A stretch of DNA of 64,000 nt, taken from NCBI GenBank assembly GCA_037074705.1, contig CM073593.1:6577001-6641000 (forward strand), written 5' to 3'. Shown piece by piece: positions 1 to 64,000 of the stretch. A program made the translations under genes and the position numbers. The notes below the pieces were generated by a model, which was given only the letters and a program-made list of their open reading frames with translations, did not search any database and was not told where the DNA came from. How positions within the stretch are numbered: the first letter of the stretch is position 1; every line of letters starts with the position of its first letter. Source of the stretch: Zhengitettix transpicula. Its lineage: Eukaryota; Arthropoda; Insecta; Orthoptera; Tetrigidae.

Positions 1-1629
1 ACCAACGGATCGCATGTAATGAATTGCGAGTCAAAAATAGCTGCCGGATGAATCATAACCTACATAACGGTACTTTTTCTAGAATGCTTGACACAGAATA
101 CCTCGCCAAATTTACGGCTCTTGTCGCCAGCCTCCCACGCAACAGCGCGTTAGTCGTGCCAAAGGCCATAAACAACCAGACGGTTGCACGAATTATGCGA
201 CTTACGTAAGCAAACTGCAGCTATCAACCAAAATACTAAGCATTTTAATTTGGGAATAATTAGAAAACGGACTGTCAGAGTATCTCGACTGAAATAAAAC
301 CGACGCGTAAAATTAATTCCATTGATTCTTTAACCAAAGCACAACAAATATCGTGATGAGGTGTTAAAAATATTAGCATTAATGCGTGTTGTGGTAAAGA
401 GGTGTGAAACTAAAATTATTTAAGGAAACAGGTACGTTATAATTTCCTTTATGTGAGCGCCGATAAAACGAAAAGTTTAGTGAACAATACTTAATTTATA
501 TTATATAAGAAATCCAAATATATACAAATACTACACCTAAATAGATTAAAACCCACACGAAAACCACGGAGACCGCTGACGAAAAGTATAACAAATAAGA
601 AGCTCACGCTTTAAGATGGATCTTCATGATTGAAGAAGTATTTTTCTTCCGTGTCAAACGGAATAACAAGATCATTAAATGACTCGTATATAACGTTGTA
701 ATGAAATAATAATAACTACTATTCGTTATCTAGCAGCAGTGTAATAGTGTATTTACAATTTATAAGGGTTATTTCCTCCTACACCGATAAAGGTTCTTTA
801 AATAGATTATTTGTTGTTAATATTCAGAAATGACCCGTTACTTAGAATAACAGAAATCCGAACACGCAACCACTCATCGACATAGCTGCAGATAAGAGAA
901 AGCAAGAAACAAGTTTGTATCTCGTAAAAGAAAGAAACCAAAACAAAAGACACACTTCGGTGAAAAGTATGGAATTGATAATTATTTTGGACAAGAATTC
1001 CCGTTGAACAACTTATGCTCGAGCCGTCTTCTTCTATAAGACATTCTTGAAATGAAGTTACATCTATACGTGGAAAGGATGCGAATTTAAAATTAGGATT
1101 GGCTATCTTCTGACTACAGTTCCACTGACTCTCCGTGGAGCATTCTCACATCACCACAGCCACTTTTAGATACAAATCTTACTTTTCATATCATATTTCT
1201 GTACTATATAGTGTTGTTGAACGATGCAAATTATGCTGAATCCTGTTGAAGTTTTAGAATTACGTGTAATGTAATAGGTAAACATAAGGTATTGTAACAC
1301 TAATAATATTTATTTTATTACAGGCAAACGTGCCACACTAAAATTTCGGTGCTGCTTTAAATAAATGTTGTTGCACGTGTTATATTCGTTACATGTGACA
1401 CCGTTCACTTTCCGAAAACCCACCGCGCGTCTTCCGAACTCTGTACAGAGAGATACACATAACGAAATTTACCAGAGGAACTATCAAAAATCCATAAACC
1501 GTATTTGGGGCCAGTACATTTATTATTACATTACATTTATTATTACTACACGAATTGATTTTAAGATGTTATACGGTCTTAAATCTACTCATTTCCTTTT
1601 CTAGAAACACCTGTACAAAGAATGAATAA
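1..1629. other. AT-rich sequence, nothing identified
   Basis: No convincing exon, repeat or RNA. A possible home for the missing first exon of the pinhead-like gene, but I could not find one. Confidence 0.4.
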
Positions 1630-2516
1630 GAATGTTAGCCAATTCAGACAAAAAAATGGTAATATAAAAACCACACAACTTTTCTGGGATCCTTGCCCCT
1701 TTCCTCAGGTGTAAAGAAAAGCCTAGAGCGACACAACTGCACTCGTTAGTTGACAAACCTCAAAAGCGACGACAACTCAACGACAATGGGAGAGCCGAAT
1801 GGTTACCGTAACAATAAGGGAGCAACGACAACATAACAGAAGGTTTAGCGTAACAATAAGGGATCATATAAATTATTGTGTTTCATTGTGTCTGTTTGTA
1901 CATTAATAGCTGTGATGTTTTATTTAATGTGAATCATCTCTTAAATCAGTTTAGAATTGCACATGGTGTCAATGTATAAAATCTTAGCATTTTGCCAATC
2001 GACTGTTTGTTTAGAATTGATGATATGTTTGGAGACTGCAGATTGTTTATATCAATGGGAAGCTTGATCTTCCTTGATACGTGTACTAAGGGAACGTTTT
2101 GTTTGCCCTATGTAGCAGGAATTACAATTAGAACAAGAGGTTTTGTAGGTGTCAAGTTGGTCCTTGTAGTTTGCAATCAATTTAATAAATTTGTGATGTA
2201 GGAGTACGAGAAAAAAATTGGCTTGAGGTGTTTGGGGACGAGTGGCAGTAGGATATTGGATTTTGTTCAGTCTGTTGTTTATGTGTGTAAAAATAAAATT
2301 TAAAGGGTACTCATTGGAGATTAAAATGTTTCGGACACTATTTAAGTTGTGTTGATGGAACTTGGAGTTAGAAAGTAAAATATCTCTGTCTACAAGATTG
2401 TACTCCATACCTCTCTTTTGGTACGGAGGTTGATCAGAAAGATAATTGAGAACACGTCCAAAGTCTGTAGGTTTTCTGAACCAATTGGTGAGAATGAAAG
2501 TATAAAGATATACCAT
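1630..2516 (-). mobile_element. Penelope-like element fragment (RT end plus GIY-YIG)
   Basis: An open frame on the minus strand (2516 to 2052, 154 residues) has TNWFRKPTDFGRVLNYLSDQ near its start and then FHQHNLNSVRNIL, the RT thumb and linker region of Penelope-like retroelements. It continues to NCNSCYIGQTKRSLSTRIKE, the N-terminal part of a GIY-YIG nuclease, and is truncated within that domain. The RT catalytic core is not present, so the piece is truncated at both ends. The sequence at 1640-1760 (CTTTCCTCAGGTG and CTAGAGCGACACAACTGC) recurs near 43850 and resembles the terminal-repeat part of such elements. Confidence 0.7.
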
Positions 2517-3683
2517 TTAAAATTATTTTGAATAGTCACGTATCAGTATTTATGACGTCATTCTGCTTTTAGGAATAACTGAGGATGCGATTCAGATAGA
2601 CGTGGGACATTGTCACAGAGATTGCCAACGTCAAACAGTGGAGCATCACGGCGAAGGAAAGGTGAGTGATTTTTCGTAATCTCAAAAAACCTAAGCTTTT
2701 GTTGTCACCTAAGTAGATATGATTTTCTGTACTTGCCTTGCACATCGCACGCTGCCGTTTCATTTGTAATCAAATAAACCAAATAAAACATTAGTGTTTA
2801 AAGAAATACTATGTCATCATAATGAAATTGAATTGAATGATAACAGGACATGTGGAGAAATTATTCTTTTACTTAATTTGGACACGGTAACAATGGGTAA
2901 AATTTTTGATCAAGTACAGATTATAAAAGTACAAATTCCGAACCATCTGGAAGTGTTATTAATTAAGTTATTATGTAGTAAAAAGCTCTGTTTATGAAGA
3001 TTCTGGTTTCGAGAGCAAGCACAATTCCATAGGAGACAGGAGGACAAAACCCTTCGACGCATGTTTTGAGTCCTGTGCGTATCGCACGTACATCTCGTAC
3101 AATACTCATACAACGAACTGCAGAACCTGTTCGCCACATAGTGTGTGAGTGAATATAATTTGCTGATGAAGGGCAACAGTCACGGTATTTTTTTCGGAAT
3201 CTTCAAGCTGTCTGCAATGTTTGTTGAGTGATTTGTCTGGTTGTAACTTTCTATACATGAGTTACGTGAGGTGGAGCCGGGCTGTCTGGGAGGTTGGCTG
3301 CCCCACTTATCCGCGTCTGGAGTCGATTGTGATCTGACACGTCAGGCTTTCACCTCATCATCGACTCCGTTGCGAAAGCCACGTCTCAGACATTCGGGTC
3401 TGCCCCGAGAAATCAATTTATATACTACCATTCTGTTTTTTTGAAATCTGGTGCCCTTGCACGATGGTCGAGATCTTCACTTGCTGTGAGAACCAGATCT
3501 TTAGAATGATCTTAGACTTAATTTCATATTTGCGTTATAAACTCTTGCTTTTTTCAACAAGAAATCATTCTGGCAGATGCATGCGTTTCTTTCATACAAA
3601 ATCATTAATATTACAAAATTATTTATAATATTGTCCCAGCCCAAAAATGACCAACCGCATCCGGTTGTCCGAGCTTCAATATA
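2517..3683. other. Non-coding; unidentified GC-richer stretch 3260-3430
   Basis: The stretch 3260-3430 (GAGCCGGGCTGTCTGGGAGG and following) has mixed composition like an old repeat, but I cannot place it. Confidence 0.3.
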
Positions 3684-4954
3684 CGAGGGTGGTCTGAAAA
3701 GTTACCGACCAGAACGTGAAAACGGCAGCATAAGTAAATAAAAGCTAGTAATTTTCGTTGTTCATCTGTTGACAGTTACTCACCAAAGTTTCAGCCATTT
3801 TGGACGCGCAGTTGTTATGTAACAGTCGTTTGAGTGAGTTGATGTGAGTGTTTTTGTGAAAATGGAGAAAATTGAGTATCCAGCTGTTATTAAATATTTG
3901 TTTTTGAAAGCAATACGCCTACACAAATCAAAGATGAGTTGGATTCTGTGTATGGGGACACTGCACCATCATTTACCACGGTGAAATTTGGGGCAGCTGA
4001 TATAAACGTGGCCGTAAGAGCTTGGGAGACGATGAACGTTGGGGACGTCCAAAAACTGCAACTACCGACGAAAATGTCGCCAAAGTTCACCAAATGGTGC
4101 TACACGACCGCCGAATTAAAGTGAGAGAGATATCAGAAGTCATGAACATGTCAAAAGAACGCGTTTGTCAGATATTAAATCAACATTTAGGCATGAGAAA
4201 GCTGTCCGCGCGTTGGGTGCCGCGTTTTCTCACGTTAGACCAAAAATGTGTTCGAATGAACATTTCCAACGCTCTGTTGGCGAAGTTTAGGCGCAATAAA
4301 TCCGAGTTTTGGCGCCGATTAATTACTGTATACGAAACTTGGATAAGCCCGAAACAAAAATTCAGTCCAAACAATGGTCTGCAAGGGAGGAACCGGCTCC
4401 AAAAAAGCAAAAACTATTTTTTCGGCTGGGAAAGTGATGGCGACTGTTTTTGGGAGAGTCATGGAGTTATTTTAATCGATTATCTTCAAAAAGGAAAAAC
4501 CATTACAGGAGCACCATTACTTGACAATCTGAAGGCAGAGCTTGCGGAAAAACGGCCACATTTGCAGAAAAAGAAAATCCTGTTTCACCAAGACAACGCA
4601 CCGTCTCACACCTCAGCGGTTTCCATGGCGAAAATCCACGAATTACTGTTTGAACTGCTTGATCATCCGCCTTACTCACCAGATCTAGACCCAAGCGACT
4701 TCTCCTTGTTCCCTCATCTAAAAATTGCGCTCGGATTGACAGAGATTTTCGTCAAATGAAGAGACAATCACCTTCGTGGACACTTATTTTGGAGAGAAAA
4801 ACGCCGAGCACTTTTTGGACGGGTTTACAGAGATGGGAGAATCGCTGGGAGAAGTGTGGAGAGTTACAAGGAGACTATGTTGAAAAATAAAAAATAAATT
4901 TAAAAAAAATATCTTCTATCATTGTTGGGTCGGAAACTTTTCAGACCACCCTCG
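3684..4954 (+). mobile_element. Mariner transposon, complete ends, dead transposase (copy 1)
   Basis: The element is 1271 bp with inverted ends (CGAGGGTGGTCTGAAAAGTT at 3684 and its complement ending at 4954) and TA on both sides, as expected for mariner. The transposase frame begins at the ATG at 3862, is broken by a frameshift near 3900, and is readable again from 4022 to 4759. It has the helix-turn-helix region, LNQHLGMRKLSARW, HQDNAPSH and PYSPDLDPSDF. The first catalytic Asp of the usual VDETW motif is Tyr (VYETW), and the following stretch is garbled. This copy cannot encode an active enzyme. It resembles copy 2 at 49952. Confidence 0.92.
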
Positions 4955-7900
4955 TATGTAGGATTTAGGTCATTAATATTCCCAATTGCGCACTTTGATT
5001 GTCAAGAAGAGAACGGTTGACGGAGACAAAACCTACCGTCGCATTTTGACGTGTATTGCGTTTTACTAATTTCGTAGAGGAGTATACACGAATGTTGACG
5101 AAGAAAAAGGGGATACGAAAAACTTTTAAAAAGCAGGTATAAAAGTGTATACTGAACATCACAAGAAACTGGTGACTGGCAAGATGTTTATACAGAACTA
5201 CAATGGTAAACATTACTTACAGTAGGATTGCAGAAATCGATTGCGATAGTTTGAATCGAAGTTTGATGCACGGACGAGTAATATATTATTATAACCCAAA
5301 TAGTTGATGACGATATAACGATAATAATTAACAGGAATAAAAATAATTATTATCTTTATATTAACAGTTCAAGATCACTAAAAGAATTACTTTACCTTTA
5401 TTATACCCCAAAGTCTTAAATGTAATCAGTAAAAATGATTAATGTACATAAAATATTTACCCACCACCACCATTCTGTAGACATAATCAATCCTGTGAAT
5501 ATTTTTGCCACTCGTTGCGGTCAAGTTGTGAATATTGTTGGTTTAAAATGAAATGACCCAAAAGTCCAATACATGCTGTATAAGCTATGAAATTTTTCAC
5601 ATGAAGGACTTTGCTATTAACGGATGTAAAATAAATCAGAAGGAAACGTTTAAGGATATTTATCGCCAAAGATTGAATGGAATGAAGAAAATATTCCGCT
5701 ATAATCTCAAGGTTGAGACCCTGGTGGCTGTCGACACTCCGCATCTGTGGACCGGCTACCCTCGTCAACGTCTCCTCATGGAGACGATACCTTCAACGTG
5801 CATAGATCATGATCTGATCGATCCTTTCTTAGTCCATCTTCCTGTACCAAGAAATATTATTATTTGATTGAATGTTTCATTGCTTCACAGAAATATCCTT
5901 TTGATTACTTTAATTACCCCATATTAATAACACGAAAAGGAGTATTTTGATAGTTTAATGAAAACATCATAATCATAACAAAACAGATTTTTAATATCAG
6001 GCTTTAAGATGTACGTTGTACTCAAGGTGACCTGTATTTATGCATGTTTGTGACTTATGTACAAAGATGTTGGTTTCACAGAATTTACTCGTATATGTAT
6101 ACCAGCTTTATTCTCAGAATTCAGTGAATACAAATTTTATTTTCGGTAAGAGAATGACAGAGGCACGAAACTTCTTGGTAGAAATAATTAATAAACACTG
6201 CAAATAAGACAAAATTATTGATTAATAAATAATCATTTGTATCCTGTATAGAAAGAAGGAAGAAACGAAAACATTTCACTCTATATAAATTGTAATGCCA
6301 CTTAAACAGGCCATTGTTTTTAATATAATTAAATTGTTAGCGGTACGAATGCGTAAAGGCGACAATGAAGGCGGGTTATTCCTTTGTTCAACAATGTAGA
6401 CCGCGCGCGGAGAAAACTGAGTATGCACTTGGAGAACGCCAGTCTGGAATCGGCGATTGAAAGGTGAAGGAGTCAAAAATCTGCGTACGAGAGATGAAAC
6501 TGTTAAAAGTCGACGGGGAAATATAATACAATAGAGTTCACCTAGAGCAACAAACAGTAAAGTTTGCAGTTATAAAGTACGAATGGCGCGATCCTGTATT
6601 TTTACATGAAAGCAAGCAAACATTTTTACGGAGAGATTTACATAATAATTTGCACACGGTGAAGCAAATTGTTGCTTCACGCTGATCGAAGAGTTTTCGC
6701 ATAGAGGAGGCCGGAATCCACTAGTTGACCAAAGGGGGCGGCTCATCCGAGGTTCCAGGTAGCAGAGGACGAGTATTTTAATCGTGTGTATTAAAATTTT
6801 CAATGAATTGTAGAGTCTGTGTAAAAATGGCTTTTTAGTGTGGTAGTTTTCAAGCTACAAGAGAGATCTGGTACCAGACAGACGTTCCGTGAGTAACAAA
6901 ACTTTTATACAAATTTGTAAACGATAATTAAAAAGGTATAGTCAGATTTCGTTCAGATTTCATTTCGTTCAGTTTTCTTTCCACTTCTTTTCATATTGTT
7001 TTATGTTAACTTTTTATATTTGAATTGTTAATTGTCAGTCTATACATTGATTTTGTTCTAATTATCAAACACAGTTGTGACCCTGAGATAAGACGTATTT
7101 GATTGTAATGATATAAGAACTGTATGTTCATAAATGCCACGAATTAATAAATGAAAATTAAAGTATTTGTTTTTAAGTGGATGGTATTCGGCATGAAAAA
7201 TAGGTCTTGTACATTGTAAATTTATCAACAATAATAAATTTATTTTAAAGCTTAGTAAATGTTGTTAATTATTCCTATGATTTAAGACCACCTTTTTAAT
7301 CATTATAGATTCGACGTCTTCAACGTGTGGCTAATTATTCAAATTTTAATTAATTTTTTTGTTAATTGATTTATTTAATAATGCTTTCCAGTTGTTTATT
7401 ACATTTATGGCTTCACCAACGTGGGGTAAATTAATCGTTATCCGGTTGTTTATTACAATATATATAGAGAAAAATAATTTTTACTAAAAACAGCCATTCT
7501 TACAGTCACTTTAGGGCCAAAATGATTAACGAATACAACTTTTTATTATTATTTGAAACATATTGCCTACATTTGACAAAAAATGTACATTTTCGTTTTA
7601 TCTCTTGCTATGAACACCAACAGTTATTGGAGAGGCAGTTCCGATAACCTTGACGAGATTATAATTGGAGAGGAAAACACTAGAATAGCTGGAAGTAGAC
7701 TTCCAAAATAAAACCTTGCTGCAACACCAGCGGTACTTCCCCCTCCCCCCCCCCCCCCCTCAGTCTCGATATTGTTGCATGCTCCACATTCTGCATAGTC
7801 AGATTATTATTTTTTTGTCGGCGAACGAGTACTTTCAAGATTATAAATTGTTGACCATATTTGGGAAACGCACCTGCTCCAATCAAAGTAAAAATGAGTG

Positions 7901-9667
7901 TTTACGAAGAATTCACGTCCTTCACTGCAACATAGTAGTGTAATTGACGACTATGAGATCGTATCTGCCTTGGACGTTGGGAATAAATTTAACGATAATA
8001 GCTGCCGCAAAAAAATGAAAGCAATCAATAATGGTCCAAAATTACTGGCGCGCAGATTGGCTGCTGGCACGGTAACTCATTGACCTCTTTCATGGTCCCT
8101 CGTGAGACAAGGTCAGTTGATCCGACTCCTGTTTCCTCCAAAAGTGTCAATTCACCAACAAAGTCATCACAACTGCGAATTTCAAAACTAGGGGTAAATA
8201 TCAGAGGTGGACACCGTCGTCGAAGGTATGGCATAAATACAGGGCGTAATTGTAAAGAACGCCTTGTTTTCTGCTGTTCAAATTCTGTTGAGACGTTTCG
8301 TGAGAAGAACGTCAAGGAAGATAAATTTTTTAATGGAAGTTGTTCCGTCTACAGATTTTGTTTTGTAGACCAGAATTTGTTTTAAGTTGAATCCAAACTA
8401 TTGATTCAGTTATTGTTCATAATTTTCAAATTAAATAATTTTTTGCATCTTTCTTTTGCGTACGTGAATTTCTCTTCTTTGGTTGATTCAAACTCTTTTT
8501 TATTAAAATAGGGGAAGCGATAAGCTCGCATTTATTCATTTTTCATGTTCTCGACTCAGATTCAGTACACGAATCTGTCGTGCAATAACGTTCGGGTCGT
8601 AAATGTATTCTGCAGTGTTTGGTTTATTCCGTTCAAAAAGGACGTCAAACATTTAGTTGAGAGAACGGCGTACATATATGTTTTTACGATTTGATTAATG
8701 TTCCTTACAGTTCCGGCCTCATAGGTTGCTGTTCCCGTCCCCTCCTGAGTCCCTTATCTTAAGACACGGATTCCGTTTCCGGATGGGTCCGTTACTTGGG
8801 GTCAGTGGAAGCAGCCAAATTCCAGGGGCCTGGTGGCCTCCAAGGACACGCATGCGAAGGTCGTCCATCAACACCTGCCTACATCCAAATTCTCTCTTTA
8901 CCACTCTCATGTATCCAATTCAGGCAATGGAATACCTCGTAAAATAACATCACTTATTAAATTCACCAAAATGATAAACCCACGTCGGCTCCTCAATACC
9001 GCTTCAAAATCCATAGAGAATCACCAATACTCAGGAGATTGACTTGAAGATGCTTTCGCATTATTACTTTTAATTGTGCGATATCAGAGCCGTCATTTCT
9101 CGCTTCCTCCAGTTCAGAAAAGTCCGAATTATTCGGATAGAGAAGTGAGATGGAGAAGTAATGCACGTGGTCAAGGAGAATATTGAGTTTGTGAGCAGCA
9201 AATGATAGAACTGAAGTTTGGAGCATAAACTGCTGTCTCAGTATTTAAAATGTAAATTTATTTATATAATTTCAATGAAATACTAAGAAAAGATCTGGAT
9301 ATTAATATTTCAGCGTGTACATTCTTCATGAAGGCCATGAGAGCTGCCTTTGCATGTTAAAGCAGAGTTGGAAGATCACATTTTTCAAAATATTACATCA
9401 ACTGGTAAATTTTAATGTTTACTGACACAGCCCGTGTTATAATTTTCCTCTTTTAGTTAATCGTTATTTAATAAACGTGCGGGTTTCATACGTACCGTTG
9501 TCAAGACATGCGAACTGCCGTAATTGTTCTACATATCAGACCCACGTTGTTTTCCCCACTCAATCGGTCAATAATCAAAGAACGACATGTAACTTAACTT
9601 CTGGTAAGCATTTCTGATATTAACAATTATAATAATCTGACTTATTTTTCAATCAACTTGAAAACGT
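4955..9667. other. Non-coding, no gene recognised
   Basis: Short open frames only. GC-richer islands at 6380-6470, 6670-6770, 8040-8290 and 8705-8890 have no recognisable protein motif in any frame. Confidence 0.4.
7745..7759. repeat. Poly-C run (15)
   Basis: A homopolymer C run in otherwise ordinary AT-rich sequence; its length is prone to assembly error. Confidence 0.85.
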
Positions 9668-9937
9668 CAGCCTAATAGTCAGAAATAATTTATTATCAAT
9701 TTTAAAACATTAAATTTAAAAAAAACGTTTCATCCCTGATTGGACCCTCTTCAGGTGTACAATTTCAAATAATTCAGTTATCAGTTAAAATAATCTTGCA
9801 AACTGCAATCATGCATAAATATAATTTATAGAGTATTACTTACAAGTTCTAACGTGCCGATTGTACACATGTTGCGGCCGAAATATCAAACATAATGTTT
9901 TAAATTTGATAATAAATTATTTCTAACTCTTAGGCTG
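9668..9937. repeat. Inverted repeat with 44 bp arms, MITE-like or paired Penelope ends
   Basis: The arms 9668-9711 and 9894-9937 are complementary at about 41 of 44 positions, starting CAGCCTAATAGTCAG. The 182 bp between them holds CTTCAGGTG and GCGGCCGAAATATC motifs like those at the ends of Penelope-like elements. No coding capacity is seen. Confidence 0.7.
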
Positions 9938-11177
9938 GTGTTCTTCACATTTTTGATTTTATTAATCGATACAAATAAAATAATATTAATTTAATTGCTT
10001 AAGAATGAATTCCATGCTGTGAATAAAAAGAATTTTCTCTCACTTGCAAGTATATCGTAATGTCCTCCCCCACATAACATGAGTGTAAAATTAAAAACCG
10101 CAGGGATGTAAATGTTTCCAAAACTTGTACATGTGGGACGTTCCCAAGCAAATTAACTGCACATGTGCTTGTAAACTCCTACATGAGAACATGTTCGTAG
10201 GAAGACCTCTAAACGGGAGTAAGAAACATTAAAGAAATTGTTTATTTGGTAAACCCTCACATGACCACGCTTCGTTTCGTATAAACTTGAAGCAGTGTAA
10301 TATTTATGGTTGAGCCATATTCGTCAGGACGAAACTGCCGTTTCTTGATTGGTCTCTTCAAGGCCTCACAAGGACAATGGCAGGCACCGATCGCCATTAT
10401 GTTTATGGTCATGATGTCCCGGCGCACATTCCGAACCGAAGTAATATGGTCTTTTGTAGTCGGAACACGATCTCAGTGGTACGATTTGTCCTAGAATTTC
10501 ATACATCCTCTTTCGCGCCAGATTTAGTGACCGTGTTTGGCTTGCGCTTTTTATATCGAGTTTCTTGACCGCAGATCAAGGGCTACTGGAAGGCAAACAA
10601 CACAATAAAAGCCAGGTTGATCGTAATACCACCTAATATATCCATTTAAAAAAAGGAGTTCCCGCTGCAACAGGAGATTGGCGTGTCTGGTGTAAAAACA
10701 CGACAGGCTACACACAAAAAAAATATAAAAACCTCTGCAGAATGCAAAGTCTAAGTGGTTGACTGACAGGTGCCAATTACTTTTAGACAATTTGATTTGA
10801 AAATTTTTGACAACGGTTGTAGCAAATAGAGGCATTATAGGGGTATTCTTAACCCTTCTTTCCTTGAACACGAACAATTCGGAACTAACCATATCTTCAC
10901 TCACGTACAATCGCGCCTTCTCTACCATACGTGGACAGTACGCGAGAAACGTTAAGGTCTCAGTGATTAAGTTTTCTAAAACAGCGATGCATTTCTAGGA
11001 TATTGTCTGGCGATTATTGGTTGTTATTTAGAATTATGTACTTGTAAAACCGATTTATATTTCGCCAGTTAAAGTTAACCTTCACGTAGGTGTTGCAATA
11101 TTTTTGTCGCAGAAGATAGAGAAAAAAGTCTTATTAAACAAAAACAATTTATGAATCTGTATTAGTTGAATTGCCGA
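9938..11177. other. Non-coding, nothing identified
   Basis: AT-rich; the frame at 10928-10551 (minus) has no domain features. Confidence 0.4.
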
Positions 11178-11520
11178 CCTGCTGTGGCGTAGTGGTCATC
11201 ACAGAGAGTGTATGGTTGTATGTTTGTGTATCTCTGCCGATGCCACGCTCGCACGGTTGCAAACTCCTCACCCGCTATCGGAAGGGCGTGGGACAAGTAC
11301 CCAATGACCGACCTACCTGATGCAGGTTTTTCCATGGTTTTCCTTGCATTTCTTTGGGCGAATGCCAGGTAGGATCCTTAAACCATAGCCCGGGGGCCCT
11401 AGTAACCCTTGGCTACCTTCCTCTACCCTTCCGCATCACCCCTTTCAAATCCCTTCCTATGCTATTAAAGGGGAGTTGCCCAATGTGGATTACCCTAATG
11501 TAGCCTGTTGCCCTAAAAAA
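11178..11520 (+). repeat. A-tailed repeat family, partial copy with tRNA-like head
   Basis: It starts with CTGTGGCGTAGTGGTCATC, like the A box of a tRNA-derived SINE, then joins the second half of the A-tailed repeat (CGCTATCGGAAGGGCGTGGG ... CTATTAAAGGGGAGTTGCCC ... CTGTTGCCCTAAAAAAAA). The family recurs at 11530, 24470, 52036, 52605, 53131 and 59763. Confidence 0.7.
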
Positions 11521-11529
11521 AAGGGAAAC

Positions 11530-12106
11530 CACAGTACACAGGTGGTCTGCAAGAGCTATTCTCTCGCAGGCATAACCTGCGAGGGATGTTCTCTCGCAGG
11601 CAGAACCTTATAGGAGAGATACGAAGGGACTACCTTTGGGGATGACCTTCCCTCTCCGTTTTTGAACTAAGGATCCCACAAGCCGAGGCACCTCGGCCTG
11701 TTCTGAGAGGTGTATGTTTCGGGGTCACAGACCTTTGGCATACGGTAAGAGTTGTCCACTATTCCCATTGGAATAGTCGGCCAGCTGCCTCCTAAAGTGG
11801 TCGAGGCACGGAGAAGGGAATGCTGCGTCCCCACAGCAAACTCCTCTCCCGCTATCGGAAGGGCGTGGGACACGTACCCAAAGCCCGACCTACCTGATAC
11901 AGGGTTTTCTAGGGTTTTCTCTGCATTACTTTTAGGCGAATGCAGGGTAGGATCCTTAAAATATAGCCCGGGGTTCTAGTAACCCTTGGCTACCTTCCTC
12001 TACCCTTCCGCACCCTCCCTTTCAAATCCCTTCCTATGCTATTAAAGGGGAGTTGCCCAACGTGGATTACCCTCATGTAGCCTGTTGCCCTAAAAAAAAG
12101 GGGGAA
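11530..12106 (+). repeat. A-tailed repeat family, near-full copy
   Basis: About 580 bp ending CTGTTGCCCTAAAAAAAAGG. The head carries short hairpins built of TTCTCTCGCAGGCAGAACC. It contains the family's conserved 68-codon open frame on the opposite strand (11873 to 11667). No RT or transposase motif is seen, so it is non-autonomous; class unknown, the A-tail suggests retroposition. Confidence 0.75.
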
Positions 12107-12570
12107 ACCACTGTCGGCAATAATTTCCCTAACACAGAACTTTCCTCAAGGACCTGCAGAGCCCTTAATAATAATAGTAATTTTTTGATTTATGTGATAT
12201 GCATATTTAATTGAGAATATAAAATGTGATGATTGCAACCAATAGATCACTAGTTTATAGAGTGATATATTGTTATGGATACAGTATAGGAAGGGAATTA
12301 GAATGGGGTACTGTAGGGAGAGAAAGACAGCCCTCACACACTTTTAGAAAAATCTAACAAATTAACACTTCAGGTGAAACTGACGGAAAGAAGTTGTGAA
12401 AGTAATTGCAATTACATTGTAAACGTGGGGAACTAAAAGCATTCCCTTAAATGCATAGTGACATATTTAGACCTACGTTTTTCATAAATTTGTGCATTCT
12501 TATTTTTTAAAGCCTTATATAATTAATTCAGATTATAAAACCTATTCTAGTTACGAGAGAGTTTGATATT

Positions 12571-13761
12571 ACTAGTTGTGTGCCCGGCGTTGTTAAATAA
12601 GCTACAAAAGTATTTAATTCCAAATTATAATCTATTAGTGAAGAAATTATTTAACCTAATTAATGTAGAGGGAATGCTAATTTCGTCAGTACCTTTAGAA
12701 AAGCATAAATACTCCGGATACCAAATATAAAGACATTCAAAAATACTCCCGGTGTGTTGAGTGAGTCATATTTTTCGTACCCTAAGAGACTTAAAAATAT
12801 CGTCCGTACCCTAATACGGTCAAAAATACACGCACTACCTTAAGAGAGTTAATTATAAACGGAGAAAAATTTCTTCATGTTAGTTGAGAGATACAAAATA
12901 ATAATAAATTAAAAATGTGACATCCATAATCGTCACCAATCTCGGTTGTTTTCGTGTTATTTTACGTTATTCTCTGCTCCCCCACGTCTAAAGGTGCTCT
13001 CCCCCTATGCCTAAAGGGATATAAATTATACACAAGCAATATCGGTGGAAACACTATCAATGTCATTGACCGCGTCAAATATTTATTCCACGCAAATATC
13101 GCCCGTTTAACATGTTTGAAAATTTCCACCCCCGCTAACGGGAGTTAAACGGCAAGTTGCATGTCATAATTAAACTGAGTGACAACAATAATCCAGAATT
13201 CGACTCCAATATCGATGGTTTAGAGTTATTTTTATGTATGCGACTCCACCCCCACCCTTAAGGGTGCTCCCCTCCCAAGCCAGAAAGGGTTGAAATTATA
13301 CATTGAGTACATGTAGAGAGATTTTAATCTCATTGATGCCTAAATATATTTATTCGGCGAAAAAATATGGGCGGTTAACATGTTTGAAAATTTTTACCTC
13401 CGCCCACCCCGGCAACCTTACGCGTTACCCATGTTGTCATAACTAAACTCAGCGATATCTATAATCCCGGATTTGACTCCAGTCTCGGTTGTATTCGCGT
13501 TATTTTCATGTAACGCCCTCCACCACCACACCCTGTGGTGCTCCTTTTCCACGCTGTAAGGAGTTGAAATTATAAACAGATAGCATCGATAGGAACTCTA
13601 TAAAACTATTTATGATCACTAAAATATTTATCAGACTCAAATCTAGGCCGTTGTTCGCATATTTCCACCCCGTTTCATTCCACGGGTGTAGATTTGTATA
13701 AGGAACATACAAACATACAAACATACGGGTGTAGATTTGTATAAGGAACATACAAACATAC
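12571..13761 (+). repeat. ~290 bp tandem repeat block with short-repeat head (block 1)
   Basis: It begins with GTGCCCGGCGTTG, then has short units of the type AAAATACTCCC...AAGAGAGTCAAAA (12700-12850), then units with CGACTCCAATCTCGGTTG, GGGGTTGAAATTATACA and TTTAACATGTTTGAAAATTT. It ends in a tail GTAGATTTGTATAAGGAACA plus ACATACAAA repeats. A solo LTR at 13762 interrupts the tail, which resumes at 14804-14850. Confidence 0.7.
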
Positions 13762-14799
13762 TGTAATAATTATATAATGTGGGCTCTTTAAAATAAAAAG
13801 ATTGTTAAGGGAAAACTATTAAACAAGATTTATTATAAAAATTATAACACATATAATATACAAAAAATATTTGGGATCTCAGGGTCTTAAACTGGGTTTG
13901 ATAAATGGCTGAATTTATACAATCAAAATGACATTTACCTTTTATGGAAGTTAATGCGTCTGAAACAGACGAAATTTTTTGTGGAAGAAATAATACTACA
14001 GATTGAATTTAAACAGTTTAAAAAATTTATCAAGAATTAACGATCTCATTTTATCGAGATTTAAATAATTAAAGAAAAATCTGACTTTTATCTTTTAAAA
14101 GTGGTTTACAAATGATTTTATAGTTTTTCTCTACTTACGGCCGCCCAGGTCTCATTTTAGGTATTTCGTGCACAAAATTTGGGGATATCACTGATTCTAA
14201 TACTCACAGATTCTAAATGTTCACAGGCTCTAATTGGCGTAGATTTGTTAGTTGGTCTAACACAAATTGGTAGGTTCTCGATGCTTTGCTGCAACCTGGA
14301 TTTGCAGATCTCGTGACTTTAGTTGGAAATGTACTTCATTGGTTTGTCTATGGCCAGCAGGTTGAATTTATCCTCGGCCACCGATTACCACATTAGTTTC
14401 ACTCTCTCCTTCCCGACTGAAGATTGCTTTACTTTCAATATTTTAGAGCATGTTTGTAACTGGACCACATTCTTTCGTTCTGAGACGGTAAAAACTTTTT
14501 GTCTGTTCTATTTGCTGTCTGCTGCCCGACTCTAAAGCTTTCAAACTGTTCGCTGTCCGCTGCCCGACTGCAAAACTTTTTATAACATGAATTTTCTGGT
14601 CTTTATACCTCGCTGTTCTATGCCCGACTGAACTCCTCGTCTCGTAAATTTTTGAGCGCGTAAAATTCTCAGCCGATCGACAACAATACTTTCTTTGCAT
14701 TGCCGCCTTGTTGCGGTGTCCACTCTATATCCACTAATAATGAGTCCTCTACAATCCAACTTTCCAATTAGCACAATGTCTCAATTACCAATTACTACA
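13762..14799 (+). mobile_element. Solo LTR, copy A (1038 bp)
   Basis: It starts TGTAATAATTATATAATG and ends CCAATTACTACA, with ATAC directly repeated on both sides (13758-13761 and 14800-14803). It matches copies B and C, for example GGGATCTCAGGGTCTT and GTTCACAGGCTCTAATTGGC. No gag-pol is attached, so it is a product of LTR-LTR recombination. The 4 bp target duplication suits a Gypsy-type element; the family is not recognised. Confidence 0.85.
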
Positions 14800-14849
14800 A
14801 TACATACAAACAAACAGTCTGCTTTGTTTATTAAAAAAAGAAGGTTCTA

Positions 14850-16319
14850 TGTTAAATCAACGTAGGGAAGCATAATCTGATGAAAACTTCAACGATTTTA
14901 ATAATTATTATCTCATTTACTTGATAATAAATGAACGTGATTCAATTTAAATGAAAAGTGTATATTAATCTACCTTGTTAATCGTTTGCTTCTAACTGAA
15001 CGGAAGTTTTTTATATCAATATATAAGCCGATGATTATGCTCAACTGACATCATAAAACGGAACATACGAAAGTAGGAAGTAGTGACAAACACAGGCAGT
15101 TTAGACTAAGTTGAATCAAGTAAATATTCGTAATCTTACGCTCCAGTTCAAATTTTTCCTATTTCTAAGGGTGAGTAGGGTTTTCTTACTTTGTGAAACT
15201 TGTGATTGTCCTTCCTTTCTGACTTCTATCCCATTGTTCCACGTTGATTAGTCTCCCCTTCACTTGGTTCGTGTCTTACTATTCTTTTCAAATCGTTCGT
15301 CCCTTAATGTTACAGGCGCTGCGATAGTTGAAAATTGTTTCTATGGCACTCACTGCCATATCAGCCATTTTCAAAACTGCGGAAATATCAGAATCGTTCA
15401 AGAACTTTGTACCACGTAAATATATGGATTTCTAAAAAAATTCATTTAAAGTATGCAGCTAATCCTTGTCATTGGTGTGTTCTTCTTTCCGGGAATGGCT
15501 GGCGTGCCTTGAAATGGAGTGGCGCCGTGATGTCATGGGATTCACCATTAGCGCCACGCGTGCTTTACAGGCGCTCAAGACCTTGAACGACCTTACAAGG
15601 AAGGTCACAAATGCCGTCGCACATCTACCCACAAACCCTGGCGAAATATTGCGCTGGATTTACGGATGACCGGATCTATACATCAACAGCAAACTGGTTG
15701 CTTCTCCAGCACTGGTGCAGCCATGGAAGTGGCCAGCTTGCACCTCGCGTTCCAACCACACACGACACACTCCGAAATAATTCTCCGTCTTCATCATCTT
15801 AGCTAGAATCGTCTTTATCCAGATAAAGCTTACCACTAGGTCTCCAGTGAGGAATGAGGGTACGGCAACATATAAGCGATTCATTAATACAGTCAACTGC
15901 TTGGACATCGATTTTTTTCCGTTTTATGGCAAAACGGCTGTGCGGGTCTTCTCTGAATAATTTTGAGGCTATCTTAAATTGTTATCCTCCATTTTAAATT
16001 AAATTTCTCTTGGGATATTTATTTAATATATAACTCTTAAAATATCCAAAATATTTACTTTTAATATAAAACAAAAAATGGGATAATGTTATGATGGTAC
16101 AAGGTAAAAAATATATATCATGGACCTTTTTCTCATATGATTTTTCTTGTATGATTTTGTGGGGAGATTATTTATGGCAAAATTTATGTGAGATACAAAT
16201 TTTGGATTAGAAAGTCGATCTATTTACATCTTATCTCTGAACGTCCAGAATGCAAAATTTATCTTACAAAAAACACTCCACTGTCATATAAAAATCACCG
16301 TACTCTGCTTTTATCATCA
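14850..16319. other. Non-coding; unidentified island 15460-15800
   Basis: 15460-15800 is GC-richer with overlapping short open frames on both strands, the look of an old repeat; no motif recognised. Confidence 0.35.
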
Positions 16320-17776
16320 ACTAGCTGGGTTCCCGCAGTTGCCCGGAGTGTAATTTCTCCCTACCCCCGATTCGACTCCAATCTAGGTTGCTTTTGCGTT
16401 ATTTATACGTAACGCATCTCGACTCCTATCCCTAGATATGCTCATCTCACATGCCGAAGGGGTTGAACTCATTGACCCAGAAATATTTTCATATGACGAA
16501 TATATCGCCGTTTGAACATGTTCGAAAATTTCCACCCCCGCTACTGTGGGTTAAACAAATAGTATTTATTCCTCGTAAACATCGGCTGGTTACATTGTTT
16601 GAAAATTTCTGCCTTCGCCCCACCCCGCGTGTTACCCATTTGTCACAATGAAACTCAGCGACATCCATAACCCCAGAATTGACTCGAAACTCGGTGTATT
16701 CGCGTAATTTTCATGTAACGCTCCACCAAACTCCACCCATTAGCGTGCTCCCCTCCCATACCTATAGGGGTTTAAATTATACACTGAGAATATTTACCGA
16801 AATATTTAAATGAATTAAATGACACCGAAAAAATATTGAAATTATACTCAAAGAAATACACCGAAAAATATTTATTGAACGCAAATATCGGCCGATCAAC
16901 ATGTTTGAATATTTCCACCCCCGTTCAGCCCCCTTCCCCCGTGGGGGTTAAACTGCAAGTTGAATATCATAATTAATCTGAGCAACATCCATAACCCCGG
17001 ATTCGACTCCAATCTCGGTTTTTGCGTTATTTTAATGTAATGAAACTCCACCCTACCCTTCATGGTTCTCTCCTCCAAAACCGATAGCAGTTGTAATTAT
17101 ACACAGAATATATTAAAAAATGTTATGAGTGTCATTGTCCCCGATAAATATTTTTCGACGGGAATATTTACAGGTTAACATTTCTACCCCCACCGACGTC
17201 CGTCCAGCCCCTCCAACCACGCCCACCACCGCTCGTTATCCAGGTTGTAATAAACAAAATCAGCGACATCAATAACCCCTGTTGTCTGAAATCTCGGTTG
17301 TTATCGCGTTAATTTCTTGTAACTCCTCTCCACCCCTACTCCTAACCGTGCTTCTTTCCCATACCGAACAGGCTTTACATTATACACAAACAAAGTCGAA
17401 GAAATACTATCAATCTAATTAAGCCCGAAAATATTTACTTAAAGCAAATATCGACTTCGATTGCATGTTTAAAAATTTCCACTCAAATACTACCTTCGTC
17501 CCAGAGGGTTAAATGGCCAATTTAATGTCATAATTAAACTCAGCGACATCCATAACCCTGTATTTAACACTAATCGCTTTATTTTCTTGTAACCCCCGTC
17601 CACCCCCGCCATGCTGTAAGGGGTTCAATTTTACTAAGATAAAATCGGTAGAGCCCTAAAAATATTTATCCGACTCAAATTTGGTTAAATTTGCTCCACC
17701 GGCGTAGATTTGTATAAGGACCATACAAAATTACAAACAAACTCACTGCTTTATTTATTAGAAGAAGAAGAAGATA
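16320..17776 (+). repeat. ~290 bp tandem repeat block (block 2)
   Basis: It begins CTAGCTGGGTTCCCGCAGTT and has about five units, with CGGCCGATCAACATG-like marks near 16580, 16885, 17165 and 17452, so a spacing of about 280-305 bp. It ends with GTAGATTTGTATAAGGACCA, CATACAAAA repeats and TTTATTTATTAGAAGAAGAA. Confidence 0.75.
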
Positions 17777-18589
17777 ACACCGCACTTTCTCATAATTCCG
17801 TCGTATTAATAGGTTTAACAAAAAAATTCACTTTCAGCTCATACTATTTTGTAGTCTACTCACAACGGATAGTAACCAGCTACCGCTTGAATCTGCCTCT
17901 TTAGTCCACAATTTCGTAAATTTTTCCACAGCCGGACATCTGGCCCATCAACTTTTGGCCGCCGTCACTCAGCCCCATTGCCCCTGCAATTCTGCTTTCA
18001 AGTGCTCAGAAATACGCCAAATTACATTTAATTTTGCAATGCATATGCCCCACCTGAGGATCATTAACTATACATTCGAGACAATTAAACAATGATGGAC
18101 ACAATGAGTTGCATTGACATAGTAAATGAAAAATAGGATAACCATGCCTACCTGAGGTTTCTATGGCCTTAGAAACTGATTTAAATCGAAACAAATAAGC
18201 AGTGAAAAAAAAAAAAGTCTATATGAGACTGTGATACGACTTGCAGGGACTGAACGAATAGATCAGAGGACGACCTTCTACTGATCTTTGAAAGAGAACT
18301 CTTAAGGAACTCCATTGGAGCAACAAAACAAAATAACATATGGAGAATTACATATAACCATGAAATCTATAAATATGGGTAACCAAACATTGTAAAAATA
18401 CAAAGGCATCTTGCACCAGATGGTTGGGCCAAATCTTTAGAAACGATTATGGGAAAGTGACGAAGAGAACAGATGGTTGAATCAAATTGAGAAAGATCTA
18501 CGGATGGAGCGCAGTTGAACTGAAGTGGGACATAAAAAAATTGTTCTTAGACTTATTAATTGGTAATTCGCTACTGTCATACATAATCT
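17777..18589. other. Non-coding, nothing identified
   Basis: No repeat family match or coding signal seen. Confidence 0.4.
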
Positions 18590-19963
18590 TCAAACATTCT
18601 AACACGGCCGATATTTGAGTCTGATAAATATTTTCCCGGTAAAAGTGATTAATAGTGTTTGCACCAATGTATATCAGTAAAATTTCAACATTTTACGGCA
18701 TGGGAAAGGAGCACCCTAGGAGTGGGGTTGGAGGAATGTTACAAGAAAATAACCCGAATACAACCGAGACTGGAGTCAAAACCAAAGTTATGGATAACGC
18801 TGACTTTAATTTTGACATTAAACTAGCAGTTACCCTCCCAGCGACAGGGATGGTCGAGGGTGAAAATTGTCACACATGTCAAATGGACAATATTTGCGTG
18901 AAATAAATATTTGAAGCTGTCAATGTCATTGAAAGTATTTCTACCGATTTTATTTGTGTATAATTTCAACACCTTACGGCAAAATAGGGAAGCATTCATA
19001 GTGGTGGTGGTGTGTTCCTGTAAATAACCCAAATTTGAGATTCGAGTCAAATCAGAGTTATGGATATAGGTGAATATGTTTATGACAACGTGGGAAATGC
19101 ACGGGGGTTGGCGGTGGTGTGCGGGGGTGTGAGGGGCTTGGCGGAGTTTGGCGGGGGAATAAATTTTCAAACATGTTAACCGGCCGATTTCGGCACCAAT
19201 GAGATTCATAAAATTTTTCTACATGTTCACTGTGTATAATTTCAACCCCTTTCGGGCTCTGTAGGGGTGCACGCTTAAAGGTGGGCGTGAAGTGGCATTA
19301 CATAAAAAGAAAGCAGAAACTATCGAGATTGGAGTCGAACCGGGGCTATAGTTGTCACTAAGTTTAATGACGACATTCAACTTGCCGTTTAAGTCCCCGA
19401 AGCGGGAGTGGTCGGGGATGGAAATTTTCAAAAAATGTTAAACGGTCGACATTTGCGATAATTATTTCCTGGGGTTAATTACTTTGATAGTTTTTATGCC
19501 GATGTTGTTTGTGTATAATTTCAATCCCTGTGAGAGGAGCAAGCTTATGGGTGGAGTTGAGGTTCGTTAAATAAAAATAAGCTTAAAACAATCGAGATTC
19601 GAATCAATTCAGAGACTATGAATGTCGCTGAGTTTAATTGTGACAACCTGGGTAACGCGACGGGTTTTGGAGGTGCTGGCCGGGCGTAGAAATTTTCAGA
19701 CAATGTGATCGGCCGATTATTGCGTGGAATAAATACTTTTTGATTATCCCACATTTGTGAGGATGGTCAACTTCTAACATGTAAAAACGGCCGATATATT
19801 TGGTCTATGACTTCAACCCCCTTCGACATGGGATGTGAGCACATTTAGGGATCGGGTTCGAGGAGCGTTACATAAAAATAGCGCAAAAGCAACCGAAATT
19901 GGAGTAAAATCGAGGGTTATGGATAAATGACATCTCGGGCAACACCGGGCACCCAGCTAGTTT
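18590..19963 (-). repeat. ~290 bp tandem repeat block, inverted (block 3)
   Basis: Reverse orientation, ending at 19963 with GGGCAACACCGGGCACCCAG, the complement of the family's start. Units at about 18610, 18880, 19180, 19445 and 19700. The tail end is missing on the left. Confidence 0.75.
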
Positions 19964-20215
19964 TAAAATTTTTTATTGCTGCTCGAGTTCACTTAGAGTG
20001 CATGTAGTATTACAATCGACATTTGTTATTAGTGTCTCATTTTGGACATTACGTCCGTTACCTTCACAGATGTGTAACTGCATCGGATTAATTGACTATA
20101 TTTTCTATATTGTATTGGAGCACGATATTAGTAACAATACTACCGAATGTTAGCAAAGTTTTGTAGGAACACGGATGAGATCGCAGTGACAGCAGGTTAC
20201 GACGAATGTTTTCAG

Positions 20216-20423
20216 AGCGAGTCCGTGTGTCGCGCCGCCTCCTCGGAGATGCGGCGGGTTTCCACGCGTGGGGGCGTCGTGGAGGTGGAGGCGGTGCTCT
20301 CGTGCCGCTCCGTGGCCCGCCCCCGCAGCTGTTCGCGCCTGCCGCACTCGCTGCTCGTGAACCCGGGGACGCCCTTCGAAACCAGCCTCGACATCGGCAC
20401 GTGCGTGGGACACTGCCACGGAG
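20216..20423 (+). CDS. pnhd: Pinhead-like secreted cysteine-rich protein, internal exon (first coding exon found)
   Basis: This exon gives 69 codons plus one base (phase 1 donor, GAG|GTAAGT at 20424). I chose the acceptor TTTTCAG at 20215. The frame stays open upstream to 20147, and a weaker acceptor at 20166 would add about 16 residues including one Cys. Five cysteines are visible (residues 5, 30, 39, 63, 67 of the visible protein). It ends with DIGTCVGHC, which starts the first of two similar cystine-knot-like halves. The exon is much more GC-rich than its surroundings. No signal peptide is encoded here, so at least one upstream exon is missing, either in the first 20 kb or outside the window. 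Pinhead is known as a secreted cysteine-rich modulator of early patterning. The name rests on cysteine pattern plus linkage to the Admp-like gene downstream; another cystine-knot family is possible. Confidence 0.62.
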
Positions 20424-20781
20424 GTAAGTCAGTCAAAGTAAAAACTTATACATAAAACACTAACTTTTAAAGTCAGAAAAATACATCGATTCGTCGCTGT
20501 TTAAGGCCTCTTAAGATATATGAAGTTTTAAAAAAACCATCATAATCCAATAATTAAAAATAAAGTAGATTTTGTTGATAACATAATAATATCAGCGACT
20601 TACTCCCTCGACTGCTGAGGACGAAATGCACAACTTAAACGTGAGCGACTCTGTTACATTGTTGAGTATTATGTTTGTTTTGTAGTGTAAAACTTCATAT
20701 ACCTGAAAAGGTCGTAAATAGCGACGAAACGTTGTATTTTTTCAAATATAAATCTTTTCCTGACTGTTTCATTTATAATAA

Positions 20782-22825
20782 TTTGCTGGGTGCCTGCAGT
20801 TGCGCGGGTATTTATTTATATAATACCGAAAAATGAATTAGTGTATATATGCAGACGTATTTATAATTTCATCATCACAACCCCCCCCCCAGTGCCTTTG
20901 GAGAAGCATAAATACTCCCGATACCAAATATTATCAAAATTACTCTTCAAAAAATATACTTGGTAATCTAATATAGTCACAAATACACGCTCTACCTTAA
21001 TAGAGTTAATTATACTCCCAAAGCAAATTTTCTTAATGCAACTCAAGAATGTAAAAATTACATCCGGAACTATTGAAGGTAAAAAAAATATATTTTCCAT
21101 ACATTAAGAACATGTAAAAATGACAAAATTACTTTCGGTTCCTTAAGCGAGTTAAAAACACTTCCTGAATGCCAAGAGAATCAAAAATACTCATTTAAGA
21201 AAGACAAAAATAGTTCCTTTACATTAAGACAGTCAGAAAGTCTCTGTATCCTAATACAATAAAAAATGCTCCCGGGACCTTAAGGGAGTCAGAGACACTC
21301 CCAGTATCTTAAGAGAGTAAAAATACTACCCATACCTTAACAGTCACAAAAATACTCACGCTACTCTAAAAATATGAAGAATACTCCCTATAATATAGAA
21401 TGTCTTCAAAATGCCAGCTCTTATACCCCGAACCGCTATATATGATAGGAGTATTTTACCGATACAGTGTTTGTTTCGTAAGTATTATCTGTACAAATTA
21501 TGACTTTACGTTTTTAAGATTGTACGCGGAAAACCGTTTTCCTCTTCCACTCCCAAACCTAGGGGCATAACTATTACTTAACCGGCATTTCAATTATGAT
21601 TATTAAACTCAGAAACATCCATAACCCCAGCTTCGACTCCAATCTCTATTGTTTTATGTAACGACCCTGCTCCACCAAGCCTAAATCTGCTAACCTTCCA
21701 TGACTAAAGGGGTTGCAATTATACAAAAAAAATATCTGAAGGAACGCCATCTTTCTGATAGATCGGAATCAGTTAACTCCGCCTAGTATATCCGCCGTTT
21801 TAACATGTTGGAAAATATCCACCACCGTCCTCTTCTGGAGGTTAAACTTCAAGTTGAATGTGACAATTTAACTCAGAAACATTCATAACCCCGGATATTA
21901 CACCGATCTTTTCCCGTTACTTTCTTGTAACGCCCCTCCACTCAAAACCACTAAGGGTGCTCCCTTCTTATACCAAACGTGGTTATCATATACACAAGTA
22001 ACATCGGTAGAAATATTATTAATCTCGACCCCGAAATTTATTTATTCGTCGCAAATATAGGCCGTTTAAAAAATTTGAAAATTTTCACTCACGTCCACTC
22101 CCGCCCCTGTGTTAATTGTGTCTTATCCTCGCTTGGTTGGTATCCGGTTGTAAAGGAACGCATGTACAGATTACCTCCACGGTCTATATTTGTATGCGGA
22201 AGATACACACATTGTTTTCCCTTCACCCGCTGTAAAACTCGATCGGCAAGTTGAACGTCATAAACATACTCAGAAACGTCCAAAACCTCGGTTTAGATTC
22301 CAATCTCGGTTATTTTGCTTTATTCTTATGTAACGCCCCACCACAAACAACATTCGAATATAGAATCAATCTCATTCACCCTGAAATATATTTATTGCAC
22401 TCAAATACCGTCCGTTTAACATGTTTCCCAGCCCGCACCGGGGGTTTAAACGGAAAGTTGAATGTCATAATTAAACTCAGTGACATCAATAACCCAGGAT
22501 TCGACTCAACTCTCAAATGTTTTTGCCCTAAAGGTGCTCCCTTCCCATGCCATAAGTGGTTGAAATTATACACAAATAGCATCTGTAGAAGCACTATCAA
22601 TCTGTTTGACCCGGACGCAAAAATCTGCCGCAACTATCGGCCATTTTAGCACGTTTAAAAATTTCCACCCCCGTCCCTGGGGCTGGTAGACATGTCTCAC
22701 CCCCACAGTGATGTTTCCTGGTCGCAAAGAACACATGTATGAAATTTGGTAAAATTTGCTCCACGGGTGTAGATTTGTATGTGGAACATACATACATACA
22801 GGCAATTTTATTTATTAGATTTATA
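20782..22825 (+). repeat. ~290 bp tandem repeat block with long short-repeat head (block 4)
   Basis: It starts TTGCTGGGTGCCTGCAGTTG. From 20895 to 21420 there are many diverged ~30 bp units (AAAATACTCCCGATACC / CTTAAGAGAGT). From 21550 the ~290 bp units follow, and the block ends at the CATACATACATAC tail near 22800. It lies in the first visible pinhead intron. Confidence 0.75.
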
Positions 22826-23824
22826 TTTAATAGCAGCCTCAAACATACATTTTTAACATATTTTAACAAATTAATAATTTAAAAAACAGAAACTGGACAA
22901 CAAATAATTATTAACCCGCTAAAATCGCTCCAATGAAAAATAGAATAAATCAGATAGTTTAATTTAAATTAAGTACAAGTATTCTTTTTCCCTCTACAAT
23001 TTATACGATGACGGTTTGGACATGACAACAAAACGAAAACTATTAGAGGCAGCATATTTCTTTGTTTAGTGTAGTTACGAGATTATAGAGGAAGGGAAAC
23101 ATGATGTAACTGTTTTTAATACCATGTAGTTCCTCATTGAGCAATTGCACTTACAAAAGAGAGGGATCGGGTTTACGTATTGAATATAGCAAGGACTTCG
23201 TAATAATTTGTCTGTTATCACATTTACTCATATTTCCGGAAAATTTTGTAGCACATACACAGGTTTGATTTTTGGGAAATTTATAATTCCAAACCATAGA
23301 GTGTCAACATTAAATTAGTATAGATATGAAAACAACCTGTTTGTGAAACATAAGGTTTCAAACGTAATTGAATGTGTATATAAAGTATTTATTTACATAC
23401 GTTTTATTGACAGCCACATACTTTAACAATATAATACCAAATTTTTGAAGTCAAAAATAGTCAAATTAAATCATATTAAATATGAAAAGCGATTTATTGT
23501 AAACGATTGGAATTGTCAAGAGATTAATATCGTATTGACTCCTTTTCCGGAATAGTGCACCTAAACACCTGGGCAATATAAATAAAATAGACAGTCATCT
23601 TACTGCACGCTTTTTTTCCTGAGAAACATTCACCTTTGGGGCGATTAATAAGAAAGAGGCAAATTTTGAAGCGAAAAATTTGGAGACACCAGTGTAATTA
23701 TAGGATTTGTTTGAGTGATAGGGCTATGAAAAATGATTTGATATTGCTGAAATTCTATTCCAGGAATTTGTATTTCTTTTTCAACACAGAAAAGAGCGTT
23801 TTTGATTTTGAATTGCCGTTCCAG
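22826..23824. other. Pinhead intron, AT-rich, nothing identified
   Basis: Unique-looking AT-rich sequence up to the acceptor at 23824. Confidence 0.5.
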
Positions 23825-23994
23825 GGGAAGGTTGCCGACCTCTGCGCAACAGGACCGTGGCAGTGGCGGGTCCCAATGGTTCCCAGTGCTACGTCGTCGT
23901 AGAGGAGTGTCACTGTGCGCCTTCGTGCTACAGAGCTGTGCTCACAGAGACTGTCTACGACTACAGGGCCAACAGCTCCTCTCCCACCATCAGG
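23825..23994 (+). CDS. pnhd: Pinhead-like protein, middle exon
   Basis: The acceptor is TTCCAG at 23824 and the donor is AGG|GTAAGC at 23995. Entry is phase 1 and exit phase 0, matching both neighbours; with the split Gly it encodes 57 residues. Five cysteines include CYVVVEECHC and a following APSC. A C-x6-C-x-C ending like this is typical of the last strand of a cystine knot, so this exon seems to close the first half begun in the previous exon. There are three potential N-glycosylation sequons (NRT, NGS, NSS), consistent with secretion. The neighbouring introns, 20424-23824 and 23995-26521, are repeat-filled and AT-rich while this exon is GC-rich with GC-ending codons. The reading is well supported as coding; the family name is an inference. 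Confidence 0.65.
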
Positions 23995-24427
23995 GTAAGC
24001 AAACATCATGCCATAGACAACCAGTCTTACCCATAATTGACTCTAAGCGAAAAACATATTCATGTTAATAAGTACACACGTAACAGGCCTAATGTTAGAA
24101 ATTAAATAAATTGTTAATTGAATACTAGGTGTGTTCAACTATTAACGGGAATTTTGTAATTTCGCGGGTCGTGTTAGTACGATTCGAGCAGTTTTTTGTT
24201 GTATTTGGTAACTACGTCTTAGACGTAACTGAACATTGTTAGTCATATAGGATGTTTAACCTGTTGTCATCGGTTAACAAGGTTACAGATGTTTTGTAGC
24301 CATAGGCGATTATTTAATTGTTTAAAATGTGGTGGGCTTATTCTAAATTTAGGTTCAAAGGTAAATTTTAGTAATAATACAAGGTTTGTTGGGCGCCAGC
24401 TGCAAAAATTATTCTCTCGCAGGAAAG

Positions 24428-25048
24428 AAATAATTTTTTTTTTAGGGCAACAGGCTACATGAGGGTAAAAACAATTTGCAAAAAGGAAGTCGACTGCTGC
24501 GAGGGCTATTCTCGCAGGCAGTACCTGCAAGGAATATTCTCTCGCAGGCAGAACCTTTTAGAGGAGATACGAAGGGGCTACCTTTGGGGATGCCTTTTCC
24601 TCTCCGTTTTTGAACTAAGGTTCCCACAAGCAGAGGCACCTCGGCCTGTTTTGAGAGGTGTATGTTCCGGGGTCACAGACCTTGGGCATACGGTAAGAGA
24701 TGTTCGCTATTCCCATTGGAATAGTCGGCCAGCTGCCTCCTAAACTGGTCGAGATACGGAGAAGGGAATGCTGGGTTCCCACAGCAAACTCCTCTCCCGC
24801 TATCGGAAGGGCGTGGGACAAGTACCCAATGCCCGACCTACCTGATGCAGGTTTTTCTAGGGTTTTCCCTGCATTATTTTTAGGCGAATGCCGGGTAGGA
24901 TCCTTAAACTATAGCCCGGGGACCCTAGTTAACCCTTGGCTACCTTCCTCTACTCTTCCGCATCCCCCCTTTCAGATCTCTTCCTATGCTATTAAAGGGG
25001 AGTTGCCACCATGTGGATTACCCTCATGTAGCCTGTTACCCTAAAAAA
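24428..25048 (+). repeat. A-tailed repeat family copy with an inverted end fragment in front
   Basis: The body from about 24470 to 25048 matches the copy at 11530, including the antisense open frame at 24821-24615. In front, 24428-24462 is the tail end in inverse orientation (TTTTTTTTAGGGCAACAGGC). It lies in the last intron of the pinhead-like gene. Confidence 0.75.
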
Positions 25049-25739
25049 ATATATATTTTAACAGAATTTATATATTCGCCCACTCATTCTTAACAACAGA
25101 AGCTCTCCAGCCTTGCCAGGGATGCATGTACCCCCCCCCCCTTTCTCAGGATTAACCGTGGTTAATGTTTGTGGCAAATCGGTGCGATACCTGGATGCAT
25201 GGAATGCGACTTACCAGGTCTGCAGCTCGGACAGGGCCGACTCCCGTTGGCGAGTTTCTCTGCAGCAGCAGCAGACGACCGGGACTCCACGTGTACACCA
25301 AAATTGTCCAGGACCAACTCTCCCTGAAGGTCCAGATCTATCTTTCCCGTGTTCGCCGACTGATCTCGTCGCTCTCCGTCCTCAAAAATCCCTATCTCCT
25401 GGTTGGTCCTTGACTACACGTGACCCACTTCAATCTATTTTAGGGCCATACCTTCCTGGTCGTCTACACCTTGGTCGACCATGGCCTTGATTGCGGGACC
25501 TGCGGATTTTCCAAATCCGCCCCGCCATTGTCTTCTGTCTGCTGCTCGACCCCGGCAAGCCATGTTTTCATGTTTCCAGACAGAAATTTAGACAAATGTT
25601 ATAAAAATACTTGACAAATACAAATTGAAAACGGGAAGGCGCACCATAAAAATATGGATCAGAGAATTTGCATTAAATTTTGCTATAAGAATGGAATAAA
25701 CTGTAGCAATGTTTTATAAATGTTAAATATTGCTTTTGG
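25049..25739. other. Pinhead intron; unidentified GC-rich stretch 25100-25560
   Basis: Contains a C11 run at about 25131 and a plus-strand frame of 125 codons (25113-25490) with no domain, Pro- and Ser-rich. Probably a transposon remnant. Confidence 0.35.
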
Positions 25740-26458
25740 TGAGTTGCTATTTGCAAAACAAGGGTTTACGAGTGGTATCAGCTTTTCCAAGGAAGGCCGT
25801 GAAGACGATTTAATATGACGAGTCCCTCAACGTCCTCAGCACATCAACAATCGATTATGGGAAACGTGGAATCAGAAACAGAAAATTCGCTGATGATGTT
25901 GAAATATCTATTGGCTCATGCCTTGAAATGTATTCATTTGTTTATGAAGGTATGACAGGAAAATTAGTTCCAAAACTGTTGAATTTCGAAGAAAAACGTC
26001 TTCAACGTTGCAAACGTGTCACAACAGGTGACGAAACGTGGGTTTACGGATGTGACGTCGAAACTAAGAAATCGTCCCAGTGGAGGCATTCTGGATCGCC
26101 AAGTGCGGTCGAATGTGTTATGCTCACGATTTGGTGCATGATGATGTCAAACGGTGAATGAAACGATCCGGAAAAATCGACCTGATTTGTGGCTAAACAA
26201 TTCATGTACTGTAATGATGATCCAGACATGGCATCCTTTTGACCATTTTCTATCTCCAAACCTTAAAGGGGCTTAGTTTTACAAGCGTAGATGAGATTAA
26301 AAGCGCATTGCTGTAAGCGCTAAACGATATTCCAAATATCGAGTTCCATAAGAATTTTGAGAATTGGAATAATTTGAAGTGAGTAACATTACTGTAAACA
26401 AATTAATAAAATTCATTCCAAAAAAGGTAAATTTCCGTTAGTTTTTGACCACACCTCG
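25740..26458 (+). mobile_element. Decayed mariner transposase with right inverted end
   Basis: Protein fragments LVPKLLNFEEKRLQRC and TTGDETWVYGCDVETK (25960-26075) match a mariner transposase around the first catalytic Asp. Later pieces (FDHFLSPNLKG, FHKNFENWNN) follow in other frames. The right end GTTTTTGACCACACCTCGTA lies at 26441-26460; no left end was found. The second catalytic region is lost. It ends 63 bp before the last pinhead exon. Confidence 0.75.
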
Positions 26459-26521
26459 TATGCCATCTGCCGATGAGATCCGTAAAGCTGACTGATTGAT
26501 TGAATTGTGTCTTGTGTACAG

Positions 26522-26731
26522 GAGGTGGACATCGGGCGCTGCGTGGGCACGTGCGTGGGCGGTGCTCCGTACCTGTGCGTGATGAAGGACGCCAAGACGG
26601 GCAAGTGCCTGGCGGGCTTGTGGGGGAAGACGCCGAGCTGCGTCGCCTCACGCCTGCACACGCACACGTACGTGGACGGCGACGGCGAGGCGCAGCAGCT
26701 CATCGAGGCCGTCGACTGCTCCTGCGGATAA
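26522..26731 (+). CDS. pnhd: Pinhead-like protein, last exon with stop
   Basis: The acceptor is TGTGTACAG at 26521, phase 0; the exon gives 69 residues and a TAA. It opens with EVDIGRCVGTCVGG, a near copy of the DIGTCVGHCHGG at the end of the first exon, and closes with VDCSCG, again a C-x-C knot ending. It carries seven cysteines (residues 133, 137, 145, 155, 166, 192, 194 of the visible 195-residue product). The protein therefore has two tandem cystine-knot-like halves. The exon lies 63 bp after the right end of a mariner remnant. The following GC-rich sequence quickly becomes AT-rich after the stop. Drosophila bursicon and glycoprotein hormone subunits do not have this doubled layout. Confident as coding, moderately confident as pinhead. 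Confidence 0.66.
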   Translation, partial: EVDIGRCVGTCVGGAPYLCVMKDAKTGKCLAGLWGKTPSCVASRLHTHTYVDGDGEAQQLIEAVDCSCG

Positions 26732-27496
26732 CACGCTCTTGCACACTCACGCTGCTGTCCAAAACTTAAACGTGTAACAACGAATACCAACAATTCTAAC
26801 ATCCATTCATGAATAAGGACTAGTTACGTAAGCTTCGAGACGCGTATGAGCGAAATGTGACAAGGTTTTTAGTCAAACCTAACGCAATGTATGGCATCTT
26901 CCTAACGTATTACAAATATTATTTAATGAGATCACGTTTGGAGATCCTGATGCTTATTAAGAAATTGAATAGCACGTAGGATAGCAAAATTCTTGACCAT
27001 GAAGACGAAGCCTAGGCTTACGAAAAATCGCAAATTGTCAAATGTTACGTTTCTGAGCTTTTTTGTCAGTTTTCGAGTAAGCATGAACCGTGCGTGAACG
27101 TAAGATTAGTCCTATCCATGGGCAAAATGTCGTTCAACCTATTTCCGCGTTCTGTCTTGCATTCTCGTTGTTCCTACAAACTTTGAATACAACTGCGTCG
27201 TCTAGGTATCGATTCCGTCATCTAGTCTTTATTGAAGTCGTGTATGATGTGGCGCCACGTTACAGACAGATTCATCACATTCAAATTTCCACAACATAAA
27301 GTCGGTTCCATCAATTTTTACTTGTCTCAAAACTGAATTAGGCGTATCGTGTATTTCGTTGATCAACTACGCTTAGCTTTTGGACACTGGTGTAGGAATT
27401 ACATGCAGATAGTATTTATTTATTAGCACCTTATTACATAGTATTTAGTTACGGAGAAATATACCAATAATGTTCCGACAATTCGAAATTATAGAG

Positions 27497-27502
27497 AATA
27501 AA
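27497..27502 (+). promoter_or_regulatory. Possible AATAAA polyadenylation signal for the pinhead-like gene
   Basis: An AATAAA hexamer about 765 bp after the pinhead-like stop codon. More AATAAA motifs occur near 27720 and 27845, so the choice is uncertain. Confidence 0.2.
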
Positions 27503-28196
27503 ATATGGCGACCGGTATACAAATTTAAAAAAAATTATTGTTTGAGTAACACGTAAATTTTCGCACAGATAATCAGTAATTTACGTTTATTAATGCCAGA
27601 GTTTTGAATGAAAAGTATTATAAACCGTAGTATTAAATCGCATATTTATTATTGAAATACTTCTGATGCTATTAGAGGCTTGTAAAGGATAGTATTTAAA
27701 GTAATTCTTAATCTAATTGTAAATAAATACACATGTTATTTTTTCGTAATTTATAAAGGTTAATCGCATTACTTCCGGTTCTGTATGCTTTCAAACATGC
27801 TAATTAACAATAATTTGGTTTATACGAACTTGTAAATGGTGTGTCTTTAAATAAAAATTACAGAATCATATCCTATATGTTTTATTTAGTTTACAAGTAT
27901 CCATTCCCTTTGATCTGTCTCGTAGAATGCTGTAGTCAGTTCCCTTCAGAGAAGTGCCATTATCACTTCTCGACTGGCTTCAAGATAACCACGTTGTATC
28001 ACACACCGAAAGAGCAAGTAATGAATATTGCATAATGCAAAAGGAAGACTTTGCGGATAGTCTCGTATTGTGAAACAGACGTTCTGCCCAAGCGTAAAAC
28101 GTATTATAGATTCCATTCTGGATTCAAAGGGAATTTTGACAAAATGTCATTAATCATTTTCAAAGCCTGCCATTTTCCAGTTACGTGAGTATATAA

Positions 28197-28500
28197 CCTG
28201 AATGTCCGGCGTTGCCCTGGTATTTATTTAAATTATCCCAGAGAACGAATTGATTCGACACTAACCTCATCACACACATTTACGTTTCCCTCCCGGACCC
28301 AAGTCGTCCTCCCGTTATCTTAAGGGAATCAAAAATACTCCCGCTGCATTAAGGGAGTCCATAATATTCCCGTTTTCATTTTAAGTACTCACAAACACCC
28401 CTGGTATTTTAAGAGAGTCAAAAATAATTGCGATACTTTAAGAAAGTAAAAAAAAAATCCAAAAATACTCCTCGTATCTGAAAGGAGTAAAAATGATATA
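28197..28500 (+). repeat. Head fragment of the ~290 bp repeat family (block 5)
   Basis: It starts TGTCCGGCGTTGCCC and carries short units of the AAAATACTCCC / TTAAGGGAGTC type; the longer units are absent. Located 1.5 kb after the pinhead-like stop. Confidence 0.6.
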
Positions 28501-29492
28501 ACCTTTAACTAAACAGATATTATGTACGCGGAAATTTTCTTCAACGCTTTCAACCCGCTTCACCCGGTAGCTTTTGTCAACCACGTCGTCGACCATCAGA
28601 AATCCTTAACAGCCATTAAATTATTATATCTTTATTTTCCTGTTATTTGCCTTTATTATTAATATAATTTGCCTCCAAATATCAATAATACTATTATTTT
28701 TGCACTCCCATTTTATCTAATGAATTATTACGAAGCTCGGTATAGTATTGAGAAACATTTAGAAAGTATTGAGGTCATAAATTGTGAAATATGAGCCAGT
28801 TTTTGTGTATAAATGATATTTTTACTGATAAGTGGTGATGAAAATATCAGAGAAGCCACAGCGCTTAACATATTATTGTGGGAAACAAACAATTACAAAA
28901 TGCGATCAGTTCGAGTACCTTGATTTTATTTATTTATTTAATTTGACCTCGAATAAAGAAATAGGATACGTGATTACTAAAAATTATAATATCATTATTA
29001 GGAGCACCAAATAATTACAATTAGAAATTAACATGTACCTTTGACGTTACTATGGTGAAATATAATATCCACATTATGCAAACAAATTAAATACGCACTA
29101 GGTAAAAAATAATTATTTACAGAATTAACTATCACAAATCATAAAATATGGAATTACACATCACAGGTGAATAAACAAAAAAGCAAGAGGAGGAAGCTCA
29201 AACAGAAACGCCGATCACTTCACGAAACTAAACAACGAGGAAACTGACATTTCGTAGAAACTCCAGGTCGTACACAAACAAATAAAGAAAAGATGACCCA
29301 GAGAGTAAGCAGTTTCAAGGGTAACACACCCAACACTTTTGAAGTATAAAGAAAACCAAATTAATTATTAGTGCAACGATCCAGAAATTCCTGAAGTGAG
29401 AAACACACCGGCGCCTTTCAGTAAAAGAAATTTCAGAATTGTTGTAGTCATATCTCTGGAGGAAGTCATTGTATTATCTCTGGTAGATGATC

Positions 29493-30564
29493 TTAGACCT
29501 GAGACTCGCCATTCGTTTGAAACAGATTCATGTTCCGCTTTACGAACTTTAAAATTTCGTGAATAAACATGCTGAGTAGAGTTAATATTCGCAAACTTTT
29601 CATAAACGGTTTACAACTATATTTACTATCCGTATTAGAAACTATTCTAATGGCAGACTTTTGCAACTGGAATATTTCAACGCTCCTGGACCAATTGACC
29701 CAATTCACGATGCCTTATCAGACAAGGAAATGAAAATACGCAAAGTACCCATTTTAATTGTGTTGATGTCAACATGTTGCCCAGCAAGCAAATGCATATG
29801 CTGAGTCCAATGAAATTTGTTATCAATGTGAATACCCAGAAAAGAACTAGTCTCGAACACTTCCTGTTACTACCATCCGCTGAGAACTGGACCAATTTAT
29901 TTACTTTGTTCACTTTGTTTACGTTTCTAACAAGTTTATAAATTTTTTTATCTGAAATCACTACGTTTGTGTCATCCGAATAGAGAATGGATTTAAGAGG
30001 ATGTACGAATCCTGGAAGATTATTAATATAAAATTTGAAAATTAAAAAGGACCAAGATTGAACCTTGAGGAAAACCGCTATTAATTAATTCCCAATCATC
30101 TTTAGTTTCGACCGCTACCATTTCCTTTCGGAGAAGAAAGGAGTTTCCCCGATAATAAAATTCTAACTTTCGTAGTAAAATTTCATGATAAACCGTGTCA
30201 TATACCTTAGACAGATCAGCAAATATTCCAGCTACCTTCAAACTCTCATACAATCAACTTGGAATATTTGGAATAAAGTCGTACATTGAACTATTTGTTT
30301 ATTTTCCTTTAAGGAAACCAAGCTGTGTGCAACTGAAAATATTATATTTGCTCAAGACATTAAGTAATTTAATATGAAGTATTTTGTCGTAAATATTGGA
30401 AAAAAATACGAAGGAGAGAAAAGGGGCTCATAATTTGATACGTTGTTCAATAAGAGGATTACTTTCGCGCTTTTCAGAGCAACGGGAACTATTCCAGTTG
30501 CAAGGCATTTGATAAATATGAGGTGTAGTGGAAATGCGACGACATCGCCACTCTCTCTAAGCAT
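29493..30564 (-). mobile_element. Jockey-like LINE, decayed reverse transcriptase
   Basis: Minus-strand pieces in order: ALKSAKVILLLNN and NYEPLFSPSYFFPIF near 30470-30390, then VAGIFADLSKVYDTVYHEIL and INSGFPQGSIL near 30230-30050, then VISDKKIYK and the C-terminal SVEIFQLQKSAIRI and FMKSLRILTLLSMFIHEILK at 29680-29540. These are the RT fingers, the palm (A(F)DTV, PQGS) and the C-terminal region of jockey/CR1-type LINEs. The YADD box is not in a clear frame. Several frameshifts; no EN domain. Confidence 0.78.
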
Positions 30565-30884
30565 TTTGTTTGCTTATCTGCTACTTCGGAACACTTCAAG
30601 TTTCTTATCACTGTAATTATTTCATCTATACATACAGATTGAATAAATATACTATTTGGAGTTCTGCAAGAATTATAATAAATCTTCTTCCGTATACGCT
30701 GAATTTTTTTTACATGAAGGTTAGCAACATTTACGAAATACGAGCGGTATGGCGAATGCTGGCTGCTGACTCACGAATCGCAAAGGCCAAGAAAAGAGCC
30801 GTAATGAAAAGAAAAGCAAATAGAATTGAGGGAGAACAGGGCTTTGTATGATCAAAGATTGAAGTCTTTCCCGGTGTAGATGTT

Positions 30885-31036
30885 CAATAAATAGTTCTCG
30901 GTATTCACACGGGTTTTGCATATTTATATTTACACGCAACGTTTCGACTACTAAAAGCTCTGTCATCATCTAGAAGAAACGTTGCGTGTAAATATAAAGA
31001 TGCAAAACCCGTGTTAATACCGAGAACTATTTATTG
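30885..31036. repeat. Near-perfect hairpin, 61 bp arms, 30 bp loop
   Basis: The arms 30885-30945 and 30976-31036 are complementary at 59 of 61 positions. The arm contains GAAACGTTGCGTGTAAATAT, a motif also found at 40738, where it follows GACAGAGCTTTTAGTCGTC. The loop holds the complement of that same stretch. Most likely two inverted ends of a Penelope-like element. Confidence 0.85.
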
Positions 31037-31639
31037 AAGGTTTTGTATTGGATCAGAAACATAGATATTATGAAACAGAGACAAAAAACCCTGAAATGTT
31101 TTGATTTGTTGAGTTGGAAAGGAATTGAAAAAAATAAACAGTACAGATATGGTAAAACGAAGGGATTCTTAAATGGGTAAATGAGAAAAGATCAATATTG
31201 ACTACCAGTTTTACTATAAAGGAAATTAAATCAGGCACATATTAAGGAGAAATTGTTTACTGCACATCATCGAATGACATGTGGATTAAAATTCCAGGTC
31301 GTCGATGAAAAAGAATGTAGTTGGACGGCTTAAAGGGAGAAGAAAGAATCTAAGGGCAGGGCAAGGCGGAGAAGGATATTTATAGAACAGTTCCAAGGAA
31401 CCTACCAGTAGTGAGAACTATAATAATGATGGGAGCTATGGTCTGCCCTTGCGTCACATTAGCCCCTTTCCTACAATCGTTACGTCTTCAGTTTATTTTA
31501 ATATCTGGATATTTAATTATAAATGGTGTAACGCTTCATCACAGTAGACTGCGTCCATCACTCTGACAGTTAAACACAAATATTTTTTTGTTCTAACTTG
31601 CACTACTTTAAATCTTTTTATTATACAGACTTATTCACA

Positions 31640-31805
31640 GTCGCGTCAGAAGCTCAGGTTATTAGCGACTCATCATGCGAACTCATTTTGCCTTGTCGGG
31701 GGACTGATTTGGCGAGATTCCCTCGCACAAACATCCTGGCCAGGATTTCAACCCGGGAACTCTGTGACGCGAGACACTCTGACCCTAACACCACAGGAGA
31801 GGGCC
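31640..31805 (-). repeat. tRNA-derived SINE, minus orientation
   Basis: The reverse complement reads TCCTGTGGTGTTAGGGTCAG (A-box-like) and, some 30 bp later, GGGTTGAAATCCTGGCC (B-box-like). No cloverleaf can be folded, so this is a SINE and not a tRNA gene. Confidence 0.5.
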
Positions 31806-31886
31806 GAAGAATCTTGATGTATATGAATAAACATTTGATATTTGACCTCCTTCCAGTGATAAGTACCCAAAAAATTTTGAATACAT

Positions 31887-32937
31887 TGTAGTAATTGGTA
31901 ATTAAGGTATTGTTCTAATTGAGAAGTTGAATTGTAGAGGACTCATTATTGGTGGATATAGCGGAAGCCGCAACAAACCGGCAAGGCAAAGAAAGTATTG
32001 TTGATCGGTCGAGAAGGTTTTACGCGCTCAAAATTTACGAGACGAACGAATAGTCGGGTAGTAAGCAGCAAGGAGAACAGACCAAAATTCTAATTCATGA
32101 AAATTTGAACAAGACAGTCAGGCAATGAACGGCGAAGTGTAAAGACCACAAAATTCTAATACACGAAAAGTTGAACAATTTAGTCAGTCAGCAGCGAGAA
32201 TGAAAACGGTCTAATTTAAAGAACGAGAAAGTGTTCCAGTAACCAGTACGCTGTTATATCAAAAATGCAGAAATTGAACAGTCAACAGACAAAACCAATT
32301 AGGGGCATTTTCAACAAAAATCCACGAGACCTACGAATCCAGTTTGCAGTAAATCATCGAGAATCGACAAATTTATTTTAAACCAACTAACAAACTACGC
32401 TAATTAGAGTCTGTGAACATTTAGAGTCTGTGGGTACTTAGAATCAGTGAGATCCCCAAAATTGTGCACGAAAAGTTAAAATGAGACCTGGGCTGCCGTA
32501 AGTAGAAAGAAAACTTTAAAATCATTGTAAACCACGTTTAAAAGACAAACGTCAGATCGTTCTTTAATTATCGATAAAATGAGATCTTTAATTATTCAGA
32601 TCATTCTTTATTTCTTGATAAAAATTAAAATGGTTTAAATTCAATCTTTAGTATTATTTCTTCAGCAACAAATTTCGTCTATATTCAGACGCATTAATTC
32701 CCATATAAAGTAAATGTAATTTTTGTGATTTTGATTATATAAATTCTGCCATTATCAAAGCCAGTTCAAGACCCTGAAATCCCAAATATTTTGTAATTTG
32801 AATACTTGTTTTAAAATTGTTAATAAATCTTGTTTAATAGTTTTCACATAATAGTTCTTTTCATTTAAAAACGCCACATAATTCATATCCAGAATTATTG
32901 TCAAAGGATGTTAAGCTATTTGTAATAATTTATTACA
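31887..32937 (-). mobile_element. Solo LTR, copy B (1051 bp)
   Basis: The reverse complement matches copies A and C from TGTAATAAATTATTACAAAT to the CCAATTACTACA end. ACAT is repeated on both sides (31883-31886 and 32938-32941). It lies between the two host genes. Confidence 0.85.
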
Positions 32938-33904
32938 ACATATATAATTGTATTTAAATTCCCCCGAGGGAAAATTGAAGTTTACCCAGATCTGGGCGTA
33001 TCACGAAAACTTTTTCGGGTTGGTATTCCCATCGGTTCTCGGAACGCCAGGATCCTGGGCATCCCAGTGACGGTATGTTCGGTTTTGTAGTCCTAGGATA
33101 AAGGTGCGGGATTTCCCCTGTGAAACCTTTCATCATGGTCAGTTTTCAGTTGCTCGTGTTTTGATGCGGTTAAGTTATCCCAGGCGAAGGAGGTGTTGGG
33201 GCTGATATGCGTCCAGTAACAACACTCACAATAATAATCACCGATAGAGGCTTGAACGCAAATTATTTGCAGACTACATTGTTAACTGAATAGTATTGAG
33301 GGACACTCACTGGCTTACAAACAGATTGTGAATTGTTCTTCATACATCTTGGACAATGTTCGGCCCATTACAAAGAGATTCAAAACACCTGTATCTTAAT
33401 ACTAAGACACATTGCCGAAGTTCGTTACTTTATTTCGAACGGTTATCCCTAACATACCGAGTCTAACCTTCACGGGATACCTGTGAATCGTCAACAGTAG
33501 AAAACGATATTGAGTAAACATGAAGACTTGTATTGAGAACTTGCGGAAACCTAATTTTTTAATCATTCCCTCTGAGACTTGATCATTGTAACGGTTATAA
33601 TTCATGCTAGAGAACTACATTGACCAGGACAGTAAATTATTTTTTGTTTCAGAAATAAATGACGCGCGGGTGTAATCTACCACGCGACATGATTTAAGAA
33701 GCAACAAGTCAACTTTCTATGTCCAAGTTTAGCATGTCCGGTATTTTTAGCCTCATCAGAAGATGCAAAATACTTTCTAAAAGCGAGATTTAAGTATGAA
33801 ATATGCCTTGGACAATATATGAGAGTAGACGTTTCACATGAATATATGCTCAGAAAAATCAATCCGTGAGCGGGAAAGAAAACTTTGATGTTATACTCAC
33901 CTCA

Positions 33905-34035
33905 TCTATTTTGTAGACTAAATGCCGGGTATGAGCCTTGAAGTAAGCCCGCGGGCTCCTAGTTAACCCATGGCTCTCTTCCGCATAGCCCACTTCTATA
34001 CATTGCTATTCTATTAATGCGGGGGCGTGAACCTC
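33905..34035 (+). repeat. A-tailed repeat family, short decayed fragment
   Basis: ATGCCGGGTATGAGCCTTGA ... CCCGCGGGCTCCTAGTTAAC ... CTATTAATGCGGGG matches the later body of the family with several gaps. Confidence 0.5.
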
Positions 34036-35499
34036 AATTTCTTTTTATATTAGATTGTAAATTCCAATTTATTTTCGAGAGGGTTCAACGAAAGAAATAG
34101 TTGTATTAGCCGCTTATTATAAACCATCCTTCGAATTTTTGTATACGGCAGCGGCCAGTTTTTTAAAGAAATTCTGAGAAACAATTTGATGTTCAACAGC
34201 AAATAACGTGTTTCTAACTATCCTGCTTAAGCTTCCTTCGTACCAAACACAGTGAACGTCGACCAAAGTAGCGGAAATAAATTTTGCAAACTAGTTTGAG
34301 GTATCTCCATTCTCAGAATTTTAAATCAGGAAATAAGTTTTTATAAGAAATTCTTCCCATTTCTATCGACGTTAATTGGCGGGAAGTACAGAATTATGGA
34401 ACACAAGAGACGTACTCTTGTTCCTCAGATTTTAATTAAAATTGTATATATTTAAAGAACTAGCCAAAGCCTATGCAGCACTGCGAAATGAAAAAGAAAC
34501 AAGGATATATTTAAAACCCTTGCTAGAGAATAGTAGTTCCTGTTTAAGTTAGAATAACAAAACCACCAAGTCATAAAGAAAACGACGCTGAAACAATGTG
34601 ATGTTTCCTTAATTAAATAGTTTTATTGCATATATATATATATCTTCCCACCAGCATAATTACAGAAAGGAACGCATGCAGGAGTTTCGAATAAATACTG
34701 AATAAACCTTTCCTGGCGATTAGAAACTGCAGCTTATGCAGGAGCTCTGAAGCTGGTAAGGAGAGCAATGTCGGATAATGTATACATATCCGGGTCTTAG
34801 ATTATTCCTCAGGGTTAGTTAGGAAAAAAAGGCTGATTTAGCAGGTTATCAATTTTTTGTATATTAAATCCAGATGCACTTGTTGCGGCTGAGACGCTGG
34901 TTTAGGAAACGCTTCTTTACTAACCCAGTCTACTTCTAGTCATCAAATTTGCATTTAATTTATTTGACACCTTATTTTAAAATATTTAACATATATATAT
35001 ATCGATAATTTACTGAACTGGAATCCAACATCCTGGCGGTTCGTAGCAACGCTTCCTTTTTTTTTTCATACGTTACTTGTAAAACCTTGTGAATGCAAAC
35101 ATTCTTTATTTTACTAAACTCCTAGTGCGTTTACATTATTAAAATAAATTATATACCTAGTTATTAATTAAATTATATTAGGAATACAGTACGTGAATTT
35201 TGATTAGCTTTTCACCCGACACGGTCTATTGCATTAAATCATAGATTCTTTCTGGTTTATAATTGTATTTCAGTTTTTATAGTTAAATTTAAATACCATT
35301 GTTATAGATATTTTGTATAATTCTTCTTGTAATATTGTCTAGAAATTCTATATATCAAATATTTTAAACTAAGATGTCAGATATGTACTAGGTAAGTAAT
35401 GAGGCCTCTTCCTGATCCTGTGGACAAGGCAAACTCCAGATACCTGGGTCTACATCCGCAATTACTAATTGATAATACTCATTTGAAATGTGAAGAATT

Positions 35500-35503
<4 letters not shown>

Positions 35504-35536
<33 letters not shown>
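35504..35536. repeat. (AT)n microsatellite
   Basis: About 33 bp of AT alternation just before the SINE. Confidence 0.9.
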
Positions 35537-35543
<7 letters not shown>

Positions 35544-35544
35544 T

Positions 35545-35735
35545 ATTTTGACTCACTACTTCGCATCACAGATGTCCCGGGTTCGAATCCTGGCATGCGC
35601 GTGGATCGTCTTAGTTATGAAAACTGGGGTAAAGGCTGCCACTCCTAACTCCCAGAATATGTCACGGAAGATAGCAGTTTGGCAGTCGTCCTAGTTGGTC
35701 AAGGCCGTCCAATGGGCTATAACTGATAATAATAA
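35545..35735 (+). repeat. tRNA-derived SINE, plus orientation
   Basis: CCCGGGTTCGAATCCTGGCA at 35577 is a good Pol III B box. The following body ends in TAATAATAATAA-like simple sequence near 35735. The A box is poor, so the head is truncated or decayed. Confidence 0.5.
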
Positions 35736-36392
35736 CAGTAATGAATAGTTTTTTTAAAAAAAATATGAGGCTGTACAGCGAAATATTGAACTTCTCTACG
35801 CGGTTACCCCGAAATGGAAAACAGAATCTAAAATCGTGTCTTTCCAAGTACAATACAGCGTAATAATTGGTATTGATGGTTGACAGTTCCATTTAAATGT
35901 TTCCGCTCCTGATAAACTATTTAAATGCGGAGTTGCAGATGTTGATCTACTCGTCTTCTTCCTGGAGTCATCATCAATAATTCTTTTGACCGAATTCAGT
36001 TCAATACGAAGCAGTCTTCGAAGTTAAACGAGAAATAATTGTTAATTTGTAATCATTTTAATTTTACTATCCAGACTGCGGAATAAGTTAATTTCGAATT
36101 GACGGTGGCCTTAATGGAGGGCGGTGCTATGAATTTAAATTGCGTATAATAAAAAAAAACCTGTAAGATATTAATATTGAAGATAATCGTTTAGTTTGTG
36201 GGGGCAAGCGCCCCTGTACCGAGAACAATCCATCGCTTGAGTTGGGCGAGTTCGCAAGAACTCTTCATCAAAGTGAAAGGAGAGAAATTGTATTTTTGCA
36301 GCGGCGGTGGTGGGGAGTTTCGCCTCATCCTTGGCCAGGGTTTTTCCCCACTCCAGATATATTTCTGCGCGTGCTGCGCGTGTCGTGCAGTG

Positions 36393-36491
36393 ATGGCGTG
36401 CGCATTGTTGTGCCTCGTGCTGGTTTCTCTGGCCGTCGTCTCGTCGGCGCAGGCCGCGGGCCGTCGCGACGCCCTGCGCCAGCTCCAGCAG
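36393..36491 (+). CDS. Admp: ADMP-like BMP ligand, exon 1 (signal peptide)
   Basis: The ATG at 36393 has a good context (G at -3 and G at +4) and begins a 33-codon exon ending CAG|GTAACA, phase 0. It encodes a classic signal peptide: a short N-terminus, a hydrophobic core of Leu/Val/Ala over residues 4-16, and a likely cut after A-Q-A at residue 21, followed by a basic stretch (GRRDALRQLQQ) that starts the prodomain. The frame is open upstream to a GTG at 36198, but that extension has no domain sense and I treat it as 5' UTR. Intron 1 is 8.9 kb. The exon ends in LQQ, which joins in frame to VFGW of exon 2, as in BMP prodomains. Confidence 0.8.
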
Positions 36492-39400
36492 GTAACACAA
36501 CAATGCTCTTACGGTCTCAGTTCTACTTGTCAAGAACCAGCGTCGCAAACACGAGTTGATGGATTATATTAAATCAACATCTATTTTTAAGTTTATCCTT
36601 TTAAAATTATAATAAAGAACGTTTAAGGAGACTTTTTTTAAAAAAATGACCTCCAATAAGTTAACCACCTCCTGATAAAAAAAATTGTAATCTAAGGTTA
36701 TTTAAATTTTACTGTTAAGATATCCGACGAAATGTACAGTTGATATACATAAATTTCATGAAATGATCTGCTTTACGCATAATATCGCTCCAAATTGCAG
36801 ATTATCATTGTCTATAACATTTATCTACTTCGTTATACAGAACCGTATTTTGCCATTTTATATTATATACATATTTATCTGAAGCACAATTGCCTGGTAA
36901 AGATTTCTCCGGAATGCTTTTTCGTTCTATGAAATCCCTGCTAAAACGTATAGAACAATTGCTTGAAGGGCTCCATTACCGAATTCATCAATACTCAACT
37001 GAATCAATTCATGTACATAAATTTCGTGGCAGCGACGAAGCGTAATGTTCTATTATATAAAAACATCTAACGATTCAAATGCGAATTATTGAAACCGTAC
37101 TTTGATAAGTTTTTATTTCAAACTGAAAATTATTAATTTCAAATAATTATCTTCATTTTCTCATGTGTAACGTCATTACTTTCGGATTTATGTTTGTAAG
37201 TAAAACATGTGTAAAATATTTAAAAGAAAACTAGCCTATCTTTGAGATTTGTGTAACTGAAAAGGACAAATAGTTGTACGGTCTTACAAAATCAATTTAA
37301 GATACTGTTATCATACTAAGTATCTAACAATTTACTCTTTAAATGAAGTGTTATTCGATTTTTCTGCTCTACAAATCCTATTTCTAGACTTCCAACGGCT
37401 TTGAAAGAGATATTTAGATATTTATTGTCTTGAAACTTGGCAATATTGCGTTTGTTTCCTGTGTAAAAACCGAATTCACCTGACATATTAATATTAGTAA
37501 TTTAGTTAATCTAATGTTCTGCTGCTAGGATTGTTCGCTAATTCTGTAGTTGTAAAGCAGTTTGTTTCGAATTTCTACACTGTATCCAGACATTAATTCA
37601 TCTGACAATAATAATTCATACTGTATTCTATTCAATTTATTTATTTATTTTCAAAGAACATTTGCATAACTCCGATTCACAGATAATTGCGTTACATCGT
37701 TTCTTTATTGATAAAACTAATTTTTAATTTATATTTAATACAAAAAATACTATACATGCTATAAGTAAAGGTCCAGAATATAAATATTTACGAAATTTCA
37801 CATCCTAACCTTGTTTCGTATCGTTACTCGAAGCTCAAAGTCTGGTTGCGAAACAAATTTTATGAAAGAGTAAATTTGAACTACTTTATCAAAGCATTAA
37901 AATATGACAAGCTCCGATCAAGGCACGAATATCGAGCATTATAAATATATGTTATTCGGCCCTATGCGCTCTTAACATTGATAAACTATGAATTATACGC
38001 AAGAGTTGTAGTGGTAAATCCAATTATAGCGTAATGATATCGATCTAATATTGACCAAATTAACTGTACGATAGGAACTAAACCTTCCTAGGTCAAACTA
38101 CATTTAATCATTTAGCAACGAATTAACATTGGAATAATCATCAAATCTTCCCTGAGTCTTTGAAATCTAAGTGTCAGTGTGTAGAATAAACCTGAATACG
38201 TATTTCTGAAGTATTACCATTGCAAAATCCAGTCTGTCATGTTTTATTTGGAGCAATAAGTGTTAAAATAAAAATTTGACATTTGTGTTCCAAAAATTAA
38301 TAAGATAAAATAGCCATATACAGACATAAATAGGAGTGGTATTTAAATTACTTACTTTGTCAGTACATGGCTACTTTATCTTATTAATAAAGATGTTACG
38401 TATTACTTTAGAAAGATACTCGTTTCGTATAATTTTCTGAAATGACACACCAACATCTATTTTATAATATTAACAGTGGTTTTTCTAACTAGAATATCGT
38501 GAATATTTGGAGACAAAACTAAGTAATATGACACATGATAACAGTAGATAAAAATTCCCTCTAAATATAACGAGTTTTATCTGCATTTTCTTTTCCTGGA
38601 AACACGTTGTAATTAAATAATCAATTTGTCATACTGGCAATTTATACTACCTATTATTTCATTTAAAAAATGATAAAATATTATAACGCAAAGATTAGAA
38701 TCTGAAATTATTCTTCAAAGACGTTGTCAAATACCAGAATAACAAAATAATAACACAGAACTTGTATATATTAATAGAATTTATTATTATTATTATATAT
38801 AGTTCCTGGACCAAAATCAATCTTTTAAGAAAAAATGATTCTTGTGCACAGATAAATTTTAAAATTTTTCGTCTATGAATGTTAAGTTTATAAGATAAAT
38901 AAATCCATTTCTTATTAAATGACTCCACCGACGCCATTATAAAACATCGTTTAGTACGTTATTTTCATTTTTTCATTCAAATATTTTTATTGCGAGAAGG
39001 CGGAAACGTTTAGCCATAAGTGTTTTATTTCTGGTAATGTATTAATCACCTCCACAAACTGTTTAACTAAGAATGTTCTTTGACCGACAACTTGTTATAC
39101 AACAATTACGCCGAGAAAATCTTCGATCTTTGATGTTCTTTAAATGTTTGTAATCTGGATATTTAATTAAAAATAAGACTCAAACTTCAATTGACTTCAA
39201 ACCTAATGTTGCAATTTGTTACGAGAGTTATTTTACTAATTCCCTCGTCCAATATACTGTAATTCTCTCCCAAACGCGAGCATGAACGATTTTGGGAACA
39301 ACATGGCAATATATCTATAACAAAATGAGGAAATACCGATTGAAAAATAAAAATTTTATTCGCGAAAGACCAACATTTCATCTAACGACAATGAAATGTA

Positions 39401-40679
39401 ACAATCTGTATGTTGATTCCGTTAATTACTGCCGGCTTCAATCATAAATATTTATAAAATGTTAATTTTGTAATTTCATTACATATTTTTGCCAAATTTT
39501 AACAAATCATACATTGCGAAGTTCAAGCGTACAGACGTCAATTTTTAAAATAACTCTCATGGTTCAAAGAATATTATTAGCTTGCTTACATAAAATGTTG
39601 AAATTGTAGACTATTTCAGTATTAATAATAATCGATTAAAATACGTTAAGTAAATGACTCTTAACTATATGTAAAAGTTAGAGAAATATTTGACATTTCT
39701 GATGTAGCTTAGAATAAATGATGATATATAATCGATCCTCGTTAGAAAAAACTCTTCTAAACGGTTGCTCCATTTGACCTCCTCCGCTTTTAATAAGCCT
39801 AATGAAGGAGATGTTAACTGTCATACTGCCTAGTCATGGCCAGTATCTCGTGTCTTCCATCATGCCGCAAGCACAATGCCATTGCAATTATCATACGCCA
39901 TGAAAATTCTACAACGGATGTTGACATCTTTGATAGGACTTCAAAGATGGAATGAATATACCAATGTAAACACAGGAATCGTTCATGGCTGCGAATGTAG
40001 TGAGTTACACTGTCTACGCAAAGGACCGATTATGAAATATTTAATTCTGCGTAAAGTACGAGTTTGTCTTCATGGAAATTTCATTAAAATTGTTGTACTT
40101 ACTTTCGGGACTCAACAATACAATTATCTTAGAGCAATTCTAGCGTTTCTTCGAACATAATCCATTCATACAGTCTGATGATAAAATACACGAAAGACAC
40201 CAACCCCTTGTTTATATAAACGAAATTTTATTTTTATGTTTTCACCTTTGTTGTTTCCGTGCAATATGGCAAACATATTTCTTCAACTAATGCTGAGGAA
40301 ATTAATCTGCGATGTAGCCACTTTAAATATTATTAACTTATTGTAATCAACAAGAACATAAACAATGACTTCATAAATTCAAGCCAAAGATGCAACTCTC
40401 TCCCCACCAGAGATTCTTCGCGCACGCTTTAATCTCTCTTTGCCAAAGAATATACAATCTAAATCATCTTTAACATGGATATTGTAATAACAATAAATAC
40501 TTAATGATTTTTGCGCTTTCCTGTTCTCATCCACTGCTGCGATTTTAACTTTTCCACTTACGTATTAATATGTATTATATTACAGTCAATCTAGGAACAT
40601 GATCCAGAATTGGGAAATTACGGGCATCTTTGATCAATTTATTTCACGTTAAGAAAAATTTGTTCAAAAATTGAAGTAT
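36492..40679. other. Admp intron 1, first half; no repeats or coding seen
   Basis: About 4.2 kb of AT-rich sequence without any repeat family found elsewhere in this window, the longest transposon-free stretch here. Confidence 0.5.
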
Positions 40680-40800
40680 TCCCCAGTGTAATTGCTCGAT
40701 AAACACTTCGCCTAAAAGATGACGACAGAGCTTTTAGTCGTCGAAACGTTGCGTTTAAATATTTTATATCCGTGTGAAAACCGAGAACTGTTTAGCGAAA
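40680..40800 (+). repeat. Single copy of the hairpin-arm sequence (Penelope-type end)
   Basis: AAAAGATGACGACAGAGCTTTTAGTCGTCG then GAAACGTTGCGTTTAAATAT and ACCGAGAACTGTTTA match one arm plus loop of the hairpin at 30885-31036, with several changes. Confidence 0.6.
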
Positions 40801-41149
40801 AATTTGTTACTTAACTTTGGTCGTAGCAGAGTTCGGAGAAAGGATAATGACCTCATCGGTCACGATTACTTCGGAACATGACAACGAATAAATTGTCAAT
40901 GTCGTGTACGATTTGTAATTGTTGCCTTCAATTACCTTATAAACACTTACGTGCTGAAAATGAAATTTTCACTCGGCGACAAAAAATAAAAATAGGCAGT
41001 GCATTTCAAATATCGTCAATAATAAAGAACGTTCAGTGAAGTATTTACATTAATGTATATTCGTCTGCAACGTAAGCAAATAAGTTATATGAATATATAT
41101 TTCTATACATTTTTATCCATATATGTTTATGTGCGTCTAGATCCTAAGG

Positions 41150-43190
41150 GATCAATCTGAGGATTCAGAACTATTTTGATCGGCCTTTCTGATCTTACGC
41201 GCTTCTCTCATCATTTGTTCGTGTATTCTCTTTCTATCTTCATTCCATTTTGTCCTTAGTTTCTTTGCGACTTCCGCCTCTGACATCATATTCCACGCTT
41301 GGATCTTGTTTCTGACTTAAATTTCTATTGGATTTTTTTTAGCTTCCCTCGGTACATTTTGATTTTTTGACCAGTAGGTATGTCAGGATTCTCTCTATGA
41401 TTCTTTATGACTATTTCTCTGTGGTTTTTCTATACTGCAATAGGTATCCCTATTCTGTTACTTTTCTCATAGTTTTTCGGTCATCTTTCAATATATTTTC
41501 CGTGTCATTTTTCGTATTGAATGTTACTGTTGGGTGTTTAGCCATATGGTCTCTTCTCTTTCAGTCTGTGCGATTTTCTCTCCTTCTGTGGGTTTAATGA
41601 TTTTCCTTGGGTACTTGAAGTGTATGACTTTATTTATCCTGCTGTATTTTGTGTTTGGTTTTTGGAGGCCTTATTTTGAGATTTTCAGGAGGATATTTGA
41701 AGATCAACTTTTCCTTTGAGGACTTCTTGTTCTGCGTGTCTGGCCAGATTGTCCGCAAATCAAATATCTATGTTGTCTTCAGGTCACCCATGTCATGGTT
41801 TCCAGTGTCCATGGATTTCCATTCTCTCATTACTTTGTTCAGACTGAGGTCGACGAGGAGTTGGGAAGGTCCGTCGTCTTGGCGTACCCCAGTTTTTATC
41901 AAGAAGGGTTAGGAGATTTTGCTAATTAATTTCACTTTAAATTTCGTGTCTGCCAATGTCTGTTTGATCAATCATAGTGTTATGTGGTCAAGTCCTTGTT
42001 CTTCTAAGATGTTAAACAGGAATTGTTGGTAAGTAGAGTCGTGTGGATTTTTTAAGGCTGCGTGGGTGCAAATCATTTGAGTGTTCCTGATGGTATGTAT
42101 TGTTTTCAGGTTGAAGATTTTCTCTGTGCCCGAACGACTGTCATTCGCCAGTTATGTGTTGTAGTTTTTCTTGTGTTCGTCTATGTAAACATGCTGAGAT
42201 AATTTTGTTCATATCAGTGCTATCTCGTTTCTTGTGTAGCGGATGTATAAGAGCGCATTTCCAGTCTTCATGTAGTCTTTCTGTTTGTGATAATTTTCGT
42301 GATTTCCTGTAGTGGTGTTGGCCCGAGGTTTTTCAGTAGTTGTGCAACAATGTTGTCCTCATCGAACGTCATGTTTGTTTGCGGATCTCTTCTCGTCTTG
42401 ATGGGTGCAATACCTATGGGGATATTTGAGATTTTCAGGAGGAGATTTGCAGATCAACTTTTCCTTTGAGGACCTCTTGTTCTGCGTGTCTGGCCAGATT
42501 GTCAGCAAATGAAATATCTAAGTTGTCTTCAGGTTGTTCATGTCATCTATAAGGAATATTATTTCTGATTCGGTACAGTTGTTCCTGACAGTTGGTTAGT
42601 GCTAGTTTTGAGTCATTTTCCTGAAGCACGAGTATTGTCGGACTTTTCCTTCGAAGGTTCTGTAGAATTCTATTGTGTTGAGGTTACGGAAGTTTTCTAC
42701 TATACTGTTCAGTTGTTCTTTCAGATAACTTCTCTTATGGTTTTTGCAACCTGTATTTTGGTATCGTTAAATCGTTGTTGGCTTTGTGGAAATTTTTTAC
42801 TGTTGTATTCTGGGAATGTTAATTTGCATTTTTCCACTACTATAATTATTCAAGTTCTGAGTCGATGCCCGCACCTCTGCGACCCTGGATGTCATGGATC
42901 TCTTTCTGGACGGGGTAGGAGATCACTTCGTTGGCGATTTGGAATTAACCGATCTCTTGTAGGGGTAACGTCGATCTTTTCTGCTTATGTTGGGATTCTC
43001 TGAGACATGATGACATAATTTTCACGTTGTTGTGATGGCAATACTCAGTGAGTCTTGTGCCACTTTTGTTGGTGAATTTGTGTGCGGCGAATTTGCCTAG
43101 AGTTTTCTGAAGAATTTTCTTCCGATTTTAGTATCTAAATCGCATAGCAAAATTTTTATGTCGTCTTTGGGGATCTTGACCAACACATTC
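41150..43190 (-). mobile_element. RTE/APE-type LINE, decayed endonuclease and reverse transcriptase
   Basis: On the minus strand, going from 43190 to 41150, I read remnants of an APE endonuclease end (GDxxxKIGR-like text, TNKSGTRLTEY-like text near 43080). Then DEDNIVAQLLKNLGP (from 42371), the linker before the RT fingers, and IKTGVRQDDGPS (from 41899), matching the KTGVRQGDGLSP box of RTE-like RTs. Many stops and frameshifts. A stretch at 41680-41770 is repeated nearly exactly at 42425-42540, an internal duplication. The T/G-rich plus strand gives spurious hydrophobic open frames. Confidence 0.65.
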
Positions 43191-43769
43191 TCTTATATTA
43201 AGTGAAGAATTTATCGGGTGTTCTATTGTGTAAAGTAGGAAATATAAGAGAGGAAAAAAAGACCCTACGTTTTGAACAGTATAAACACTGATCGTCTTCA
43301 GTGAAAGAGGTTAAGAATCAGACCTAAGCTCAACAGTCAGAACACTCCCAAACTACATAAACATACTAGATTGAGCTCATTCCAGAGAGTCGGCTATCGT
43401 GACTTTCGCATCTGACTAGAGTGTTTGGGACTTGCTACTCAGTTGATAGGGTACGGGGTGAGAGTGACGGATGTACCCATGAGAGTGGTACAGAGTATGT
43501 ACTAACCAAAGAGATATATAAACATAATAGAGTGGCTATATTAGCGTTACAGCGCTCTGGGTGGCAGCAACAAACAACACTGACCGCCATTTTTTAGTCG
43601 GTCCACTTCACCTAAAAACCCGATTTGTGTTATGCTACTGATGGAGAAAGTTTTGAAGTTTTTTCTTAAAATAAATTGTTTGTTATTATAAATCATGCCA
43701 AGCCTACAATTGTAATAATCGTAGTTCGAAAACACATGAAGTCTCGTATTTTAAGTATCAGCATAATAA

Positions 43770-43960
43770 TAAGAAAGACAGCCAAATACAGACAAAATAA
43801 GTGATAATATAAATACTGCACAACGTTTCTGGTTTCCTTGTCCTTTCTTCAGGTGCTAAGAAGAGCCTAGAGCGACACAACTGCACTCGTCATTTGACAA
43901 AAAAAAAGCTTTGGAGGTGCTGTTGTGTCGCTCTGGACTAGGAGCGGTTACATGTTGCAA
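43770..43960. repeat. Penelope-type terminal sequence with small inverted repeat
   Basis: ACAACGTTTCTGG, CTTCAGGTGC and CTAGAGCGACACAACTGCAC match 1640-1760. GTGCTGTTGTGTCGCTCTGG at about 43917 is the inverse of CTAGAGCGACACAAC, giving arms of about 20 bp. Confidence 0.5.
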
Positions 43961-43964
43961 ATAG

Positions 43965-45076
43965 AATGACGAGGCTACACATTCAGTATGAGGCACAGAA
44001 AATGAAGGTAGACACTAAGCAATTCTGTAGCAGATGCCATGATTTTTTGTAGAGATTTGGGTTTGTCTGAATTTGTAAATTGTGAGGGCACGGTAAAGTT
44101 CATAAAAATGGCAGATAAAGCATTTGATTTGTTGAATTCGTGCAATGTTATGAACAAGGGTACAAAAACTCCTGTGTTTAGAGGTAACAGAGTGACAATA
44201 TGCAACACAATAGAAAGATCTGTACAGTATTTTATGATTTAAAGCTGTACGATGGGAGTCTAGTATATTTGTCAGGGAGAAAGATGGGTGTGTGTGGGAT
44301 TGTTTTAGATCTTCTCAGTTTGAGGCAACTGGCAGAGAAGTATGTGTGGAACGATTCTCCAGTTCTCATATTTATATTAAGTAGGACAATGAGCCAGGGC
44401 TCTTTTCTTGTATACGAAGATGTGGGGAAAATACAGTTCAGAGCAGCATGTAGGAAATCTTTGATTACGCAGATAGAACCATCCAATAGTACGGGAGGAA
44501 TTTTGGAGACACTTGTTGTACCAATTGAAAAAAATAATTTTAAATCTTGTACAGATTACAATTTTGATCATGATTACATCCCTGAATATGAGAGATTAAC
44601 ATTATATTCAGAAAAAGTGGTAGAATATATTTCAGGAAGTGTTGTAAGGATGGTGGTAAAAAAAACTAAAGTGTTTAGGTTGTTTAGAGGTTCTCCTTGC
44701 TCCTCGCTCTGAAAGAAAAACGGGATTGATTAAGATAAAGGACTTTAAAGACAAGTTAATCAACCCGTCTAAAGACGTTGCTGAAAAAGTATTGAGGAAT
44801 AACGAAACACAAATAGGAAAGAAGAATTTACTATTAAAATTGTGTGTGGAGGTATTCCGGATGTTGGGACATAAACAAATTTTATTTTGTGAATTCGACC
44901 ATTTAATAGATTCGGCCGAATTTGGTGAGGAAACTCACTACTCAATTTTAATAAAGGTTGTACTAAAACATTACTTCAATTGCAGAATTCGTCATATGTG
45001 TAAAGAAAAAGCACTGGATGAACGAGGACGCAATATTAGGCAATTGTATACAAAACTGATATTTAAAGGTCAATAA
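43965..45076 (+). pseudogene. P-element/THAP9-like transposase remnant
   Basis: The pieces, in order: HIQYEAQKMKVDT, then after a frameshift LSNSVADAMIFCRDLGL and TVKFIKMADKAFDLLNS (44018-44150). Then KMGVCGIVLDLLSLRQLAEK and the SRTMSQ motif (44284-44400), and a C-terminal piece RGRNIRQLYTKLIFKGQ ending at 45076. The order and spacing fit the catalytic and C-terminal regions of P-type transposases; the N-terminal THAP zinc finger is not seen. At least two frameshifts (near 44010 and 44240) and a stop near 44712 make it non-functional. It lies in Admp intron 1, 307 bp before exon 2. No terminal inverted repeats were identified. Confidence 0.6.
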
Positions 45077-45383
45077 ATTTTTCTATGCCTTAAATGTGTT
45101 ATATTTACTTAAACCTTAAAATATATTGTCCGTAGAGATTTAGTTTTAGGTCATTTGTGCGACAGAGTTCAAGGCTATCAGACGATGGGGAACGCCCTCC
45201 TGACAGTATAAAACATGGCGGCTGAGTTTTCAATTTGCTTCAAATATGGCGGCGACTTGTCCAGTCTATGTTGTTTATATATGTCTGTGGTACTAACCGT
45301 AATATCGCCTTGAACTGATGCGCATTATTGTACACAGTATGGGATGCTCGTATTGAGAATGTAATGGTAAGGTTTGTGCGCAG

Positions 45384-45546
45384 GTGTTCGGATGGCCCAG
45401 CCTGCCCAGTCCGTGGACGCACCCGCCGTCGCCGTCAGCGCCGCAGTACATGACGCAGCTGTACCGCTCCATCACAGACGCCGACGGCGTCGTCAGGGGC
45501 AAGAATCCCTACAACGCGCGCGTCGTCCGCAGTTTCGTCGAGAGAG
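45384..45546 (+). CDS. Admp: ADMP-like BMP ligand, exon 2 (prodomain N-terminal part)
   Basis: The acceptor is GTGCGCAG at 45383, phase 0; the donor is GAGAG|GTAACT after one base of a split Asp codon. Residues 34-87 read as the BMP prodomain latency helix region: a VFG-W start, then APQYMTQLY at 52-60, SITDADGVVRG at 62-72 and NPYNARVVRSF at 74-84. The 'PPQYM-LY ... DADG ... NPYNA-VVR-F' layout is shared by ADMP and BMP2/4-type prodomains. The exon is strongly GC-rich. It follows a P-like transposase remnant ending at 45076. The product is secreted as a proprotein; this part would shield the mature dimer and aid folding. Confidence 0.85.
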
Positions 45547-45636
45547 GTAACTCCTCACCGCTTATTCTCATTACTAATTAATGTCCGATATACGTCAAAA
45601 TTACCTCTCAAAAACCTACAATTTTTTATTGTAGAT

Positions 45637-47375
45637 ACAGGCCGGGTGCCCGGCGTTGCCCGAGATGTCATTTATCCATAACCCCCGATACACTCCAATT
45701 TCGGTTACTTTTGCCCTATTTTGATGTAACGCTCCTCGAACCCTATCCCTACATGTGCTCACCTCCCATGCCGAAGGGGGTTGAAGTCATTGACCAAATA
45801 TATCGGCCGTTTTTACATGTTAGAAGATGACCACCCCCACAAATGTGCGATAGTTAAAAAGTATTTATTCCACGCGGAAATCGGCCGATTACATTGTCTT
45901 AAAATTTCTATCCCCGCCCCTATCATGCCTACAAACAACATCGGTAGAAATTCTATCAATGTCAATGGCCCTGGCATTTATTTATTCCACGCTAATATCG
46001 ATGATTTAACATGTCTGAAAAATTCCACCGCGTCCATTCCCGCCCCAGGGGATTAAATGGGTATTAGAATATCATCTCAGATAACATCGGTTGAAACACT
46101 GTCTCTTCGATCCCTAAAAATATTTATCTGCCTAAATATCGATTGTTTTAGCATGTTTGATGTTTCCACCCCTCCCCTAAGAGGCTTCCTTCTAGTACCG
46201 AAAGGGGATATATTTTACAAACAACATTGGTATATATATTATCAATATATTACCTTGACAATTAATTATTTAATGAAAATATCGACCGTTTAACATGTTA
46301 TAAAAATTCCATCCCCGTCCCTGGGGGTTAAATTGCCAATTGAATTTCATAATTAAACTCAGCGACATTCATAACCCTGTATTTGACTCAAATCTGTTTT
46401 ATTCGCGTTTATTATTGTAACTCCCGCTGTCCCCCGCCCCTAAAGTGAGTTCCCTCCCAATCCCGACATGTGTTCAAATTAAACACGGAGAACGTGTAGA
46501 GAAATTTTAATAATCTCATTGTTCCCGAAATATATTTATTCGACGCGAAATTCGTTACTTTACATATTTTAAAATTTCTACACCCCACCTACCTTTGCCC
46601 AACTTCTGCCACCCCAGTCTACCACCACGGGTTTCTCAGATTGCCATAAATGAACTCAAGGACATCCACTGCCTTCGATTTGAATCGAATCTCGGTTTAT
46701 TAGCGTTATTTTCCGGTATCTCACCTCCACACGTGTAGTAACTCATGTCACTAGGGGTTGAAATTTTACAAACATAAAATGGGTGGAAATACTATAATTG
46801 GTTTATCCCTTAAAAATATATATTCCACGCAAATATCGACCGTTTAACATGTTAGATAATTTCCATGCCCGTTCCACCCCTGCCCTCATTATTAAACTCT
46901 GCGACATCCACATCCCTCGATTTGACAGTAATCTCGGATTTATTCGCGTTATTTATTTGTAAGGCCCGTTTTCCCGCACCCCTAAGAGTTCTCCTTTCCC
47001 ATTCTGTAGGGGATGTAACTATACTCAGATAACATCGGTTGAAACACTGGCTCTTCGATACCTAAAAATATTTTTCTACCTAAATATCGGCTGTTTTAGT
47101 ATGTTTTAATGTTTCCATCCCCTCCCCTAAATTTGCTTCCCTCTCATGCCGAAAGGGGTTGAAATTTTACAAACACCGGTAGATATATTATCATTGTCAT
47201 TGACCTCGACAATTAATTATTTAACGCAAATATCGATCGTTTAACACTTTAGAAAAATTCCACCCCTGTCCACCCATCCACTCGAGCTCCTGTGGGTTAA
47301 ATGGCCAATTGAATGCTATAATTGAACTCGGCGACATCCATAACCTTGGATTTGATTCCAATCTCGGTTGTAAAC
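45637..47375 (+). repeat. ~290 bp tandem repeat block, arm 1 of an inverted pair (block 6)
   Basis: It starts CCGGGTGCCCGGCGTTGCCC 90 bp after Admp exon 2 and contains six or more diverged units (ACATCGGTAGAAA, TTTAACATGTT, CTCAGCGACAT). The tail is absent; it stops near 47375. Confidence 0.75.
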
Positions 47376-47509
47376 TGGAGCTTTCGGACTCCCTAGACCA
47401 TATTCATCAGTACCTCTAAGTTAAAGACTTTTGTGGTGTTAATTACATCTTCTCTCTTTACGTAACATAATCCTACATTCAAGTGAGTATTAGGTTATTT
47501 TTTATAACT

Positions 47510-49470
47510 AGTCATCTTCTAATAAATAAAGCAGAGTGCTTGTTTGTTTGTATGTATGTTTGTTTGTATGTTCCTTATACAAATCTTCACAGGTGGAGAA
47601 AATTTCACGCAATTTCGTGCACGAGTTCCTTGCAATCAGGAAACAAACAATGTCGTGGTGAGACACGTTTACCACCCCCAGGAGCGGGAATGTACGGGGA
47701 TGGAAATATTCAAACATGCTAAAACGGCCGATATTTGCGTCCGATAAATATGTTTCTGGGGTCAAAGTGATTTATAGTGTTTCTACCGATGTTATCTGAA
47801 TATAATTTCAACCCCTTACAGCATGGGAAAGGAGCACCCTTAGGTGTGAGGGTGGACGAGCGTTATAAGAATATAACACTAATAGAACCGAGATTGGTGT
47901 TAAATCAAGAGTTATGGATGTCTCTGAGTTTAATTAACACATTCAATTGGACATTTAACCCCCAGGGGCGAAGGTGGACGGTGTGGAAATTATGAAACAT
48001 GAAATCACGGCCGATATTAGATAAAAACCGTTGAATAAATATATTTCAGGGCTAATTAGATTAATAGTATTTCTATCGTAGTTTCTGCGTAAAATTTATC
48101 CCCCTATTGGCATGAGAGGGTAGTACGCTTAGGGGTGGGGGTTAAGAAAATTACAAGAAAATTACTCGAACACAATCGAGTTTCGAGTCAAAACGTGATA
48201 TGTATGTCACTGAGTTTATTTACGACAATCTGGGAAACACGCCGGGGTGGGCCGGGGAGTAAAAGGTTGGGCGCAGGTGGGCGGGGGTAGAAATTTTAAA
48301 ACATGTTAACCGTCGGATTTTTTCGTCGAATATTTGGGGATCAATGAGCTTCATAACATTTCTCTACATGTTCTCCGTGTTTAATTTCAACCCCATTGAT
48401 GATTGGTAGGGAACTTCTTTTAGGGGGGTGAAATCGCATTACCTCAAAATAACGCAAAAAACAGTCGAGATTGGAGTCGAATCCGGGGTTATGGATGTCA
48501 ATCTAGTTTAGTTATGACAATCGACTTACCGTTCAACTCCCCCAATGATGGGTTAGAGGGGAAGTTAATTTTCAAACATGTTAAACTTTCGATATTTATG
48601 AGAAATAAATATTTGTCAGCGTCAATGACATTGATAGTATTTCTACCGATGTTGATAGTGTATAATTTAAATTTAAATTACTATCGGTATGAAAGGGGAG
48701 GCCACTTAGGGGTGGGGTGGAAGGGAGTTACAAGAAAAGAACTCGAATATAACTGAGATTGGAGTGAAATTCAAGGTAATGGATGTCGCGGAACTTATTT
48801 ATGACAACCTGAGTAACGCGCGCCGGTGTGATGGGATGAGAGGAGGTGGGGGAGACTGTGCGGACGTGGGCGGGGGTATAAATGTTCAAAAATGTTAACC
48901 TGCCGATATTTGCGCCGAATAAATATTTTTAGGGGTCAATGAGACTCATAATATTTTTTAATATGTTCTGTGTGTATAATTACAACCCCTATGTGCTTGG
49001 GTCGAGAACCCTGAAGGGTGTGGCGGAGTTGCACCACATAATAATAAGGCCTAAAAAACGAGATTGGAGTCGTATCCACGTTTATGGATGTCTTTGTGCT
49101 TAATTATGACATTCATTTTGCAGTTTAATTAACCAGTTTAGGGTGGGGGTGAACGGGGGTGGCAAATTTTCAAACATGTTGATCGGCCGATATTTGCGTA
49201 CAATAAATATTTTTCGGTGTCAATTAAATTCATAATATTTCTGTAGACATTCTCTGATTATTTCGACATGGGAGAGGTCCTTAGGAGTGGGGTTTGGTAG
49301 GGCCATACATGAATGCGACCAAGATTCGAATCAAATTGGGGTTACTGATGTCGAAACGCAAAAACACAAGAGAAAGTGGTCGGGATTGGAAGCTTTCAAA
49401 CATGTTAAACGATTGATATTTGCGTGGAATAAATATTTTCCAGAGTCTATGATTTTGAGCAACTGAGTTT
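47510..49470 (-). repeat. ~290 bp tandem repeat block, arm 2 of an inverted pair (block 7)
   Basis: Reverse orientation: it begins with the tail (TCTTCTAATAAATAAAGCAG, TTTGTTTGTATGTT repeats) and runs through about seven units to 49470. About 135 bp separate it from block 6. Confidence 0.75.
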
Positions 49471-49560
49471 GGTTCTAATAGGGGGTTATAGTCTTAAAAC
49501 AAATTACCTAACAATATTCTACTTGATATAACACTATAATTGTCTAATATTCAATTATTA

Positions 49561-49700
49561 CTAGCTGGGTGCCTAGCGTTGACCAGGTTGTCATATATCC
49601 ATAAATCCCGATTTGACTCCAATCTCAGTTGCTTTTGGGTTATTGTTATGAAAAGTACTTCGACCTATCCCTAAACGTGCTGTTTGGGTCGTTCCCTTTG
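49561..49700 (+). repeat. Head fragment of the ~290 bp repeat family (block 8)
   Basis: CTAGCTGGGTGCCTAGCGTT followed by GACTCCAATCTCAGTTGC, then the similarity stops. Confidence 0.6.
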
Positions 49701-49951
49701 CGCCTCAAAAGTATTTCAATTACAAAAGTGAGCAGTTAGAAGAATAGCCTCTGCGAATGGGAACGTTACTCTGTTCAAATAATTGTATAATAATATACAA
49801 GTTGGTATTTTTTTGTGGATGACAGGCTTCATTAGTTTCATCCATATGTTGGTTGCTCATACGTCGAAGTAGTCCAGAATTTATTTACGAGTCTTTGAGT
49901 AGACACTAAAAATATTGATAATAATAAGGTTTGTAGCGATTTTACACTATA

Positions 49952-51136
49952 CGAGGGTGGTCTGAAAATTTTCCGGCCTCAACGTGAAGATGGCAGCACT
50001 AGTAAATAAAAGCTAGTGATTTTCGTTGTTCATCTATTGACAGTTACTCACCAAACTTTCAGCCATTTTGGATGCGCAGTTGTTATGTAACAGTCGTTTG
50101 AGTGAGTTGATGTGAGTGTTTTGTGAAAATGGAGAAAATTGAGTATCGAGCTGTTATTAAATATTTTTTTTAAAGGCAATACGCCTACACAAATCAAAGA
50201 TGAGTTGGATTCTGTGTATGGGGACGCTGCACCATCATTTACCACAGTGAAAGTTTGGGCAGATGAATTTAAACGTGGCCGTAAGAGCTTGGGAGATGAT
50301 GTACGTTGGGGACGTCCAAAAACTGCAACTACCGACGAAAACATCGCCAAAGTTCACCAAATGGTGCTACACGACCGCCGAATTAAAGTGAAAGAGTTAG
50401 AAGAGGACATGAACATGTCAAAAGAACGTGTTGGTCACATATTAAATCAACATTTAGGCATGAGAAAGCTGTCTGCGCGTTGGATGCCGCGTTTGCTCAC
50501 GTTAGATCAAAAACGTGTTCGAATGAACATTTCCAACGCTCTGTTGGCGAAGTTTAGGCGCAATAAATCCGAGTTTTGGAACCGATTAATTACTGTAGAT
50601 GAAACTTGGATACATCATTATACGCCCGAAACAAAAATACAGCCCAAACAGTGGACTGCAAAGAACTGTTTTTCAGCTGTTTTTTTGGGATAGTCATGGA
50701 GTTATTTTAATCAATTATCTTCAAAAGGGAAAATCATTACAGGAGCATCATTACTTGACAAGCTCAAGGCAGAACTTGCGGTAAAACGGCCAGATTTGCA
50801 GAAAAAGAAAATCCTGTTTCACACCTCAGCGATTGCCATGGTGAAAATCCACGAATTACGGTTTGAGCTGCTTGACCATCCCGATCTAGCCCCAAGCGAC
50901 TTCTTCTTGTTCCCTCATCTAAAAATTGCGCTCGGAGGACAGAGATTTTCGTCAAATGAAGAGGCAATCACCTTCGTAAACAATTATTTTGCAGAGAAAA
51001 ACGCCGAGTACTTTTTAGACGGGTTACAGACATGGGAGCATCGCTGGGAGAAGTGTGGAGAGGTACAAGGAGACTATGTTGAAAAATAAAAAATAAAGAT
51101 TCAAAAAAAATATCTTCTATCATTGTTGCGTCGGAA
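49952..51136 (+). mobile_element. Mariner transposon, right end lost, dead transposase (copy 2)
   Basis: The left inverted end CGAGGGTGGTCTGAAAATTT at 49952 follows a TA. The right side stops at GTCGGAA (51136), lacking the inverted end that copy 1 keeps. The frame at 50139-50693 keeps the DNA-binding domain and the first catalytic Asp (TVDETWIHHYTPETK). A deletion then removes the second catalytic motif: KKILFHTSAIAM replaces the HQDNAPSHTSA context. PDLAPSDFFLF (third Asp) is kept but PPYS is lost. Closely related to copy 1; each carries different defects. It lies in Admp intron 2. Confidence 0.9.
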
Positions 51137-51423
51137 TTACATAGAATTAACGTATTGTGCTGTTTAACATAATATTGGAATAAATCAATAAACGGACAAC
51201 GCCGGACGATCAGGAAGGTAAATAGTACGAAGTATGAGAAATTGGCGCATTCTGTTTCCGTGGTGAGATTTTATGAAAGTTGATAAATTTGGTTTTTAAA
51301 CGTTAATAGACATTTGTGTTGGGTAAAACAGTATTTCAAGTTATGCACGTCGACATTTACGACTGTACTGTGAATTATGAATTGTGAGCTGATCTGTTAT
51401 GCAGATTGTTTAACTTGGTCCAG

Positions 51424-51569
51424 ATAGTTCCCGGGGTGATTACTTCGTCTTCAATATGACTGGTCTGGAGGAAGGGGAGCGAGTCCTGGAAGCAGAGCTG
51501 CACCTCTACAGGATGAAGCTGCCTCTTCAGGACCTCACACAAGAGGCGCTCACGTCACCACATCTGTTG
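51424..51569 (+). CDS. Admp: ADMP-like BMP ligand, exon 3 (prodomain middle)
   Basis: The acceptor is TTGGTCCAG at 51423; the first two bases complete Asp88. The donor is TTG|GTGAGT, phase 0. It encodes residues 88-136: YFVFNMTG at 94-101 followed by ERVLEAELHLYRMKLP, the conserved 'F-v-s-i-p-e-E-v-l-A-E-L-r-l-y-r' strand-turn region of BMP prodomains. N98-M-T is a glycosylation sequon at the position where many BMP prodomains carry one. The exon lies 288 bp after a truncated mariner copy in intron 2. Phase at both ends agrees with exons 2 and 4, which strongly supports the model. Confidence 0.85.
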
Positions 51570-51599
51570 GTGAGTATGCGTAACAGTCAAAGATCTCAA

Positions 51600-52035
51600 C
51601 AGAAGATATGCTGACGATAGTGTAACAGACAAGATTAAGTGATAAATAAATATTACAGAATGGGTCTGCAACCTTCATTTCTTTCGTCAGGTGATACAAA
51701 AACGCGAGAGCCGCAAGAACGACACACCGTACAGGTGACTAACTCAAAAGGTTAACTGTCACTCCGCAGACGACGTTCCTTTGGTATAGGTTTTAGTTTC
51801 TAACCTTTCAGAAGTCTCCGAATCCAATATTGTTATAGTTCCTTGTGCAATATTAACTGGTTTGATACTTTTGGCCATTTAGTCTCGTTCGTTGTTGGTT
51901 CAATATGTTCTTATATTCGTTATGTTTCTCTTGTAATTTACAGACTTTCTGTATCAAAACCAAACGATCCCAGAAAGCGGTAAACGAGTTCGCTCGTTAC
52001 GGTGCTTCGCTGTGATCACTCAAGACGCGTTCAGT
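51600..52035. other. Admp intron 3 start; possible Penelope-type tail
   Basis: 51640-51740 (CTTTCGTCAGGTGATAC, AACGACACACC) weakly resembles the terminal sequence at 1640 and 43770. Confidence 0.35.
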
Positions 52036-52590
52036 TTTTTTTAGGGCAACAGGCTACATGAGGGTAATCCACTTTGGGGAACTCCCCTTTAATATCATAG
52101 GAAGGGATTTGAACGGGGGGATGCGGAAGGGTGGAGGAAGGTAGCCAAGGGTTACTAGGGCCCCCGGGCTATAGTTTAAGGAACCTACCCGGCATTCGCC
52201 TAAAGAAATGCAGGGAAAACCCTACGAAAACCTGCATCGGGTAGGTCGGGCATTGGGTACTTGTCCCACGCCCTTCCGATAGCGGGAAAGGAGTTTGCTG
52301 TGGGGACGCAGCATTCCCTTCTCCGTGCCTCGACCAGTTTAGGAGGCAGCTGGCCGACTATTCCAATGGGAATAGCGGACAACTCTTACCGTATGCCCAA
52401 GGTCTGTGACCCCGGAACATACACCTCTCAGAACAGGCCAAGGTAAATCGGCTTGTGGGAACCTTAGTTCAAAAACCGAGAGGAAAAGGCATACCCGAAG
52501 GTAGCCCCTTCGTATCTCTCCTAAAAGGTTCTGCCTGCGGGAGAAAACCCTCGCAGGTTACCTGCGAGAGAATCCTCGCGCAGGCTTTTG
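52036..52590 (-). repeat. A-tailed repeat family, first of three consecutive copies
   Basis: Minus orientation, starting with TTTTTTTTAGGGCAACAGGC and ending in the TCGCAGG-type hairpin head. It keeps the conserved open frame (52261-52446) on the plus strand. It lies in Admp intron 3. Confidence 0.78.
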
Positions 52591-52604
52591 GTTGACGCGT
52601 TCAG

Positions 52605-53110
52605 TTTTTTTTTTTTTTTTTTTTTAGGGCAACAGGCTACATGAGGATGATCCACATTGGACAACTCCCCTTTAATAGCATAGGAAGGGTTTAGAAAGGG
52701 GGGATGCGGAAGGGTAGAGGAAGGTAGCCAAGGGTTAACTAGGGCCCCCGGGCTATGGTTTAAGGATCCTACCCGGCATTCGCCTAAAGAAATGCAGGGA
52801 AAATCCTAGAAAAACCTGCATCGGGTAGGTCGGGCATTGGGTACTTGTCCCACGCCCTTCCGATAGCGGGAGAGGAGTTTGCTGTGGGGACGCAGCATTC
52901 CCTTCTCCGTGCCTCGACCAGTTTAGGAGACAGCTGGCTGACTATTCCAATGGGAATAGCGGACAACTCTTGCCGTATGCCCAAGGTCTGCGACCCCGGA
53001 ACATACACCTCTCAAAACAGACCGAGGTGCCTCGGCATGTGAGAACCTTAGTTCAAAAAAACCAGAGAGATGTGAGAGCATCCCCAAAGGTAGCCCCCGC
53101 CAGAGCTCTC
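52605..53110 (-). repeat. A-tailed repeat family, second consecutive copy (T21 tail)
   Basis: It begins with a run of 21 T, the longest tail of any copy here and so perhaps the youngest insertion. The body closely matches its neighbours, and the conserved frame at 52845-53042 is intact. Confidence 0.78.
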
Positions 53111-53130
53111 TGGGGTCTGTTGAATCGTTA

Positions 53131-53440
53131 AGTTTTTTTTTTAGGGCAATAGGCTACATGAGGGTAATCCACTTAGGGCAACTCCCCTTTAATAGCATAG
53201 GAAGGGATTTGAAAGGGGGGATGCGGAAGGGTAGAGGAAGGTAGCCAAGGGTTAACTAGGGCCCCCGGGCTATATTTTAAGGATCCTACCCGGCATTCGC
53301 CTAAAGGAATGCAGGGAAAACCTTAGAAAAACCTGCATCGGGTAGGTCGGGCATCGGGTACTTGTCCCACGCCCTTCCGATAGCGGGAGAGGAGTTTGCT
53401 GTGGGGACGCAGCTTACCCCTCGCCATGCCTTGGCCTGTT
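53131..53440 (-). repeat. A-tailed repeat family, third consecutive copy, truncated
   Basis: It starts with TTTTTTTTTAGGGCAATAGG and stops after GCAGCTTACCCCTCGCCATG. The head half is missing. Confidence 0.75.
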
Positions 53441-54317
53441 AAGCGCCACATACCCCAATATAATGTCAAAAACATCTTAAGCGGCCGCGAGACATTCAAT
53501 ATTATCGTCAATATACCGTACAATAATATTGACCGTCTGTAGATCAATATATTGCGTGTTCGTTAGAATTTAGCACATGTGCCGCTTCTCCGTGTATGTC
53601 AATCGGCTTTTCAGTGATAAAGTCTTTAGTATCGGTTTAAACTCCTTAATCTTACTTTATATGCTACATCTCCAATTGTAAGTTAAAATATGGCTCCCCC
53701 AACCTGGGTGTTATCTCCCTGTTGCCAGGGGAGATGCGGAAGTTGGATATCACGCCCCCAGGGCCAAGTGTCTTCCCCAAGGGATTCAGGCTTCAATGTC
53801 GGGCCTGCCCATCAACCCCCCCCCCCCCCCCCAAACTCCTGGGTTTCAGTATCCACCTCGAGGGATTTTTACGAGTCCAACCCAATGTGAGCTGTCGCTC
53901 ACCCCGACTGCCAGGTTTTTCGCTGAAGGTTCTGGTTGACCACGCGCATTGCTCTTTTTGGGATCGCTACGTGGGCCCCGGTACCACGAGCGACCTCCGG
54001 GGTCACCCTAGGGTAGAGTTGCACTTTCAGGTCAGCTAGGTACGTCATCTTCCAGTAAAACTCGCGACGAGGGACTCTTCAGCCGACCTGGCCGCCCCCT
54101 GTATTGCTGGTCCCCGGTCGATGAGGCACGTTCCTGTTACCTGACTTTGAAGCTTCCATCCCCTCACAGAATAACAATGGGATGCGAAATCACCGCCAAA
54201 CTGTCGGTTCAGTAGAGATCGTAGCGTTCCCACACAGCCAGGAGATTTCGTTGTCGAATAACTGAGGTTGTATTCAGTTAAAAATGTTCGATATTTATTG
54301 TGCCTGTGTGCCTGCAG
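53441..54317. other. Admp intron 3, unidentified GC-rich stretch
   Basis: 53690-54240 is GC-rich and has a 105-codon plus-strand frame (53722-54039) without recognised domains. Probably an old repeat. Confidence 0.35.
53816..53832. repeat. Poly-C run (17)
   Basis: A homopolymer C run inside a GC-rich, unidentified stretch of Admp intron 3. Confidence 0.85.
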
Positions 54318-54639
54318 GTGCGGGTGTACCAGGTGGAGGACGAGGACGCCCTATCAGAGGCCGACGCCCAGCGTCTGCTGAGCGTCCACTACGTGCGCCT
54401 GCATGCGGCGGGCTGGCTCGTGTTCAACGTGCGTCCCGCAGTGCTGGCGTGGGTGTCGGGGGCGGCGCCCAACAAAGGGCTCCTGGTGACGGCGACGACG
54501 CTGGCGGGCGACGCCGTTCCTCTGCGCTGGGCTCGGCGAGGCAAGCACCACGGGTCCCGACAGCCCATCCTCGTGCTCTTCAACGACGACGGCCGCGACA
54601 CTCACGCTCACACGGAGGACACGCCAAGAGCAGGACCAG
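54318..54639 (+). CDS. Admp: ADMP-like BMP ligand, exon 4 (prodomain C-terminal part)
   Basis: The acceptor is GCCTGCAG at 54317, phase 0; the donor is CCAG|GTGACG, phase 1. Residues 137-243 start VRVYQVED and carry WLVFNVRPAVLAWV at 169-182 (the conserved 'W-F-V-t-a-v-W' amphipathic stretch of prodomains), NKGLLVTATT at 188-197 and QPILVLFNDDGR at 218-229, the last prodomain strand. RWAR at 206-209 fits a minimal furin pattern but lies before that strand, so cutting there would leave prodomain on the ligand. GC content is very high compared with the flanking introns. The opposite strand shows open frames here that are shadows of this exon. Confidence 0.85.
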
Positions 54640-54744
54640 GTGACGAGAAAATACATAAATAACAACTTCATAAAAAGGACGACCAATTTGGGAATTTCAT
54701 GTACGGAATGGACGTTTCAGAATACCAACCCTTAAGCGAGATCT

Positions 54745-55585
54745 CATCCAATGATGAAAGGTGCTGAAATTATACACAAACAACATCGGGAATAATAGTA
54801 TCAACCTCATTGATCCCAAAAAGTATTTAACCTACGCAAATATCAGCCGCTTGAGCATGTTTGAAAATTTCCCCTGTTCACCCCTGCACCTGGGGGTTGA
54901 AGACGTATCTTACCCTTATAGAGTTTTTTTCCCGGTTTGAAAAGGAACAAGTGTACAAAAATTTAGTCAAATTTTCTCCAGGTATATTTGTAAGCGGAAC
55001 ATACACAAATTGTTTTCCCTTTCCACCCTCTTCGTAGGGGTAGGAGAACACCTTATCCATAAATCTGAATGTTATGATTATATTAAGCGACTTCGATAAC
55101 CACGGATTCGACTCTAATCTCGGTTGTATTTGCGTTATTGTTATGTATCGCCTCTCCATCGCCACCCGATCCTATGGCTGCTCCCCTCCTATGCCGGAAG
55201 AGGTTGAAATTATTCACAAGCAACATTGTGAGAAATACTATCAATCTCTTTCACCGCTATGTTTTTTTACTTGGCGCAAATATCGGTCTTTAACATGTTT
55301 TAAAATTTCCACCCCAGTCCATCCCGGATCCTGTTAATCAAACGGTAAATTGATTGTCATAAATAAACTAAACGAAATCCATTCCCCCGGATTTGAGTCT
55401 AATCTCCGTTCCATTCGCGATATTTTCCATCCCCGTACCTGGGGATGGTAGACGTGTCTTACCCCCACAGTAATTGTTTTCTGGTACGTAATTTGGTGAA
55501 ATTTTCTCCACGCGTGCAGATTTATATGCGGAACATACGCACATACATACACATAAACATACATTCATGCAACTTTTTGAGTAGA
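54745..55585 (+). repeat. ~290 bp tandem repeat block (block 9)
   Basis: Units with ACAAACAACATCGG, GACTCTAATCTCGG and TTTAACATGTTTTAAAATTT, ending with GTGCAGATTTATATGCGGAA and CATACATAC repeats near 55560. It begins about 105 bp after Admp exon 4 and lacks the usual head. Confidence 0.7.
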
Positions 55586-55589
55586 AGAT

Positions 55590-55870
55590 TTGGTGACCTT
55601 TTATTTTGTCCCATGTAGCAGGAATTACAATCATAAGAAGACATTTTATAAACTAGTGAATGTTTGATATAGGCTGTGAAGTGTGTTCGTGTGACTTTTT
55701 GTCGGGAAGGGAAGAGTATTAGCAAATATAGAAATTTTATATACTTTAAAGATTTGGAGAAAATTGTGATTTAAAATTTGGAACGAAAAAAAAATTTTGT
55801 TGAGGAGTTGGGGGGTAAGTAGTGTTAGTAGTAGGGAATTGTATTTTACAAAATCTAATATTTAATAAAA
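55590..55870 (-). mobile_element. Penelope-like element fragment (GIY-YIG start)
   Basis: The minus strand reads SLVYKMSSYDCNSCYMGQ, the start of a GIY-YIG domain, similar to NCNSCYIGQ at 2110. The upstream sequence (55720-55860) resembles the linker region of the first fragment. It directly abuts the tail of the ~290 bp repeat block 9. Confidence 0.55.
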
Positions 55871-56001
55871 TGTTTCCGAAAGTATTAACATATTGAAGGA
55901 ATGATATTTAAGTGCTTTAAGAGTTTTTAACAAGGCATTGAATATATATATATTGTAACAAGTTAATTGATATTGTTGGAATAATCCAACAATATATATA
56001 T

Positions 56002-57123
56002 TGTAATGAATAAAAGATTTTAATTAATTAACAATTAATTTGCCCCACGTAGAGGAAGCTAAAATGTAATAAATAGAATATTAACAAAATTTAAGCAATT
56101 GATTAATGGATTAAATTTATTTTATTAAATTTAAACGAAAAGGATTCAAAATAATTTACCAAATTTTAAACTTCACAAAACAATTAATTTATTCCAAGTA
56201 AAATAACAACATTTCTTGACGTGATTATTTACATTTATGTTCTTGCAATTTTACAGATTTTATTAACTCTCATCTCAGGGTCGTTTATTTGGGCCATCTA
56301 ATCAACCTTTAAACATTTAAATTAAACAATCAAAATTTTTCTTTACAACATTAACGTTAAACAATAAAATAAACGTGAAACCGAAATCTGACGATTTGAT
56401 CCTTATTTAACGTTTACAAACTTGTAATAAATTTCTTTCTACTTACAGTCTCTGCTGGTACCAGGCTTTCGTTTTGGGCTCTGATGCACTATACACTTTT
56501 GACATTTAACAGGCCATAATTTCACTGAATTTAAATTGATTACAAAACACTGTCCAAACTTCGGTATCTCTCAACAGGAACGATTACTCCATACAGCTTC
56601 TGTGATTTTTCGCATTAAGTCTCTCTCTCGCCGGCAAATATGGTATTTCTCGTTCTAACTATTGGTCAGCAAGATTGATATCAGACTCATTCTCGATAAA
56701 ATTCGCGGTTAGTTTTGCTATTTGAATTTCTGCGCGTGGCTTTGCTTATTGAAAACTTTACTGCAACTTTACTCGATGAATTTTATGTCCAAAACTTTTA
56801 CTCAATGAATTTACTGTCCGTAACATTTACTTGATCAAATGTCTGCCCGCGACTTTTCTTGATGAATATTTGCCCGCAAGTGCCGCCGTTAGACTGGAGT
56901 TTTAGAAATGCCTGCTGCCGACAAAGGCTCGCCTGTAGATGTGTACCCATTGTTGTTTTATAATTTCGCCGATAACAATCCACCACAAATTTCCAATTAT
57001 CAAACCACTAATTGCCTCTAATTAGTATTATATATATTGTAATAATCAAAAAGAATTGTAATGGATTTCTGAAACAATTCAAATTTTCTGTCCAAACAAT
57101 TAATGGCCTAATTAATTGGCATT

Positions 57124-57126
<3 letters not shown>
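56002..57126 (+). mobile_element. Possible related solo LTR, copy D (about 1125 bp)
   Basis: It starts TGTAATGAATAAAAG and ends AATTGGCATTACA with ATAT on both sides, sharing terminal bases with copies A-C but diverged inside. Assigned from its ends and target duplication; internal homology needs alignment. Confidence 0.5.

Positions 57127-57168
<42 letters not shown>
57127..57168. repeat. (AT)n microsatellite between two LTRs
   Basis: About 42 bp of pure AT alternation, lying exactly between LTR D and LTR C and probably the insertion target of both. Confidence 0.9.
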
Positions 57169-57171
<3 letters not shown>

Positions 57172-58110
57172 AATATTTAATTATAATATGAATGTGGCGT
57201 TTTTAAATGAAAGAACTTAAGTGAAAACTATTAAACAAGATTTATTAACAATTTTAAAACAAGTATAAAATACACAAAATATTTGGGATCTCAGGGTCTT
57301 CAACTGGGTTTGATAAATGGCAGAATTATATAATCAAAATTACATTTACTTTTTATGGAAATCAATGCGTCTGAACATAGACGAAATTTGTTGCGGAAGA
57401 AATAATACTAAAGATTGAATTTAAACAATTTTAATTTTATCAAGAATTAACGATCTCATTTTATCGATAATTAAATAATTAAAGAACGATCTGACTTTTA
57501 TCTTTTAAACACGGTTTACAAATTATTTTAAAGTTTTTCTCTACTTACGGCCGCCCAGGTCTCTTTTTAGCTTTTCGTGCACAATTTTGGGGACATCACT
57601 GATTCTAAGTACTCACAGACTCTAAATGTTCACAGGCTCTAATTGGCGTTGTTTGTTAGTTGGTTTAACACAAATTGGTTGGTTCTCGATGCTTTACTGC
57701 AACCTGGATTTGTAGATCTCGTGACTTTAGTTGAAAATGGACTTCATTGGTTTGTCTATGGCCAGCATGATGAATCTACGCTCGACCACCGAATACACAC
57801 TAGTTGCTCTGTCTCCTTCCCGACTGAATATTGCTTTACTTTTTAATATTTGGAGGCATGTTTGTGACTGGACCACATTCTTTCGTTCTGACTGCCGACT
57901 GTAAAACTTTTCGTCTGATCTATTCGCTGTCTGCTGCCCGACTGATCGTTCGTCTCGTAAATTTTGAGCGCGTAAAACCTTCTCGACCGACCAACGATGC
58001 TTTCCTTGCCTTGCCGGTTTGTTGCGGCGTCCGCTCTATATCCACTAATAATGAGCCCTCTACAATTCAACTTTTCAATTAGAACAATGCCTTAATTACC
58101 AATTACTACA
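57169..58110 (+). mobile_element. Solo LTR, copy C (942 bp)
   Basis: It starts TGTAATATTTAATTATAATA and ends CCAATTACTACA with ATAT on both sides. Strongly similar to copy A over most of its length (GGGATCTCAGGGTCTTCAAC, TCTAATTGGCG, CGACTGAATATTGC). It lies in Admp intron 4. Confidence 0.85.
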
Positions 58111-59762
58111 ATATATATATATAGGGTTATCTAATATTCCCTTTAGAAACTCTTAGGACTTGTTGCGGGCACTGATCTTCATGCTTTTAATGTGTAATGG
58201 TATTTAGAATTTGAAATGGAAATAATAAAATAAATTTATTTCAGTAGAAAAAGTAACGGCCATTAATGTCCCGCCATTATGGCACTAAGGAGTGAGATAA
58301 TACAGCTGTTGTAGCAGGGGAAACAATAAATGAACCCTTATTTCCATCAGATTGTGTTCTCTCATCGGTTGCGTGAAGTGACGAGGGCTAATGTCACTCC
58401 AGAGAGGAATGTTTGCCCGAGGCTGGCTAACGATATGCAAATGTGGGAGCTCGCGTGCTCCAGCTATCATCTGTGCGCAATCAGCAACGGTTATTCTTAG
58501 TCTCGATCCAATCCCCAGATACGACCTTCCCATAAACGTCAACGATCGGCAAAATATTACAAAGAGAGCAAATATTATAGTCTCTGGAAGAGGAATGCGC
58601 CTTAAACCGACTAAACGTCATCGAGATGTCTAGATGAAACGCTCTGCACAGGAAAACTCAAGACTGTCAGAACACGAGTTCCTTTCTCTAGTAATTATGG
58701 CCAGCGTGTTTATGGCTGGTTAAGGTTGTTCTCTCAACGGAATTATTAAAGTCCGGTTATGTATTGCTCGTCTCGTGACAAAGGAATTAAAAAATCTAAA
58801 TACATTATAAATGATACAACCCTTTTTTAACAGCCAAAATTCAGAAGGTTTCGGTTATATAAAACCATATTTATCTGTCAGTACTAGGCCACAGAACATC
58901 AAGGTTCTATTTGTAAACAATAAAAACTGTCATAACTTAGTAATCAGTTCGCCTACGCAAATTTAGTAACTAAAATAATCAGATGAATATGGATTTTAAT
59001 CTTGACACGTTTTAAGGTAATTATCATTCAAAGCAAAAAATTATATGCAAATCTTAAAAAAGGGTTGTATCACTTATAAAATTTATATGAAAATAACAGA
59101 TATTTAACGGATATTTAAAAAACTAAATATTTAATCAGGAAATACATTTCAAGGATGTCGGGTAAAATGGGGAATGTGAGCTACTATTTATGATATTTTT
59201 ATAATAGAAAATATAATATACCGTTGATATTCACGTAAATAAAGAATTTCGAAGGTTACAATGAGGACCTCACTTGTAAAACGAAACAAAACGAACAACG
59301 AACGGATTTGAAGGAATTACTTGTTTCTTCATGTGAGTAACACATTATCGCATACGGAATTCAAAAGCATCAGTGACCTTTTCTTTAGAACTAAACTATG
59401 AAATAGTGTTAACTAAAAGAAGTTTACTTTCGCTCCTCACATCATAAATTTTTTCAGCCCATTGAAGTGAAATATATATTTTATATACATTTTTTAAATA
59501 TATTTTAAACACAGGAATGTAATATTTTTGCATTTATTTTAAATTATTTAATTTTTATTCAAAAATACTTTGTTTAAGGGCCGTTGACATTTATTACTTG
59601 TGTTCACTTTCCGCAAATTGGGTATTAAATAAGTTCAGTTCTACAACGCACTTAGGGGCTTCGTCTGCCAGACTGTCATCTTCCGTGGATTTTTTGAGTG
59701 GTCAAAGTAGTGATTCTGCTTCCGTCTTAATCCCATTTTTCCTGATTATGACTTGCATAATA
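58111..59762. other. Admp intron 4, nothing identified
   Basis: AT-rich. 58290-58640 is GC-richer and has a plus-strand frame of 80 codons (58391-58633) with no domain match. Confidence 0.4.
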
Positions 59763-60165
59763 TTTTTTTTAGGGTAACAGGCTACATGAGGGTAATCCAC
59801 ATAGTGGCAACTCCCCTTTAATAGCATAGGAAGGGATTTGAAGGGGATGCGGAAGGGTAGGGGAAGGTAGCCAAGCGTTTACTAGGGCCCCCGGGCTATG
59901 GTTGAAGGATCCTACCAGGCAATTCGCCTAAAAGTGATGCAGGGAAACTCTAGAAAAACCTTCATCAGGTAGGTCGGGCATTTGGTACTTGTCCCACGCC
60001 ATTCCGACGGCGGGAGAGGGGTTAGCTGTGGGGTCGCAGCTTTCCCCTCTCCGTGCCTTGACCGGTTTAGGCAGCTGGCCGACTATTCCAATAGGAATAG
60101 AGGACAACTCTTACAGTATGTCCTACGCCTGCGACCCACAAAAATCGAGGCCCATAACGAGGATT
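59763..60165 (-). repeat. A-tailed repeat family copy, diverged
   Basis: It starts with TTTTTTTTAGGGTAACAGGC and runs through the conserved body to about 60165. The antisense frame is partly kept from 59989. It lies in Admp intron 4. Confidence 0.72.
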
Positions 60166-60419
60166 CGAATCGCTACACTACATGAGAGAGATTATTATAT
60201 ACAAGAAGTGCCCGATCTGACGAATAGATGGCGAGTTCTTGATTGTAAAACATAAGTGATCTAAAGTACTAACCTTATAAAGATTAATTTCGAAGATTGG
60301 AAACGCTACATTATTTAGTGTTTCACAGGCATCATCAGTGAACACGCTCAGGGAATTTTTAATCGTGAAAAAAATTGTCATTATGTGATACAATACTTTC
60401 ATTTGAAACGTCTCAGTCC

Positions 60420-60960
60420 AACCAATATCAAAGTCCGGCGCAGTTTAAAGGAGGGAGTACGACCTGCCAATACGAACATCATAGTGGTCGAGCAACAAAG
60501 TGTCCCGCGAGAAATTGTGACGGAAGTCCAGAAAATGATATTGGATGACCGTCGACTGACAATGCGCGAGCTAGCCGACAAAGTTCTGTCCATTACATAT
60601 ACACTGAAAATTTCAACCAAGAGAGCTGTGCGCAAAATAGCTGCCGCGTTTGCTTACAATGGAACCAAAAAAGGTGTCGTGAGGATGTTTCAGACGGAGG
60701 ATCAGTCAAAGCAGTGAACTGAAAGGGGAAAATTTTCTCACCATACGGCGAAGCCAGTTTCAGCTGCTGGTTAGGTCAAGTTTTTTCGAATGCGCGTCGA
60801 ATAAGTTTAAAAACAATCAACGGCAAGTATTATATAAACTTTTTTGCACCGTTTGAGCGTTGAAATCAAGAAGAAACATCCGCATTTGGCGCAAAAAAAA
60901 AGTGTTGTTTCATCTCGACGATGCACCAACTATATACAGGCAAGGGGTTGCTGCCTTGTC
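60420..60960 (+). mobile_element. Mariner transposase fragment of a different lineage, decayed
   Basis: EIVTEVQKMILDDRRLTMRE (60508-60567) is the helix-turn-helix region. KHPHLAQKK and VLFHLDDAPT near 60880-60930 mark the second catalytic motif (D-D instead of the usual H-D-N or Q-D-N). The part in between is largely deleted. No inverted ends identified. Confidence 0.65.
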
Positions 60961-61398
60961 TGTTTAAACCGAAATGAATTAATAATAATTATTAATAATA
61001 ACTAATTTTTTATGTCTTACCAGAATACCTTCGAACTTGACGATGATGCTGATTTGGTAGGTACTTGCAATAGCGAACAGTACTTGGTCAGATTGGAAAT
61101 GCTCTAGGTCGTATCTTTCGGGCTTTAGTCACCAAATTTTATAATATGTGATAGGAGGAGACCCCCGTTTATTCTTATGATTTCACTTTAATCATTTTCT
61201 GAGAATCCATGGAAACCAAATTCGTAAATGCTGAGAAAAACTAGATCGGCGGTATTGAGTCGGTATAAAATTGAGCCTTATTTACAGCGAAATAATGCCT
61301 GACGAGATGTCATTGCAGATTGGAGATGGCTTTCAGCTGATAGGAAGACTATACACAAAGCAGGTCATGAAAATATTTTGATTAAACAGAAAGATATA
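60961..61398. other. Admp intron 4, nothing identified
   Basis: Non-coding sequence between two mariner remnants. Confidence 0.4.
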
Positions 61399-62667
61399 CC
61401 ACTGTGATCAAAAAGTAAGGCGAAATTGTCATTTAAAACGCCCGGGTATTAGGAAGGCAGGTAATTTTTTTCCAAGGTTGGTAGGACTGTCTATAATATT
61501 TGCCAAGCGTCTGTTTGTTAAAAGGTTTAATTATCTCCGAGTTACACGTGTTTTTGTAAATGGGTGATTTTGTTGAGCAAAAAACTTGCATCAAATTTTG
61601 TTTGCGGAACGAATATTCTTGTGCGGACACGTTGAAAATGTTGCGGAAGGCCTTCGGAGACCAAACTATGGCACAAAAAAACGTTTGTAAGTGGTACAAC
61701 GAGTTCAAAGAGGGCCGAGAACGCGTTGAAGACGAACCGCGCTATGGACGACCATCAACGTCTACCGACGAGGGCCACGTTCAAAAAATCAAAGATTTGG
61801 TTCTTGAAAATCGTCGATGGACCTCGCTGATAGTGTTGGAATATCATTTGGCTCAGCCCAACCATTTTGAAGAATGTTTTGTGTCTCAAACGTGTCAAGT
61901 CTCGATTGGTGCCAAAATCGCTCAATTTTTTGGAAAAAAAAGAGTCGCGTTGCTGTGTGTGAAACTTTGCTGTCTGACTATCAGGACCACTTGAAATACA
62001 TCATTACTGGAGACGAGACTTGGATTTACGCATACGAACCTGAAACCACCGACCAATCCAGCGAATATCATGCAAAAGGTGAAGCAAGACCGACAAGACC
62101 ACGGCAAAGTCGATCGAAAATCAAGGACATGTTGACAGTTTTCTTTGATTATCGTGGTGTGGTGCACTATGAATTACATCCGCCGGGCCAAACTGTCAAC
62201 AAAGAATATTATTTGAGCGTTATGCGTCGTTTGAGTGAAGCTATTCGTCTGAAACGGCCGGAATTATGGGCGAACAACTCTTGGTTCCTTCATCACGATA
62301 ATGCTCCATGTTATACTGCATTGCTTCTTTGCGACTTTTTTTGCCAAAAACTCGACTCATATCGTTCCGCAACCACCGTATTCGCCTGATTTGGCTCCGT
62401 GCGACTTCTGGCTATTCAGCAAACTCAAAAGACCAATGCGGGGACGCCGTTTTGAAACGATTGAGGAGATAAAAACCGAATCGAAGAAGGTCTTGAAGGC
62501 TATACCGGAAAAGACTATTCCGACTGTTTCGAGGACTGAAAAAAGCGTTGGAAAACGTGCGTTTTATCGGACGGGGATTACTTTGAAGGGGCTGAAATTG
62601 ATTTGGAAGAAGAAATAAAGAATTTATATTTTATAAATAAATTTACTTTCGTTTTTTTTCACAGAGG
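61399..62667 (+). mobile_element. Mariner transposon, both ends present, frameshifted (copy 3)
   Basis: 1269 bp between TA dinucleotides. The left end CCACTGTGATCAAAAAGTAA and the right end pair imperfectly (complement starts CCTCTGTGAAAAAAAACGAA). The transposase starts at 61560 (MGDFVEQKTCIKFCLRNEYS) and keeps ITGDETWIYAYEPETTDQ, HHDNAPC and PYSPDLAPCDFWLF, so all three catalytic Asp are present but split over three frames (breaks near 61850-61900 and 62330). It is a different mariner lineage from copies 1 and 2. Its right end lies 56 bp before Admp exon 5. Confidence 0.9.
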
Positions 62668-62723
62668 TATACGAACGGGATTTTTTATTCGTGAAATTTG
62701 ATATCATCGTTTATTTGATTCAG

Positions 62724-63151
62724 GGCATCAAGTCCACTACAGCTTGGATGACAACAGCGTCGACGAGGAGGAGCACAACGTGGAGCGACGCTCGGTGCTG
62801 CCGCCGACGCACGTGAACGCTTCCGAGTCGGACGAGGAATGCGAGCGCCAGCCGCTCTACGTAGACTTCGAAGAGATCGGCTGGAACTCGTGGATCATCG
62901 CTCCGACTGGCTACAAGGCGTACCATTGCGTCGGCCGCTGCGGTTTCCCCTTGGGTCTGAACCACAGGCCCACGAACCACGCCACGGTGCAGAGCCTCGT
63001 GCACAAGCTACGCTTGGCGCCCAAAGTGGAGCGGCCCAGCTGCGTGCCCGCCACGCTCGCGTCCCTCGGAGTCCTCTTCTTCGATGAAAATCTCAACGTT
63101 ATCCTCAAGAACTTCGAAAAGATGGTAGCTGAGAGCTGTGGCTGTCATTAG
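62724..63151 (+). CDS. Admp: ADMP-like BMP ligand, exon 5 (linker and whole mature domain)
   Basis: The acceptor is TTGATTCAG at 62723, phase 1; it ends at TAG 63149-63151. Residues 245-282 are an acidic linker with a dibasic ERR at 264-266 and a sequon NAS at 275-277. The mature domain runs from C283 to H385 and carries YVDFEEIGWNSWIIAP, YHCVGRCGFPLG and PTNHATVQSLVH, plus a GCH end. This combination reads as ADMP, a BMP-class ligand known to act in dorsoventral patterning through type I/II receptors and Chordin shuttling. Cysteines are C283, C312, C316, C350, C382 and C384; the residue before C350, normally the interchain Cys, is Ser349 (AGC at 63038). Admp is absent from Drosophila but known from some other insects. 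Total protein length of 385 is normal for a BMP. Confidence 0.88.
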
Positions 63152-64000
63152 TTCATCGCAACTATTCTTTCATTGTACAGTACAAACAAACTAACGATCA
63201 CAGAAATGATTAACCGCATAAAAGCGAATCTAGAAGCATCTTGTATCCAAATTCAACCCTGTGTAAAATTTAAATGATCGATCAAATGATAAGATCGAAA
63301 CTGTATCAGGGCTCAGATTCGATACTGCGGAGGGTCGGAATCGATTTTAGTCTCACATTACTTCCGTAACTTCTATAACGCGTATTTAAACGTTTCAGCA
63401 CGCATGTCGATCTAATTCGATATTAAAGTATTCGTAAATGGAAGCGGTGGTGCTTATATTCGTCTAGATCGTCCTCTACTACAGGATGATCACAAATTCT
63501 ATAATTACGAGCTCAAATCTTAATCACATGCCTAATTACAATAATACATACATCAACTGTGGTTTGCTCCTAAACTAATCGTGAATTCATGCTACAGATT
63601 GTGCCACCTGAAGTGCACTTTAAAAACACCTTGATAGTATTTTGTAACTTAAAGCTCGTTCTTGTTTTTGCGGTCTGTCATAGTTAAATCAAACGAGATA
63701 TTTGCGTTCAAATTTATAAATCATATTGATGAATAATTTATAACGAACGAAATTTTAAAATTAGATAATTGATCTAGCCGTCCTTCAATAAGCATCCTGA
63801 ATTCAGTTGAAATTATTGCCTTCGCAAGCCCAATATTTTCTATTGTGGCCTATTAATATTCCTATTACTTGGTATCCCAGATATTCATGGCTCAATTGAA
63901 ACATCTAAAACGAGGTCTCACTGAATCACTTTGGCTCCAACGTACCACAACAATGTTCTGCTTCTTTACTTGGACTGACCAGTACGATCCCTTGCGAATT
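63152..64000. other. Admp 3' UTR and flank
   Basis: AT-rich sequence after the stop; no further gene or repeat recognised before the window ends. Confidence 0.5.
63422..63427 (+). promoter_or_regulatory. Possible ATTAAA polyadenylation signal for the Admp-like gene
   Basis: An ATTAAA hexamer lies about 270 bp after the stop in an AT-rich 3' flank. No AATAAA is seen nearer to the stop. This is only a motif match. Confidence 0.25.

What the first reader, a model, noticed from the sequence alone, without database searches (positions are those of the whole stretch)
20216..63151. Pinhead-Admp tandem gene pair kept in an insect
A doubled cystine-knot-like secreted protein gene and an ADMP-like BMP gene lie consecutively on the same strand with no other host gene seen between them. 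In Ciona and several other bilaterians Pinhead and Admp are known neighbours, and in Ciona Pinhead transcription represses Admp in cis. Finding the pair here would mean this ancient arrangement, and perhaps the cis regulation, survives in insects, although the genes are spread over about 43 kb by transposons.
Basis: partly seen in the sequence, partly recalled or inferred. Interest (0 to 1): 0.9.

Follow-up and report, generated by a model that had tools for sequence, protein, structure and literature searches.

The report
Pinhead and Admp neighbours in insect
Two embryo-patterning signal genes that sit side by side in other animals, Pinhead and Admp, appear to be neighbours in this insect as well; the arrangement is probably an ancient, already reported one, and the unusual detail is that this Admp lacks the cysteine that normally locks its dimer together.

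Summary
Upstream is a Pinhead-like gene: 221 aa as modelled, two CXGXC...CXC cystine-knot-like repeats, no Pfam or PDB relative, one copy in the genome. Exons 2-4 lie at 20196-26731; a probable signal-peptide exon lies 30.5 kb upstream, outside the window. Downstream, same strand, is an intact five-exon BMP ligand, 385 aa (36393-63151; TGFb_propeptide 2e-25, TGF_beta 2e-31). The gap between the genes is 9.66 kb; 43 kb is the span of genes and introns. Seven other ligand genes found in the genome look like Dpp, Gbb, BMP9/10, a BMP3-like ligand, activin, myoglianin and maverick, so the window ligand is the extra BMP, best read as ADMP. No reference Pinhead or ADMP was reachable: both names rest on architecture, elimination and adjacency. 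ADMP in insects is published; the tandem pair in arthropods is recalled from Imai et al. 2012, not held. Cis-repression is untested. The least expected feature is Ser for the interchain Cys, which all seven other ligands keep. Verdict: a clean example of a known arrangement.

The parts
20196..20423 (+). Pinhead-like exon 2 (first repeat, CXGXC part). Exon 1 (signal peptide MRWQLHLLVATICALAEAS) is inferred outside the window at G000:C4:6566609-6566666
   Evidence: phase-1 junction; GC 0.69
23825..23994 (+). Pinhead-like exon 3 (CXC of the first repeat; start of the second)
26522..26731 (+). Pinhead-like exon 4 (second repeat, CXGXC...CXC, stop TAA)
26732..36392 (.). gap between the genes, 9,661 bp; no host gene recognised; holds a ~1.08 kb repeat at 31881-32959
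36393..36491 (+). ADMP-like exon 1: signal peptide and start of prodomain (MACALLCLVLVSLAVVSSAQAAGRRDALRQLQQ)
45384..45546 (+). ADMP-like exon 2: prodomain
51424..51569 (+). ADMP-like exon 3: prodomain
54318..54639 (+). ADMP-like exon 4: end of prodomain (TGFb_propeptide)
62724..63151 (+). ADMP-like exon 5: dibasic site (VERR) and mature TGF-beta domain; SC replaces CC at the interchain-cysteine position

Best explanation
The locus is the orthologous Pinhead-Admp pair of bilaterians, kept in order and orientation in an insect. Shown: two intact, adjacent, same-strand genes, one with two cystine-knot-like repeats, the other a BMP-class prepropeptide that is the extra BMP ligand among those found in the genome. 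Inferred: they are Pinhead and ADMP, and both are secreted. Inferred from other animals: the two proteins act in the extracellular BMP network, Pinhead limiting or sharing ADMP's work, and the two genes are expressed in mutually exclusive places, possibly because Pinhead transcription interferes with an Admp enhancer in the shared locus (untested here; I give about 0.35 that it acts in this insect). Also inferred: this ADMP lacks the interchain disulphide and so acts as a non-covalent dimer, a monomer or an exchangeable partner.
For: Gene models with consistent splice phases and high GC3. Propeptide and mature domain on the spliced ligand. Best PDB matches are BMP2/6 chimera, BMP6, BMP2, then BMP7, BMP3, GDF5, BMP10, GDF2 and the inhibin/activin chains (60 of 65 rows shown), so BMP class. 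Seven other ligand genes found in the genome have other likely identities. The two Pinhead repeats align better than shuffles: 3 of 2000, and without overlap 11 of 5000, or 13-15 of 5000 with cysteines held in place. Only the Pinhead-like gene's own three window exons match below E 0.07. No other family by Pfam. The loop before the SC is one residue longer than in the own dpp-, gbb-, BMP9/10- and L008 ligands (alignment), which I recall as an ADMP feature.
Against: No Pinhead or ADMP of another animal could be compared (scans found none). The mature domain lacks the seventh cysteine, and near it there is only a dibasic VERR; the two RXXR sites lie in the prodomain, at residues 79 and 206. The repeat test is modest and its split was chosen after seeing the sequence. 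The Pinhead signal exon rests on one model with a weak donor. The small tree joins the ligand to the BMP9/10-like gene. The genome-wide ligand list is a lower bound. No expression data.
Confidence: 0.85

Rival explanations
1. The ligand is a diverged duplicate of dpp (or gbb), not ADMP; the dpp-like gene lies 508 kb away on the same contig, so a local duplication is thinkable.
For: dpp-like L001 is 508,156 bp downstream. Mature identity is 47.1% to own dpp over 102 columns, its best among the genome's own ligands.
Against: It is slightly closer to the BMP2/6 chimera (51.5% over 101 columns) than to own dpp, though slow evolution of BMP2/6 may explain that; its loop is longer than that of dpp; and it lies directly next to the Pinhead-like gene.
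Confidence: 0.07
2. The upstream gene is a different insect cystine-knot protein that happens to lie next to ADMP.
For: No reference Pinhead was compared; no Pfam model names it.
Against: No Pfam family reported at all, the library holding several cystine-knot families (recalled); doubled repeat; single copy and directly upstream of the ADMP-like gene.
Confidence: 0.06
3. The pair is conserved only as linkage; there is no cis repression in this insect.
For: The locus is stretched to 73.5 kb and carries repeats; no regulatory element was looked for or identified.
Against: The gap itself is under 10 kb, and order and orientation match Ciona (recalled).
Confidence: 0.5
4. The SC for CC change is an assembly error or a private allele, and the ligand is an ordinary disulphide-linked dimer.
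For: One base separates AGC from TGC; reads were not available.
Against: The rest of the exon is open and matches the domain from end to end, and the six remaining cysteines suffice for a knot.
Confidence: 0.2

Closest known systems
Pinhead-Admp tandem pair of Ciona and other bilaterians (Imai et al. 2012; title seen in a reference list; content recalled, paper not held)
   Same: Same two gene types, adjacent, same strand, Pinhead first
   Different: Locus stretched to 73.5 kb here; cis regulation unknown; ADMP without interchain cysteine
ADMP of insects and myriapods (PMC8051952: Nasonia, Gryllus; PMC3224130: beetles and/or wasps; PMC4244043: Strigamia; passages only)
   Same: BMP-class ligand beside dpp, gbb and, in some, BMP9/10; absent from Drosophila
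   Different: Pinhead is not mentioned in the passages I saw; the cysteine state of those proteins was not compared
GDF9 and BMP15 (PMC6953019, passage)
   Same: Lack the cysteine of the intermolecular disulphide
   Different: Vertebrate oocyte factors (recalled); different branch of the family
Zebrafish Pinhead (reviews PMC8753366, PMC8034876, passages)
   Same: Secreted partner of Admp in BMP patterning
   Different: There described as a BMP-like ligand in reciprocal repression with admp; similarity to the insect product not tested

Membership tests
ADMP | Signal peptide, TGF-beta propeptide and cystine-knot mature domain | tested here: met
   (PF00688 2e-25, PF00019 2e-31); signal peptide read by eye
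ADMP | BMP class rather than activin or TGF-beta class | tested here: met
   ranking; identities
ADMP | Distinct from the BMP2/4-, 5-8-, 9/10- and BMP3-like genes found in the same genome | tested here: met
   the labels of the other loci are my reading of the sequences
ADMP | Groups with ADMP of other animals in a phylogeny | not testable with these tools
   database off; scans found none
ADMP | Six knot cysteines | tested here: met
ADMP | Seventh, interchain cysteine (usual in the superfamily but absent in GDF9 and BMP15, so not strictly defining) | tested here: not met
   SC in the window ligand; CC in 7 of 7 other ligand genes read
ADMP | RXXR furin-type site just before the mature domain (usual, not strictly defining) | tested here: not met
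   only dibasic VERR at 263-266; RXXR at 79 and 206 in the prodomain
Pinhead | Secreted, with signal peptide | tested here: inconclusive
   the exon is inferred from phase and position, with a weak donor and no RNA
Pinhead | Two cystine-knot-like repeats | tested here: met
   CXGXC and CXC twice; 3 of 2000 shuffles, 11 of 5000 without overlap. That this defines Pinhead is recalled
Pinhead | Sequence similarity to a known Pinhead | not testable with these tools
   searches gave no reference
Pinhead | Not a member of another named protein family | tested here: met
   no Pfam family reported; filters drop most weak matches
Pinhead-Admp cis-repression system | Pinhead directly upstream of Admp on the same strand | tested here: met
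   given the family names
Pinhead-Admp cis-repression system | Pinhead transcription represses Admp in cis | not testable with these tools
   needs embryos

The most novel reading that the evidence does not exclude
In this insect lineage ADMP has shed its interchain disulphide and works as a non-covalent, exchangeable partner, as GDF9 and BMP15 do, able to form heterodimers with other BMPs after secretion, while staying under the cis control and protein-level antagonism of its neighbour Pinhead.
Probability: 0.2. Interest if true: 0.55.

Novelty: new member of a known kind. Interest (0 to 1): 0.35.

Why it matters
An insect that keeps both genes side by side is a system in which to ask whether cis-repression between Pinhead and Admp is ancestral to bilaterians or a chordate detail. 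The missing interchain cysteine would be a natural test of what covalent dimerisation does for an organiser-type BMP.

Tried and rejected
Searches for Pinhead outside this genome gave nothing: Pfam, PDB (4 rows at E 0.094-1.4, one cytochrome c and three F-box chains, chance matches) and genome contigs. Scans for the ligand in viral contigs and genome contigs found none; these collections hold viruses, bacteria and archaea, so the blanks say little. Three scripts for a Pinhead signal exon gave no convincing candidate (one search printed nothing, two rows, ten rows); the exon was then found by reading on from a GC-rich stretch left of the window. Chordin was sought with CHRD (0 candidates); the domain may be split by introns, so I draw no conclusion. 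A motif of the ligand was sought in papers (0 papers). The four words admp, insect, interchain and cysteine together are in 0 papers of the library. Paper searches gave listings from which I read passages of a few. A fold of the spliced Pinhead was not asked for, since the tool takes letters read straight from the DNA; no structure prediction was run. I built no tree with ADMP sequences from memory, because my recall came after seeing the window. The first repeat test used halves overlapping by five residues and its script stopped with an error on a last, unneeded line after printing the result; one search repeats it without overlap (11 of 5000 for two split points; highest shuffle 73.0 against 59.0 observed), a weaker result than 3 of 2000.

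Full report
What is there. The window is G000:C4:6577001-6641000 of a 993.6 Mb assembly. On the + strand two genes follow one another. The upstream one has exons at 20196-20423, 23825-23994 and 26522-26731, with GT-AG junctions that keep frame. Left of the window, just beyond a GC-rich stretch, an ATG opens MRWQLHLLVATICALAEAS and ends in a phase-1 donor that fits the phase-1 acceptor at 20196; I take it as exon 1, at G000:C4:6566609-6566666, with an intron of 30,529 bp. Its donor is weak (GTCACC), so this exon is likely, not shown. The product is 221 aa with 19 cysteines, 18 of them after the signal peptide, and has CXGXC and CXC twice (cysteines 89/93 and 124/126; 159/163 and 218/220). The two halves align with score 59.0, reached by 3 of 2000 shuffles (halves overlapping by five residues) and, without overlap, by 11 of 5000, or 13-15 of 5000 when the cysteines stay in place. 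This is modest support for an internal repeat. Pfam reports no family and PDB no credible match. In the genome its own three window exons match at E 1.1e-41, 4.9e-40 and 7.1e-32; the next of 7 rows is E 0.0779 with stops inside.

The ligand. Five exons (36393-36491, 45384-45546, 51424-51569, 54318-54639, 62724-63151) give 385 aa with signal peptide, prodomain and mature domain. The spliced protein matches TGFb_propeptide over residues 29-224 (2e-25) and TGF_beta over 282-384 (2e-31); exon 4 alone gave 1.9e-11 for the propeptide, which supports the joining. GC3 is 0.84 for the Pinhead-like exons of the window and 0.81 for the ligand. The nearest solved structures are a BMP2/6 chimera, BMP6 and BMP2, then BMP7, BMP3, GDF5, BMP10, GDF2 and the inhibin/activin chains (60 of 65 rows shown).

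Which ligand it is. PF00019 gave 10 matches in the genome, a lower bound by the tool's own word. I read them as eight genes: the window gene, a dpp-like one (L001), a gbb-like one (L005), a BMP9/10-like one (L007, two matches), a BMP3-like or uncertain one (L008, to which I also count the unfetched match 10 kb upstream), an activin-like one (L003), a myoglianin-like one (L004) and a maverick-like one (L006) (the labels are my reading). Identity of the window domain is 47.1% to dpp, 45.9% to gbb (partial), 43.1% to BMP9/10, 40.7% to L008 (partial), 40.0% to L004, 36.4% to L006, 33.7% to L003 and 51.5% to the BMP2/6 chimera. A nine-sequence tree joined it to BMP9/10 with 0.867 support, but branches are long and no ADMP was in it, so I give it little weight. 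By elimination, and by its neighbour, it is best read as ADMP. ADMP is in print for beetles and/or wasps and not Drosophila (PMC3224130, passages), for Nasonia and Gryllus (PMC8051952, passages) and for a centipede (PMC4244043, passage); none was found in Oncopeltus (PMC4423117, passage).

The animal. The best match to a recalled fruit-fly Ubx stretch (99% over 88 residues) carries QAQAQK plus a poly-alanine run, the hexapod QA motif (recalled), so 'insect' in the broad sense holds. The order was not determined.

Distance. The gap holds a ~1.08 kb repeat at 31881-32959: of 12,398 first-look candidates for the 9.35 kb query 40 were scored, one being the window itself and 39 copies of this repeat at 92-96% identity. 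Introns hold mariner-type transposase pieces (Transposase_1 at 4001-4759 and 61871-62389; a piece at 50127-51089 by likeness). I recognised no host gene between the two, but not all ORFs were searched: of the 54 listed I gave ten stretches of the window to Pfam (four, eight besides the two spliced products, with no stretch given twice except parts of the ligand), and the ORFs at 44188-45076, inside ADMP intron 1, remain unnamed.

The cysteine. The mature domain reads VERPSCVP where the other ligands have CC; 7 of 7 other ligand genes read keep CC. Six cysteines remain, enough for the knot. A review states that BMP15 and GDF9 lack this cysteine and can form heterodimers outside the cell (PMC6953019, passage). 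Whether other insect ADMPs share the change could not be checked, nor could an assembly error be excluded. Just before the mature domain there is a dibasic VERR and no RXXR; RXXR occurs at residues 79 and 206 in the prodomain.

How it probably works. In zebrafish Pinhead and Admp repress one another's expression and both promote Chordin degradation (reviews PMC8753366 and PMC8034876, passages). Another review lists Pinhead as an ADMP regulator and cites Imai et al. 2012 on cis-acting transcriptional repression (PMC11226491, passages and reference list). That in Ciona Pinhead antagonises Admp, that its transcription disturbs the Admp enhancer, and that the genes are in tandem from arthropods to vertebrates, I recall from the abstract of that paper, which is not held. 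Of the 17 papers in the library with both words I saw passages of four; none of those passages describes the tandem arrangement. Shown here: the anatomy. Inferred: the family names, the protein roles, the cis effect.

Verdict. A clean, well-preserved example of what is most likely a known arrangement; interest moderate, raised a little by the missing cysteine and by the short gap, which makes the cis-repression idea testable in an insect.

Noticed in passing
G000:C4:7148307-7148612 (L001): The dpp-like gene lies 508,156 bp downstream of the ADMP-like gene on the same contig. The chance that one of seven other ligand genes falls within that distance is about 0.7% under random placement, judged after the fact.
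   Followed up: partly
whole genome: No CHRD (Chordin/Sog) match in the genome (0 candidates). The domain may be split over exons, so absence is not shown; a loss of Sog is reported for Gryllidae (PMC8051952, passage).
   Followed up: partly
G000:C2:69904038-73352016: 10 of the 12 matches to a Ubx homeobox query lie in one 3.4 Mb stretch, all on the + strand, consistent with an unbroken Hox cluster.
   Followed up: no
window 31881-32959: A ~1.08 kb repeat in the gap between the genes, with 39 further copies scored at 92-96% identity.
   Followed up: partly
window 44188-45076: Two overlapping + strand ORFs (174 and 138 aa) inside ADMP intron 1 without a Pfam match; copy number did not complete.
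   Followed up: partly
window 4001-4759, 50127-51089, 61560-62618: Mariner-type transposase pieces in the introns of both genes (Transposase_1 for the first and third; the second by likeness to the first).
   Followed up: partly
L008 (G000:C3:34414105-34414278): A further BMP-class ligand, possibly BMP3-like; the Gryllus paper (PMC8051952, passage) calls Gryllus the only insect then studied with a BMP3.
   Followed up: no
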